Of a stretch of DNA of 64,000 bases, positions 1 through 64,000 are shown piece after piece. Source of the stretch: Moniliella sp. 'wahieum'. Its lineage: Eukaryota > Basidiomycota > Moniliellomycetes > Moniliellales > Moniliellaceae. Each line of letters begins with the position of its first letter. The first letter of the stretch is position 1. Position numbers and translations under genes: made by a program. The notes beneath the pieces are model-generated. The model was not told the DNA's origin. It worked only from the letters and a program-made list of their open reading frames with translations, and did no database searches. Where the stretch lies: assembly GCA_003971905.1 (NCBI GenBank), contig RSEE01000052.1, forward strand, positions 62,001 to 126,000, given 5' to 3'.

Positions 1-1108
1 CCTCACTTCGCCCCTTACCCACCAAGATGATTTACGGCCAGCCAGTGCGCTCGTGACGGTGACCCTACCTCGTGCCGATCGCGAGTTTGCTCTGCGACTG
101 TACGGAGCGGACATTACCTTTGACCCGCCCGTCTTGACGTTTGGTCAGGCGCGTTCGCGCAGCTTTAGTATGACATCGCGGGTGCTGGGGCCGAAACAGG
201 TGGTGTTTGTCCGGGCCGGACGAAGGAGTCGGTTCTACGGCGAGACGTTGACGGTGGACGCACAGCAGGGGGCTATACCACTGCCACGCAGCGCGACCGT
301 GGTGTGGTAAACGTGCGTTTATGCAACACACCTTCCTTTTGACTAGCCCTTGGGACCACGGTGCTACTCCCAGTCCTACCCCCAGCCCTGGTTTGGCCCC
401 TGGCTCTGGCGCTGTCCCTGGCTCTGGCTCTGGTCCTGGCCCTAGTTCTGGTCTGGCCCAAGTTTCCAGCACGGCGGCTGGTCGAAAGTTCTTGTTCAGC
501 TTGGAGGACGGAGAAAAGCGGTCGTTTGTGACTGACGCCTTGGCACAGCGGTTGGATGCACTTCGTCGTACGCCCATCACACCTGTACAAAAGTTACCTG
601 GAGACGGTTGGGGTAGAAGCGCTGCGGGAGGCGTTGATTGATCCTAGGACGAATCCAGTTCTCTCCAACGCAGTGTCAGTGCCAGTGCGCTTGCTCCTGG
701 ACCTGGATCGCGTCGAGTAGGGACGGGAGGACGGAGGAGCAGGAACAGGAGTGACGGCAAGGTATCGGACGTGCCCGTTTCCGCTCCTGCTGTTCCCCCT
801 CCGTCCTTGGGAGGGGGGGCACGCTTCGTCACGCCTTGGGCGGATTGACGCGCAAACTAGACCGGGTGGCTAGCTCGGCAGGTACGAGTCATCGACCCTC
901 TGTGGCGGCTATGCCCCCGAGCGAGGGACGGGAGGGGCCAAGTGCAAGTACGAGTGCCAATGCGAGTACTGCTGCAAGTGCAAGTGCGCCTCCAAATGGC
1001 AACACGGTGTCAGGCGCACCGATCACGCTTACGGGCGCAGAGATTGTGGCCATGTGCGAACACAATTCCTTGTTGGCCCCCTTTGGGCACAACGGTCGTG
1101 AAGCTTGA
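1..1108 (+). CDS. Sec7/PH-type Arf-GEF-like protein (Syt1-like), C-terminal part, frame-broken
   Basis: The reading frame is open from the window edge, so the gene starts upstream. Four consecutive segments in different frames look like the C-terminal PH region of fungal Sec7-PH exchange factors. These are a segment with PPVLTFGQARSRSFSMTS and LGPKQVVFVRAG (to 310), then KRAFMQHTF and GRKFLFSLEDGEKRSF (309-600), then VEALREALIDP (about 601-718), then LTGAEIVAMCEHNSLL before the stop at 1106-1108. In known relatives these motifs occur in this order. Proteins of this family activate Arf GTPases at Golgi or plasma-membrane sites; the Sec7 catalytic domain itself would lie outside the window. A Ser/Ala-rich low-complexity stretch lies at about 930-1000. 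Frame changes near 308, 600 and 720-840 may be indels or unrecognised introns. Family assignment rests on recalled motif order only. Confidence 0.45.
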
Positions 1109-1327
1109 TGCAAGGTGAGCCTCATCAGCTGGTGCAGTGATGAGAGCTGTTGGCCGCCTCTCCCTGAGGGTTAGAGCCCGCTGAACCCCGAACGTCCAAC
1201 TCGATCTTTGGATCCTTAATCATTGATCAAACAGTTCTAGGTACAATAACTGTCCTTCCCCCCCTCGTTTAGCATCATGTCTGCCGAGCCCGTTCTTGAA
1301 GCATACAAGACGTAATTGGTGCAACTT

Positions 1328-1441
1328 CTTATTTTGTTCTGTTCTGTTCTGTTTTGTCTGCTTATTAGGGCCGTTTTGTTCTGTTCTGCTTTGGTTTTTG
1401 GTGTGGCTTGGTTTGGTTTGGTTTGGTTTGTGGTTGGCTGC
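1328..1441. repeat. T/G-rich pentamer tracts (TTCTG and TTTGG units)
   Basis: Two low-complexity runs sit close together: tandem TTCTG-like pentamers at about 1333-1350 and 1376-1390, and tandem TTTGG pentamers at about 1405-1430. No coding similarity was seen. It could be the pyrimidine-rich part of a promoter or of an intron. Confidence 0.6.
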
Positions 1442-2009
1442 AGTTCATGTGGTGGTAAAAGTCGTGACAGAAACCGTATCGCATGGCCATATTACTGTGG
1501 AGTTAAAAGTGGCATGCGGGGCATATTTATCTTTCTTCCTCCTTTTCCGTCTGTCCGTCCTCCTCGCGCCCCTCCCCCCCGTTCTCTCAACCCACTGGTT
1601 TTTTTGTTGAACAAATGCATAGGGCATGTAGGTGGACGAGGGCTATCTTGTTCCTGTATACCATAGCAGAAAGAGCCGATACAAGCCTGAAGCTTGATTG
1701 AAGCTATCCTGGCACATGCATCAACTCTTACGATCCCTCTGATCCTTGTTTTGTCTTCCCTCCGACCGTCGCCATACACTGCACAGCTCCACCGATGCTC
1801 GTCCATTTTCTCTTCGAGATAGGTTTGCTCTCATCCCTTTTATTGGGTCCGAAACTGTGTGAGGAGAGGACGATTCTGAATCGAGGGATTGGGGGTCCCC
1901 ATCGTTGTTTCGTATCCTTGAGCTACCATCTGCATGGGACCGACGACTGCAACGGCCTTATTGGTGGAGAACCTAGCATACGGACGGGGCAGAAAGCGGA
2001 TCTGAAATG

Positions 2010-2051
2010 AACGTTGAACGTTGAACGCTGATCGATGATCGATGATGCGAG
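2010..2051. repeat. heptamer palindrome array (AACGTTG then ATCGATG)
   Basis: Six contiguous 7-bp units keep one register: AACGTTG (two), AACGCTG, ATCGATG (two) and ATGCGAG. The unit changes from an AACGTT core to an ATCGAT core without losing the 7-bp phase. See the findings for the window-wide pattern. Confidence 0.85.
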
Positions 2052-2479
2052 TTTTGAAATGTATAGCTGCTACTCCTGCGGGCAGGCACAGGCAGGCAAC
2101 ACCGTCTGCACTAGTAAGTGTTGGAGAAACGACACAAAAGGTTTTGTCGGCAGCCTGGGGAGGCTGTGCCGCGTGTTCTGGGTTGCAAAGGAGAGGCATT
2201 TCACCCGCAAGACTGGGTTCATAACATCATGTCGTACAAGAACAGTGGTATGGACCTCCGAGACGGCGCTACAGAGGGGCTAGATCTGAGAAAGGAGGCG
2301 ACACCCGCCCCTTAGAAGATGCAACCGCTGGAGCAGCCGTCAGCCTCGAGGGGCCCATACACGCAATATGGGGGCTCGGGCACAACTCGAATATTGTGAA
2401 CACCCCAAGCAGAGAACATGTATTGTTGTCCACCATCCGCAATTCCTAGCTCCCTGCTTCTTTTGCCCTCTTCCTCGTC

Positions 2480-5400
2480 ATGGACGCATCAGGTCTCGCC
2501 ACCCCCAAATCACAGTCGACGGCGCCGTCCAAACGCCGCGAAGGAGCCCCTATCCCCCCGCTAGCGCTAGTGTACGCTTTGCGCGATCATTTACCACCCT
2601 CGTGCCGCTCCGGATCCATCTAAGGAGCAACAATTCAATGCTCTCCCAACCTTTTCCATCCAGAATGGCCTTGCTTCCTCGTAAGAATCAAGTGCCACTG
2701 TTGCGTCGTCCCTCGGATACGGCTTTTTTTGCCCAAAGTCCTCGGGGCACGGAGTATTCCCCAATCACAAGCGACCCATTGTTTCCTTGGTTGGGACCTT
2801 CTACACCAGCAAGTGCACAGTACGTTCTTCACTTTCAGCCCATGGGTGCGTTTTCGACTTTCACGAACACAGGAAAAACATCCAGAGGGACTGGCTGAGC
2901 TTAGAGAAGAAGCTCTATCCTTTGGTATTTCTCTCGGTCCCAACCCAACAGGACTCACGTCGACCTTTGAAGATTCCGACGAGGATGAAGAGGAGGTGCC
3001 TACGTTGACCAGTGAGAAGGATAGTCTCCGGAAGATCAAGAATGGCTTTCGGTCTCTCGGAAGGTCTGCCAAGCCTCCTTTTCCTCCAGTAACGCCCCAC
3101 ATTGCAAAAGACGACACATACTTTGGGGTGCAGGGACTCGGAGGGCACCATGGAATCGACGGCTTCGCTCCCAAGTAGGGCGAGAATCATTCCTCCTTCT
3201 ACACCAGGGCGTGGGTCTGACTTGGTCTGCCTTGTCCCTTTACGAGAAGGGAGATAACGCCGCCTCCACCTTTCCAAGAGTGGGGCATCAACGCAGCCTC
3301 CTCGGGCTTCCCTATGTTTTTCTCCATTCCGCACTGGAGGAAAGAGATCCTTGGTAGAACCCCGTCGAAGCCCAAGGCAAATGGGACTTGGTGGGTTAAG
3401 TGCCCACGACGGTACCCCACCACTCGTGCCGGGGTCATAAGCCCCGACTTGCCCCCAGTCCTACGCTAGCCACGCAACGCGCTCAAAAGAGGGTGGAGTC
3501 CAGGCCGAAGACTTATTCGACCGAATGGCTTCTACTAAACTCTCCTCTAAGGCTCGGGGAAATCGCGAAGCTTCGGTCCCCCTGCTTCATGAGGGTGCCA
3601 GACCAGAAGGAATCTTCAATCCAGGATACGTCATTGAAGGTATCTCTTCCTGACCGACCTAGTACGGTGATGGACATCGCTAGCCCTGGAGTGAAGTATT
3701 TCATCTCACCTGTCACGTCGGTTTCTCAGCCCGTTCAGCTTCGACGCAGATAGGACAGCTCAATGTCCTCCATCCACCGTGGTCGACAGAATCGAACGCC
3801 CGCCGGGACGTCTCCCAAACAAGAGCAAGTCAGTTGCTTGCTTCTCTTTGGCAGAGATCGAGTCACAAGCCAAGCAAGGGGGGCAACAATCGACACACAA
3901 TCCGGGAAGCTCATACCACTCTTCCATCACCAGGTACATGCCCCATGCCAGCCCCACTGGAGCTGGACGAACCACCCACTTCATCGGAATGGGCTCAAGA
4001 ATCTCCTACGGTCCTTTGTATGGACTCGGCAGTTTTGCCGAGTGCGCCCCCCCAGCCTGGTGAGGAGGGGGGACTTGTGCCTGAGGTGGAAGAAGAGAAC
4101 CTGATCACGTCCGAGTCGGAGGAAGACCTACAACCTGAACCGCTTCCTGAATCAAGCTTGAAGAACCATCAAATTTGATCCGTGGTATGACGGGACGTCG
4201 AGCAAAAAACCAACAAATCCCGGTTAGTGTATCTTCATTATCGAGTCTGTGCTCCCCACTTGGCACAAATGGAAGCCAGGACAAGGATCAGCGTCATCTT
4301 TCTCTCTCTTTGTTGGTACCCCTCTCTTCCTTCCCCGCACCACAAAATTCGAGGAAAGAAAGGCCAGCGATCAAGGCAAGTTAGGGATTCATTCATCATC
4401 TCTCTATGTTGATGAGCCTGTTAACACTCATTACTGGCTTTACACCCTTCTATTTCGAGGGATTCGCTTGGGGATGAGAAAGAGGAGAAAGCACCGCCCT
4501 GGATTTGGGAGATGGTCGCATACGGAAAGGAAGGTTCTCAGAAGGTGAGGCTTTCAATCGAAAGCAGTACGTTCTTCCCTTCGCTTGACACGCTATGTGG
4601 TCCCCCTACGCTCCCAAACAGGGCCAGTTCAGTGCATTCCTCCGTACCCTTATGAAGCAGCGGAATGAAACACCGAAACTGCTCCTTCTACCCGGCCGGT
4701 ATCGCCTACAAGCGGTGAAAATGAGAAACTATGGCCTCTTGCTTCGTCACCCAAAGAGTCCCATACCAAAGGCACGCATTTTTCTGGTACCATGGGAAAC
4801 ACGTCTGTTGGCATGGGGAGCACTTCTGTTGGATTGACGATCAACACAGCTGCCGCCACGGAATGGGCCCTGTCGCCTGCACCCAAATCGTCTTCCCACT
4901 CCAATTGGCGCAGCAGCACAGGAACGTCACCTTATCCCACCTGCATTAGTCCCAATAATTTCGGGATCCACGATCGTGCACGACGTGCCAGCAGCAGTTT
5001 TGCCGAGGGGGTCAGTTCGGCAAACATCAGCCACTCTGTCTGAATCTCTTTGGGAGAAGACCTGTTTGGCCTGAATTCGTTCGAGCTTGCACCCCTGAGC
5101 GTCTCTTCGGCTACGAGTGGTGGATTCTTAGCAGTTCCCTCTCCCTTCCCTCCCGCTACATCTTTACAGCAACGGTGCGAGGGACCTTCTCCAAAGAAGG
5201 TAGTTATCTCGACATGCTGGATGAAGACGAGGACGAACCCGCCCTGTCTTCTCAATTTGTCCCGCACTCTCAGATCCGAATTGTCATGCTGAAGAGGAGG
5301 CGGCCGTCGAAGATGACTGCTGTCTCCACATTCGACTTCATCGCCCCGCCCACCTATACCCCGCCCTTCTTTCTTTGCTTGCAACCGACACGATTCTCGA

Positions 5401-5966
5401 TCCGGAACCTCTTCATGATGTGGATTATAAGGCAGTGCAGATGGAGGCGGCATTGCTTGGCTACAAACCGAGCGACTTGGGTGTCGAGTGTTTTGACTTT
5501 TGCGGTATCAATGGATCCGATTCTTCCCAGTATGAAGAGTCTTCTTCGGTTTTTATCTCAGCACATTGGGGGTGCTTTGTGTTTTCTCCTTTCAGTGGGG
5601 ATGATGCACTGATTGTGTGTTACCAAAATACTACACCTCACAAGAAGAGGGGATATTGGTGTAGCCGCAGGCATTATTCCTGTAGAAGTATATACTAATA
5701 GTGTGGGTGGTGCCCTATCATTGGCACGATGGACTTGGTGTTTGGCGAGGTGTGGACCGCTAATGCCCGTGTTGGGATGCCTGGCCTGCAAACCATGCGC
5801 GCTCCAAGTCGATCGCCTGTGCCCATTGGGGGTGGGGCGGGGGGATATGCAGCCGCTACGTGCTGAGGCTGAGCCGGGTGGTAAACAAACGAGAACGCGA
5901 GGGCTTGGACAGCTCGAAGGGCCTGAACAATTTAATGGAAAGGAAGCGGAGTTGGCTGACATGTGA
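2480..5966 (+). CDS. unrecognised long protein gene, frame-broken
   Basis: I do not recognise this gene. A plausible start is the ATG at 2480 (MDASGLATPKS...). Coding-like segments follow on the + strand in alternating frames: an acidic Ser/Glu stretch at about 2955-3030 (EDSDEDEEEVPTL), an acidic one at about 3990-4178 (VPEVEEENLITSESEEDL), another at about 5215-5260 (DEDEDEPAL), a segment at 5375-5540 (DPEPLHDVDYKAVQMEAALLGYK) and a last one ending at 5966. The overall picture is a long, largely disordered, Ser/Pro/Glu-rich protein of perhaps 1000 residues. It might be more than one gene, and short introns cannot be separated from indels here. The next gene downstream starts only about 220 bp after the end. 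Confidence 0.35.
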
Positions 5967-6188
5967 GATATTGACACTCAATCACCTGCGATGACGTTTA
6001 GCGGGAGTGGGCGTGTGCGCAGCAGCGGGGCGGGCGCCACTGGGCGGAGCTTGCTGGAGCGCTGAAGCTTGAAGCTCTGCGCGCTCCGCCGGCCCCTCGC
6101 CACCTCCACCGTCGGCCATGGCCCTCTGACCCACCCGTCCATCCTCGTTCTTACTGCCCCCTCCACCACTTAAGTACCGTCCGCAGCC

Positions 6189-7179
6189 ATGGCGCTCGCC
6201 ACGCTCGCCGCGTTGGGTTGGCAGTCTGCCCGCCGCTGGTGTACGCGAACAAGCCTACCGGATGTACCAGCGCCAGGATAGCCGTGGGTTCGCCAAGGAA
6301 GTGTGTGGCGTCTTGCTTTTTGCCAATGGGGCACGTGTGCTCTGGTGGTTCTCCGAGCGCTACGAAACACCACTCTTGGTCCAGGCTTACTGATGATTGC
6401 CGCCCAACTCTTTCTCCTCTATCTGTGCATCCGCTTCATGCCTGCCGCACCTGTCTCTGAGCTACGATCCAGTGGGGCCAATCCAGAGCCTGTGTTTGAT
6501 GCTCAGGAAGAACAGACGCTGTATCCTCCTCCTCGGACACCACGTTTCCAAATGCGTGTCGACCCGCCCCCGGAAGAAATCCAAACTGAGGAGGGAGAGG
6601 GACACCATGCACCTTCGCATTCCGTTCCGGACTATGACGATGTTCCTTCTTCGCAGGGACGTTGGACGTCCATGCACCGTTTTCTCCGACATCTACGGAC
6701 CTCGCCTCCTGGCTGGCATCGTCCGTTCAACCTCTGGAACTGGCCTCACTTTTCCACGTGTGTAGCTTCCCACTCCCAATTGAAGCACTTAAGGCTGACC
6801 CACCGACAGATATGCAGCCGTCTACGCTGGCTACATGGCCATCCTCGCCATCTTACAGGTCGCCTTGGGCTGGTCCAAGGCGTACAATGCCGTGCTTGGT
6901 ACGTGGGCTATGGGAGTGGAAGCTCTGCTTCCTCTGCCGCAACTCGTTCAAAACCAAAAGCGCAAGTCGCTTTCGGGTTTCCAGCTCTCTGTCCTGGCCG
7001 GTTGGACAGGCGGAGATGCATTCAAGACAGTGTACCGTGTTATTCGCAAGGCACCATTGCAGTTTACTGTTTTTGGCGCGTTCCAATTAACTGTTGATCT
7101 TGCCATTTGCGTCCAGGCATATCTCTTCCGCTCCCAGACGGCGCAGGACAACGCCCTTCTTACCTCTGAGGGGGGCTAG
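6189..7179 (+). CDS. ANY1: PQ-loop repeat membrane protein (SLC66A2/ANY1-like)
   Basis: This is a multi-pass endomembrane protein with two PQ-loop repeats. The N-terminal half (about 6215-6450) reads across one early frame shift as PPLVYANKAYRMYQRQDS, RGFAKEVCGVLLFANGARVL and ETPLLVQALLMIAAQLFLLY, the pattern of SLC66A2/PQLC1 and yeast Any1. The C-terminal half (about 6830-7130) has the second PQ motif LPLPQLVQNQKRKSLSGFQ followed by GWTGGDAFKTVYRVIRKAPL and FTVFGAFQLTVDLAICVQAY. A charged linker of about 90 residues joins the halves. Any1 antagonises the phospholipid flippase Neo1 in yeast endosome/Golgi membranes, so a role in lipid asymmetry is likely by family. The start is the first ATG of the similarity (GCCATGG context). 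A further open segment to about 7400 could be a longer tail. Confidence 0.75.
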
Positions 7180-7727
7180 CCCTAGTGCATTTCTCCAAGA
7201 GGTTCTCCACGCTCCAGGGATCCCCTTGCGTGGCGACCCACTTTCTCATACTGGTTCAGCAGATGAGGTGGAACTCTTGCCCCGTTCTTCAGAGGCAAGC
7301 GAACGCGATATTACGTCCCCCCCAAACAGTCTCTGGAACAGGCTTCTCGCGCGTCGGTGCCGGACGAATCACCCTACGCTATTGGGCGGACGATGAAGAA
7401 AAAGACTAGCGCATGCCATGGTTTAAGATCAAGGGAAGGATGCCGACTAGGCAGGCTGCAGAGTGGGGCAGGAAATGAAAGCGTGCAAATGGAATCGGGA
7501 GAGAGGGCTCATAGGTCGTGCATGAGCCGTTCGTCAGCAGAGAACGCTGCTTTCTTCTACTAGTTAAGGCGCGCCATGCACCTTTCCACCATCCATCTCA
7601 TCTCAAGCATGGGTATTATCTTAAGACGTCAGGCAGCGCGACATGCTCGGGGGCAAATATGCCCTACAGACCAGGAGGCCGTGATTCATTTTTCCAGTGT
7701 CAGCGGATGAGCCTTAGCGCATCAGCC
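7180..7727. other. intergenic or 3' tail, no separate gene
   Basis: The + strand remains open in pieces to about 7400 (a segment with DEVELLPRSSEASERD), possibly a frame-shifted tail of the PQ-loop gene. From 7410 to 7727 nothing is recognised. This is the space between the 3' ends of two convergent genes. Confidence 0.4.
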
Positions 7728-9057
7728 TCAGCCGCTCCGCCATTCGTTGGGGTGGTGACCCATCTCAGAGCGCTTGATGATCTCGTCCGTAAATGCACGA
7801 GTGCCCAGCGAGCCTCCCAGGTCCCCTGTGCGTTGGCCTTGAGCAATTGCCTTGAAGACCAGCCGCCTCGATCTTGTCGGCCTTGTCAAACAGGCTCATG
7901 TGGCGCAGCATCATGATCGACGACAGCAGCAGTGCGGTGGGGTTGGCCTTGTCCATCCCCGCATGTCCGGGGCTGAACCATGCACGGCCTCGAAGATGCT
8001 GGCGTCATAGCCAATTTACCCGACGGGGTCAGGCCCAGGCCACCGATCAGACCGGCGCACATGTCGGACAAGATGTCCCATACAAGTTGGGCATCACCAT
8101 CACCCGGTCCGAGTAGGGTGCCGGGTCCTGCACGATCCGTAAGCAGGCGCGGTCCAGCAGATCCTCGTCGTACGCAATGTCTGGGTACTCCTTGGCGACG
8201 GCGCGGCAGGCGTGCAGGAACATGCCGTCCGACATGCGCATAATGTTGGCCTTGTGCACCGCCGTCACGCGCTTGCCGCCCGCTCTGCTGCGCGTGGTGG
8301 AACGCGTACCGAGCAACCCGCTCAGGACGCCTCGAGAGTGATCAGCTGATCGACTGGACCACCCATCGACAATCTCGTGCTCAATGCCCGAGTACTCGCC
8401 CTCGGTGTTCTCGCGGATGAGGACAGTGTTGACATTGTCATAGGCCGTCTTGAAGCCCTCGATCGACGACAAGGACGCACGTTGGCGTACAGCTTGAACG
8501 TCCGCGCAGCGTCAGGTTGAAGCGTGGCCCTTGCCCACTGGGTGGCAAGGGACCCTTGAGGGCAACCGTGTTCTGACGAATGCTCTTGACCGCATCAGCA
8601 GGGATGGGGACTTGCCCTGCTCGTTGATGTAAGGGGTAACCTCAACCTCCTCCCACTTGATGGGCACGCCGGCAGCGTGGTAATGTTCTTGACGGCGTCA
8701 GCGACCTCGGGGCCAATGCCGTCACCAGGGATGAGGGTGACGAGGTACTTGCCGTCGGCCTCGGGCTTCTTGCGTACGCGGTGGTGATGCCGCCGCGGGG
8801 GTCTGGAGGCCGCGGCTGCGGGCAGGGATGGCGGCGCGCCACGGGACGGAGGGAGCGGCACGCACGCCAGCGCGAAGGGTGGGGAGGCAAGCTGGACACG
8901 AGATGGAGTGGTGGAGCGGCGCGGGAACCGACGGGAGGAAAAAGATGGCAGCAATCCTTGGCTTAGTCTGCTGCGCTCGATCGAACCGCGTGCGGCAGCA
9001 GCAGCAGTGCGGACGCAGCACTGGCGCCGTGCTGGGCGCGGGAGCCACACTCGCCAT
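7728..9057 (-). CDS. IDH2: NAD+-isocitrate dehydrogenase, regulatory/catalytic subunit 2 (mitochondrial), frame-broken
   Basis: This subunit of the mitochondrial NAD-dependent isocitrate dehydrogenase converts isocitrate to 2-oxoglutarate in the TCA cycle. From the ATG at 9057 the product begins with an Arg/Ala/Ser-rich presequence of about 75 residues. It then reads [107 protein letters not shown] and [20 protein letters not shown]. These match IDH2-type rather than IDH1-type family motifs, including the [10 protein letters not shown] substrate loop and the YDEDLLDR helix. At least six frame shifts occur (for example near 8690, 8510-8470, 8330, 8080 and 7900). The amino-acid match continues across each, which suggests assembly indels. 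The stop at 7728-7730 is approximate. The gene is head to head with IDH1. Confidence 0.85.
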
Positions 9058-9465
9058 GCGCCTGTGTCGTCACATTTCATTTCATCACTTCTATTGCTTC
9101 CTTCGCGTTGTCCTTGCGTTCCATGGGCCCCGTGTCATTCGGCCTGACGCGTGACGAGCCACCACACGCTGACGAGCATCTCCACCGGGTGGGCCCATTG
9201 CCCATCGCGCCTAGCGTCCATTCCACGCCGGTTGGTGGGGCGCATAGCTGATGGCCCGCGGCCGCCCTACCCGGCGTGTCCGTAGCTGACGTAGCAGCGA
9301 AGGAGAAGCAAAAGATGCCAGAATGTCCAAAACAAAAGGAAACCAAAAGAAACTCGAAATCTCAAGAAAACTCACTCACCAGAACGAAAACAGCGTCGAG
9401 CCAGCAGACTTCGCGTCGCCCTAACCCTCTCTGATCCCGTCTCCTTCCACCACCACTCATTTCCC
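9058..9465. promoter_or_regulatory. shared divergent promoter of IDH2 and IDH1
   Basis: These 408 bp lie between the start codons of IDH2 (leftward) and IDH1 (rightward) and contain no other gene. Both subunits of the hetero-octameric enzyme would therefore be transcribed from one bidirectional region. GC-rich blocks occupy the IDH2 side and an A-rich stretch (about 9300-9380) the IDH1 side. No specific factor site was identified. Confidence 0.65.
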
Positions 9466-10691
9466 ATGGCCCTCCCTCGCAGCCTTGGTCTTGCCCACAC
9501 GCTCCGTGCCGCGGCTGTGCCGCGTCTCGCCACGGCGTATGTCTACCCCTGAGCATGGAAGGCGCCCCTCCCCTGCCCAAGAAGTACGGCGGTGTATCCG
9601 TCGTCACCCTCTGCCCTGGTGATGGCATTGGGAAGGAGGTAACCCATTCGGTCAAGCAGGTCTTCGAGTCGATCAGCGTTCCCGTCGAGTGGGAGGAGTT
9701 TGATGTCTCCGGCGAGACGCGCGGCAGCGAGGCCCTGTTCCAGACGCAATGCAGTCTCTCCAGCGCAACAAGGTCGGCCTGAAGGGTACGTTTCCCCCCC
9801 CCTCTCCCTTTCTCCTTGTATCCCCCCTCCCCCCTGCTTCCCCCGCTCTCTGCCAGATCGGAAACGATCTGACATGACTCGTACCCAGGTATCTTCTACA
9901 CCCCCATCGAGGCTGGCAGTCACAACTCGTGGAACGTGGCCATGCGTCAACAGCTCGACATTTACGCCTCGATGGTCCTTTGCAAGACTCTTCCGGCCAC
10001 GCTACGCGTCACCCCAACGTGGACTTTGTCATCATTCGTGAAAACACGAGGGCGAATACTCGGGTCTGGAGCACCAGTCCTACCCTGGAGTGGTCGAGTC
10101 GCTCAAGGTATCGACCGGGCCAAGGCCGAGCGGATTGCGCGGTTGCGTTTGACTTTGCTGTGCGCAACGGGCGCAAAAAGGTGACGTGTTGCACAAGGCC
10201 AACATTATGAAGCTGGGTGACGGTCTCTTCCTCCGCACGTTTAACGAGGTGGCGAAGGAGTACACTCACGCCAGGATCGAGCACAACGCGATGATTGTCG
10301 ACAACACCTCCATGCAGCTGGTCAGCAACCCGCAGCAGTTCGACGTGGTGGTTACCCCCAACTTGTATGGCAACATTGTATCCAACATTGGTGCTGCGCT
10401 GGTGGGTGGGCCGGGTGTGATCCCCGGCGCGAACATTGGTCGGGAGTATGCGCTGTACGAGCCTGGCTGCCGCCATGTGGCCAAGGACATTGAGGGGACG
10501 GGCAAGGCGAACCCGACGGCGATGCTGCTTTCGTCGACGATGATGCTGCGGCACCTGGGGCTCAACGAGCACGCCAACGCGATTGCCAACTCGCTGTACA
10601 ACGTCATCGCGGAGAAGCGGATTGGCACGCCGGACATTGGCGCACGGCGACGACGCAGGAGTTCACCGACGCGGTGATCAAGAACTTGTGA
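9466..10691 (+). CDS. IDH1: NAD+-isocitrate dehydrogenase subunit 1 (mitochondrial), frame-broken
   Basis: This is the IDH1-type subunit of mitochondrial NAD-IDH, partner of the adjacent divergent IDH2. The ATG at 9466 opens an Arg/Ala-rich presequence (MALPRSLGLAHTLRAAAVPR). The body reads KKYGGVSVVTLCPGDGIGKE, NVAMRQQLDIYASMVLCKTL, VDFVIIREN, LHKANIMKLGDGLFLRTFNE, MIVDNTSMQLVSNPQQFDVV, NIGAALVGGPGVIPGANIGR, NPTAMLLSSTMMLRHLGLNE and TTQEFTDAVIKNL, ending at the TGA at 10689-10691. One intron (9786-9888) has a GTACGT donor and CCCAG acceptor and splits a Gly codon in front of IFYTPIEAG. Single-base frame changes near 9540, 9745, 9995, 10047, 10141, 10180 and 10645 each restore the family sequence when bridged, which favours sequence error over decay. 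Intact length would be about 370 residues, normal for the family. Confidence 0.88.
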
Positions 10692-10876
10692 GTATGCGGG
10701 AGAACATATAAGCCAAAGATGTGGTTGCCCCTGGCTGGGCGAGCGGAAGGGGGCTGGGTTGGGATTAGATGTGGATAGCCGGAGTGTGGGCGGCGCAGCC
10801 GTGCTGAGCTGAGGCGCTGCGGCGGCCAGGAACAGCGAGAGCGAGGGCAGGTGGCTGGATTGAAACATTGGCGCTG

Positions 10877-10890
10877 ATCGATGATCGATG
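10877..10890. repeat. ATCGATG x2 heptamers
   Basis: Two tandem ATCGATG units lie in the 5' flank of the next gene, part of the window-wide heptamer family. Confidence 0.7.
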
Positions 10891-11092
10891 CAGGGAGCCA
10901 AGCAGCTCTTACTCGCGCCCACACTGGCGCCGTGGCAGGCCGCCGCAGACCGGGCCGGCGAGCCTGCGCTTGGCAGCCACAACTGCCACCCAACACCCAC
11001 CTGCGCTTGCCACCCCCCCCCCCCCCACCACCCTCAAAGCCCTCCGCCACCTGCCCCCGGGCGCCCCCACCGCCCCCCCCCTCCCCCTCCCA

Positions 11093-13368
11093 ATGCGTCC
11101 TTTCGGCGCGCCCCGCCGCCGGCTCGCTCCGCCGACGACGACGACGTGGTGCCGCTGCTGCCTCTCGGCACCCCTGCCCTCCCCCTGCGCCGGCTCCCGA
11201 CCCGCGCTTCACGCTCGACGACGACGACGTCTTTGGGCCGGACTCAAGCCCACACAACAACAGCCATGCCATTCACGACTACGATGTCGAGGCACATGCC
11301 GACGCCATGCCCTTGCTCGGCCACCCCATGCTTCCGCCTGTCGCCACCCCCTCGGGGTCGCAGCACGCCTATCCACCTCTTCGCCACGAGCAAGGAGGCG
11401 AAGAGCCATCGAAGCTGTTCCCGCCCCTACCTCCTTCATACTACGACGCGATGCGTCCTGTCGAAAAGAAGGGCTTTGCCGCGTCCTTTGCCGAGTTCCG
11501 CCGCGAGTTTCGAGAACATATGAGCGGCATGCCCCAGTACGTGCCCGACTGGATCCGAGACGCCGGCGCCGCCGTCAAGCTCAAGGCTTACCGCCTCTAC
11601 CACCTCCTTACCCCGCACTCGCGCATCGCCCATATGAGCTACCTCGTAGCTGGCCTTTGGCTGCTTGTCGTCTTCACTGGCCCTGTGTTCGAGGCCACCT
11701 CGGACCCCCCATGTCGGACGACCCGTGGGACTGGGCAGGATCGCCCGTCAACCGTCGCCCGCCCACTCCCTTCATGGGAGACGGCTTGGTCCAGAAGAAC
11801 GCCAGCTGGGCTCATAAGGGATGCGTAACCGAAGCCGATGCTTCCTCTTGGGCTTGGTTTACCTGGTGCCACGCACTCACCGAGTTCTACCTTCCCCTCA
11901 CTGGCGATGGCGTCACGGGGCACGTCTACTTCCTCTCCGACCCACCACCGCCTTTGCCCCCCCTCCCGGGCTCGCATGCCCGGCGTGATGAGGAGGTCCG
12001 TGCGGATTCTCCGCCGCCCCTTCGTCGCCTCCATCTGCTTCGCCTCCAGCGGCCTCCGAACGCGACGACCGCGGCTCCGTGCATGGCACTCTGCGCATCG
12101 TCGAGTACGTTCCGGACCCTAGTTACCCAGAAGAGCACAAATCGGCAGCCCGGGTCAGTGTGAAGGCCAAGTACCTGATGGCCGCTGAAGAGTACTTTTA
12201 CGTCCACCGTCGTGCACCTGGCCCGGAATGGCGACCAAGGAATCGGGATCTACACCCGTCCCCCACCCTCTGTTAGGTCCAGCAAGACCGCCCGCGGACA
12301 AGGGCACCGCTCTCCCCTCATGTTCGATGTGACGGTGCGTGTGCCCAAGGCTTCCGCCATGCGCGGATCAACGTCACCACCTCCAGCATGGATGTTATCC
12401 TGTTTGATACGCTCACCAGTGTTTCTCCTCTTGGCGACGGTCCGACCTCACACCGGCCGTGCGTGCCAACGAACCCGATACTCCGACTGACCCGTATGTC
12501 GACAAGCTCACGATCAGCACAGGTGCTGGCTTTGTTGGCATCGGGAGCAAGTTGGGGCGGCCTTTAGTGGTGTCGGACCGGGTCGATCTATCCTCCGACC
12601 AAACACGGTCGCCCTCGCCGGCGTGGTCGAAGCAAAGAATGGGTTCACACTTTCTGCCAACCAGGGAGATATCCGTTTCCTCCCTGGTGCCCAAGCTTCC
12701 TCTTCAACCCAGGGGAAACTCCTGACCCAAACCGAGATTATCCTCATGCCCGAAGCCAAGGTTGTCGCACCTACCATTGTGGCCGAGGCTCGAGCGTTCC
12801 AAGTCCACCATCATGGCAAGGAACCGGGTAGTTGGAACCCATCCAAGTCCCTCTCGCTCCAGGCGAAGAGCAACCTCGAGGCGCACATTCGTATTCCCTC
12901 TTCTTCGGGCGTGGACATCTCTGCCTCGACGCACGCTGGCAATATGGATTTCCTACTGGAGGACGTGGCGTTTGGCACGCCCGTTCGCCAACGTTTCCTG
13001 CGACAAGGCATGCGGGGTCTCCCTTGGTCCGACCTATGTCGGTTCGGTGTTCCTCCGCGGTCCTTCCGGAGGCGGCGAGGGCAGCGCACCTACGTATTTC
13101 GATCCTCTTCCCAGCGCAACCAAATCCAAGGCAAAGGCAAACCCGTTCTTGAACTTCCTCGCCCAGCTACCGAGAGGAAGATCGACCCGGCCCCCGTTGC
13201 CGGCCCGTCCCCACCATGGGCCCCCACGCCCGCTTTGAGTGGCGCAGTGGATCGTCTCCTGTGGCGCCCAGCCGGGACGGGGAGGACGCTGGCCAGCTCC
13301 AAGCTCAGACCAATGGGTCGTCGATTTTCGTCGCGGGACGGTCGGAGGCACGTGCGGTCCTGCTCTGA
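11093..13368 (+). CDS. membrane-anchored adhesin-like (beta-solenoid, DUF4097-type) protein, frame-broken
   Basis: This looks like a type II membrane protein of a fungal family with a disordered acidic N-terminus, one transmembrane helix and an extracytoplasmic repetitive beta domain. The N-terminal part (11093-11630) carries LDDDDVFGPDSS, an MPLLGHP segment and an amphipathic stretch FAASFAEFRREFREHMSGMP. A hydrophobic helix follows at about 11635-11695 (MSYLVAGLWLLVVFTGPVF). The lumenal part has GTLRIVEYVPDPSYPEEHKS, VSVKAKYLMAAEEYF, FDVTVRVPK, VDKLTISTGAGFVGIGSKLG, TFSANQGDIRF-like repeats, SGVDISASTHAGNMDFLLED and a repeat near the end (GSSIFVAGRSEARAVLL, stop at 13366). Such repeats resemble the DUF4097/adhesin beta-solenoid. 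Substrate and role are unknown. Several frame shifts occur; no intron was defined with certainty. A poly-C tract (11009-11090) precedes the chosen start. Confidence 0.5.
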
Positions 13369-14509
13369 TTGCCTTTTTGCGCCCCAGGCTAAGGCTTCAA
13401 CTTGAAGCTTGAGGCGCGGACGTTGTTTCGTTCGTTTTATCGTGGCGGAATAGGAGTGTGCCTCCCACTCGACTCGGATCGGGTGCATCGACATTTCCTA
13501 TCCGTCCAACATTGTATTCTCATCTGCTTTCTCTTCCTTCTTGTGGATCGCTGTGCATGTAGGACGGTGACGTGTGCGATCGGGGGGCTCAGGCGCTCAG
13601 GGATGGTATGATATATGACGACGGCAATAGTTTGTAACCGAGAATTTGCGGAGCCTGAGCTTGTATGTTCTCTCAATGTGATGATGGCTACTGAAGGGGT
13701 CGAGGGAGAGGTATGTATAATGACATGGATGCCATGGCGTATAGCATGTTGATGAACCACGTGTCCCTTCACGTCGTCGGGTGCTGGCACGCATTTTGTT
13801 GTCTGTACTGATTGCCTTTTCAGATCTCACCGCCACACCCCTTTCGTATGTTTTTCCTTTGACTCGAACTTCGCTTGATGACTATTTGGATTCTGATCTG
13901 AAAGGCTGGATTCCTACCGTATTCCTACTAGGTACTCTAGCGTAGACACATTGGGTATCTCGACCGCCAAGTCGGTCTGCGTCGCTCCCGTTCGCTGTGA
14001 GAACCAAAGTGAACAAATGAGCAAAAGTGTGGCTCCATCTCCCCTTTGAGTAAGATCGTTGAGGTCGTTGCGGGACAGCGACAACAAAGCAGATAGCGCC
14101 GGCTGCTACACCTAACCAGTAACACTACTATGCACCTGGATAGGGATATAGCAATCAAGATCACAACGAGCTGGCCAACTGTGGACACGAGCAAGCTGGA
14201 GCCCCCAGCAAGAGGGGCGGGTAACTGGGTACGCACAGTAGTGTAGTGTATACAACTCGCAACTCACATACGCCTAGGCCAGACAAAGACTGTTGACAAA
14301 GCAGGAGCACAGTAGTGGGATGCCCGCGATAAGGGAGAGGGGGATGGGGAGGGGGGGGGGCATCTGTGCTCCTCTTCAGGAGCAAGGTTCGGATCCAAAG
14401 CACCGGGTAGACCGGGTAACATCAAGAGTAATACGGAGTGGTGTGGTGAGCCTTCACCTGTTGTGGGAGGCGAAGAGAAACAGGGGAAGGGGAAGGCCGC
14501 GGATGCAGG
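13369..14509. other. intergenic, no supported gene
   Basis: This lies between convergent 3' ends. An AAGCTTG-type motif sits at about 13395-13410. Open frames here are short and on both strands, and none looks conserved. Confidence 0.55.
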
Positions 14510-15345
14510 TCAGCAGTTGCATCCCTGGGACCGGGTGCGAGCCGCATTAAGATCGACCTGATTTGCGTCGCCTTGTCCTGAATTGGACGCTGCCGCATTT
14601 TGGCGAGCACGCTGCGCCAGAATCTGGTCGATTGGGATCTTCTTGGCCAACTCGGTAAACACATCCTCCACACCTGTCCCCGTCTTGGCTGACGTCTCGA
14701 AAAAGAGAAGCCCCGCCTCCTTGGCGTACGCTTCGGCCTCCTCCCGTGGAACGGCACGCTTGACAACGGTGTCTCCGTGTCGGCTGCCTCGGCATCTGGG
14801 GTACCCGACGAAGCTTCGGCAGTGCTGGCATCAGGAGTGAGGAGGTCAATCTTGTTGCCTACCAGGGCGATGATGATGTCGGGATTGGCTTGGCGCTGCA
14901 GTTCCTTGACCCACGACTTGGCCTTGTCGTATGAGGCGGCCTTGAGAACATCATAGACTACAATGCTGGCCTGGGCATTACGGTAGTACATCGGTGCGAG
15001 GGAGTGGAAGCGCTCCTGGCCGGCAGTGTCCCAAATCTCAAACTTGATGATCTTGTCTTCCAAGCGGCACTTTTGCTGCGATCCAGCACCAAACAAGAGG
15101 AGAGGGGGGGTAGGTTAGCCTATGTTCGCTTCACATGTGAGCCATGACAGGAAGAAACATACGGTCAAGAAGGCGGCGCCAATGGTAGGCTCCTTGTTCT
15201 CTTGAAAGTCGTCCGACACAAAGCGAAGCACGATGGAGGACTTGCCAACAGCGGCTTCGCCCAGGAGAACGAGCTTGGTCTGGAAGGGCTTTGTGGGGCT
15301 GGAGCCGGGCTGGGCGGAGGCAGGAGCGGAGGCTGCGGCGGACAT
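14510..15345 (-). CDS. VPS21: Rab5-family small GTPase (Vps21/Ypt5-like)
   Basis: This Rab GTPase of early endosomes should control endosome fusion through GTP-dependent effectors. All G boxes are visible: P-loop GEAAVGKSS, the Rab5-type switch [29 protein letters not shown] (G3/switch II), NKIDLL (G4) and ETSAKTG (G5, after a frame change). The C-terminus GCNC is a CXC prenylation signal, so the protein should be geranylgeranylated. The start ATG is at 15345. One intron (15076-15162; GTATGT donor, CAG acceptor) interrupts the gene just after AAFLT. An insertion of about 18 residues rich in Ala, Thr and Glu follows NKIDLL, as in several fungal Rab5 proteins. One frame change near 14765 precedes [20 protein letters not shown] and is probably an indel. 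The stop is at 14510-14512. Confidence 0.88.
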
Positions 15346-16085
15346 GGCAGGCGCAATGTCGAGAGCGGGGGGCGCGGGCAGCCGACAGAAACAAGGTGGT
15401 GGTGGGTGGGTCAACGTTCGAGCCAGGCAAGCAGTGGGGCGGCCGAGACGCCGCAGATGCGCAGGCTTTTTGTGGCTGCGGCCTGCGCCGCACCAGCGCC
15501 TCGGCGGATGGACACTGGTCCTGTGCGGGGGGTGTGACGTAACGCTGGGCTCACTAGTCATTAGCGCTTAGCCCCCGCCACTGACGACGGGCGGCCGCCG
15601 CACCTGTGCTGTCTTCTCCCAGCCCCTGCCCCCTGCAGGTCGTCACGTGCGCCTGTGCCCCGCTGCCATCAGGCCACGGACGCTGAGGCGCTGAGCTATC
15701 AGGCTCCCAGCTGGACAATGGAGGGGGGCGTCCTGACCCCTCGATGCCTCGCCTCACAACGACAAGTAGCGCATCGAGCGTCTTGTCAACTGTCATTCAG
15801 GGTGTCTAGTCCAAGCTGTATCGCGCCCCGGCTCATGGATAGTCGATAGTGACCTAGTGACCCCTCAGAAACCGGAAGTTAAGCTGACCTTGACTAGCTC
15901 GGGGTATCGAGGAGCCCTTAGAGGTAGAGCTCGACAGAGCACCGGGAAACAAGGCAAATCTACCATCCCTTCTGTCCCAGTTGTGGGTCGCAACCGCCAA
16001 CGATCAAGCAGAGTGGGGTGGGGTACAAATCAAGCAGCCATGTGGGGTGACAAAGGGGGTGGGGCGTAGGGAAGCAGCAGAGGTC
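15346..16085. other. intergenic: Rab5 upstream region and 3' flank of thioredoxin reductase
   Basis: No gene is supported. The first 200 bp are the 5' flank of the Rab5 gene. A GC-rich block with a GCGGCCGC-like core lies near 15590-15600. Confidence 0.5.
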
Positions 16086-17289
16086 TTACAGCGACTCTTC
16101 CTCGGCCAGTAATCGTTCCGCCTCCAACGCCGCGATGCAACCCGACCCGGCCGACGTGATGGCCTGGCGGTACACCTTATCCTGCACGTCGCCAGCAGCG
16201 AATACACCCTTGACCGACGTTTGAGCTGTGTCTGGCACCGTCTTGATGTACCCGTCCTCGTCCAAGTCCAGCTGACCTTTGAAGAGCGCGGTAGCAGGAA
16301 CGTGGCCGATCGCATAAAATAAGCCATTGGCAGCCAACGACTTGCTCTCGCTCGTCTTGTTGTTCCGGATGGTGACCGATTGGAGCAATTTGCCATCCCC
16401 ACATGCCTCGGTAGCCGATGTATTGAAGAGGACGGTGACCTTGGGGTGCTTCAGCAGGCGATCTGCCATGATCCGCGATGCCCGTAGCTCGCCACGCCGG
16501 ACCAAGACATAAACGTGGGACGCATACTTGGTCAGGTAGGTAGCTTCCTCCGCTGCCGAGTCGCCGCCCCCAATGACGACCAATGGTTTGTTGCGGAAGA
16601 TGGGCACAGCTCCATCGCACACAGCACACGCTGAGATGCCCGACTGCCAGTAGGTTTCCTCCCCGGGAAGGTTCATCCTCCGGGCCGATGCTCCCGTTGC
16701 AATAATAATCGAATCGGCAGTCTCGTGGGCATTCGCATCCGCTTCCCTCCCTCGCGCCAGAGCTTAAACGGCCGCACCGACAAATCTACCTTGGCAATCG
16801 TCTCCGTCACAATCTCCGTCCCAAAACGCACGGATTGTGCACGTAACTTGTCCATCAGCGCCGAGCCACCGACACCATCGGGAAAGCCTGGAAAATTCTC
16901 CACATCGGTGGTGGTGGTGAGCTGACCGCCAGCGGCAAAGCCATTGGCCAAGAAACCCTCAAACAGCGTAGGCTTCAGCTCGGCCCGGGCCAAGTAGATT
17001 GCAGCGGTGTGGCCGGCGGGTCCAGAGCCAATGACTACCACCTTGTGGTGTGTACATTGGGTGGGGGCGGAGGCATGGTAGAAGGGGAAGTAGGGGCATC
17101 AGTAGGGGTAAAGGTGGGAACGTTGGCATTGAAAGAACCCAGGCCGAGGGCGGCAGCGAGCGGGGCTGGTGGCACAGGGCGCGAGGCGGACCGGCGGTAG
17201 GAGGAAGAAAAGGAGCGGTGGGACGGTGCACGCAGAGGGATCAGGTGGCGGATGGAGTTGGCAGGCGGGGGGTTGGGAGGAGGAGCATG
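16086..17289 (-). CDS. TRR1: thioredoxin reductase (low-Mr, NADPH), probable N-terminal targeting extension
   Basis: This flavoenzyme passes electrons from NADPH to thioredoxin. Visible in order are the FAD-binding [59 protein letters not shown], the redox-active CAVCDG disulfide motif, the NADPH-binding [40 protein letters not shown] and the C-terminal [22 protein letters not shown]. The body is of normal size (about 320 residues). Before it lies an open extension of about 70 residues rich in Arg, Ser and Pro ([20 protein letters not shown]), which looks like a mitochondrial presequence. An internal Met ([11 protein letters not shown]) could start a cytosolic form. The most likely upstream ATG is at 17289, with one frame change after it. 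Another single-base shift lies in a GGGAGGG run near 16740. The stop is TAA at 16086-16088. Confidence 0.9.
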
Positions 17290-17726
17290 GCCAAGGGGAG
17301 GCACGATGGAAATAGACAGCGGCTACAGGCAAAAGTGCTTGCAAACAGACGGCTGAAGGCACGACGGTTGGAGGGAAGGTCATTAGGTAATACACCGGGG
17401 TTAAGCGGCTGGACGCTAGGCTAACGTTTGATCAGTTAAAGTGGCTCCGACTTGTTTGCCGTGGGATATTGGCGGGACAGACATAAAAACCGAACCCCTT
17501 GCCATGCACACCTCGACTGGCTAGTCCACATCTGCCCCACCATCCGCTCGCGTCCTCATTGTATCCGCTGCAGTTGGTTCAGGTGGGAGGCGGCGGAGGT
17601 AGGTACGGGAAACTTGTCGAGCCGCCCAGCGTCTCCCTGTCACTGACTCCATCTCTCGAGCATACCATTATGGCAGCTCCCAACACGCAATTTCTTGTCT
17701 GACTACTATTCCAGTTCTCTCTGTCA

Positions 17727-18458
17727 TTATCCTCTACAGATGCACAACCAAAATGGAAGCTCGGAAGACAAGTCATATTGAACGCGCGGATGGAGACCCC
17801 GAAAAAGACCAAAAGGAGAAAAAGGAAGTAGTGCCAAACGCTTAAGCAGTAGGGCCCAAGTGCTTAGCGAGTCGCCCCCATTGGCGTTCCAATTGCGAGC
17901 AGGGGGCGGCAACACACCAAGGTTGCTGTTGCGCGTGTGAATGGAAAGCTGCTCGAGAGACATCTCGAGCTGCTGGAGCTTGTGTTGTAAGGTGGGCATG
18001 GTAGCCGATCCCACTGGGATGGGATCGGCGCGCGGGAAACCACGAGGCAGCTTGCGGTTGTGCCGGACCAGCGCATTGTTCAAGCGGGCCACCACAGCAC
18101 CCTGGCGGGCCTCCACGTCTGGGCGGCGGGCCAGAGCAGCAAAGAGGGGTTTGGCATCCGTTTCGTACGCCATCTGTCGCTCCTGGTTCCTTTGCGCCTC
18201 AATACGCTCTTGCTCTTTTTTCCGCTCCATCATATCCTTGATCGTAGCGCGACGCTCGTTCAACGTGCGGGAACGAATATAATTCTTCTTCTTCTCCATA
18301 TAAAGCGCATGCAGAATCGCCTGCCGGTGGTCCTTCGAGTCGAACTTGCCCCACGGAAGAGCAGCCGCACGCTCCCGCGGCTCCTGACCTGGCACCATCG
18401 TCGGCTCGCTGTCGTACGACACGTGGCGATGCAGGCCTCCGGCCTGGTAGTTGGCCAT
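17727..18458 (-). CDS. unrecognised basic coiled-coil-like protein, copy A
   Basis: I do not recognise this family. From the ATG at 18458 the product (243 residues) opens with a polar region (MANYQAGGLHRHVSYDSEPT), then a highly charged Arg/Lys/Glu helix-forming stretch (NERRATIKDMMERKKEQERI and EAQRNQERQMAYE), a segment RRPDVEARQGAVVARLNNAL, and a Leu-heptad-like LQHKLQQLEMSLEQLSIHTR. No transmembrane segment or catalytic motif is seen. A leader intron is likely just upstream (CAG acceptor at about 18474, GTACGT donor near 18550), and an A/T-rich TATA-like GATAAATAG lies at 18692-18700. The 28751-29365 copy ends 39 residues earlier, because this copy lacks four bases near the end and reads into a different tail. 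Close conservation of the body suggests that both are functional. Confidence 0.6.
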   Translation of the reverse strand: MANYQAGGLHRHVSYDSEPTMVPGQEPRERAAALPWGKFDSKDHRQAILHALYMEKKKNYIRSRTLNERRATIKDMMERKKEQERIEAQRNQERQMAYETDAKPLFAALARRPDVEARQGAVVARLNNALVRHNRKLPRGFPRADPIPVGSATMPTLQHKLQQLEMSLEQLSIHTRNSNLGVLPPPARNWNANGGDSLSTWALLLKRLALLPFSPFGLFRGLHPRVQYDLSSELPFWLCICRG

Positions 18459-18691
18459 AATGTATTCGTAAGAGCTGTTATGACAACTGTTAGCAGCAGC
18501 CCAGATGGAGATGCTGGTGATCAACCCCAGGGACCACACAGGAGCAGAGAACGTACGTGGGGAGAGGAGGGCTTGGGCACGTATGCAGCAGCAAGCTGGA
18601 GGGTAGCAAGTATCCAGGCAATGCAATCGGCTTGGAGGAGAAGGGAGGTGGGGGTAGAAAAAAAGGAAGGAGGGAGGTGCTCCCGGCGCGC

Positions 18692-18700
18692 TATTTATCC
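18692..18700 (-). promoter_or_regulatory. TATA-like element of copy A gene
   Basis: GATAAATAG on the minus strand lies about 235 bp upstream of the ATG and upstream of the inferred leader intron. The same element is present in the other arm at 28511-28519. Confidence 0.4.
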
Positions 18701-19197
18701 TTTTCGGGCGCATGCCGGCTGTTGGGTTGGACTGGGCACAGAATGAGACCGCGCTGGGAATTGTGAGACGGGACGCGTCCAGAGCTGGCACAGCACTGCG
18801 TCGCTGTGCTCTGGGGCCGGTCGTTGGAACTACCCGAGGCTGTTGCCCTGCGGGGGTCCGGCGGATGGTGAGCGCCGGGACCAGAGGCAGTTGTGCTCTC
18901 GGTTGCGCTGTTGTATAGGTGTGAGTATACGCTGGTTTTGTGAGACTGGGCGTAGCAACGGTGGCCAGCCAGATGGGGAGGGTGGCGATGGCTGGGGAGT
19001 CAGGCTCAGTACGCAGTGCAGCAAATATCGGTGGAGTGTCCCCGTGAGGCGGTGGCAGCTGCGCGCTGTTGTGGCCGACACGAAACGGGACGACCTAGGA
19101 AAGCCAGCAGTAATGACTAGCAGCTGGGGCCCCGCACTCACGCTTTTTTTATGTTGGCAGGCGGGGGGGCAGTGTACCATGCACCCGCACACCATGC

Positions 19198-19425
19198 ATG
19201 TTCTCTTTTATCCCGAGACGCAAAAACAGACAGCACCACTCATACCTAGTAGGATATGGTGCGGGCATCATACATCCCTTTGGACCACTTGATGTCGATG
19301 AGGCGAAGGGCGTGTATACACATGACTGCGTATCAGGCTTCAAGTTCAAGCTCCAGCGCCAGTCTCCCGCTGGCCCCCTATTTGCGCATCACAGCTATAC
19401 CATAGCTGAATTGACCACACCTTGA
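19198..19425 (+). CDS. conserved 75-residue ORF in inverted-repeat arm (left)
   Basis: An ATG-to-stop frame (MFSFIPRRKNRQHHSYLVGY...) whose translation is identical in the other arm (27782-28009). The opposite strand is also open over this stretch, so protein coding is not proven. No known domain is recognised. The stretch lies between a gene 3' end (19855) and the promoter of the copy A gene. Confidence 0.25.
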   Translation: MFSFIPRRKNRQHHSYLVGYGAGIIHPFGPLDVDEAKGVYTHDCVSGFKFKLQRQSPAGPLFAHHSYTIAELTTP

Positions 19426-19512
19426 CCACAAAAAACAGGCAGTCTAGGTCGAACAGTGTAGGGTCCAAACAGAGATCAGAGGCAGGGTCTCTATACCCAT
19501 GGGGACGGGTGG

Positions 19513-19800
19513 ATGCGATTCAATACTCTCATTTTGGCATATCGTGAGTTGGTGGACAACAGTGTAGTGCCTCCAGGTGGGAGCCATCGATCATCTTCGA
19601 TAGATGATTCAACAGGAACATGCGACCGTGCATATAGGTTGTGTTTTTTTGGTAAAGCCCTCAGTGAGGCGGCACGTTCAAGCAGACAGAAATGCGCATA
19701 CCTGATGGCTATTGACAGCGCGAACAGCTACAATCCCCAGCCCGTCATCGCCACAGCTGCTAATCCATCAGCGCAGCATCTCCATCCGTTTCAGCTATGA
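19513..19800 (+). CDS. 95-residue ORF in inverted-repeat arm (left)
   Basis: This frame (MRFNTLILAYRELVDNSVVP...) has a 96-residue counterpart in the other arm at 27404-27694. The two differ by one inserted codon and a few substitutions, with the frame kept. No family is recognised. It could be coding, or simply part of a conserved non-coding block. Confidence 0.25.
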   Translation: MRFNTLILAYRELVDNSVVPPGGSHRSSSIDDSTGTCDRAYRLCFFGKALSEAARSSRQKCAYLMAIDSANSYNPQPVIATAANPSAQHLHPFQL

Positions 19801-19854
19801 GGGCCTCTATTATCCTATCCTGCGTGTGCGTTCTATATGTATGCTGTGTTTCTT

Positions 19855-21078
19855 CTAGGTGTTGTATAGTGTGCAATTGACTGTTGTGCACAACGACATT
19901 CGTCCTGGTGCTGCATGCGCTCTACGTGACCATTGTGCGGATCCGTCCAGGCAAGGCCCTGCTGGAGCCGTCCCGTTGCGAAGAGGAGGCTCTGTGACTA
20001 CTACTGCGTACTGGTACCGATCGAGCTGATCCAAGTACACTCGACCATAATATGGCGCTTGTGATCTCGGAGCGGGCGTAACAAAAGGATCATTGATCTG
20101 CTCGGTCATGGAGATCAAGATGGCCACAAGCGAATTACCCGGATCGGTGCTGAAGCAAGGGGGGGCAAGGCATCGGCTTGGTGATCCCATCTGCAGAGTC
20201 ATATATAGCGGTGCCGGGAATGTGTTCTACTAGAGTGGCACGACTGCAGTTAGAGGGCATGGTATCAGTAATGCAGATGAAGCGTCTGCAGGCGGCCAGT
20301 GATGCCGACGCGGACAGCGTCAATGCAGGCGGTTTGGCTGTAGCTGCAGATGCGAATAGGATAATCGGTCCATAAGATGCCAAACTCGACAAGTACTTAT
20401 TGGTAGGTATTGGGCCTGTGCTGCAGACTCTCTCCGTTCCTCACATCTGCTGCCGCCGTGAAAGAGAAGTATAGCCATGGTATGACGGGGTGACTATCCT
20501 ATAGGACTGTGGCACTCCCCATAGGAAAAAAACAATGCCGCTGATGGTACAGTCGTCGCAAGCATCAAAGTTGATGTCAACGTACAGGAAGAGCGGGTTC
20601 CAGATCTGGTTGGGGGTCAGAATTATCACTGTGTTGCGTGAGTATCATAGCCCTCATGTCCCAAGAAGCCTGCTGATGTTGCTTTGGATGGCGTGCCGAT
20701 GAACGACACAGAAGGCGAACCGCATAGTGCATGTCAGGGCAGGTGCCGGTGATGCGGACCCAACCAACAGAAGGGACCCGAAGACAGTGCGAGGTATCCT
20801 CTGCTGGGGAATATTCAGGGTCTCCTCGTCGGCTGATCGGGGGTACGAGAATAAGGTCGGGGGGTGAATCAGGACACGATGTTGCAGGTGTGTGGGACTT
20901 GGGTACACGAGAACTGGGGCAGGATCGAATCGATGAAAGTAATGCAGTTCATACTGTGGCTCATAGCGTACCCTCCGTTGGGCGTGGGGGTGTAGCGTGC
21001 GCAACGGAAGGTCTCAACTAAGCGTCCCAAGCCAACAGAGGCAATGGAGTTCGCGCCAGTTGTTAAACTGGAATTCAC
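19855..21078 (-). CDS. unrecognised protein gene, frame-broken, 3' end inside inverted repeat
   Basis: Coding-like segments follow one another on the minus strand: a start region near 21078, a segment VLIHPPTLFSYPRSADEETL (20654-21004), NPLFLYVDINFDACDDCTIS (20441-20629), GPIILFASAATAKPPALTLS (20135-20392), and DPGNSLVAILISMTEQINDP with YYGRVYLDQLDRYQYAVVV to the stop at 19855. Several Cys and hydrophobic stretches suggest a secreted or membrane protein, but no family is recognised. Frame changes occur near 20640, 20400 and 20170. Only the last 230 bp are duplicated in the right arm, where the frame is destroyed. Confidence 0.4.
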
Positions 21079-21279
21079 CTAACTAGTAACTGAGGCCTCA
21101 AAACGTACTGAACTTTGAACGTTTACAAAACTGTCGGCTGGCTTGGCTCGCAATCACGTGACGTGTTCTGGCTGTCCTGACCGGCTTGTGGTTGGTATAC
21201 GTAAGCCGCAGTTCGATCCCGCCTGCTCCGGCGCAAGAAACCAAGCGCCAGCGCTGAACCACCCACCACCACTGTCGAC
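21079..21279. promoter_or_regulatory. divergent intergenic region
   Basis: This short region lies between a leftward and a rightward gene. It contains an ACGTGA/CACGTGA motif around 21154-21163, a typical fungal E-box-like site; its use is unknown. Confidence 0.3.
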
Positions 21280-22276
21280 ATGCGTCCGCTCCTGGCCCTC
21301 GTGTCCCTGGCCTGCGCTCTGCCTGCTCTCGCTAGCGGTGCCATTCTTGCCTATCCAGGGGCGCGCCGCGGCCTTCCCTCCCCACCCACCGCTCTTCAAG
21401 TGGAGGCGCAGGAAATGGCCCAGAGCCTGGCAAACATGTCCGGCGCATGCACCGACGCGTTCTTGCTACTTGAGTTTGACGAGGTATGCTTTCTCTCCCT
21501 TTTTGTTGCTTCAATAGTGAAGTGCGCACCGTGGCTGATAGTTCCAGTTTACTGCACACACGCTTGCTTCCCGCCCGGCGAGCGACCCTGTAAAGCAACA
21601 GGTCCTTGCTGCCCCTGAGGTGGTGGGCGCCGCATACACTACCGGCACCAGTCCGCTAAGCGAGGAGCTGGCTCGCGCTCTGGACCTCAAGTGCGGTTCG
21701 ATTTCGTGGGCTTCCGTTGACGTGGCCGATGTCCAGGCCATGGGGGGTCTCGGGGCTCTGGCTCCACCAAGCACATCCGTCTGCAAGCCGACTTGACGCA
21801 AGATTCGCCAGCACTGGCCCAGATCATGGAGGAGTTTACCAACCTTTACGACGATGGAACTGCTTTTGTCTGAGCGCCAGCCCGTGGCGCGGATGTCCAA
21901 GCGCTCCATCCCAGCAGCTGCCAAGGCGCCAGGGACGTTCATTTCGCAGTACCAGTTCTTCACTTCGGACCTGCTCTTGGCCGTGGGCGTGGTATTGACG
22001 CTTTTCGTGCCTCTGGTTTGGGTCTTTATCAAACTGCTCTCTGATATCCAGACGCCCGATCGTTTGGGGGAGAAGTCAGCTTTGACCCAAATGGCTAAAG
22101 GCCCAGTAAGACACATAAACCCGTATGTGCGGGGATTTGATGTGATTGAGTCATGTCTCCTGGGGGTGCTGGTTTCCCAGCTATGGAGCTGGCAGCATTT
22201 GAAACGAGCGAGAGGGGTACATGCCGTTGCAACGCAGGTACTGGGGGGAGATGTGATTGCAGTGCAGCTCGTATAG
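21280..22276 (+). CDS. BIG1/VOA1-like ER membrane protein (V-ATPase accessory / Ac45-related)
   Basis: The product starts with a clear signal peptide (MRPLLALVSLACALPALASG). One intron (21484-21547; GTATGC donor, CCAG acceptor) follows LLLEFDE. The lumenal part reads TLASRPASDPVKQQVLAAPE, LSEELARALDLKCGSISW and LAQIMEEFTNLYDDG. Near the C-terminus YQFFTSDLLLAVGVVLTLFV PLVWVFIKLL is followed by SDIQTPDRL. A lumenal domain, then YQFF, one transmembrane helix and a short cytosolic tail with a SIQTP-like motif is the layout of fungal BIG1/VOA1 proteins, which act in ER steps of V-ATPase assembly and beta-1,6-glucan formation. At least two frame shifts (near 21745 and 21855) interrupt the middle. 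The true stop may lie before 22276. Confidence 0.5.
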
Positions 22277-22918
22277 GGGACTGCAGACTGCAGGAGATGA
22301 TGCTATGATTTAACCCCACCTGTCACTTTCGTCCCCACTCGACGGGAGCAGTATTAGTAGCCTCTTCGATGCATTTGCTGGGCCAACGAATCAGAGAAGG
22401 GGCCATGGCGCCGGTAGCCAGTAGGCCGGAGGAGAGGCTGGGGATGTGATGCTTGGGTTGGGCGTAATAGCGACATTAGGGGCTACGCGATGTGTGCGGC
22501 TTGGGCGGACACGCTGTGTGGGACCGATGGGGCCGGCGGAGACGGGCGGGGGACGGGTGGGCGGCTGGGGGTAGGAGTAATGCTAATGCAGTGACGGCCA
22601 CTTGTCAGGCCAGGCGGCATGTGGCGTGGAGCGGCGGACAGGCGGCTGGGCGCTGACATAAGAATGTGGCTTGGGGCTACGTAACGCGGGAGGCGCCCTT
22701 GCGGCCGTCGCAGACCAGCAGACCCTGGCAGCCGGCCAGGCGGTACGAGTAAGGCCAGTTAGCCAGGTTGCGCCACCAGCCCCCGCGCCTTCCTCTCCTG
22801 CCCGCCTGGCCTGATGCGCCCCGCCTCCCCGCCGCCGCTTCTCTCCCCGCAACCACCACCACCACCACCGCCGCCTGCGCCCGCCCCCCTGCTCGCCCCA
22901 GCACGCGTGGGAGGCAAC
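22277..22918. other. intergenic, no supported gene
   Basis: This is the 3' flank of the upstream gene and the GC-rich 5' flank of the next, with a run of CCA triplets at 22850-22875. Open frames here are compositional. Confidence 0.5.
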
Positions 22919-23880
22919 ATGTCGCTCGACGGGCCGCTGGCCTCCGCCTCTCCGTGGCTGCCCTGCCCTTCCACCCCCTCCCCCCCTCCTCGTCACCCTC
23001 GTCCGCAACGCCCAGGCTGTCACCACCGACCCCGCTACTGGACCGGCGTCACCGACTCTCCCCTCTCCCCACAGGGCAAGGACCAGCTGCGGCCCTTGCC
23101 TCCTACTTCTCCGCCACCCCGATCGCTGCCATCTACTCATCCGACCTCGCGCGCGCCTCCCATGTCGTAGATGCCATCACCGCGCACACGCCACCCCCGT
23201 GCCATCGTCCTTACCGCCACCTTGCGCGAGCAGAACTTTGGTGCTGCTGAGGGCAAGGCCTGGTCCCTGGACGACGCCCGGTGGACAGGGACAGCCCCCC
23301 GCAGCTGCACATCGCTTGGCCAAGTTTCCTCAAGGCGAGTCGCTGGAGGAGTCAACGCTCGCATGGCCACTGCCGTCCGGCGTTACATTTTGCCCCGAGT
23401 CGAGTCGTTGCGCAACGAACCACCATCAGCGCACTATGCCAGTGCCCAGACCCTGTCCGGAAACCACATCCCCGCGACGTGGTCCACATTGTCATCGTTT
23501 CCCATGGCATTGCCCTGGCTGAGCTGATGCGCGTCTTGCTCAGCCTTCATGATGCTGCGCCTCCAGGTATGGCTTCTCCCTGGCCAGACCCTCGTCTGAG
23601 CTACACACAGAATGCCCTCCAACACCGGCTGGGCCCGCGTTGAGATTGCAGTCCCGGCCCGAATGGCCCCAGGCGTGCCCACCCCGCCCCATCGCAAGAG
23701 GCTCTGCAGGACATGGCCGCTGCTGCCGCCCAAACGGCCCAGATGAACGCCCAAGGCGCGATCTTTGGACGGAATGATATGGCCAACCCATCAGCTGGGC
23801 GCCACATTTTTGTCCGCGTTCTGGAGCAGGACAATACCGACCACCTCGCTGGGTTAGAGTTGCCCCACATGGGTGATCAT
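22919..23880 (+). CDS. histidine phosphatase (phosphoglycerate mutase-like) family protein, frame-broken
   Basis: Members of this superfamily hydrolyse phosphate esters through a phospho-His in an RHG/RHA motif. After the ATG at 22919, the frames bridge to LVTLVRNAQAV (about 22990-23020), a WTGVTDSPLSPQGKDQL segment, LASYFSATPIAAIYSSDLAR, LREQNFGAAEGKAWSLDDAR and VHIVIVSHGIALAELMRVLL (second catalytic His in SHG). An intron (about 23567-23610, GTATGG donor) then precedes NTGWARVEIAV. The late part GRHIFVRVLEQDNTDHLAGL resembles the C-terminal strand of fungal relatives. The residue expected to be the catalytic His reads Asn (CGCAACGCC). The same frame stays open beyond 23880 into the next gene. 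The specific substrate is unknown. Confidence 0.6.
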
Positions 23881-24057
23881 CCCCTGTCAACGATATTAGG
23901 CGGCGGACTTCCCCAGTTCCCTTCAGGGGATGGTGCTGCTCCTACGGATACCAGTCAGCTTCCATCAGGCTACAATGGGATCGTCACCTTTCCGCCTCAT
24001 TCACAACCCAGTGCAGGTTTGCCCTCTCGCCTTTCCCTCCAACACAATCCCACATTG

Positions 24058-25301
24058 ATGGGGCTGAACAGTTACCGCACTCCTGGGAACAATGCCTATG
24101 ATGTACGCCTCCTCGCTCGCGAATTGGGAGATGCCTCATCAACTGTGGGTGATGGGAGTGTTATTGGTGGCGACACTTTGAGCAGCAGTTATGGCGGCCG
24201 CCCCAGCTTCAGCCCGGATACGCCGTCAGGGATTGCATCTCCTTCCCTCGTAAACAGCTCGATATCCCGAGGAATGACCCCTTTACCCAGCCTTGCATCT
24301 CCTCGGCCGGCCAGCGCAGTTCTACCTCGACTCCTCTTCCGTCGCTTGTTTCTCCATCATCAACCGGGTCCGCCTCTAACAGCTGGAGAGCGGTGAGCTC
24401 CAAAGTGCTCCCGCTATTTGCAGGGAATGGGACTCGGATGGTGTTGGACGAGGTGAACAACCAAGTCTGCCTTCATTTTCGCCGCCTTGCCGAACGACGG
24501 CCGCGCGGGCTTTGGAAACCTTTATCGGTGAGGTGAAGGCCTTGGTAAAGAGGGCGTCGGGATGCTGAATGCGCGCCTAACGGCACTTCAGGGTTTGGCT
24601 CTTCTTACTGCCATGGCCCAAGTCTGGACGAGTATTGGCAGCAAGTTGTGCCCTATGTCGAGGCAGTCTTTGTGTCGATTATTCCGAGCCCGCCTTTGCC
24701 CGACTCGTGGCGAACAGCAAAACCAATATTCTCCGCGTACATGGGGCAACTGACGTTCTCACTGAACGTACCCAGCGCGAGTATATGGAGGGAGACGTCC
24801 CCCATACTCTCCCGCCCCCTTCGGTGCGATCCAGCCCAAGCTAGAGTTGAATGTGCGCCATTTGTGTCTCCAAGCGTTTCGGGACGAAGTGGTGTTGCCA
24901 CGGGCTGAGCAGCTGATGTACCTTTTTGCGTACATGCGAGAGTCTTTCGCTAGTGCTACTGTGGCATACAGGCGAATCCATTTCGTTTGGACCGCGGCAA
25001 AAACCCATCGACGCCGCGCGCTTCGACTCCTCGCCCTGACGATTCAGCAGCGCAGAGACGAGCGCAGCTTTTGCAGATGATTGGGCTCTGCTCCTCTCTT
25101 CTCACTGCCGATGCGCACCAAAAGGCGATCCGGGCGTTGCGCTCCGTTCTGCTCCAGGGTGCACATCCTTCCACTGTGGCTGTCACGAGAACTGTACAGC
25201 TGGAGATGGCTCCAGTCAACCGCAACTGCTCGGTAGATCTACCGCGTCTCCTTCGCCCCATCCCCCCCGATCAGCTCGGACGCCTACTCTGGCAGGTCTA
25301 G
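24058..25301 (+). CDS. BIT61: HbrB-family TORC2 subunit (BIT61-like), frame-broken
   Basis: HbrB/PRR5/Bit61 proteins are accessory subunits of the TORC2 kinase complex at the plasma membrane. A Ser-rich N-terminus (24058-24390) leads into the domain: VLPLFAGNGTRMVLDEVNNQ, RALETFIGEVKALVKEGVG-like text across a shift, LTAMAQVWTS, QQVVPYVEAVFVSIIPSP, ILRVHGATDVLTE, LELNVRHLCLQAFRDEVVLP and RAEQLMYLFAYM, then AQRRAQLLQMIGLCSSLLTA to 25301. The motif order (PLF-G-G, VW-FF-VLPY-E, LVL-AFRD-IVLP) is characteristic. Shifts occur near 24410, 24510, 24640, 24850 and 24970. The start is uncertain, since the frame is open from the upstream phosphatase gene without a stop. A Ser/Thr-rich tail may continue after 25301. 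Confidence 0.62.
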
Positions 25302-26133
25302 GTTTCAGCAACCCCTCGGGCGAATTGGCGCCCGCCTCAACGAGGCCAAGAGGAGGTACGGCAGATTCCCGTGCCCGCTCGACCTCCAATTCTACTGCTG
25401 CTACTGGGTGGAGCACCGGATCCAAGCCCCCGAGTTTCCGTACCACCAACACAGGAACCACAGTGGACACCTCGCCAATTCCCTCGCTGATGACTTGGAC
25501 TGGGCCTGGGTTGATGTCGGGGACGAGCGTCAAGTTACAAACAGCAGCGGACGCCGCAGCTACAGCCACTGCAGCCCTCTCGTCTGGGACTGGGTGCCAG
25601 ACGCCAACACCCACCCACACTCTTCTTCCTCCCTCCCCTGCCCTCTCGCGGGGCATGATGGGTTCTGGTTCGGTGCGGGGTTCCAGGCGAAAGAGCTTAG
25701 GACCCTCGACTACCACAAGTAGCAGCAGGCATGTGTCGCAAGGCTCGGACCTGACCCCGGTCCAGTCTGGTCTGCCCCGTTGCCTGGCCTGACCTGCAAG
25801 ACCGTGCCTGCACGCTCGCCGCCGCTGCGCCGGCCCCATTTGTCGACTGCGTTGCACCATTCCATTTCGCATGCGCTTGCGCATCCTGCTGGCACTCTTG
25901 GGCACCCTCATTCCCCTTCTCTCTCGCACTCGCATGATCACCCCTCGCATTCCCTCTCCCATTCCCATTCCCAGTCGCACTCGCATTCGCACTCGCACTC
26001 GCATTCGTCCTCTCACTCCCATTCCCATTCTCACTCGCGCTCCCTCTCCCACCTTGTCCATATCCCCCTGTCCCTCTCTGGGCGGCACGCGGACCCGGAT
26101 CAAGGTGTGGACGGCACAGGCACTACCCGCTAA
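25302..26133 (+). CDS. Ser/Thr-rich low-complexity region, possible C-terminal tail of the HbrB-like protein
   Basis: Two consecutive open segments (25325-25792 and 25780-26133) encode Ser/Thr-rich sequence (SIPSLMTWTGPGLMSGTSVK; GMMGSGSVRGSRRKSLGPST) and then a His-Ser dipeptide tract. There is no domain. Position and composition suit a disordered tail of the preceding TORC2-type protein, joined by frame shifts; a separate gene is less likely. Confidence 0.3.
25930..26062. repeat. hexanucleotide repeat (CAYTCS-like), His-Ser coding
   Basis: Imperfect tandem hexamers such as CACTCG, CATTCG and CATTCC cover about 130 bp. In one + frame they encode alternating His-Ser; the other frames give Thr-Arg and Pro-Ile/Leu alternations. 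Confidence 0.8.
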
Positions 26134-26492
26134 GAAGAGCGGGGGGACGCTGGGCTCTCGATCTTCTGGACGCTGATGATGGCTTGCAGATGCCCACAGC
26201 CGTGTTGCCTTTTGCATCCATGTACATTACTACTACCATGCTACCTACTTTGCCTACGTTTGCCTTGCCCCGCATATGTACTAGCGCCCCCTCTGGGATC
26301 TGAATTCGGATAGTACTTGGTTTTCCTTCAGGAGGCAGCACTCAAGTACCTCACCAGGATTCTTCACTGGTGGAGTCTGATCGTGACCGACTGTGTGCGA
26401 GCACGGACCACGTGCTGCTAGGGATTAATGGTTTAATCGGGGTAATTAGCTCATGGCCATCTTAATCGATGATCGATAATCGATGACGAGGA
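26134..26492. other. intergenic with heptamer array
   Basis: No gene is supported. The last 28 bp hold ATCGATG, ATCGATA, ATCGATG (26465-26485) followed by ACGAGGA, the 7-bp target duplicated by the adjoining retroelement. Confidence 0.6.
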
Positions 26493-26928
26493 GACCACCG
26501 GGCCGTAGGCCCGGTCTGCTGGGGCTTCGTCCCAGCTTGGTGCTGCGTCGCCACTGTCGCCACCGTTCCGCCGGTCCACACGCGTACCTCGGGTATGGGA
26601 ACGGATGGCGGACACAAGAGGGTCCTGACCGGCGATTCCCCTGGTTCCTTAAGCGGGGCTGGCGCTACCAAGCAGCACACATGCAAGATCTGATCTCGCT
26701 CCCATTTCCAATTTCTTCGTCTCGAGCGTCTCGCTCCTTCCCTGTTTTCTTCCATTTCGCACCATGTCCTCTGTTCTTGCTTCTTCCCCACGAACTATTG
26801 CTACACCCCTTGGCCTAGTCCGATTCTGGTCCCTCGCCTTAGCCCCGACTGTGACAGAACGGGTCGGTTTATTAATAGGCGTAGCGTTTTAATTCTTTGT
26901 CCCAGCCTTAGCTCTGTCAATTGTTAAA
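26493..26928 (+). mobile_element. non-autonomous derivative of the RLE-type non-LTR retrotransposon
   Basis: The 5' 85 bp match the 5' end of the full-length element at 29865 (same start GACCACCGGG and same two hairpins). The sequence then jumps, at a CACGCG match, to the 3' end of the reverse-transcriptase ORF (GGGTATGGGAACGGATGGCG versus 33142 and on) and the 3' UTR ending CCTTAGCTCTGTCAAT. The coding body is deleted. About 160 bp in the 3' UTR region (26685-26850) have no counterpart in the long element. A perfect 7-bp target-site duplication ACGAGGA flanks it (26486-26492 and 26929-26935), showing that the short form itself was mobilised in trans. Confidence 0.85.
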
Positions 26929-26935
26929 ACGAGGA

Positions 26936-27126
26936 CAAAGGCCTACGAGAGAGAAGAAGAGGAGGGGTGATGGATCTATTCCAAGAGAGGAGCCCATTAG
27001 GGGCAGAACATAGGGGAGAGTCGGATAGAACAGCGCGATGCGTGATGCGTGATCAGCTGCATGCATGATGGCGCTGACATCAATGATATGGATGCAGTAT
27101 AGAGATCCCTTGAAGACAAACGCCGG
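26936..27126. other. spacer between short retroelement and right arm
   Basis: No gene is seen in these 190 bp. It contains GATGCGTGATGCGTGATC-like short tandem motifs at about 27037-27056. Confidence 0.4.
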
Positions 27127-27353
27127 TTACGCCCGCTCAGGCGATCACAAGCTCCATAGTATGATCGAGTGTACTCGGATCAGCTCGATCAGCACCAGTG
27201 AGCAGTCGTCAACAGAGCCTCCTATTTTCGCAACGGGACGGCCCCGCACGACCCTGCCTGGACGGATCCGCAATGGTCACGTAGAGCGCAGCAGCACCAG
27301 GACGAATGTCGTTGTGCACAACAGTCAATTGCACACTATACAACACCTAGAAG
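27127..27353 (+). pseudogene. 3' fragment of the gene at 19855-21078
   Basis: This aligns with the last 230 bp of the minus-strand gene in the left arm, including the terminal TCGTTGTGCACAACAGTCAA. Small indels and substitutions remove the reading frame that encodes YYGRVYLDQLDRYQYAVVV in the left arm. The 5' part is absent, so it is a truncated remnant created at the duplication breakpoint. Confidence 0.7.
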
Positions 27354-27403
27354 AAAACAACATACATATATAACGCACACGCAGAATAGGATAATAGAGG
27401 CCC

Positions 27404-27694
27404 TCATAGCTGAAACGGATGGAGATGCTGCGCTGATGGATTAGTAGCTGTGGCGATGACGGGCGGGGGATTGTAGCTGTTCGCTCTGTCAATAGCCATC
27501 AGGTATGCGCATTTCTGTCTGCTTGAACGTGCCGCCTCACTGAGGGCTTTACCAAAAAAACACAACCTATATGCACGGTCGCATGTTCCTGTTGAATCAT
27601 CTATCGAAGATGATCGATGATGGCTCCCACCTGGAGGCACTACACTGTTGTCCACCAACTCACGATATGCCAAAATGAGAGTATTGAATCGCAT
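27404..27694 (-). CDS. 96-residue ORF in inverted-repeat arm (right)
   Basis: Counterpart of 19513-19800, with one extra codon (HH for H near residue 25) and substitutions S-R, Q-P and A-T. Coding status is unproven; no family is recognised. Confidence 0.25.
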   Translation of the reverse strand: MRFNTLILAYRELVDNSVVPPGGSHHRSSSIDDSTGTCDRAYRLCFFGKALSEAARSSRQKCAYLMAIDRANSYNPPPVIATATNPSAQHLHPFQL

Positions 27695-27781
27695 CCACCC
27701 GTCCCCATGGGTATAGAGACCCTGCCTCTGATCTCTGTTTGGACCCTACACTGTTCGGCCTAGACTGCCTGTTTTTTGTGG

Positions 27782-28009
27782 TCAAGGTGTGGTCAATTCA
27801 GCTATGGTATAGCTGTGATGCGCAAATAGGGGGCCAGCGGGAGACTGGCGCTGGAGCTTGAACTTGAAGCCTGATACGCAGTCATGTGTATACACGCCCT
27901 TCGCCTCATCGACATCAAGTGGTCCAAAGGGATGTATGATGCCCGCACCATATCCTACTAGGTATGAGTGGTGCTGTCTGTTTTTGCGTCTCGGGATAAA
28001 AGAGAACAT
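27782..28009 (-). CDS. conserved 75-residue ORF in inverted-repeat arm (right)
   Basis: The translation is identical to that of 19198-19425. The surrounding DNA is also nearly identical, so the conservation is at the DNA level and does not by itself prove coding. Confidence 0.25.
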   Translation of the reverse strand: MFSFIPRRKNRQHHSYLVGYGAGIIHPFGPLDVDEAKGVYTHDCVSGFKFKLQRQSPAGPLFAHHSYTIAELTTP

Positions 28010-28510
28010 GCATGGTGTGCGGGTGCATGGTACACTGCCCCCCCGCCTGCCAACATAAAAAAAGCGTGAGTGCGGGGCCCCAGCTGCTAGTCATTATGCT
28101 GGCTTTCCTAGGTCGTCCCGTTTCGTGTCGGCCACAACAGCGCGCAGCTGCCACCGCCTCACGGGGACACTCCACCGATATTTGCTGCACTGCGTACTGA
28201 GCCTGACTCCCCAGCCATCGCCACCCTCCCCATCTGGCTGGCCACCGTTGCTACGCCCAGTCTCACAAAACCAGCGTATACTCAACCTATACAACAGCGC
28301 AACCGAGAGCACAACTGCCTCTGGTCCCGGCGCTCACCATCCGCCGGACCCCCGCAGGGCAACAGCCTCGGGTAGTTCCAACGACCGGCCCCAGAGCACA
28401 GCGACGCAGTGCTGTGCCAGCTCTGGACGCGTCCCGTCTCGCAATTCCCAGCGCGGTCTCATTCTGTGCCTAATAGTCCAACCCAACAGCCGGCATGCGC
28501 CCCCGAAAAG

Positions 28511-28519
28511 GATAAATAG
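28511..28519 (+). promoter_or_regulatory. TATA-like element of copy B gene
   Basis: GATAAATAG lies in the same position relative to copy B as 18692-18700 does to copy A. It is followed by a leader with a GTACGT donor (28653) and a CAG acceptor (28734). Confidence 0.4.
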
Positions 28520-28750
28520 CGCGCCGGAAGCTCCTCCCTCCTTTTTTCTACCCCCACATCCCTCCTCCTCCAAGCCGATTGCCTCATCTGGCGAACTTCC
28601 TACACTCCAGCCTGCTGCTGCATACACGCCCCAGCACTCGTCTTCTATCCACGTACGTTCTCTGCTCCTGTGAGGTCCCGGGGGTTGATTACCAGCATCT
28701 CCATCTGGGCTGCTGCTAACAGTTGCTATAACAGCTCTTACGAATACATT

Positions 28751-29365
28751 ATGGCCAACTACCAAGACGGAGCCATGCATCGCCACGCGTCGTACGACAG
28801 CGAGCCGACGATGGTGCCAGGTCAGGAGCCGCGGGAACGTGCGGCTCTTCCTTGGGGCAAGTTCGACTCGAAGGACCACCGGCAGGCGATTCTGCATGCG
28901 CTTTATTGGAGAAGAAGAAATTATATTCGTTCCCGCACGTTGAACGAGCGTCGCGCTACGATCAAGGATATGATGGAGCGGAAAAAAGAGCAAGAGCGTA
29001 TTGAGGCGCAAAGGAACCAAGAGCGACAGGTGGCGTACGAAACGGATGCCAAACCCCTCTTTGCTGCTCTGGCCCGCCGCCCAGACGTGGAGGCCCGCCA
29101 GGGTGCTGTGGTGGCCCGCTTGAACAATGCACTGGTCCGGCACAACCGCAAGCTGCCTCGTGGTTTCCCGCGCGCCGATCCCATCCCAGTGGGATCGGCT
29201 ACCATGCCCACCTTACAACACAAGCTCCAGCAGCTCGAGATGTCTCTCGAGCAGCTTTCCATTCACACGCGCAACAGCAACCTTGGTGTGTTGCCGCCCC
29301 CTGCTCGCAATTGGAACGCCAATGGGGGCGACTCGAATGCTAAGCACTTGGGCCCTACTGCTTAA
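28751..29365 (+). CDS. unrecognised basic coiled-coil-like protein, copy B
   Basis: Paralogue of 17727-18458, with 204 residues from the ATG at 28751. It follows an inferred leader intron (28653-28735). The body is nearly identical to copy A. A net 3-base loss gives HALYWRRRNY in place of HALYMEKKKNY, and AAALPW becomes AALPW, so length differences inside the body are whole codons. The tail ends NAKHLGPTA and is probably the ancestral end, because copy A has lost four bases here. Function is unknown. Confidence 0.6.
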   Translation: MANYQDGAMHRHASYDSEPTMVPGQEPRERAALPWGKFDSKDHRQAILHALYWRRRNYIRSRTLNERRATIKDMMERKKEQERIEAQRNQERQVAYETDAKPLFAALARRPDVEARQGAVVARLNNALVRHNRKLPRGFPRADPIPVGSATMPTLQHKLQQLEMSLEQLSIHTRNSNLGVLPPPARNWNANGGDSNAKHLGPTA

Positions 29366-29864
29366 GCGTTTGGCACTACTTCCTTTTTCTCCTTTTGGTC
29401 TTTTTCGGGGTCTCCATCCGCGCGTTCAATATGACTTGTCTTCCGAGCTTCGATATTGGGTGTGCATCTGTAGAGGCTAATGACGGAGAGAGGAACTGGA
29501 ATGGTAGTCAGACAACTGAGATTGCGTGTTGGGAGCTGCCATAATGGGATGATCGATTGATGGTCAGTGATGGAGATGGTGGGCGGTTCGACAAGTTTCC
29601 CGTACCTACCTCCGCCGCCTTCCACCTGAGCCAACTGCAGCGGAGGCCATGAGGACGTGGGCCAATGGCGGGGCCTATGTGGATTAGCCGTTCGAGGTGT
29701 GCAAGGCGATGAGTTCGGTTTCTACGTCTGAGCCGTCAGTAACCCACGGCTGCGTCGGGACCACTTTAACTGATCAAACGTTAGCCAGCCGTTTAACCCC
29801 GGTGTATTACCTAATGGCCTTTCCTCCTGCCATCACATGTAGCCGCTGTTGTCTAGTACTAGAA
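29366..29864. other. outer part of right arm, no gene
   Basis: This is the copy of the intergenic DNA upstream of thioredoxin reductase (left arm 17370-17726). No reductase sequence is present on this side, so the copied promoter, if any, faces the retrotransposon. Confidence 0.5.
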
Positions 29865-29866
29865 GA

Positions 29867-29916
29867 CCACCGGGCCTACGGCCCGGTCAGCTGGGGCTTC
29901 GCCCCAGCTTGATGCT
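29867..29916 (+). ncRNA. twin-hairpin 5' end of the retrotransposon RNA
   Basis: Two perfect stems follow each other: ACCGGGCC/GGCCCGGT (loop TAC) and AGCTGGGGC/GCCCCAGCT (loop TTC). In the short copy at 26495 the first loop is GTA and the second stem has a G-T wobble, while both stems are kept. Structure-preserving change indicates an RNA function, such as a 5' ribozyme or RNP binding site. Confidence 0.6.
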
Positions 29917-30165
29917 TGGTGCACCGTCGCCATCTTAGCCACCGGGTCCGCCTTCCCCACCTTAGCCACCGTTCCCCGTCGCCACCGTAGCCACCGGTCC
30001 ACCGTTCCACGCTGGAGAGCGGAATAGTATTCACCACTACGCCTCGGGCGGAATTTTATCACCCATGTGCATCCGCCTGGCTGCGCCCGCCTGGAACGCG
30101 CCGGGTGAAACGTGCCAGGTGGCATGCTTGTGTAATTTTACGTAAAGTAAAAAGGGGTCTGCGTT

Positions 30166-33100
30166 ATGAAGACAGGGCCCGCTGCCCCCGCAACTCCGAA
30201 GCCAGGAACCCGGTGCCCGAAGTACCGGGTCAAGGCACGCCCCTCCTCCCCAACCCCCAACTCGCCACCCCCCGGCGCCGCAGCCCCCGGCTGGGCTCCG
30301 AACAGCCAACCAATGGCTACGGCGCCGAAACCCCACGCCCCACTACCCCACGCCCGCGCCGCGCCCCCGCGCAGACAGCCCCCCCCGCCGCCGCCACCCC
30401 GACCCCTCAACCCCCCCGCGCCCCCGCGACACCGCCCCCCCCGCCGCCGCGGCCGCCCCCACCACCACCGCCACCAGACGACCGCGCAACCCCTCGACCG
30501 ACACGGGGGCCGACCTCCTTCCCCGTTTGACCGCCCTGGCCGAGCGCCCAGGCACACGCAAGATACCGCCACACCTGAAGCGCCCTTTCCTCCAGATGCT
30601 CGGCCGTTTGGCGGACGCTTACTTGCAGGAGCCCTCGTCAGCACACCTGATGGATTCTACGGTGCCTAAGGAAGTACTCCGCCACCACAACAAGGACAAC
30701 AACCTCATCGGGACGTACCCCAACAGCGCCTGGCAACTCCCTCCGCCCCCCGACTTCTCAACGCGCGAGGCACTCGACCCAGTCACCAAGGCCGACCGCC
30801 TCATTCGGGAGGGCTGCCTCAGCCGCGCAGCAAGTACCCTCGTCGGCCAATCCACCATTGCCCCTCTCACCCCCGAGACCCAGGCAAGCCTGGAAAAGCT
30901 CCATCCCGTTGGAGAGGCGAACCCCTTCAGCCTCGGCCCGGGCACAGCCTTTGGCAACACCACCACCCGCACTCGTCCCACCCACACAGGCCGCGTGGTA
31001 CCGCCGGGCACCACCCTCACCGACACGACGGACAGTGACCGTATCGTGGTGGACTTGGACGAAATCGACTTTGTTGCCTTGATTGCCACGTTCAGAATCG
31101 ACGTTGGGGCAGGTCTATGGTGGACCCAGCCCCTCCTAAGAACGGCCCTTGAATGCAAGCGCTTCGTCGCCTTTCTCACCGCCCTCACCAAGAGTATTTA
31201 CCACGGCACCGCCCCAGGACGCGAGCTCCTGTTGGCCTCCCGCCTCACCCCCCTGGAGAAGGCATCGGGAGGCATCCGCCCCATCGCCTGTGGGAGCTGA
31301 TCTACCGCCTGTGCGCCAAGGCCATCGCTCGAGCGATCGCCCCCAACAGCTGGCTTCTCCCCACCCAGTTGGGAGTAGCATCGCACAAAACGGGGTGGAG
31401 CCTATCGTACGGATGGTCGAGCGCATGACAGCGCCAGGCGGGGAGAACGATGCGGAACTGGGCGACTTCAGCCACGTCGCCATGCTCGACTTTACCAACG
31501 CCTTCAACACTGTGCGCCGTCGCACACTCGCCAAGGCACTCCATGCCTACGCCCCCCATCTCCTCACGTTGGGCCGATGGATCTATGGTTCCCCACCCAG
31601 CTCTGGGTCGCGTCGGGCGGAAATGAGACCAACGTCCTGTCGGCAGAGGGCGTACGGCAGGGCGACCCCCTCGCCCCCTTTTTCTTCTCCATCGCAGTGC
31701 GGCCCACGCTGGAGAAACTGGAACAGGACCTGCCGCCGGGGCACCTGGTGATGGCATACCTGGACGACATTACGATCTTCGGTCCAGGGCCAGGCATTAC
31801 CGGCCTAGCCGCGGAGATTTTGGAAGACGACGCGTCAGGCCTCAAGCTCAACCTGCGCAAGGTGTCGAGCGGGACCGGGACCAGATTCGGGAGGATGGTC
31901 TGCAGGTTCTTGGCACTTGTGTGGGAGGGGTAGACTGTCGTCGATCGTGGCTCCGGGCCCAACTGGCCAGTCTGAGGAGAACATGCCTAAGTTTGATGGC
32001 ATCACCCGCCAGGGACGCCTCTTACTATGGCGGCTCAGCACTCAGACCAAGCTCGCCACCTGCTCCGCACCATGCAGATGGAAGGAGAGCTAGACGACGT
32101 GCTGGCCGAGATTGATGCCTTCATCTGTACGGAGTTCAGACGGATCCGGGCGACGAGGATCCCCAAGGTGCCAAGGACCACTTCGACATGCTCATGAGCC
32201 TGCCTCTTCGGCTGGGAGGATGTGGCAGCCCGCTTTACTCGTATATTGCGCCCCACGCCCGTGCCGCGGCCAACGAGGTCAACGACTATCTTATTACCAC
32301 TTATGTTGACCGTTCGGGACCGCAAACGGCAAGGGCCAACGCATTTACGAAGCAACGCCAGCGTGCCGCGAGATGTGGGAGCAAAGTCGACAGGAGCTGC
32401 TCCAGAAGCTGGACGCTGCCGATGGTCGCCATGTGGTTGAGCACAGCAACCCGCTGAGCCACAACTGGCTCTCCGCCATTCCATCCGTCCCGTACCTCAA
32501 GCTCTCTGACCAGCAGGTCCAGGTTGGTCTCCAGCTCCGCACGCTGTGCCGCACCACGCGCAGCATGTGCAAGTGCGGCGTCATGTCCTCGCTGGAACAC
32601 ATCATGTCCTGCACCCGCACCCAGGCCAAGTTTGGTGCGTTGCATGAGGCAGTGCGGGAGCCCATTCTCCAGCTCCTCCGCTCCATCCCCGACACCCACG
32701 TCCACAACGAACCTATGGTGGAGGAAGAGGATGGGACGAGGCGCGGACGGAAGGCACAGCGCACCGATTACCGCGTGATGGGGCCCGGAGCACTGGGAGG
32801 AACCGGAATGGAGGTAGACCACACGCTGCGCGACACGGATCGCAGGAGGCGCAGAGCGCGTACCGGCGGGTGGTGCATGAGAGCACTGCGTCGCCTTTGG
32901 AACGCCGGGAGAAGGAACTGCTTCGGCTGCTTGAACAAGCAGAATGCGACAAGAACGCCAAGTACCAGGGACGCACTCAAGAACCGTTTTTCCCCCTGGT
33001 TTTGACGACGCGAGGATACTACGGCACCAAGACGGCGGGCAAGTTGTTTGCGCATTGGAAGGAGTTGGCTACTAAGTCTCAGTGGAAATGGTTCCTCGCT

Positions 33101-33208
33101 CGTATGTCAACCACGTTCCTCCGTGTCCACACGCGCTTCCTAGGGTACGGGACCGGATGGCGTGAGCCGGAGGGTCCTGATATCCTGGCGATCCCCCTGG
33201 TCCCTTAA
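30166..33208 (+). pseudogene. reverse transcriptase / endonuclease polyprotein, frame-broken as given
   Basis: The N-terminus is Pro-rich (from the ATG at 30166). RT motifs appear in order: PLEKASGGIRPIACG (motif 1/2a), AMLDFTNAFNTVRRRTLAKA (motif A; the Asp codon is 31488-31490), GVRQGDPLAPFFFSIAV (motif B) and MAYLDDITIFG (motif C; YLDD at 31757-31768). The thumb side leads to LPLRLGGCGSPLYSYIAPHA. The knuckle MCKCGVMSSLEHIMSC follows at about 32565-32610. The nuclease part has QRTDYRVMGPGALGGTGMEV DHTLRDT and later KYQGRTQEPFFPLVLTTRGY with a KLFAHWKELA helix. Frame shifts near 30530, 31297, 31400, 31600, 31870, 32100, 32380 and 32880 break it; some could be assembly error. Confidence 0.75.
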
Positions 33209-33308
33209 TCTTGGTGGCGCTTCCAAGTAACCCCGCAAGATGAACGGTTCGGTTTAGACGTAGCGTTCCCCCTGTCCCAGCCTTAAGCTCTGTCAATGAT
33301 ATGAATTC

Positions 33309-33833
33309 AAGAAGTAGATAGTTCCATCGTGCCTCCCTTTGCCCATGCTCCTCCTCCGCCACAGCCAGATGAAGAGACTTATCTGGACTCGATCTGAACC
33401 CGCCTCGAGGCTGTCAGGTGAGGCCGGGTCGGAGCTGTGGCTGATGCGCACGAAGTCATCGAAGTATTCTGCGTTTGTATATCACGGCGGTCTCTGCCAC
33501 CATCCACACCGAAGTCTGGAATTCGACGAAACCAGTCCTGGGCACAGTGAGCACAATCGTGACGCCATGTCATGACCATGACCTAATGGTCAAGGAGGCA
33601 GCCGCTGCAGGTACGAGAGCTGGGGGCGGGAGCGGGACCGACGTCCACGGGGGCTCGAGGAGGACTTTCAAAGTTCACGCTGGAGCAGCACGCTGGCCAC
33701 TGGTTTGCCCCATAGATAGAGGCGGAACCAAATTGGGGCGGAAGGATTAATTAGTAGGCGCCCAGGCATTGCGGGCAGGCCACCTGTTCACGACGGTGGC
33801 GCCCAAACAGCAACCCATCAGCTCATCGCCACC
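33309..33833. other. intergenic, thioredoxin 5' flank
   Basis: No gene is supported. The DNA from about 33600 on is the upstream region of the thioredoxin gene. Confidence 0.5.
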
Positions 33834-34405
33834 ATGCCAGCACCCGTCGATGTCACTTCGGCCCGCGAACTTGACAGCCTGCTTGCCTCGGCTGGGAACA
33901 AGCTGGCAGTGATTGACTTCCATGCGTCGTGTATGTGCCCTGCTGCGATGTGGCCGACACCGACAGTGTACTGACAGGAACCCCCGTTGCGATCCTCGTC
34001 CTCCTCCCCAGGGTGCGGTCCCTGCCACGCCATTGCCCCTGTCTTTGCACGTCTGGCGCAAGCCAATTCGGGCCTGTTCCTGCGTGTAGATACGGACCAG
34101 GTCCCGGATCTGGCTCAGCGCTACAGCGTCACCGCCATGCCCACCTTGTTTTCATCAAGAACAAGGCTGTTGTGGACACGCTGCGCGGAGCGGACGCGGC
34201 TGGTCTGCAGAGGCTCATCGCCAAGCACGCCACGCCTACTCTTTTTCTGGCAGTGGGCATACACTGTCAGGTACTTCTTCTTCGGCTGCTGGAAGGGGCG
34301 CGCGACACCGATCACCCCAGACTTTTCCTCCTGGTTGAGTTCCGTCCATGCCTTCCCCCTCTTCCTCTTGTTGTTGTGTACGGCCTGTACGTGATCAACA
34401 TGTGA
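33834..34405 (+). CDS. TRX1: thioredoxin, possibly with a hydrophobic C-terminal anchor
   Basis: A redox protein with the WCGPC active site, reduced by thioredoxin reductase. From the ATG at 33834: MPAPVDVTSARELDSLLASA, KLAVIDFHAS, then an intron (33931-34011; GTATGT donor, CTGACA branch, CCCAG acceptor) that splits the Trp codon of WCGPC. Next come PVFARLAQANSGLFLRVDTD, the cis-Pro region AMPT, and FIKNKAVVDTLRGADAAGLQ RLIAKHA after a one-base shift near 34150. This completes a normal thioredoxin fold of about 105 residues. The frame does not stop there. About 55 more residues, read across one or two shifts, contain YTVRYFFFG and a second stretch HAFPLFLLLL leading to YGLYVINM and the stop at 34405. 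That would anchor the protein in a membrane. If the tail is not real, the protein is an ordinary cytosolic thioredoxin. Confidence 0.8.
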
Positions 34406-35303
34406 CGCTGGTGTGTGCGTATTGTCCCCCACAACTGTTTGGATTTTATTTTCATTTGACTCTTTTCACGACCACTCTTTTGGCTTGCCTTGGTAGAACT
34501 GAGGACCACATCATCATGGCCTCTACGCAGCCCGTCTGAGAATGTGAATGCTGCCTAACCTTTCAGCGCCAGGGACTCGTCTTGTCGGTTCGATGGACAC
34601 CTTGCAAATCCCAACATTCTCCTCCCAAACTCAGCTGCGTGCCACGTTGAAGCGGTCTTTGCCAGTTTTGCGTTCTTGTGCTCACTGTGATCAATCATCC
34701 GCCTCATCCTGGCTGCGGCTGAGTGCCACATCTCAGCATCCCAGATTCGAAAATATCTGCGTTTTGAATGCAGAGCCCACCATTACCACAGGTCAAGGAA
34801 GGTTCTGAGCTGCAGTCAACCCTCTTTAGTTAGTGGGGATGACCCTATCCTCTCCCGCTTCCCCTGTGGTTATGAATGCAGAGCCAGTCTTTCGCCGCAG
34901 GCCTTTCCGGGGTAGTTCAGTGCCCAAAAGCTCTTCGATAGAAGTAAGCTGGAGAACTTCACTTCATCTCTCTCCGCTCCTCGCTGTCTCCCCTATCGAA
35001 CAATCGACGAAGACGCCATTGAGCATAAGATATCTTCACTGCTCGCGGTGCTGACTATGCCCTCACGTTGTTGAACGTTGACCTCAACGTTTGTTGGCCC
35101 TCAACGTTCAACAAACGTTGAACGTGTTGAACGCCGCCCGGCTATCTAGGTTTACTGGTTACCCACCAAGGAGGGGAGCGGGAGAGCCGCGCCTGCCGTG
35201 CAAGCAGAGTGAATGCCAACCCTTCAATCCTCCACTGAATGTGGGGCCATATTCCTGCACTACCCTAAGTCCTGCCACATCATTCCGAAAGTCTCTTCCA
35301 CCC
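34406..35303. other. intergenic, no supported gene
   Basis: This lies between convergent 3' ends. It contains an AACGTT-rich cluster (35064-35135). Short open frames here are not conserved-looking. Confidence 0.5.
35064..35135. repeat. AACGTT cluster with inverted arrangement
   Basis: Five AACGTT hexamers occur in 72 bp in the contexts GAACGTTG, CAACGTTT, CAACGTTC, AAACGTTG and GAACGTG. Copies face both directions around a TGTTGGCCC centre, giving an imperfect palindrome. Confidence 0.75.
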
Positions 35304-36617
35304 TTACTGCCTCGTGAGCTCCCTTCCTAACCGCGTGCGCGCAGACTCCGCCATGTTGTGAGGCAGTATCATGAGGTGCGAATTGACCAAAATTATACAG
35401 GGTACAATGAAAAAGCGCCTCACAAGTTGGCCACAACGACCACACTTGGAGATGTTGCCGGCCAGATCAGTGACGGCCTGCTTAATCAGACCGCTCTCGT
35501 ACTCCGACACCTTGCCCAACGAATGGATCTTCTCCACACCGTTGGGGCCCAGGGTGACCGGAACACTGAAGAACTGAGTTTCGGTGCCAATGACTCCTGC
35601 GCCTTGGCGCCCGTAGGCTCCGAAGCCAAGTCCACAAACGAGTACTCCACCTTGGTGGTCTTACCCGCCGCTGCGTCCAGCACAGCCAGAGCAAAGCGCG
35701 CCCGGCGTAGGCCATCGACAGCGTTGCACTACCCCCGCCGTTCTTGGCCTTGACCACTTCGTCACGCCAAACTGGATGCGCGTTCGTCAGAGCCTCAATC
35801 TTGGCTTGGTCGACCGACTGGAAATGATGCGGCGTTAGCGTGCTGCAAGCAGAGGAAAGGAAGAGGGGAACGTACAATGCTGGGTGTCGTGGCTGAGGAG
35901 GGGGACGATGGTCAGGCCCGAGTGGCCACCAATGACCGGCACTGAGTAGCTGCTCGCCTCCTGAGGCTTCCCTGCCGCCTCCGAGACAAAGGTGCTGGCG
36001 CGCAACGTCGAGAGTAGTGACACAAAGAGGCGTTTGGGGTCGTACACGCCCTTCTTCTTCAGCGTCTCGGCAAACACGGGGACAGTCGAGTTGACCGGGT
36101 TGGAGATGACCAGGATAAACGCCTTGGGCGCCGCAGTGGCAATGCCCTCGGCAATGCCCGCGCAAATCTTGGCATTCACATTGAACAGATCGTCACGAGT
36201 CATGCCCGGCTTGCGCGGCACGCCGGCAGGAATCACGACGATGTCAGCCCCCTTGAGCGCGGCAAGCAGCCCATCGTTCTCAGGCAAAAAGCCCTGCACA
36301 GTAGAGGCCGTGTCAATGTGCGACAAGTCGGCAGCGACGCCAGGTGCGTTAACCACGTCGTACAGCGACAACTCGGTGATGGCGCTCGAGTTCTTCAGCA
36401 ACAGCGAGAGCGGCTGACCTGCGCGTCCATCATGCCACGTCAGTATTCCAACTTGTTACCAGCAGAGAGCGAGGGGGGTTAGGCATGAGGCAGAGATGCC
36501 CGGCACGTACCGATTCCGCCAGCGGCACCACTAGATAGAAGGCGAAGACACAGTCAGGCTTGGGTCCAGGCAGTCGGGCGCAGGGGGGAGCACGTACATA
36601 ACGACAGCCTTGACCAT
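35304..36617 (-). CDS. MDH1: malate dehydrogenase (mitochondrial-type family, no presequence)
   Basis: NAD-dependent malate dehydrogenase. Exon 1 (36617-36598) encodes MVKAVV plus two bases. Exon 2 is a 20-nt microexon (36530-36511) encoding most of the GAAGGIG nucleotide-binding loop. Exon 3 starts at 36418 with [20 protein letters not shown]. Introns are 67 and 92 bp with GTACGT donors. Exon 3 includes [40 protein letters not shown] (substrate Arg loop), [34 protein letters not shown] and [15 protein letters not shown] (catalytic His in GGHSG). A third intron (about 35811-35877) precedes [12 protein letters not shown]. The rest reads [35 protein letters not shown] and [20 protein letters not shown], with several frame shifts. 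No targeting sequence is seen, so a cytosolic or peroxisomal isoform is possible. The exact stop is uncertain. Confidence 0.87.
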
Positions 36618-38448
36618 GGTGGGAGATTAGAGGTGTGAGTGAGGCGGGGACGGTGGTGGACGGGGGGGTGGGGGGGGGGGTGGGGGCGAAGAGACACCCT
36701 GAGGACGGGTGGGCGTTTTATTTATGCGCGTCGGCACTGGCTGAGCCTGAGCCACTGCTGGCCCCCATCCGGGCCGACCGGGTGGCTGGCGTGGACGGGG
36801 CCGAACCCTACTGCGTGCGCGGGGATAACGGCGCTGGGCCTGACGCGGCAAGGGCGGCGTGGGAGGCAGCGTGTGTGCCGCCAGAGGCCCGTGCACACCC
36901 ACACCCGCAGCGCAGGCGCAGCACCGCGGGACTGTCCGCACCTGCGCGCCCACCGCACACGCCCCACGCCTCCCAGCGCCTCCCAGCGCCCGCCGGCACC
37001 GCGCGACGATGATGTGTGGCCGCTGATCAATCGGTCGTGGCTGCCATCCTTCCGCCCCAGCAAACGGCTCCACCCGTTGGCCCTCGGTTTAAGGCCGCAG
37101 CACCCCAGCCCTTTGCGGCTCCGCCCTGCCTGGCCCGCCCGCCTGCGCCTCGCCTCCCTCCCCCCTCAAGCTCCACACTACAAATCATCACCTGCTCCTC
37201 CTAACCCCCTCCAACCCTTCCTAACCCTTACACACCCTGTCACAACCACCACCGTCCATCTTCGTGCCCCGGCCATCCGCATTCGTCTCCTGCGCTCGTT
37301 CCGCCGCCCCAAACCGGGCACGCACAACCTCGTCGGGCCCGTCCGGAATGGCATGGCGGGGCAACCCGGAATGCGGCGGCCCGGGCGGCCCGGGCCCAGC
37401 GGCCTGAGCTCCGCCCGCACTGGGCCGCTCTTTGCTTTTCACATGTCACCCCGCACCAATCTATGGCTGATGCATTGCTGACTACGCGGACGCTCGGGTC
37501 CAGTCTTGGCCTCCCCCGGAGCCCATCTTCCTCTGCCCCCCGCGACCCACAAAGCCTTGCCGATCCACTGCATCCCCGCGTCCGCCCGCCCCGTCGTGTC
37601 CGGCCCTGCGCGCTACCCGGGCGCGGCTGCACTCCAGCCCGGACCCCCGGCGCTCCCGGGACGCGACTGTCCGAGGCCTGGTGCTTTCAACAAAAAGTGG
37701 CACGTCACCGTCACATTATATGTTGCCCACATGACTATCTGCATGGCCCGCCTGGGTTTAACGATGCCACTCCCCGCGTCATTCCATCTTACTGCGTTGG
37801 TCACGATTGTGCCTTCTCGCTACAGGTCCTGCATCTGCCCACCAGTTCAAGCCACAGGGGTTTACTTGTTGCGATGCGATAGGCTACATGGGCGTGAGCA
37901 CATTTGGCTTTTGGAATAGGGAGAGCACGAGTGCACCTCAAACTGAGGCCTCCGGGCCTCAGAGCCTTAGGTGCTCAGACCTCTTGTGGCTCGTGCAGTG
38001 CGGAAAGAATATATGCAGGGCGTGGTTCCGAGAAGAGAGGCACAGGAGAAAAGCCATGAGCGCAAGATCTGGCAAGGGACTGACCGCTGGCATTACGACG
38101 CGTGTTGAGCGGCACGTGATTAATGATCAATGAAGTTGAAATGAACTGGAATTGAAACGGAAGGCGGGAGAACCGATAACGCGATGACGCTACCGGTCGT
38201 TCATTAATCCTTGTTCGACTTGAACGTTCAACGTTGAAGTTCAACGTTCAACGTTCAACGTTCACATGTCACATGCCACACGTCACGTGGGTTTCACTGA
38301 TGACATCATGCATGATCATCCCCACTCCGAGTCACGTATGCAGCCTTTACTTGGTCCAGCCAACTCGAGGCCCAGTCGCTCACGCGAATAAACGAGCAGC
38401 TGTCGCCGCCTGTTTGTACCCCTCGGTATCACTCACCCCCCCTCGCCT
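36618..38448. other. long GC-rich intergenic region
   Basis: These 1.8 kb lie between the divergent MDH and phosphatase-family genes. Long open frames (36639-37481 and others) are compositional, occur in all frames on both strands, and show no family motif. An AACGTTC array lies at 38223-38290. A small C-rich leader-like stretch (37190-37250) could belong to an unrecognised transcript. Confidence 0.45.
38223..38291. repeat. heptamer array switching from AACGTTC to ACATGTC to ACACGTC
   Basis: After AACGTTC, AACGTTG and a 6-bp AAGTTC, there are three AACGTTC units (38243-38263). ACATGTC (38264-38270), ACATGCC, ACACGTC and ACGTGGG follow, all contiguous and in one 7-bp phase. This is the longest array with a change of core in the window. 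Confidence 0.9.
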
Positions 38449-39432
38449 ATGCCCAAGACTGTGTATCTCTGCCGTCACGGCCAGGCTGAGCATGTTCGTG
38501 TTTTGTCTCACCCCCCCCCCCATCTCACTGTTGCGGCGCTTTTTGTTTTTGACACCCCTATTCATCGGGCTTGGGTGGTGTGGCTGCGCTTCCTGCGCAA
38601 CCCCAGCTCGCCGCACTCGACTCCATCTATGTCATTTTCCCCAGAACGTAGCCAACGACTTGTCCATCTCCGATCCTCCTCTCACCAAGCTCGGTGAGAT
38701 GCAATGTGATCGCGTAGCCAACGACCCGAAAGCCGACCGTGTGCGCGGTCACATCCAGCTCATCGCCAGCAGCCCGCTCAAGCGCACACTTCAAACTACC
38801 CTCCTCGCGTGGCCTCAGCCCATTGCGCGTTTTGGTGGCCCTCAATCCCTCTACGTCCTCCCCCAGCTACAAGAATGTGGATCCCAGCCATGCGACACGG
38901 GCTCCTCCCGCTCCCTCCTCGATGCCGACCCGGACCTTCCGCCGCTCGACCTAAGTCACTTGACACCAGGGTGGAACCAGAAGGAGGGGCTGTACGCTGT
39001 GGACCGGTCGGCGTTTGAAGCTCGTGCGGCCTGGGTACGGGCATGGATCAAGACCCGCCCTGAGGACACCTTCCTCCTTGTCAGCCATTTCAACTTTCTC
39101 AACATCCTCACCAACACCAAGACCGGCTGGGCCAATACCGAAGTCCAGGAATGGCAACTCGATCCGGCCTCCCCGCTCCCTGATCCGCCACTCACCTTTG
39201 TCAGCCGAATCACCAGAGATGGCTCGTTTGTCGGTACCGCCGTGACCCTGCACTTGTCGCGCCCCAGCCGCCGCCCGCCCTGCCTTCCGCGGCCCTGACG
39301 CACTTGGTGCCGCCCGTGGACTCGTTTGGCTTGGACAAGAAACACGACCTTGATTTGGTTCTAGAGGACTCGATGGTTGCGGTAGAAGGGAGGATAAACG
39401 CACCCACCACCGGAGTCGAGGTGCAGGAGTAG
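38449..39432 (+). CDS. phosphoglycerate mutase-family phosphatase (PMU1-like)
   Basis: A histidine phosphatase superfamily protein; its substrate cannot be told from sequence. Exon 1 (38449-38493) encodes MPKTVYLCRHGQAEH with an intact RHG catalytic motif. The intron is 38494-38644 (GTTCGT donor, CCCCAG acceptor). Exon 2 continues NVANDLSISDPPLTKLGEMQ, HIQLIASSPLKRTLQTTLLA, YVLPQLQECGSQPCDTGSSR, LDLSHLTPGWNQKEGLYAVD, RAAWVRAWIKTRPEDTFLLV SHFNFLNIL (second His, SHF in place of SHG) and FVSRITRDGSF. A frame change near 39285 leads to AALTHLVPPVDSFGLDKKHD and the stop at 39430-39432. The order RHGQAEHNV, DPPLT, SPLKRTLQTT and ECGSQPCDTGS is typical of fungal Pmu1-like proteins. Confidence 0.78.
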
Positions 39433-40006
39433 ACTGCATGACGTTGATACTCACTCGGTGGTAGTGGAGAAGCACAACACGAAGAAAGTACATGTTTCCC
39501 ACTTTGGCTGGTCCCACCTTTTTTCGCTCACCCTTCTACCTCGGGCTGCCCTTAACATCCTCTGCCCCATCTGGGTGTCCTGATTCTTGGGCCGCATCAC
39601 TCGTGGTTGGAAACGACGGATCTCTCAATATCCGTGGTTCGGCTGCTTCGCCTCTTTTGACCTCCTGGCAATAAGGGCGAAGGCGCGAGTACTGTGAGTC
39701 AAGTGGATCGTGTTGTCGATAGGCGGCGGGCCTCCTGTCCTCCTTTCTGGAGACTAGGCTCCATGCGCCACGCTACCCCATGTGCTCACCGTTGCACTTC
39801 AACTGAAAGTTCGCCTCGTGTGTGCATTGGCTTCCACACGGCCGAGATGTCCCACCTTGTGTCCGGGCTGTGGCATTACCTCCATTTCACCAAGTGACTC
39901 GTCACCAGCACTGGTGCAGTGCTTGGTTCTTCGGCTTCCCATAGGGTAGTCCCTGCTCCCAGACTCTATTTGTGTCAATCGTGTCTTCATCTAATGGTCT
40001 GCTTTG

Positions 40007-40035
40007 AAGCTTTGAAGCTTGAAGCTTGAAGCTTC
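40007..40035. repeat. AAGCTTG heptamer array
   Basis: AAGCTTTG is followed by AAGCTTG twice and AAGCTTC, each a HindIII-type palindrome plus one base. Confidence 0.85.
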
Positions 40036-40325
40036 ATAGAGATCTTTTTGATTCAACAGTCACCGTCACCAGAGAGGACGGAACCCCCTGCGAGCTCGTG
40101 ATGCATAATGTCATGTCTCCTAGAAATCTGTCGGACAGCAAAGCTGTGAATGCGGTGGTGGTTCAACGACAGGTGGGACTAGGCCCAGGAGAGAAAAGAA
40201 CGAGAGAGAGGATCGTGAAGTCGGGCACAAGACCAGTCTGGGGCCCGATCGAGCTTCATGCTTCAACGTTCAACAGCTGGTTCGGCGCATCCATATGCTT
40301 CCACCGAAACATGTATCCTCCGAGC

Positions 40326-40390
40326 ATCGATCATCGATCATCACATGCACCACGTGTCACATGTGTCACATGTCACATGCATCACCCCAA
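40326..40390. repeat. ATCGATC and ACATGTN array
   Basis: Two ATCGATC units (40326-40339) pass into CACGTG and ACATGT hexamers spaced by one or two bases (40345-40385). Confidence 0.8.
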
Positions 40391-41742
40391 CCGTCGTCTC
40401 TCCGGCCCGGGCCACACCAGTGCCACACACGCCTGCCACACTCGCCACTCAGAGTACTCGGAAGCACTCAGTACTCGGAACTCACTGCACCCTACTTGGC
40501 ACCGCCACGGTCGATTGTCACCACGTTGTTGACCACTGGGCATTTATGGCCAAGGTCACTTCCGAGTGACATCATGTGTGATGCGCGTGTGATGTTTTCT
40601 GACGTGGCGTTTCCGACTCCATGATGACTTGGATTCGCCACCGCCTTAGCAATTTGATTTCCATCGACCACCATTCCCATTTGCTGCTCTTTGAGCTCTT
40701 CCTGGGCGTTAATCACGTCACCCTGTCACCACGCTGACACCACATCCCACATGTCGAACTGGTCACGCGGTCACGTGACATCTGTCACAGGTGTCCTGTG
40801 CGTCACATGTCACATGTCTCGGTCTCTTACGCTTACTGAGTAATAACCACCTGCTGAAGAGACTGGAGGTACTAGGTACTAGGGACTGAGGACGCTGGCG
40901 ATACTGCGTACTGACTAGGGAATAGTGACTGCCCTCAGGAGTGAGTCACTACTGTCACTAGCCGTGCTCAGCGCTCACGCTGCACGACGTCCAATGTGCT
41001 ACAGCACCCACACCGACAGGGGACCCATGGCGCGTGACGTGACGGAAGAAAGGTACAATTTCGGATGGTGTCCCGAGACCGGGCCCCGGGTACATGGTAC
41101 ATGCGCATGATGCATGAGATCATGAGATCTGAGATCGTAGATCGAGAGACGAATGAGATTCATGATGCATGGATACATGAAAGGAGAGACGGGACAACGC
41201 AGGAGTGTGGTGTTGCATAGCCTGTGTGTGGGAGAAGCCAACGTTGAACGTCGATCAATTTGATCGAACTAGGTCAAGTTGAATCTCTAAGCTCTCCCGC
41301 TCTCCCAAGATCCCATTCCCTCCCTGAGCACCCAGGAACAAGACCTGGTCGGAAAGGGGGGGGGAGACAGCGAGCAACGAGGCGCAGGGCTGCTAGTGGG
41401 AAGTCAAGGGGGGCGACATTTGAGAGAGGAAACAAGAGGTCGTAGAACGGGAACGAGAATATGAAATGGGAACAGGAACCAAGGAAAGAATCAAAGCAGG
41501 AATCGAATGAGCTCAAAGGGAGCGATATGAGTAGGGGTTCTGAGGATCCACTTAGGCCATCTTGATTGTGCTGCTCAGGTTAGGAGTAGAGCGCGGATGA
41601 GGATTTCAAGGGCCAGGAGGGCAGAACTGGTGTGCCGAAAGAGAGAGAAAGAAACAAGAGGTGGCGCCAGGACGGTGGCGAGGGAAAAGGGACACCCAAC
41701 CATTTCTCGTTGTGTTGGGCGCCGGACGGTCAAAGCGGACAA

Positions 41743-43293
41743 TCAATATAGGACGAGAAGAAGAAAGGTCGGAACCCACTGGTACAAGGAACAGAGTGAA
41801 TACCAGTGGAATGCAAAGACATCGTATGACTGTAGGCCGGCCCTGTGCTGGCGCAGGTCCGATTGGGATAGAAAAGGGTAGGCCCTATTACCCGCTCCAG
41901 GTCGAGTGGGACGGATTGGCGGAGTCGAGGAAGGCTGGGTGGTGCATCCCGCCACGGCGGGATGCACGTCGCGGGGCTCGGGAAATGGTACGGATCGGCA
42001 CTGTTCCCGATCCTGAGGACTGGACGTTCCAGAGGACTGGGAAGCTTTTCCTGCAGCAAGCTGATGGCCAGAGATGCGTTTACGATGCACGGACGATTGG
42101 CACGTTGCGCCAATACCAAGGCGAACGCACCGTGCACATGGTCGTGCATCGTCACAGCCTTTGGAAGAGCGTTGGCAAGACAAGCAGGCGTTACGCACTT
42201 GCTTGCGTTTCTTGCGCACCTGCGGCTTGGCACCGTCGCGATTCCCTTCCACGGGAGGGAGGACGAGCCGATGGGATCGTTGGATCATTAGGAACAGGCT
42301 GGGTGGATGGTACGAGAGCAGAAGGGGAAGGGGGCGGCGGCTCAGTAGTTCCTTCCTTTCCGCTGCGCTTCTCTGACATCCCTCCAGCCCCTCCGGCTTG
42401 CCAGTACGGAAAATAGACGAATCCTCCTTCAACCAGTGCAGCATCTTCTGGTTGCGGATCAGACGCGCCGAACCCCCCAAAGGATGGTCCAATTCCCTTC
42501 GCGCATGGGGCTGCCGAGAAAAAGAATTAGAGCCCGTCAGCTCGGAAGGGTCCATGGGGCTGGTACAATCCAAGGGTGTGGACCCAGCGCCGTGCCAGGG
42601 ATGGAAGCACGGTAGGCGATCGAAGGTTGGCTGAGGATCAGAGGCCAGCGCCGGGGACGATAGCCGGGCCCGATTCTCCAGCCAGCGAGCTTGGCTTGGC
42701 TCCCACGGAATGGAACGATAAGGGGGAGCGGGAGGGTCGCCTGGGAGAAAGGGAGGGGATGGCCCGGCGGCGGAGAGAGATGGGTTGAGGAAGTGTGCCG
42801 GGGAAAGGGGTCGTTGATGTGGATAGAAGGCTGGAAGAAACGGGAGCTGGTCGAGTTGGCGCTCATGCCCGAGCACAAACTGAGACGGTAGGGCTCAACA
42901 TGGATTTCCCATGCCGGGTCGAGTGAGGTGCGGGTCTGCAGAAACGGAGGGGCAAGGGAGAGACGGGGGTGGGCCGGGGGACTGGAGGAGGGCAACGATG
43001 GTGGGGGCTTGGAAAAAGGTTGCAAGGTGTCTGGGGTGCCCCTGAAGGTGGCCCGTTTGTCCACTACAGCCTGCTCTGTGCCGGGGGAGATGGCATGGCA
43101 GGGACCAGCCGGGTAGGAGGCGGAGCGTGCGTGTCGAGGTGGTGAGAGGGAGATGGTGATGACGGGGGTGGGGATGCTGCTGCGGCAGAGGCGGATGGCG
43201 GTGGCGGGTGGGTGTGAGGCCTACCGACGTGCCGGAGGCGTGCGGAGGATGCGACCCAAAGAACGGGGACGGTGGATGGAGCGGAGCACGCAT
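41743..43293 (-). CDS. Zn(II)2Cys6 (fungal binuclear cluster) transcription factor
   Basis: A fungal DNA-binding regulator. The zinc cluster is encoded at 42186-42100 and reads RNACLSCQRSSKGCDDARPC then ARCVRLGIGATCQ, with spacing C-x2-C-x6-C-x5-C-x2-C-x8-C. A basic run RKKRKQVR precedes it and HRKR follows. The N-terminal 300 or so residues are Pro/Ser-rich and disordered, starting perhaps at the ATG at 43293, with a frame change near 42890. The part after the cluster is short (about 120 residues, Ser/Pro/Gln-rich) and ends at 41743. No fungal_trans middle-homology domain is visible, so this is a small factor or the 3' part is frame-shifted. Target genes cannot be inferred from the neighbours. 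Confidence 0.7.
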
Positions 43294-43787
43294 GCCACAG
43301 GCGGCTGCTCAACCGTGCAACCCAACGTTCAACCCAACCTCAGCCTCGGCCGCACCTCAGCCTGAGGCCTGAAGCTCAGGCGAGAGGCTGGGAGCGGTGC
43401 CGCAACTATGTACATCCTCGGCGCCATCCTCGCTGCCAGAGCCAGAAACCGCCAGAGCAGCCAGAACAGCCAGAGCCAGCCCACTGCGCCACCCGCCTCT
43501 CTCCGATGCAGGCACACACCGGGTGTCTCACAGCGCATAGCACCTGCGCCGATCGGAGACGACCCATTCAGAACCCGGGGAGCCGCGCGGCACAGCGGCA
43601 CTGCTGAGCATTAGGACGGTGCCTACGCCGTTGCCCTGTTGCATGCTGCATGTTACAGTGGTTGTCCCTTCGGCCTTAAGAGCCTAAGCTTAACGCGCGA
43701 ACGCCGAACGTCACCCGTCATGCGTCACCCGTCAAGCTATCGTTACACCTACGTACGTTCACCGTTAAAAGTTTAGAGCTTTAGAGC

Positions 43788-43902
43788 GGTAGCCGGTAAC
43801 CGGTAGCCAGTATAGCTGGTAGCCAGTAACCATAAGAAACTAGTTTCGGCCAGTACAAATATACCAATCGAACCGGTAACTAGTAACTGGTAACCGGTAA
43901 TT
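43788..43902. repeat. GGTAGCC/GGTAACC heptamer arrays
   Basis: Two blocks keep a 7-bp period: GGTAGCC, GGTAACC, GGTAGCC, AGTATAG (43788-43815) and GGTAACT, AGTAACT, GGTAACC, GGTAATT (43875-43902). Single-base changes separate the units. Confidence 0.85.
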
Positions 43903-46099
43903 GACCGGTTATGCCTTGGGCCTTATGGGGTAACTGGATGCTTGGCTCTTGGACGTGCGCTGCCACCTTCGCATGAGCCGCTGCCTCATGCGGCCTGCGG
44001 GTGCTCGGGTGCGGATGGCCGATGATCTATCGATGATCATGATGCATGATGCAATGGCCTGCGATGCCAGGCGCACTCGGTCACTCTGTGGGTCGGTGAT
44101 CACATATCACCATAACCTTGTCACCTTTCAGATCTCGGATCTGAATCTCACACCTCCACAGGTCACAAGTCATAGCCACATCACATGCATCATCCGAGGT
44201 ACTGAGGTTCTGAGTACTCTAACTCCGTGCTGACTATACAACTGACTGTCCATTATTAGGTCAACCACGCGCCGCCCTTGCGTTTCTTGACTGGTCCGAC
44301 CAGCCTGACCAAACTAGATCCTGACTGCCAGACTTTTGGCGTATATGTATGACCAATTTCTCTCGTTACGCCATACGCGCTTTATTCTGCGGTATACGCG
44401 CTACGCGCTGCGTTTGTGCTCCGAGATAGCACAGACAGGCTGTATGTATCATTATGACTGTGGCCAGAGTGACTATATATCCCCCCCTTAAAACTTCGGT
44501 CGTGATTGTTGGTGTACGGCAGGACATACCGACGTAACCGGTGGTTAACGTTCAACGTTCTGTGGATGTGCATCTGTATTTGATCGTGATCTTGCTGTAG
44601 TTGTGTGCTTCCCGTACGGCGTATGCTTCTATGCCTATGCCAATGAAGACAGATGCGTCTGGAATAGTGCGAAGGCGTAACACAGAAGAAAAGAGGCAAA
44701 AGCGTGTGTGCATTTTTGCTATTTCGCGAGACGAGAGAGTGGGCACTTCCGTTCCCGGATCTATCCCTATTCTTTCCAAAACCACACTCACATCATGTGA
44801 CAATCGAGAACCCCGGTCCCTTCTCCCCCTGAGTGTGGCAATTGTGTGGGTACCCGGTAAAACAGCGGTATTCAGCACTGGTGGGTAACACACATACATA
44901 TTTGACAGAGCTGTTGTTACTTTATCGGTTCTCCGTACTTTCATACCAAAAGGTGTAAGCCGCGCGCCATAGACTCTCTTGGCCCGACTCAGGAGCAGGA
45001 ACGGATACATGCACACATTCCCACTGTGGCATCGCACAGGTTATACAATGTATACCGTTGGTGCACAGCTGTCATTATGACGTGAGATGCACGACGCATG
45101 AGATGCATCCGTGTATCTGGCCTGTGGGTAGATCCCGAGAGAGTATAATATACACTCTGTCTCCATGAGAAGCCCAGCGCAAGCTCGTTAGCGCGGTGTG
45201 CATGAGCACAACGAGATAGATACGAAAAGTTCTTCTGATTCGGCGCGTGTCTTCGGTGGGTGCGGTCGGTACGCGCCAATAACATGCAAAAGGTTGAATA
45301 AACCCCACGGCCTAGGGCAGCAAGACGGACCGAGCGAGGTGGAATATCACACGCAACCGTCACGCGTCGCCTGTCATACCTCAGGCCTCAAACCTCAATC
45401 AATCACTAGGTCACTAGTCAAGTTTCAAGCTAGTCGCCTGTCACATGTCACATGTCCCATGTCACAGTGATTGTTGATCAAAGACAATGTCTCGCTGCCT
45501 GCGACCGTCACGCATGTGGTGCATCCTGCGTACCACCACACGACGAACCAGCGAAGGGCAGCGATCGCAAGCCGAATTTGAATTGTACTTGAAGAGCTTG
45601 AAGCCGGTATATACTACAGTGACCAGGAGTGCTATAGCGATTAGTGACAGTGACTAGCTTGACTAGCTGATTCGGAGACCCAACAACTCGGTTCCGATAA
45701 TCGGCGCTGGGCAGTGGCGCGGCAGTGGCGTGTGGCGGTCAGATGGCTGGGGAACAAACGGACGTGAGAAATATTGGCTCGTTGCACACCAATGGAAATA
45801 TTGGGATGCCGTGAGGGCTTCCCATCTGTACCTTCGGTATGTTCCGTTTGTGGGGGCTATGCACAAGCATGCACAGGCCATCAGGCTAGTCAGGCTCCTG
45901 ACAGTCCGGCCTCAGGAACGTTTTGGACCAGGCCCCGAGCGTCGTAACATCATCGCAGCCGTGTCATCATGTTATGCACGTGACACTGTGACAAGAAACA
46001 TACAACAGGGACCAATGCTCTCACATGTGACACGTCCATTCGGGCGTGTAGCAGGGCGTATCCTGCTGTAGCAAGCGAACCACACAGTACAGCTCTGGG

Positions 46100-46119
46100 G
46101 GGGCGCCCTGAGGCGCCCC
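46100..46119. other. perfect GC hairpin
   Basis: GGGGCGCC and GGCGCCCC face each other around a CTGA loop. It is not next to a gene end; its role is unknown. Confidence 0.6.
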
Positions 46120-46174
46120 ACTGGCGCCACCACATGTGCCTCTCGCCTGTCAATCGAGCTTTCAACTTAATTTC

Positions 46175-46195
46175 AACGTTCAACGTTCAACGTTT
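46175..46195. repeat. AACGTTC x3 heptamers
   Basis: AACGTTC, AACGTTC and AACGTTT are contiguous, in the far upstream region of the eS26 gene. Confidence 0.85.
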
Positions 46196-46539
46196 AAACA
46201 GTTTGGTTCGACCGGCGACCACAGATCGAGATCGCATATGGAGTCAGTCATATGTCACGTGCCACATGTCCAAAGCATGCACACCGCACAACCCTATCCC
46301 AATTGTGCATTAGCTAAGGTGAGGGGGTTAGCCAAACCCTAACAACAAAAATGCAGATCCAGCGGAGCGCTGTTTGGCATCGCCCATCAATCTCGCCATA
46401 CCAACTATTTTATTGCGCCAACCCTACTGTAACCCTATAGCTCCTGCCCGCATCATCGGAAGCCGTGGCGCTGGCATGCCCGATCGCACTCGCTCTGCCT
46501 GCTAGCTCGCCAACCGCCACTCGATTATCTTCGCCCAGA

Positions 46540-47077
46540 AGTGCGTATCCTTGCCTGTCTTCTCCGTGGTGGAAGGGGGTGCCATCTCCTTCAATGTGTG
46601 GAGGGTTCCCTCCCTGCTTCTATGGCACCCGGAAGTCGGCTGCATTCTTTTAAGGCGCCGGATTCTCCTACCCCTTCTGGTTCCCTTGCCAACGGGGTGT
46701 GTACTGACTGTTTGGCAGTGACGACCAAGCGTAGGAACGGTGGCCGCAACAAGCACGGCCGTGGCCATGTCAACTTTGTGCGCTGCTCGAACTGCTCGCG
46801 CGCGGTTCCCAAGGACAAGGCGATCAAGCGCTTCACTGTCCGGAACGTGGTGGAGGCTGCTGCTGTGCGTGACATGAGTGAGGCGTCGGTGTACGCTGAG
46901 TACACCCTTCCCAAGCTGTACAACAAGGTCCACTACTGCGTCTCTTGTGCCATCCACTCGAAGACGGTGCGCGTCCGTTCGCGTGTTGACCGCCGCAACC
47001 GTGCCCCTCCCGTTCGCGTGCGCTTCAACAAGGACGGCAAGAAGGTCAACCCTGCTGTGGCTCGCGCCTCGGCCTAA
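46540..47077 (+). CDS. RPS26: 40S ribosomal protein S26 (eS26)
   Basis: Component of the small ribosomal subunit near the mRNA exit channel. After the splice acceptor at 46717-46718, the product (119 residues, normal for the family) reads [80 protein letters not shown] and [19 protein letters not shown], ending RASA. The two Cys pairs (CSNC, CVSC) bind zinc. The intron 46541-46718 (GTGCGT donor, TACTGAC branch, GGCAG acceptor) appears to split the start codon itself: A at 46540, TG at 46719-46720. No frame shift occurs in this gene, unlike most others here. The stop is TAA at 47075-47077. Confidence 0.92.
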
Positions 47078-47719
47078 GACTGTCTTATCCGATTGCATCA
47101 GTTGATCTATGGCATGCCATGCATCCGTCCACTGGTCTGTTTCCAGTGGCTGAAAAGGGGCGGCTCGCATACGCTCGCCATTCGATGCCCCCTCCCCCAC
47201 CGATATTCCCACGCCATTGGCTTGGGTGGTGTGCGATGCATTTTAAACCTATGACGTTTCCATGCCTACATAAAACGGATATTCTTTTGGTAGCGCGCCT
47301 GGATCACACAGGAACACGTTCCAACAAGGCGACGAAGATGATAGATGATGGGGTTGATTGGTGCATGCCGAAGTCGAACGTTGGCAGATTCTTTCGCTGA
47401 GGGGCAATCGCCATCCGCCCTAGACTACAAGGAACTTCTGATCTCCCGGGATCCTGATACGATTGCAATTGCCAAAACGTACCACGTCAGTTTTAGTCCC
47501 TCCCATCTTCCCTCCCGTCACGTCCTCCTCTCTCCCCTCCCCTCATATCTCACTGGTACGGTGTAATGAGTCAAGAGGTCGACTGCCGCTCGCCTATAAG
47601 GGACGAAAGAAATGGTCATCCCCGACGTCTGCTGTTCCGTACGTAGCCCAGACCAACAATGCAATGAGCGCGTCATCATCGGCGAGAAGGATGTGAGTGT
47701 GGCAAGTTCGAGTAGAAGT
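47078..47719. other. eS26 3' flank, no supported gene
   Basis: A 73-codon frame at 47345-47566 (DYKELLISRDPDTIAIAKTY) looks coding-like by composition but has no recognisable context. It may be an exon of an unidentified + strand gene. Confidence 0.35.
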
Positions 47720-48219
47720 TTACACACTGAATTGGTCCTCATCGACGTTTAAGTCCTGAAGGTTCACTGAAGCATTTGTTCTTTGCCGAGAGGGGGGCAG
47801 TTTTGGGGTGGGCGGGAGCGTCTGAGGGCTGTTGTATCGTAACAACGGCGAAAGGGGCCGGGCAGATGGCACCTGAAACACGCCTCCTGTCCAACCGGGG
47901 GGAGCTTCCTCGGAAGGCAGTGGTGAGCGGAGGAAGAGAGACGCCAGGCTATCTCTTTTATTTCTCAACTCTCGACTGTGTGTGCTCCTCCTAACTGTGG
48001 AGACTGATGCGAACTCCAGCGCTAAGTCTTCGACTTCCACAGGCGAGAGCAGAGGGAAGGTGCCCACCAGGGCGGGAACCGAGGAGTCAATCTGGATGAC
48101 ATAACATGGATGGACCCGTAACTACTTTGTGATGTTGATGTTGGCGATTGCCAGGGGGGAAGAATGGAGTTGGTCATGGGGGCCGTAAGAGTTGGATAAT
48201 AGAGGCTGTGGGGAGGCAC
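47720..48219 (-). CDS. small unrecognised protein
   Basis: Two overlapping minus-strand segments, joined by one shift near 48060, give about 165 residues: a start near 48219 (MPPHSLYYPTLTAPM), VEVEDLALEFASVSTVRRST, RELRNKRDSLASLFLRSPLP and a C-terminal LQDLNVDEDQFSV. It is divergent from the gene at 48293. No family is recognised. Confidence 0.35.
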
Positions 48220-48227
48220 GCGTCGCG

Positions 48228-48235
48228 TATATAAG
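48228..48235 (+). promoter_or_regulatory. TATA box of the 48293 gene
   Basis: TATATAAG lies 58-65 bp before the first ATG of the rightward frame. Confidence 0.45.
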
Positions 48236-48292
48236 TGGCCGTGATGAACGTTTCAATGTAAATGGCACCAAAAATGGGACGAAATCCATGGT

Positions 48293-48784
48293 GTGTTCAT
48301 GTTTTTTCCTCGGGCCCTCGCTCGTCTCCACCGCCACTTCAGCCTGCTAGCGATGTCCTGTACGTGGTTTCTCTCCGCTCAGTTGGCTCAGAGAGCGCTG
48401 ATGACACTCTCCGTAACAGCCTTTGCGAACGACGGGACTTTTCTCGAGCAATTCCTCAAGCGAAAAGCTCCCCTGCCTTCACCCCCACCAAAACCTGAGG
48501 CCAACGAAGCTCCGCATCAACCCCTAGCTGCGGCTTTGGAAGCTGCGTCATCGGGAGCTGCGGCGCTTGGAATTAAGGGGCCAGGGGTGAACCAAGATGG
48601 TCTTTCGCGTTGGGTTGCGACTCAACGCCGTGTGGAGCATCGCTCCGGCGGCGTCGTCCCAACAGGTGGTACAGTGTCCGAACTTGAAGCCCGCGATGCT
48701 CGTGACCAATACCTTCTCCAGCTTCGCGCGGCTGAGCGGGGACAGCTCTCAGACGCTCACTCGACCCATGCTCTGACCAAGTGA
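48293..48784 (+). CDS. small unrecognised protein with a FANDGTFLEQFLKRK motif
   Basis: A 163-residue frame. The first 40 residues may be leader or intron. The rest reads TAFANDGTFLEQFLKRKAPL, PPPKPEANEAPHQPLAAALE, GVNQDGLSRWVATQRRVEHR and SELEARDARDQYLLQLRAAE. The ANDGTFLE-FK motif recalls a short motif in small eukaryotic nuclear proteins, but I cannot name a family with confidence. The gene has a TATA box and is divergent from 47720-48219. Confidence 0.4.
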   Translation: MFMFFPRALARLHRHFSLLAMSCTWFLSAQLAQRALMTLSVTAFANDGTFLEQFLKRKAPLPSPPPKPEANEAPHQPLAAALEAASSGAAALGIKGPGVNQDGLSRWVATQRRVEHRSGGVVPTGGTVSELEARDARDQYLLQLRAAERGQLSDAHSTHALTK

Positions 48785-50465
48785 TTCCATTATGCCCAAA
48801 TCCCGTCCGCACGAATCCAACCTCCCACTTCCTGATGAACTAATGGGCAGCCCAGTTGAGTACATACATGTAATGTCCCGCATGCATGTTTTAACACCCG
48901 CAACCGCCCTTCCCCCAAGATCCAGTCCCTTCGACCACCGATCATGATGACGTGTTGGTCATGGCCCTCGACCGTATTGATGGCAGCTTGGCATACATGA
49001 GTCTCCCCCCTTCCGCCTCACTAAGCTTTCTGTACAACCCGCGTTACTGATTAATGGTTGCCGAGCCGAAAGCACTCACTGTTCAGCTTGCTTTTAGGCC
49101 TCGCAAAATCAATTGCGTTCTTGGCGACCAACGCACCTCTCAGATATCAAATCTCACATCCCACGCCCGCGTTCCTCCCGCTTTGGTTTCCGCTCCTTCC
49201 GCATATCCAGGGTTGCCGGCCAGTTTTGGCTGGTTCTGTGTTCCATCTTGTCCTCCCTGAATCCTCTTCTCCTGTGGAGGGACGCCTCGTGGCGAACTAA
49301 GACCAGAAGAACCCAAGTTTATTGGGAGGGGAACCCATGGAGAAGTAGAGTATACATGGAATGGCGATGGTGGTGAACGTTGAACATTAAACCTTGAACA
49401 CTTTGAGGCCGATGTCTAAGCTCTAAGCCGCATGGTCTCGAGCCCCAGGACACACCTGGAAGAGGCAGGGGTTAGAACAAGGGGTTGAATACCCCACACG
49501 TAGGCTTCGGAGGTCAATGAGGGATGAGAAGGAAATGTGCTGAGGTTCCCCTGTACGGTCCTCAAGTTGATCGATGGCGCTCGCAGGTTGCGAAACCCCT
49601 GCTTGCTCCACCTCCCTTTCCTGTCTCCTGTCTCCTTCCCTTCAGATCCTTCAACGGTTGCTTGAAGACTTGTAGCCTAGCGCTTTTTGCCTTCATGCCT
49701 TTTTGTCTGTCGAGCATCAACAGGCCAAGCAGAACCGGATAGCATGCCGAGGACTACTGGAACCATTTCTCAGGCCCTCACATGCTCACAGCGCTCAGCA
49801 GGCCCCTCAGACCGTGTCCTGTCACATGTCAGTCCTCAAGGCCTCAGGGCCTCAGGCTTAGATAGGTAGGATGTAAGGCAGGATTCTGGTCGCTCTTAGA
49901 GAGCTTGAAGCTTGAGGTGCACCTTGGCAATTATCGTTTACAGTGGATCCACCGAGACCTGTCGAACCAGGCGAGTGTCCGATAGCTTTTCATACGCGGC
50001 GTTGTCTGTGATGGACGCAGGGTGTGGGTTGCACAGCAAGGAGGCGCTGGTGCTGTCGACGAACATTCGAGTAGTTCGGTGTAACGTGGCGAGCAAGGCG
50101 AGCGAGTCGCCCCAAGTGCTATTCCTTATCTATGCACAACGTCCTCAGCATATCATAGACACCATGCATCATGCATCATGTGCATCATGCAACATCCAAG
50201 AAGCCCACAAACTGGCTTGCCTCCTTATTGTGGACGCTCCAACGCCTTCCTCGGCCTCACCGGTCAGCGGGGGGAGGGTCAAGCTTCAAGCTTCAAGGGC
50301 TGGTCAAGGCCTATAACACAGTAGGGAGTGCCCCTGTGTATTGCAAATCGTTGGAGGCATGTGCGATTGAGACATATGACGATGAATCCGTTAGCGGTGG
50401 CGTCATGCATTGGCCAACTGAGTGGGTTCTTGCACAGATAGTAGTCTCCTATATGTGGCAGATTG
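48785..50465. other. intergenic, no supported gene
   Basis: Short frames only. Heptamer motifs occur at 49376-49400 (AACGTTG-like), 50164-50177 (ATGCATC twice) and 50281-50294 (AAGCTTC twice). Confidence 0.5.
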
Positions 50466-50473
50466 TATAAAAG
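50466..50473 (+). promoter_or_regulatory. TATA box of the small Gln-rich protein gene
   Basis: TATAAAAG lies 76 bp upstream of the ATG at 50542, with a pyrimidine-rich initiator region (50490-50520) between. Confidence 0.6.
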
Positions 50474-50541
50474 GGAGTCCTCTCTCAATATGTCTATTCT
50501 CCACCGTTCCCCCCCCATCTTGATCCTATAGCATGGTCATC

Positions 50542-50877
50542 ATGTCCGAAGTACGTGCACTCTCTGACACCGTCCGTTCTAATGTGTTGTGAGCAATCTG
50601 CGGTCATTGCAGATATGCTCGAGAGCATTGTACAAAAGTGCTAACCATTCCCTTGTTCTATATAGCAGCAGCAGCAGCCTCAGGGCAACCAGCAGAGCCA
50701 GCAGGGCCAACAGGGTCAACAGGGTGGATTCACCACAACTACGTTGACAAGGCCGTCGAGTACGGCGAGCAGCAGGCCCTTGGTCACGACCTGAGCCAGA
50801 AACAGACCCAGGAGATCAGCAACGGCATCGAGACGGGCATCAAGTCCCTCACGGGCCAGAGCCTGCCTGGTCTCTAA
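50542..50877 (+). CDS. small Gln/Gly-rich conserved fungal protein
   Basis: Exon 1 (50542-50550) encodes MSE. The intron is 50551-50665 (GTACGT donor, TATAG acceptor). Exon 2 begins with a Gln/Gly-rich stretch (QQQQPQGNQQSQQGQQGQQG) and, after a one-base shift near 50728, continues NYVDKAVEYGEQQALGHDLS then QKQTQEISNGIETGIKSLTG and QSLPGL. The layout of a short Gln/Gly head and a DK-x-GEQQ-G...KISDG-x-K-x-TG-x-PG body is that of small abundant fungal proteins of unknown function. Strong TATA, short leader and first intron right after the start suggest high expression. About 75 residues. Confidence 0.6.
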
Positions 50878-51101
50878 TATATTGTTAGCATGGTGATTTG
50901 GAATGTCTTCTCTTGCGCGTGGCTTGTCCACACTGTATCGCAATCATGCTCAAGCTATACACATCTTTGCCTGCCTAGTATAATAAAAGCACTGTGGAGA
51001 AGGGCCTTTTTGATATAGTAGCTTGGGTTAATCCACCTGTGTGTATTCGCTGGCATATGTGTGTGATACTTGCTCTTGTGGCGTACGGCCTTAACACCTC
51101 T
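50878..51101. other. 3' flank of the small protein gene
   Basis: No gene is seen. The last five bases (CCTCT, 51097-51101) are one copy of the target duplication of the adjacent LTR. Confidence 0.5.
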
Positions 51102-51950
51102 TGTCACGGGCGGGCGCCGCCAGGGGCCCGCCCTGGGGTTTTGGGAGTACAATCCCTTAGGCGACGGTAGGTCGACTCACGGTAGTTTCGGGCTTAGGCT
51201 GGTTGGTGTGTCCGAGCGGAGCTAGGGACGAGGAGAGGCCTTTGGTGGGCGGCTGCACGTGTGGCAAGGCTGCGTCTGCACCGGCTTGGGCCGTAGTAAC
51301 GTGTCTGAAGCCTCCGGGACTTAGGGACGGGAGGAGGCAGAGGGGGACAAACACTGCCTCCACTGTGATTGGGAATCGACGCGACCAAAGGAGGGCTCGC
51401 GCGACTGGACTGACGAATGGCTGGAGGACGAGGTCGGAAGAGAAGTCGGACGCTAACAAGAGCAAGCTGCCTGTACTGGATCAATTGGCTGGAAAACGGG
51501 CAGGGGTCGGACAGGATAGGCGGGAGGGTAGCCGAGGGGGTTGAGACGAGAGGATGACGAGAATGGAAGGTGGGGGAAAAGATCCCCATCAACCAGGGGT
51601 ACAGGCAGGATCAAAAGGGAAACGGATACAAGAGGGGGTGTAGAAAGGAAGACACGTCAAAAGCGGGGGTGGTCGCCGCAGGCGCGACCGAGAAAGGAAA
51701 AGGAAACGGGACGGGGCGACAGACGTCGCCACGGCACTGGAAGCTCGGTGGCCTTATTTAGGCCAGCCGACTTGGACTTGGGCGGGGGGCGACTATTGTC
51801 GCACGGAGCATGACCCTTCGGGCCACGGTACTTAATTTAGCCAACTCATCACACTTGGTTGGCCTGCGGTGCACGCTCTACTGGACATGTGCGGAGCAGG
51901 CGGGCCTTAGCTTGGGTCGGACCATCTCGTGTCCGCCGCAGCCCGTGACA
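51102..51950. mobile_element. solo LTR
   Basis: The 849-bp segment starts TGTCACGGGC and ends GCCCGTGACA, a perfect 10-bp terminal inverted repeat with the TG...CA ends of LTRs. A 5-bp direct duplication CCTCT flanks it exactly (51097-51101 and 51951-51955). No internal coding domain or second LTR is next to it, which fits recombination of an LTR retrotransposon down to one LTR. Just inside the left end is a GC hairpin, GGGCGGGC (51108) with GCCCGCCC (51126). A short DNA transposon with TIRs is the alternative. Confidence 0.75.
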
Positions 51951-51955
51951 CCTCT

Positions 51956-54700
51956 GGACCATCGAAAGTAAGGGACACATTTCCACTGTGTTGGAGCAAG
52001 CGAAATGCGGCAAGGCCGCCAAGTGCCATTCAAGAGCTGTTATTCTCCCCTTTGTCATGACGATGCGCGGGTACTAAATGCCACCAACACGACCAATAAC
52101 AGGTTTTTTAAGTACTGCAAACTAAGCTTTACTCGGGATGAGTTTCATGGGAGAGGAACAAAGTTCCTTTTTGTCCCTGCTTTTGAGTTCTCTAAAGCTA
52201 TGACTAATTCAACATATTATGGAGATCTGTTCTATACAAAAGACAACGTAGTGGACATGAGATGAAGAGATGCTTCATTTTCACCCAACACTGTGAAGAA
52301 CACCACAACCAATCGGTGTAAGTGTTTACTATAGCTAATAGCTCTCCATGAAGTTGGAAGACAGAATGGCTTCTCATTGTTCTCTGTGTTTAGCAAAAGA
52401 GGGGAGTATGCACGTCCCACGGGCGCGGGCTGCGGCACATCGACTAGTTCTGGCCTACTAGGACAGCAGAACACCAACGGCGTCTATAAAGACATTGATG
52501 TTGTTCTTCCTGAGGGCTGAAAGTCAACCTTCTGGTCGGTTTTGGACTTTTGTTGACTGATCCGGTTCCTAGCGGAGCGTGGGAAGTGTTCTCCGTTTTC
52601 CGTCTGTATTCCTTGCTGCGGCCCATGAGCCTGGTCGCTTAATAGCCCCCCTTTCTTCCGTTGCATTGTCTCTTCTTTATCTCGATCCATTGTGAATGGC
52701 CCTTGAACCCTATATTTTGTTCTTTCACCCTTCCGATAGTGGATGGTTATCTTTCGTCTACAATCTTCGTCCACGCATTGTCGTATCAACAGTTTTTTGG
52801 TCCAAAACTACCCTTGACCCAAATGGTACAACTCCCTTAGCCCCTCCCACTGTACCGGTTCCAGACCAACAGCTTCCAGAGACCGACTTTCAGTGGTATT
52901 CCACAGTTTCCCCTCGGCCGGGCAGACAATGCTACCGCGCACTCCGGCATCCTCTCTGTCTATTTTCCGCATGGATTAACTCTGTGATCCCAAGAGAGTT
53001 GATTTTTGTTTTCCCGTGACCGGAGAACCTATCCTACCCTACCCTTTTACCTGCATCATCTTCCCATTCACGCAGTCCTTTAATCATAGAACAACAAAGA
53101 CTAAAGGCACGCTATGGTCTTACCTCTGATGTGCATGCATGTATTATACGGGATAAGCGCGCCGACGCCCCGACGAGGCGGTCTCACCTGGCTGCTTTTG
53201 TTGATCGGCGTGGTTGAGGGCCAATCACCTCTATGCCATGCGGACTTGATCCTTTTTCCCGAATTGACTGCAGTGACCCCGGACTCAAGGTTTTGGTCGT
53301 GTTCGATCGGGCTCCAGACTGGTTTATTAGTGCATGACTCCATGATTCCTCTTCTTCTTTTCCTTGCTGGATCTAGTTCCACTTCCTGTCTTTGAGCCGC
53401 CGTCGCATTCAGCTCTGCAATAGCAGACCAGGTGAGAACATCTGCTCAACCACGATCATGTGTCTGAGTGGTCCATTCTCTCCTCGAAGGGAAATCGCTC
53501 CCATAAATATATGGGCCGGGTACCAGTCCTAGTATGTCCGGCCATGACAAGGATGACCAATTCCATGGTCTATTCCTCGTCCCCATATATTTGCGAGATA
53601 TTCAGTCGAGTTGCCAATCGCCCTCTCGAGAGGCAAAAAGTTGGCCCTTCTTTCCGAATCCGTCGGTATTGTCGGTCTGACCACAGAGTGTGTGTTCAGA
53701 ATTACACTGCGAAACTATTCTGCTCAGCGCGAAGCAATACTTGGCCTGATTTGGATACACACACACTGTTGCCACTGCCACAATCGGGGGATGAGGCGAG
53801 AAAAGAGGAAGGAAAGAGTTTTGAAACCAGATATGGTAGAGGGAATGTAGTAATCGTTCTTGGAGAAGAACGAAGAGGAGGGGGCTTGGGGCAAAGCAAA
53901 AGAGAACAAGGAACTAAAGAGCGCAGAGACGCTCGATACAATTAATAGCATTACGCTTCCCACTTTTGTTTAAGCGTGAAGCTACATCAGCTGATCGAGA
54001 GTACCAAGTTAGCATAGTGGCCAGTGTGCCGGTGAGCCGACGGGTTTTCCGCACAGCCACACGTTAGGACATGAGTGAGGCCTATAATATAAGGCTTTGG
54101 CCATTCACCTTAGGTCTAAAAGGCTTAGACCTCTAAGATCTCATTCAAGTACCCACAGGCACCTACTACACACAGATCCAGTCACGAGTGAAGATGGGCT
54201 GGCGGTCCCGGCTGAGCTTGCACGCTCCTCTCGCATTCCTCACTCTGATCCAAGCCTGGTCAAAGAATGAGCAATGACAATGCCGTCTCCTCCTTGTTGG
54301 AGTGGACAATGAAGAACCCACCTAGCCCACAGAGTCCGTTCCTAGCCTCAACCACGCGGTGACCCACGCGACCATCCCCGCCGCCATCAGCCTTGCATGT
54401 CCACGGGGCAATATTCGTCTTCTGCGAAAGTGGAACTTGGTGGCCACATTCGTGCCACCGAATTGTCGGCATCTTTGCGACAATAGTTGTCCCGTGCCCG
54501 TTTACCTTACCTTTGGAGGTTGCCTGTGCGACAAAACCATTCCCCTTTTGTTCTCTTCCCTGTCCCCGTCCTTCCTCTATTGCGTTGGTTCCCTTCTGGT
54601 CCGTTTTGTCTGTGAATAATGGTCCATAGTTTCCCTCCACGGCCTATTGTCTTCTTCCCTTCCTGTCCTCATCAATTCACCTAGTCCAGGCAACCTCGTC
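51956..54700. other. lower-GC region with unrecognised short frames
   Basis: Base composition is visibly lower in GC than in the gene-rich half. Open frames at 52005-52265 (CKLSFTRDEFHGRGTKFLFV), 52696-53019 (DSGWLSFVYNLRPRIVVSTV) and 53114-53395 look partly protein-like, but no domain is recognised and they are not joined by clear splice sites. It may be a decayed element or an unrecognised gene. Confidence 0.35.
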
Positions 54701-57555
54701 TCCCCTTATAGCCGCCGCCTCTCTATCCGCCCTCTTCGTCTCTCAGCTCTTCAGCCAAGACCCAGTCAAGTCGCGTTGGTCCTCTTCTAGCCACGTCGAG
54801 GCAGGTCCCAAGCAAAAGTCCGCGCTCTGACAGTGTTTGTCCTCCGTGCCAATCCCCGTCCCTGAGCCCCGAAGGCTTCAGACACGTTACTATAATACTG
54901 CCCTAGTCGGTGCATACTTCCGCAGCCTTGTTGTCACGCCTGCAGCCACCCCTGCTATACGCTGAGCTACTCCTTTGCCCCTATATATATACAGCTCATC
55001 CGCTCGGGCGTACCAGCCTGCCCAAGCACGAAATTACCGTGAGTCGCCCCTTTAATTGGACTTCTAAGGGATCGTACCCCCTAAGGCCTAAGGCATAAGG
55101 CCTAATACAACCGGGTGCCAGGGCGGCCCCCCTGGCGCTTCCCGTCCCTGAAGAGGCCTGACAACTCTCCCTACGGCCTCTATGGCCTTGGCCCCGTCAC
55201 GTGTCACGTTTCACGCGTTCGGCCTCTCCGGCTCCGACCCTGAGCGCTGAGCACATGTATGTGCACCGCTAGTGTTGACAACTGTCAGCATGTCAGCCTC
55301 AGGTCCTCATCAAGGCTGCAGGGCCTGAGGCCTCAGGGCCACAGGGCGGTAGACACGTGATGGATGATGGATGATGCCTTTCCTGAGGTCTATGCCTGAC
55401 GCCAATCGATTTTCGATACGGATCGATGATCATCGATCACGGATCATTGATCGCTGAGTACACAGCGTCACGCGGCGGTGGATACTAAAAACGTATCCCT
55501 TGGTCTTCCGAAGTCACTAATGAGTACACTGAGTACTGAGTACTTGTTGGAGTGTGGTGGCACCCCTTGGTGTGATGGCTGGATCGGCCATGGCTGGCAA
55601 GCGGAACTGGCTATAGAGTTCCGCGACTCGCGCGCTCCGGATTGGTGACCGTCGCGCCCTCGTTCCCCTCCTTCATCTTCTCCTGTTGCATTGAAGGTTG
55701 GACTAGCGTCAGGAGCTTACAAGAAGCTATCTCTGACTGTTCCCACCCTGCATAGTGCAATCGTCCTTAGCTTGGTAGCGTAGCTACTTCTCTGTTAACG
55801 GACAACCGCGGTTCTGGGCTCTCATTGGTGTGATCGATTCATCGCGCTCACCCATTGATCGCCTAGTCTAGTGCTTCGCCCTAGCCCCCAATCTTTCAGT
55901 ACTGAGTTCAGTAGTCAGTTGCCACTTTTATCATAAAGCACTAAGTACTAAGCACTAAGCGCTAAGCCTTAACATGTAACAGGACCTAGAGACAAGACGC
56001 ACAGCCCCGTCGGATTCGCACAGCGCCGAACTCGCCCCGTATCCACATAGTATTATTGTTTTTTTGGATGGGACCTTTATTTGTTTTTTGTATCGGACCT
56101 CGAGTCCGCCGCGGGCGGGGAATTTGACGATCTTCAAGGGTCCCAATTAAATGAGGCCCAGGACAGGGCCCAACGCGACGCCCAAGTGGCCCACGGCTGC
56201 ACTGGACTTGTACTTACCCCAGTCTGGGGCCCTGGCATACTGCGGCCGGCGGACAATGGGATAATTTGTACTTAGTCACCCAAGGTACTGAGCTCTGAAA
56301 AATCGGTATTGCCGTCATCTAATATTTACGTGTGGTGGCAAGAGGGCTGAACCTCAGAGGGCGCGCTGAGGCGCTGAGAGCTCAGCTTGAGCTCTCAGCC
56401 TCAGCGCTCAGCCTGAGCCAGCTACAATAAACCAGTCCATTATTAGTCAAACATCATCGCCCCCCGCGCGAGCTCACGCTCAACCATATGGTTGAAGGGG
56501 AACGTCTATACCGCCCTTGTCAAGCACAAGCAACAGATAAATGTGATGGATGCAGCATTTTCTTCGTCCCTGCAGTGCGTGTTGCAAGGCTCAGCGCTCA
56601 CGACGCTATGAATGCAACAATAGTAGTCAATATGTAGTGGTGGGTGCTGGTCGTGCGCTTCACCAGCTTTTCACCCAACAGGCTTGAAGCTTGAGGGTCC
56701 TTGGAGAGTGAGGGGCCCGAGGCCCTGAGGCCAGCGTAAGCTCAATAAAGGGAAATGCAAACGGGGGGTGGGGGGATACCACATGGCATTCCCCTAGCTC
56801 GTGAGTTGGATCGTGTAGGGACCATTCTCTTAGTACCTAGGCGCGTGCTCGACAAGCACATCTGGAGCAGGATCAGATCGGGATCAGAAAGGCCGGGGCC
56901 GGGTCAGCTAGGCACGCGAACTGCGGCTAGCTCAGTGCGGAGTAGAGTATGTTGGCCCCAGATCCCAGACCGCCAAGTGAAGTGGAGGGGAGTTAAGTTT
57001 TAAGATGTCGATTGATACTAATCCCCCACAGTACAGCTCCGAGGAAAGTCTAAGGCGCGAAAGAAGGAAGGAGCGTGTCAATTGAGTGTGCGAGATATCC
57101 AAGTGTGAATGAGGGGAAAACGCGGGCCATAGTGTAGTAGCAAGTGAGGTAGAAGGGGGAGCAGGGAAATAGATAGGATCCAAAGCGACTAGACTGACAA
57201 CTGTGGGATGCCAAAGATCCAAACAGCCAAACGACGGATACAGTTTCCCATCTCATAGAATATGGCCAGAAAAGCGCGCTGTCCAGGTCGCTGGGCGGGC
57301 CGCGCCTCGGAACAAGAGGGACGAAGGCCGTGAGGGGGATGCGAAGCTGGCCTCGCCAAAGGAGACGTGAAGCGGTAGGACCAGTTCCGGCGTTGGCAGA
57401 GTGGGTGCCACAAGCGGGCTGCTGGCGGGGAGGCAGGGGCAAACGGGTGTAGCTGGTTGGGATCCGGGCCAGGAGAACGTGGCCGACAACGCCTGCTCCG
57501 ATGAGCTAGGGCCGATCGGGGGGGGTTCAGGAGCGCGGGGGAAGCGGCGAGAGCG
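54701..57555. other. intergenic, heptamer-rich
   Basis: 2.9 kb with no supported gene. Arrays include AGGCCTA/AGGCATA (55084-55104), GATGGAT repeats (55360-55378), ATCGAT/GATC clusters (55416-55450), AGTACT/ACTGAGT (55520-55545), the six-unit array at 55937-55978, and CTGAG/AGCGCT palindromic clusters (56364-56420). Confidence 0.5.
55937..55978. repeat. six-unit heptamer array with drifting core
   Basis: Contiguous 7-mers: AGCACTA, AGTACTA, AGCACTA, AGCGCTA, AGCCTTA, ACATGTA. Three of the six contain self-complementary hexamers (AGTACT, AGCGCT, ACATGT); the others differ from these by one or two bases. Confidence 0.9.
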
Positions 57556-58917
57556 CTACCGAAGCGGGGACGCACGTGTCCCCCTCTGGTGATGGCGATT
57601 CAGTGCATCGAGACGGGCAAACATTTTTCCGCAGAATTCGCACGTATGGGGACGAATATTGAGATGCTACAAAAGGGCATGTCGTTATCTGCGAAAAAAA
57701 GATAGGGAAGGGAGAGGAAGGCTACCAGTTTCTCATGCCGCCGCTTATCGTGAGCTCGAGCAAATGAGCGCTCACAGTATCGACAGGAGTATGGACGTTC
57801 GTCCGTGTGCGAACGAAGATGCCACGCAAAGTTGAAGCCCGGGTGAAGAAGCTCTCACAACCGGGGACGGGGCACTTAAAAGGCGCCGCCCCTTTCGGCG
57901 CGATACTACTGAGGCTGCCTTGGTCTTGGCCGTTGTGACTTGGAGATTGTGGATGGGCTTGTCAGACAAGCTCAGTTCCGCCAATCCGGCCTCCGACGCG
58001 GACAGGTGCGAGGACGAGGCTGGGTGTGGAGGCTCCATGGCGGATTGCGGGGGCGACAAGACGCTCGGTGTGTGACTCGCGGGGAGTCTGATTCACTTTC
58101 GGGTCGGGACTGCTCCGAGCCTGAGGTCGTGCTTACGGGGGGGACGGGGAGCTGGGGCGGGCAGTGAAGTGGTAAGGCCATGAAGGGAGATGCCTTGGAC
58201 TTAGCCCAGACGGTCGAATGCTGGATGGGCTGCGGCGGCGGGCCTTGGTTCCAAACGGTAGGATGAGAAGCGGCGGGAGCCGGTTGCATTCGAGGGGCGA
58301 GACAACACAGGGGAAACGGTGTTTCCTTCAGGGCCAAAGCGGACGAGAGCATCCATACTGCTGCGGTGGTGTTTGGCAATGTGGGAGGGAGGAGACGGCT
58401 GCGCGGAATGGGGGAGCGGCTGGGTGGTAAATACAGGCGGGCCCCCAGCCAGGACGAGTGGAGGCATGCAGGCACCCGAAGGGTCAAAGCTGAAGGTCAG
58501 GCGGTCGAGACCGAGAGAGGCGCAAGGCACAGAAGTCGCTGTGTGGCCGTTTTGGACCGCGAAACCCGGCTGGAGGGGCGAACGGGGGGAAATATCGGAT
58601 GGCGCAATAGCCACATCAGATGCCACAAGGGGTAGGGTAGTGACAGTCAGACCATCAGCGAAGGCGCTTGGGGCATTTGCGGGTGGGAACGGGGCGTTCT
58701 TGTCGAGGCCGAGAAACTGTTTGAATTGCACATAAGAGTCTTGACGGCGAGGGTCGAACGAAGCTAAGGCTTGAGGGCGCTCGAGCTCGACAGGGTCGAG
58801 CGCAGAGGGGGAGAGAGAGAGGAGGATGGGGAGGCATAGCAAGGCTTCCAGGCTGTGCTGCGGCCGCTTCTGTAGAGTCACATCCAGCGGTGGGAAGGGC
58901 TGGGAAAGGGTGGTCAT
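57556..58917 (-). CDS. C2H2 zinc-finger transcription factor, frame-broken
   Basis: DNA-binding regulator with a disordered N-terminus and C-terminal fingers. The chosen start is the ATG at 58917 (MTTLSQPFPPLDVTLQKRPQ). The middle is Ser/Pro-rich and ends ASSSHLSASEAGLAELSLSD. Fingers lie at about 57880-57580. Finger 1 reads CPVPGCESFFTRA then FAWHLRSH across one shift. Finger 2 is CRYCERSFARAHDKRRHEKL plus H, with the final His supplied after an intron (about 57671-57723). Finger 3 is CEFCGKMFARLDALNRHH. The C-terminus is GTRASPLR, stop at 57556-57558. The finger 1-2 linker TDERPYS matches the usual TGE(K/R)P linker. Such CX4C/CX2C pairs occur in fungal Msn2/Seb1-like and related factors; the exact group is not assigned. 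Confidence 0.72.
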
Positions 58918-61897
58918 AACGGTCCTGGAGCGTGGGATCGTAGGATGAGACCAGAGCGGGCACAGCGGTGGTAGCGGTAGCGGCGGCGGCGGCGGCGGGG
59001 CGGGCGGCGGTGCGGTGGGAGCTGCCGGCGCTGCTTGGCACACTGGAGGGCGGGTTGGGGAGCGGTGGCGCGGGGAGCATGGGAGGGGAGGGGAGGGGGG
59101 GGGAGGAGATGGAAGGAACTGGGAGGCGGGTGTGTGTTGGATTGAGTTAACGCGGGACGGGGTGTCGATGGGGCCGACTGGCAATGGCGATGGCAATGGC
59201 GATGGCGATGGCGATGGGGGCCCTCCCGTGCGGCCAGGGTTCGCGCTGGCGTGGGCACTGTGCCGCATCCATTCGACTCGCATCGGCCCTGGCGTGGCTC
59301 CCACGGGCCAGGGAGCACGGGGGCAGTTTAAACCCGCGCTGCTGCTGCTGCCCCCGCGCCACACCACACTGCGTCCGGTGTGCGCTCCCGTGCGCGGGTG
59401 CGGGACGAGTGGTGTGCTGCGCGCTGCTGCCGGCACGGGGCCTGCGCCCGCGCCGATGAGCACGAATACTCAGATCTCAGAACTCAGATCTCAGACGAAG
59501 TGCTTCGGGGGTAAGCGGCCGGCAAGCTTTCGGAACGGCGGTGCCTTGTCGTGCGAAGCGAGTGCCAGTGCTGGCAAGGGGCGCTTCGCCTTGAAAAGAC
59601 CCCCGACGGGCAGTCTGCCTGCGTCCGCTCCGGCTGTGTCGGCTGGTGGCTGCGGCGGGTTGAGCGTTACGCGTTACGAGCGTTGCATATTGAATGTACA
59701 TGGAACGTACGTTGAACGTGAAATTGTGACATGCACAGGTGACAAAAGGCACTTGCCCCAGAGGCTCAGGCTGAGCGCGGGTGCCCTGATCGATGATCGA
59801 TGATCGATGATCGATAACCGAAAAACCCTACGAGGCGTCCGCGCCAGTGTGGCTCGCGCTCAGCGCTGAGGCTCAGCGCCCAACCAGCGGCAGTCCATGG
59901 GATCATGAGATCGATTAAGGAACCTAGCTTCGAAAGTACTACAACGACGACAACTGAGTACACCGAGTATACGAGTCCACTGAGTACTTGGTGACTAGGT
60001 GACTACCGGTAGTGATGCATGATGGATGATCGATGGTCAATATTCAATCAGCGTCAGCCGTCAGCGCTGAGGCTTAGCCTGAGGGCCTGAGTAACACCAG
60101 TGTGGGCATCTTTCCTACACACACACACTTCAGCGATTAATTGATTATCGATGTAATTCTCTTACGCAAATTTGTGGTCCTCCGACGGTTGCATATATGG
60201 AAGCACAGATGATTCCGAGAATCAACATGTGTTGAAGATATCGGGCCATACCAGCCCCACCACCTCTCAGGATCAGACGGAATTAGTGCAACAGAGCCGC
60301 CATCAGACATGATGTCAAGGCGAAGTGGTGCCGGGGGAGCCGCGAATGGTCAAGCTTCAAAAAACTTGACGTCTGAAGGAAGGAACTGGGGATACAACCA
60401 AGAAGGGAGATGGGCTCACGGTGGGCAGGGGGGTGCGCAGCTTCCGAGTGAAACCTGCGGCTCGACTATAAAAGCGGGTGTCACCAATGAACTTAAGGGG
60501 CCGTGCTGGGGAATCCTATAGCGCTCCCCTCTCTCATCGTGCGATCCCATCAAAAGTATACTCTCTCACATATATACAGGCTCTGTCATCGGCTTCATCA
60601 CCTCGATCAACATCGTTCTGTTGGGGCCCGTGGTCCCGTACGTAGGCCAAAGTGCCTTATCACCATTTCTCCCTTATTATGACCTCCGAAGAGTCCGTGT
60701 GTATACTCCGGCGTGTTCGAACCCTTGTCTCTCTTCCATCACCAGGTGTGGCAGAAGGCCCTCAACCACCTTCGTATTATTGCTCTACATGATGGCATTT
60801 CCAGCGGTTCTCCACCCAAAATCTTGGGTTCCTCCGATATCTCGTGTTCAAAGTGTTTAACTTCAGACGTGAGTGGCTTTGGGAATGCACAACGTTGCTC
60901 CTAGGGCGTAGAAGACACAGCCCTGCTTTGTCTATAGAAGACTATTTTCTCCTTTTGGCCGCGGGACAACTGATGCACAGTAATGCATAATGCATAATGC
61001 CGTACTAAATCACTAGCCCTACCAGGCCCTACCCCCTTGTGGCTCTGAGATCTGAGACTTTGTGATGAGTGACCACATTCTAACGCATGTGACACCGTGG
61101 CGCTCTGCTGCTAATGCGGAAATCATGTAATCATTTCACAAAAATTGGGGGTAGAGATACCAGTGACATGTTACAACAGCGTTGTTGATTCGTCCCATGT
61201 GGGGAGAGCCCGTGAAACCCTGAGGAGATGATTGAAGCTCAGCTGAGCGCTGACCGGACCTTGAGAAGACACAAAAGGATTATACAAGAGGACTCGGCAC
61301 TTAGGATACTACTCACGGGTGACCGGTCACCATAAGGATGGACCGAGTGCTACTATGCTTGCTGGATTTTGGGGCCAGAGCAGAGCAGCGAGAAGTGGAA
61401 GGTGCGGGAAAGGGGAGCCGGAAAAAAACGAGACAAATACAACAAATTGGGCAAGAGACACAATAATCAGGGGTGCTTGTGGGACCAGCGCTCCGCCCGG
61501 GTTTCACCCACGTTGCGCCTCTTCGTCCGTGACAGGTTTGTAAGTCCTGCCTAGCCTCGTTCTTTACCGGCCATGCTGCTGCCTCAGCACCGCGGGATCC
61601 ACACTTGATAAGTTTTAGTTCTGGGACTCTATGTTTACCACATTCACTGGTCACCGGTTACACAGCAACGCATGCTCCTCTGTACCGTGCATAATAGGAA
61701 AGGCTTATAATTAGGATTTTAGTGATTCATGCGTTACTAGTGTAATTGCGATTAAGTGAGAACGTTGAGCGAATGCGGTGCACGCAACGGAGACAGTCGC
61801 GCTTCTTTTAACGGTTAAACGTTAAACGCTAAAGCGGTACATTTATACGTGGGGGAGGGCGGGGTCGAGAAAACACCATGACATGTGGCAGCCTTGT
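58918..61897. other. intergenic, heptamer-rich
   Basis: The first 500 bp are the GC-rich 5' flank of the zinc-finger gene, with CCG triplets (58975-59000) and a GGCGAT hexamer run (59183-59218). Beyond that no gene is supported. Arrays include ATCGATG x4 (59789-59816), CTCAGCGCTGAGG palindromes (59857-59875, 60065-60085) and GAGTACT motifs (59955-59990). Confidence 0.5.
59789..59816. repeat. ATCGATG x4 heptamer array
   Basis: Three perfect ATCGATG units and one ATCGATA are contiguous, giving a GATC every 7 bp. Confidence 0.92.
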
Positions 61898-63095
61898 GAA
61901 TCCATATCATTGACAGAGCTTAAGGCTGGTACAGGGGAACGCTACGTCTAAACCGAACCGTTCATCTTGGGGGGTTACTTGGAAGCGCCACTAAGGTCAA
62001 GGAACCAGGGGGATCGCCAGGATATCAGGACCCTCCGGTTCTCGCCATCCGGTCCCGTACCCTAGGAAGCGCGTGTGGACACGGATGAACGTGGTTGACA
62101 TCCGAGCGAGGAACCATTTCCACTGAGACTTGGTAGCCAACTCCTTCCAATGCGCAAACAACTTGCCCGCTGTCTTGGTGCCGTAGTATCCTCGCGTCGT
62201 CAAAACCAGGGGGAAAAACGGCTCTTGAGTGCGTCCCTGGTACTTGGCGTTCTTGTCGCATTCTGCTTGTTCAAGCAGCCGAAGCAGTTCCTTCTCCGGC
62301 GTTCCCAAGGCGACGCAGTGCTCTCGTGCACCAACCGCCGGTACGCGCTCTGCGCCTCTTGCGTTCCCGTGTCGCGCAGCGTGTGGTCCACCTCCATCCC
62401 TGATCCTCCCAGTGCTCCAGGCCCCATCACGCGGTAGTCGGTGCGCTGTGCCCTCGGTCCGCGCCTCGTCCCATCCTCGTCCTCCATCATAGGTTCGTTG
62501 CGGACGTGAGTGTCGGGGATGGAGCGTATGAGCTGGAGAATGGGCTCCCGTACTGCCTCATGCAACGCACTAAACTTGGCCTGGGTGCGGGTGCAAGACA
62601 TGATGTGCTCCAGCGAGGACATGACACCGCACTTGCACATGCTGCGCGTGGTGCGGCACAGCGTGCGGAGCTGGAGACCCACCTGGACCTGCTGGTCAGA
62701 GAGCAGGTACGGGACGGACGGAATGGCGGAGAGCCAGTTGTGGCTCAGCGGGTTGCTGTGCTCAAACACATGGCGACCATCGGCAGCGTCCAGCTTCTGG
62801 AGCAGCTCCTGTCGACTTTGCTCCCACATCTCGCGGCAGCGCTGGCGTTGCTTCGTAAATGCGTTGGCCGTTGCCGTTTGCGGTCCCGAACGGTCAACAT
62901 AAGTGGTAATAAGATAGTCGTTGACCTCGTTGGCCGCAGCACGGGCGTGGGGCGCGATATACGAGTAAAGCGGGCTGCCACATCCTCCCATCCGGAGAGG
63001 CAGGCTCATGAGCATGTCGAAGTGGTCGTCCTTGGCACTTGGGGATCCTCGTCGCCCCGGATCCGTCTGAACTCCGTACAGAGATCAATCTCCTC
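61898..63095 (-). mobile_element. 5'-truncated copy of the RLE-type non-LTR retrotransposon
   Basis: Reverse-oriented copy of the 3' third of the element at 29865-33308. It starts at the codons before CTGTACGGAGTTCAGACGG, covers LPLRMGGCGSPLYSYIAPHA, MWEQSRQELLQKLDAADGRH, the knuckle MCKCGVMSSLEHIMSC, QRTDYRVMGPGALGGSGMEV and the FFPLVLTTRGY end, and shares the 3' UTR down to CTCTGTCAATGATATG. The 5' truncation with intact 3' end is typical of target-primed reverse transcription. Amino-acid differences from the long copy are few, so both are fairly recent. Confidence 0.88.
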
Positions 63096-64000
63096 AGTGC
63101 GTCACCGCGAAGGGAGACGCAATCGGTCTTAGTAGTGACGGGTGACGCGCAATCACATACAATACGCGTCCATGTTCAACGACGTTTTCTCAACATTTTC
63201 TCAATCTCCTGAAGAAACCTGGGAACCTGCGTATTAGGCCTGGGTTCCTGAGTGCCTGAGTCTCAGGCCCGAGGGCGTCTTCTTCAGCCCTTTCAGCCTT
63301 ATAAGCTTCAGAGCGCTCAGCCTTGTCAAGCTTCAGGCTTATATTCATTAATCATTCTTCAAGCTCTTCAATAAGCTTCAAAAAGCTTCACTAGTCACTA
63401 GTCACTAGCCACTAGCCACTAGCTTCACTAGCGTCATCGATCAACGTAATAGCAGGTTACCGGTTATGCTTGACTAATATATGCACCACGCGGTGCAGTC
63501 TGTGCACATCCAGCACATCCTCCTTCTCTGGAGTCCTCATGCACTCATGTATATACTCAGTACTCAGTCGAGTGCTATTATAAGTACTAATAATAATCGA
63601 TCAATCAAAACGGTTCTCTATTCTCACTTAATTTTTGTTTTACCAATCTCTTCGTGTGCCTTAAAACGTTAAGTCATGATGCATGAAGAAAAGACCGCGC
63701 GCTACCCCTGCTTCCCCTCGTCAAGGAGAGTCCGGCTCTTCCGGTTACTTCGTCACCAAAATACTCTTGACAAGTCAGTGACTAGTGACTAATGAACGGT
63801 GACCAGAGGACGCTAGTAAAGCTTAGCTGGAAGCTCGAAGCTCGAAGAGCTTGAGGCCAGAGGCTCAGGCCTGAGGCTAGCTTGAACCTATAATAGCTTG
63901 AAGTTTGAAGTCGCTGGTACTATATTGTTCGCTTCAGCTGTCACTCATGTCACATGCCATGTCACGCGTCATCACACGTAACAAGTACTCAGAATTATTG
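63096..64000. other. intergenic, heptamer-rich window end
   Basis: No gene is supported. Contains AAGCTTC/AAGCTC motifs (63300-63390), the ACTAG array (63388-63431), AGTACTC motifs (63553-63565) and AGCTCGA repeats (63832-63850). Confidence 0.5.
63388..63431. repeat. TCACTAG/CCACTAG heptamer array
   Basis: Units TCACTAG (three) and CCACTAG (two) are contiguous, then CTTCACTAG. ACTAGT palindromes arise at the unit joints. Confidence 0.9.

Follow-up and report, generated by a model that had tools for sequence, protein, structure and literature searches.

Short genomic repeats usually come from slippage, mobile elements or chance, and the excision footprints of Ac/Ds and Tc1 elements combine a short target duplication with a few, often palindromic, extra bases. 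Double-strand breaks in yeast can acquire foldback (snap-back) templated insertions; those described in PMC11724301 are mostly shorter than 14 bp, vary in length and depend on an imperfect 10-bp inverted microhomology at one induced break. In intrastrand template switching, as presented in PMC8794818, the nascent strand loops back, copies itself and makes perfect stems; 4-base loops dominate the resulting mutations, stems vary and stable loops are enriched.

The window analysed here, a 64,000-nucleotide stretch of a Moniliella genome of 69.5 Mb, contains many 7-bp arrays. The best eS26 matches, which are to fungal entries, and a Zn-cluster-like motif give the genome a fungal look; comparing malate dehydrogenase with solved structures contributed nothing further. 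Writing XX and ZZ for flanking dinucleotides and lower-case xx and zz for their reverse complements, the unit event adds 7 bp and reads XXTNA -> XXTNA-xx-XXTNA, a rule that searches of an open-access library did not turn up in print. Like the yeast insertions of PMC11724301, the units are very short inverted copies beside an end, of the kind made by self-folding and extension; unlike the insertions described there, they have one T-A closure, two copied bases and a length of 7 bp, and are iterated at what extrapolates to very many places. They share self-copying with the template-switch mutations of PMC8794818 but differ from those it presents in having an invariant TNA loop and a constant stem of 2, and in placing the hairpin beside an intact copy of the site. 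They resemble DNA transposon footprints, such as those of mPing/PIF-Harbinger elements treated in PMC2836001, in having few, often palindromic, bases within a short target duplication, but here a fixed rule ties the additional bases to the host flank rather than to element ends, and no element was found. Microsatellites with 7-bp units are likewise head-to-tail copies in variable number, whereas here the unit varies between sites, can mostly be derived from the flanks and is most commonly single.

A TNA triplet between palindromic tetramers

The first-pass annotation had described 7-bp arrays of the form A-(palindromic tetramer)-T plus one base, united by symmetry and spacing rather than by a shared sequence. 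That common property is borne out, and the pattern is stronger than claimed. In the window we found 47 tandem heptamers versus 4.9 in 20 dinucleotide shuffles, 30 dyad-symmetric ones versus 0.55, and 25 pairs of equal hexamer palindromes 7 bp apart versus 0.45; spacings of 6, 8 and 9 gave 0, 1 and 2 such pairs. Neither result that the annotation had named as refuting the pattern, counts at the shuffled level or equal enrichment at those other spacings, was therefore obtained. The A-pal4-T form accounts for 24 of these 25 pairs (0.0 in shuffles) and for 76 of the 80 found in 264 kb (the window and 20 preset 10-kb pieces; 1.8 in five shuffles), where the spacer base is C in 30, G in 29, A in 13 and T in 8. 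A period-7 array is present at each of the 11 places originally quoted. Most are A-pal4-T as described, but those at 55937-55978 (AGCACT/AGTACT/AGCGCT/AGCCTT/ACATGT in succession) and 63388-63431 (passing into ACTAGC units) are only partly palindromic, and the array at 26465-26485 changes its spacer base. The constant part of the arrays is really a TNA triplet between palindromic tetramers: behind the A-pal4-T motif stands a tighter rule. Sites in the window are given below, with their state in a second copy of the locus, C63, which is ~93% identical.

2008..2024: TGA-ACGT-TGA-ACGT-TGA, two units
2029..2045: TGA-TCGA-TGA-TCGA-TGA, two units
10875..10890: TGA-TCGA-TGA, then TCGATG; among the examples first quoted
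26465..26484: ATCGAT array with G and A spacers; imperfect, N not constant
38239..38273: mixed array GT-TCA-(ACGT-TCA)x3-(CATG-TCA)x1-CA; much shorter in C63
40013..40034: (TGA-AGCT) array; the surrounding stretch is 8 bp shorter in C63
43870..43902: TAA arrays with CCGG/CTAG/CTGG/CCGG; one more unit in C63
44119..44123: empty site TGTCA; C63 has TGTCA-CA-TGTCA, 2 mismatches in 29 bases
46173..46194: (TCA-ACGT) array, ~0.5 kb upstream of an eS26 coding match
50279..50297: TCA-AGCT-TCA-AGCT-TCA-AG
55241..55252: filled site TGAGC-GC-TGAGC; C63 has empty TGAGC, 0 mismatches in 29 bases
55425..55429: empty site GATGA in a palindrome-rich stretch; C63 has GATGA-TC-GATGA, 0 mismatches in 29 bases
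55935..55981: TAA array with changing tetramers GCAC/GTAC/GCAC/GCGC/GCCT/CATG, probably an aged array
59787..59815: (TGA-TCGA) array; shorter by two repeats in C63
60981..60999: TAA-TGCA-TAA-TGCA-TAA-TG
63388..63431: TCA-CTAG array grading into decayed CACTAGC units
63939..63943: empty site TGTCA; C63 has TGTCA-CA-TGTCA, 0 mismatches in 29 bases

The arrays behave as if XX-TNA-ZZ had grown into XX-TNA-(xxXX-TNA)m-(ZZzz-TNA)n-ZZ, with N usually constant. The array at 38239..38273 has the pattern LLLR, its left units following the left flank GT and its right unit the right flank CA. The inserted bases are an inverted copy of the adjacent ones, and the product is observed directly: the 12-mer XXTNA-xx-XXTNA occurs 362 times on both strands of 314 kb (the window and 25 preset pieces, 19 contigs in all), against a mean of 2.7 in ten shuffles (range 0 to 5). 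Places with such events number ~0.78 per kb of this sample. First units are found at 13.6 per 1000 TNA sites versus 0.11-0.73 for 15 other X-N-Y loops, and 362 of 2530 XX-TNA-xx 7-mers have XXTNA directly after them, versus 207 of 36611 for other triplet loops. No other stem-loop size with T..A ends was comparably prominent, and in a direct-repeat scan covering repeats of 3-9 and gaps of 1-5 only repeat 5 with gap 2 stood clearly above both chance (27) and the reversed controls (31 and 30), with 69 and 73 cases on the two sides. Insertion length is not varied by microhomology, a stem of 2 with the loop T-N-A alone standing out. N is equal on both sides in 277 cases and unequal in 61. Across the whole genome GATSATCGATSA was found at 5597 places, its reversed control at 144 and the version with A-N-T in place of T-N-A at 8.

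A general enrichment of hairpins was considered and rejected, as non-palindromic 4-bp stems around 3-base loops show no excess (1044 vs 1086). Near other events, the rate per 1000 sites is 46.8 with one G/C in XX, 26.4 with two and 8.1 with none; only 13 of 218 single units have an AT-only tetramer. As stronger stems do not bring a steady increase, the process is not driven by hairpin stability alone; the triplet known for very stable DNA minihairpins is G-N-A, not T-N-A. We saw no strand bias common to neighbouring events (74 same, 101 different) and no replication-strand bias. In prokaryote controls, masked around the search word, TNA rates of 0.53 (27 viral stretches) and 0.22 (120 bacterial stretches) per 1000 lay within the range of other loops. 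Three further viral-contig scans returned 3 and 2 stretches for two TNA words and 7 for the A-N-T control word; unmasked, the five viral TNA-word stretches carry 4 to 15 TNA-type 12-mers each.

Within the window, none of the 93 12-mers falls in the 7038 bp of seven coding-like segments, where 10.2 would be expected, and the 12-mers are denser in the last third. Such avoidance and clustering would suit arrays of binding sites for a dimeric protein held under selection, but genes would be purged of frame-shifting 7-bp insertions without any function. The units, moreover, are mostly single and share no recognition sequence beyond the T and A of TNA, all 16 palindromic tetramers being present, 12 of them commonly, and mostly dictated by the flank, which makes this explanation very improbable. 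Binding and methylation sites, both suggested in the first-pass annotation, are not needed, because copying XX into its reverse complement yields palindromes automatically. The accompanying argument that successive palindromes recur over two helical turns is without support, the product in most singles not even being a full tandem duplication; binding-site and helical-phase ideas were abandoned once the flank rule emerged. The option of an unknown copying process, listed beside them, is supported.

An assembly or amplification artefact is scarcely credible. Foldback chimeras do occur in some library methods, which counts in its favour, but it sits poorly with the absence of units from the coding-like segments tested and with their spread over the window and 22 of the 25 preset pieces (none in L021, L024 and L033). 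In addition, units are often common to two copies that differ by ~7% elsewhere: of 108 haplotype rows, 33 were scored as 'both' and 58 were uncallable.

Flanking bases and the second copy of the locus

We analysed 265 arrays, 218 single-unit and 47 multi-unit, entry requiring equal N. The flank rule is seen in full in 41 of the 47 multi-unit arrays, with 6 exceptions, and among singles 176 of 218 fit versus 152 of 480 in 15 control triplets. Continuation in register is confined to one side in 136 singles (72 right, 64 left), occurs on both sides in 40 and on neither in 42; exact flank extensions were (2,0) in 35 and (0,2) in 33. By our estimate, chance alone would let the unequal-N class contribute about as many misfits as these 42.

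The extension profile had suggested tandem duplication of a dyad 7-mer, that is a 7-bp target duplication, which the joint flank table rejects for most singles. The 40 both-side singles stay compatible with it; they resemble full 7-bp duplications, of which ~11 are expected by chance (an estimate), and could derive from symmetric starting sites or from longer arrays minus one end. At most these 40 of 218 qualify as whole-unit duplication as the first event.

Comparison with C63 shows the same 7-bp step. Four clean places (44119, 55241, 55425 and 63939) differ by presence or absence of a single unit, a contrast between two copies that is unpolarised, and in a control with random 7-bp deletions the other copy matched within 2 mismatches in 10 of 560 trials. 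The commonest gap above 2 bp between the copies is 7 bp (10 of 89; 6 bp 2, 8 bp 3). The event seems to have recurred, apparently until recently. Several length differences do not fit, namely those of 7 bp (40254, 60052), 8 bp (40002, 59990) and 9 bp (40354, 63675).

Some arrays also differ between the copies by whole units, by two repeats at 59787 and by one unit near 41121, 43889 and 55080. Because of these changes and the 40 duplication-like singles, ordinary tandem-repeat slippage, favouring palindromic units since looped-out DNA folds, may add to array growth. As the general explanation it is quite improbable: for most first units it is already contradicted by the flank rule, the one-flank match in 136 of 218 singles being a lag-7 match of ~5 bases, and it fits neither the TNA specificity, nor the retention of N while the tetramer changes (all three N are equal in 14 of 17 triples with two different tetramers), nor the prediction of mixed arrays from both flanks (13 of 16).

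Excision footprints as the main rival

The main rival, which we judge unlikely, starts from an excising element whose target duplication is TNA (3 bp) or XXTNA (5 bp): one flank-end hairpin, opened two bases in or snapped back and filled, would leave XXTNA-xx-XXTNA. IS5-type elements make TNA duplications and hairpin opening gives self-complementary P bases, and a duplication together with two P bases would be as long as the product. According to the account in PMC2836001, mPing makes 3-bp TAA/TTA duplications, but its excision in yeast was precise in 109 of 110 events, which speaks against footprints, and some tens of thousands of them would be required here (extrapolated from the density per kb). 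In both strand classes the two extra bases reverse-complement XX, at the end distal to TNA, rather than following element ends or either flank end indifferently; symmetric two-ended excision does not predict that they match the XX end and not the TNA end.

Outside arrays, a few inverted-repeat pairs are flanked by equal TNA, for example at 60370-60869 in the window and at L009:6031-6202. Of the 18 equal-N TNA pairs with 9-bp inverted repeats in 29 sequences (the window and L001-L028), candidates for terminal-inverted-repeat elements, 12 lie plainly in arrays; other triplets gave 2 to 12. Family searches of the genome for PIF/Harbinger and other transposases were empty: DDE_Tnp_4, DDE_3 and DDE_Tnp_1 had no genome match, and the lack of a Dimer_Tnp_hAT match is uninformative, as that search matched no control genome either.

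The window also contains an 849-bp high-copy element (51102-51950). Because of its ends, TGTCACGGGC..GCCCGTGACA, and its 5-bp duplications (e.g. CCTCT, AGTAC, GTAAC) it looks like a solo LTR, unrelated to the 7-bp units, and its reading as a MITE was dropped.

Proposed self-templated copying at TNA sites

We consider it probable that a single kind of site-specific mutational event, XXTNA -> XXTNA-xx-XXTNA or the same on the other strand, produced the arrays as its copies accumulated. A strand with its 3' end at TNA would leave its template and fold back, T and A closing the turn over N; the folded end would be extended by two bases with XX as template, and synthesis would restart at the position facing the first XX base, so that the strand would keep the hairpin XX-TNA-xx, 7 bases long, to be fixed as an insertion. 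Since each new unit would recreate the site, arrays could extend from both flanks, left units xxXX deriving from the left dinucleotide and right units ZZzz from the right, with the original N common to both.

Sizes as strict as 2 + 3 + 2, together with the requirement for T and A, speak less for random slippage than for a specialised polymerase or for an enzyme dedicated to nicking or moving strands. More tentatively, we propose that this lineage may carry a putative enzyme, either a polymerase or a nickase of transposase origin, able to add a 7-base hairpin unit, templated by the site itself, next to any accessible TNA; DNA would then be lengthened sequence-specifically without an external template or mobile element, and much of the non-coding genome would be seeded with computed repeats.

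Given a TNA and the two bases beside it, most of the repeats here are predictable, and this points to one enzymatic event. The rule is a clean signature with which to search other genomes. Foldback copying, which as a rule shows up only in scattered clusters of mutations, can with its help be tested directly at a great number of sites. Should an enzyme be responsible, DNA would be lengthened here in a new way, by a fixed step that supplies its own template.

A seven-base repeat unit built on TNA

The window contains 47 lag-7 tandem repeats, nearly tenfold the 4.9 expected from 20 shuffles, and those with dyad symmetry (30, against 0.55 in 20 shuffles) make up most of the excess. The first-pass annotation had described many arrays of 7-bp period, each an A-(palindromic tetramer)-T plus one base, that share symmetry and not sequence, and our counts bear this out. 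Equal hexamer palindromes lie 7 bp apart 25 times in the window compared with 0.45 times after shuffling, and at distances of 6, 8 and 9 they number 0, 1 and 2. When the window is combined with 20 preset 10-kb pieces picked without regard to content (264 kb), 80 equal palindromes are found at distance 7 where 1.8 are expected, and 76 of them have the A-(palindromic tetramer)-T form. The exact 21-mer (AACGTTC)x3 occurs 161 times in the whole genome and its reversed word 3 times.

Sorted by spacer, same-tetramer pairs number 93 for TCA/TGA (2.4 expected), 27 for TAA/TTA (0.8), 28 for ATG/CAT (4.1) and 21 for ATC/GAT (3.5), the last two of which we read as TNA arrays in a shifted register (N, any base). 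In the TNA frame the N on either side of a palindromic tetramer is equal in 277 cases and unequal in 61 (264 kb); all 15 other X-N-Y triplets show the opposite in the same sequence, with unequal N outnumbering equal N. All three N are equal in 14 of 17 triples with two different tetramers.

With five more pieces (314 kb) there are 265 equal-N arrays, of which 218 are single units. The half-tetramer is continued into the 7-bp register on one side only in 136 of these singles (64 left, 72 right), on both sides in 40 and on neither in 42; exact extension classes are (2,0) in 35, (0,2) in 33 and (2,2) in 4. Since one-sided extension dominates, the form met most often is XXTNA-xx-XXTNA, on one strand or the other, a five-base direct repeat around two bases (xx) that are the reverse complement of the repeat's first two (XX). 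Among repeat lengths of 3-9 and gaps of 1-5, reverse-complement gaps clearly exceed chance and reversed controls only at repeat 5, gap 2 (69 and 73 versus 27), and a stem of 2 with loop T-N-A stands out in a scan of stems 1-4 and loops 1-6. XXTNA follows 362 of 2530 XX-TNA-xx 7-mers, and the equivalent holds for 207 of 36611 with other triplet loops. Both strands of the 314 kb yield 362 such 12-mers, compared with 0-5 in ten shuffles, and first units number 313 at 245 separate places, or 0.78 per kb.

Flanks, context and distribution

Starting from XX-TNA-ZZ, repeated events on the two strands would produce XX-TNA-(xxXX-TNA)m-(ZZzz-TNA)n-ZZ, where zz is the reverse complement of ZZ. When only arrays with equal N are admitted, 41 of 47 multi-unit arrays fit this flank rule completely; where two different tetramers are present, both flanks fit in 13 of 16 arrays and one flank in the remaining 3. 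An example is the following.

Window 38239: mixed array, GT-TCA-ACGT-TCA-ACGT-TCA-ACGT-TCA-CATG-TCA-CA

The flank explains 176 of the 218 singles, compared with 152 of 480 for the 15 control triplets together, which yield 12 multi-unit arrays in all. By our estimate the 42 unexplained singles are close to the chance expectation from the unequal-N class, and about 11 two-sided singles would be expected with independent flanks, against the 40 found; these may stem from symmetric starting sites or from shortened arrays.

Near other events, the rate per 1000 XXTNA sites is 8.1 when XX contains no G/C, 46.8 when it contains one and 26.4 when it contains two, and the identity of N has little effect (24.7-41.3 per 1000). 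Of the 25 preset pieces, 22 contain at least one event, and none of the 12-mers falls in seven coding-like window segments (7038 bp; 10.2 expected). In the whole genome there are 5597 occurrences of GATSATCGATSA, against 144 of its reversed control and 8 of the A-N-T version of the word; the reversed control of the A-N-T word, by coincidence a TNA-type word, occurs 10860 times. The TNA excess is absent from bacterial (0.22 per 1000) and viral (0.53 per 1000) stretches, which were chosen by matches to another word and counted with that word masked.

Arrays of (CAAGCTT)n have at least 120 bacterial matches, with Pseudomonas foremost among the matches listed (sampled stretches L061 onward), and also occur in 27 viral contigs, some abutting TTGACA promoter-like boxes; the general TNA rule was not found in the bacterial and viral stretches that carry them. 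Another sampled stretch, L009, contains 110 bp of (GCACCAA)n at 9014-9123, a non-palindromic 7-bp microsatellite unlike the TNA arrays.

Two copies of the locus

The assembly that holds the window's contig comprises 69.5 Mb in 223 contigs. Among nine window reading frames scanned, Pfam matches were obtained to eS26, malate dehydrogenase, a Ras-family GTPase, a pyridine nucleotide-disulphide oxidoreductase and a histidine phosphatase, and four frames had none. The best solved relatives of the eS26 frame are entries that we take to be fungal, and the source of the window is a eukaryote, very probably a fungus. A second contig, C63, carries another copy of window 36000-45900 and 54900-63999 that is 88-94% identical over long pieces, so that the assembly contains two haplotypes or homeologs. 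The window also contains other repeats.

Other repeats in the window
51102-51950: 849-bp element that looks like a solo LTR, ends TGTCACGGGC..GCCCGTGACA, 5-bp duplication CCTCT at this copy; at least 40 long genome matches including its own, 620 first-look candidates
26690-26857: repeat of ~168 bp, ends resembling TGTCA..TGACA; the matches listed number about 40, with 551 first-look candidates
40527-40713: 187-bp repeat with CACGT on both sides (C63, without the repeat, has a single CACGT); 31 further among the matches listed
55545-55898: insertion of 354 bp, ends TG..CA, with GTACT on each side; C63 lacks it
32124-33309 and 61897-63082: coding-like repeat, two copies 95% identical, 37 more long genome copies among the matches listed; the adjoining frames, presumably similar to reverse transcriptase, gave no Pfam match where scanned
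17363-20082 and 27126-29834: inverted pair, 2.7 kb, 93.7% identical; the first copy's long open frame has no Pfam match

Comparison with seven stretches of C63 (6.4 kb) revealed units filled in one copy and empty in the other.

Presence and absence of units
55241: filled in window (TGAGC-GC-TGAGC), empty in C63 (TGAGC); 0 mismatches in 29 bases
63939: empty in window (TGTCA), filled in C63 (TGTCA-CA-TGTCA); 0 mismatches in 29 bases
44119: empty in window (TGTCA), filled in C63 (TGTCA-CA-TGTCA); 2 mismatches in 29 bases
55425: empty in window (GATGA), filled in C63 (GATGA-TC-GATGA); 0 mismatches in 29 bases

Array length differs between the copies near 41121, 43889, 55080 and 59787, and among the 89 gaps in the alignment a length of 7 bp is seen 10 times, one of 6 bp twice and one of 8 bp 3 times. 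Tested in both directions with overlapping rows counted separately, 108 presence/absence rows divide into 33 present in both copies, 17 matching the empty site and 58 not callable; one of the 17, at 40263, is caused by an unrelated 7-bp difference at 40254. Of 560 control trials with a 7-bp deletion placed at random, 10 agreed with the other copy to within 2 mismatches. Off-rule differences of 7 bp are found at 40254 (CTTCA-TG-CTTCA) and 60052 (CGTCA-GC-CGTCA), of 8 bp at 40002 and 59990 and of 9 bp at 40354 and 63675. Places such as 38223-38270 and 40450-40500 are complex.

Origin of the unit

The observed product is that expected from foldback, extension by xx and restart at XX. A 3' end ...XXTNA would fold back on its own strand and gain xx, templated by XX; synthesis would then restart on the original template opposite the first base of XX, and a 7-base hairpin would remain in the strand as an insertion. 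We infer, in addition, a nick or break at TNA and an enzyme behind the event. Short inverted insertions and copying from a folded 3' end are known (PMC11724301, PMC8794818); those cases are variable in length and have no fixed sequence, whereas here both the lengths and TNA are fixed. Our search of the open-access literature found no description of the rule.

Transposon excision leaving a footprint with P bases would be expected to give a comparable product, and a few inverted-repeat pairs bounded by equal TNA lie outside arrays (window 60370-60869 and L009:6031-6202) as possible candidates for small elements, yet limited searches of the genome, including a hAT search run with no positive control, found no element or transposase. 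We favor with some reserve foldback at TNA that copies two flanking bases and restarts at the site's beginning, and consider an excision footprint unlikely; the 40 two-sided singles and the inverted-repeat candidates count slightly against the former and for the latter. Of the foldback reading, the product, its specificity, the flank rule and the variation between the two copies are matters of observation. The product of the event is well established, its agent is not; the mutational signature is real, its grammar is near-exact, and it still varies between two copies of the locus.
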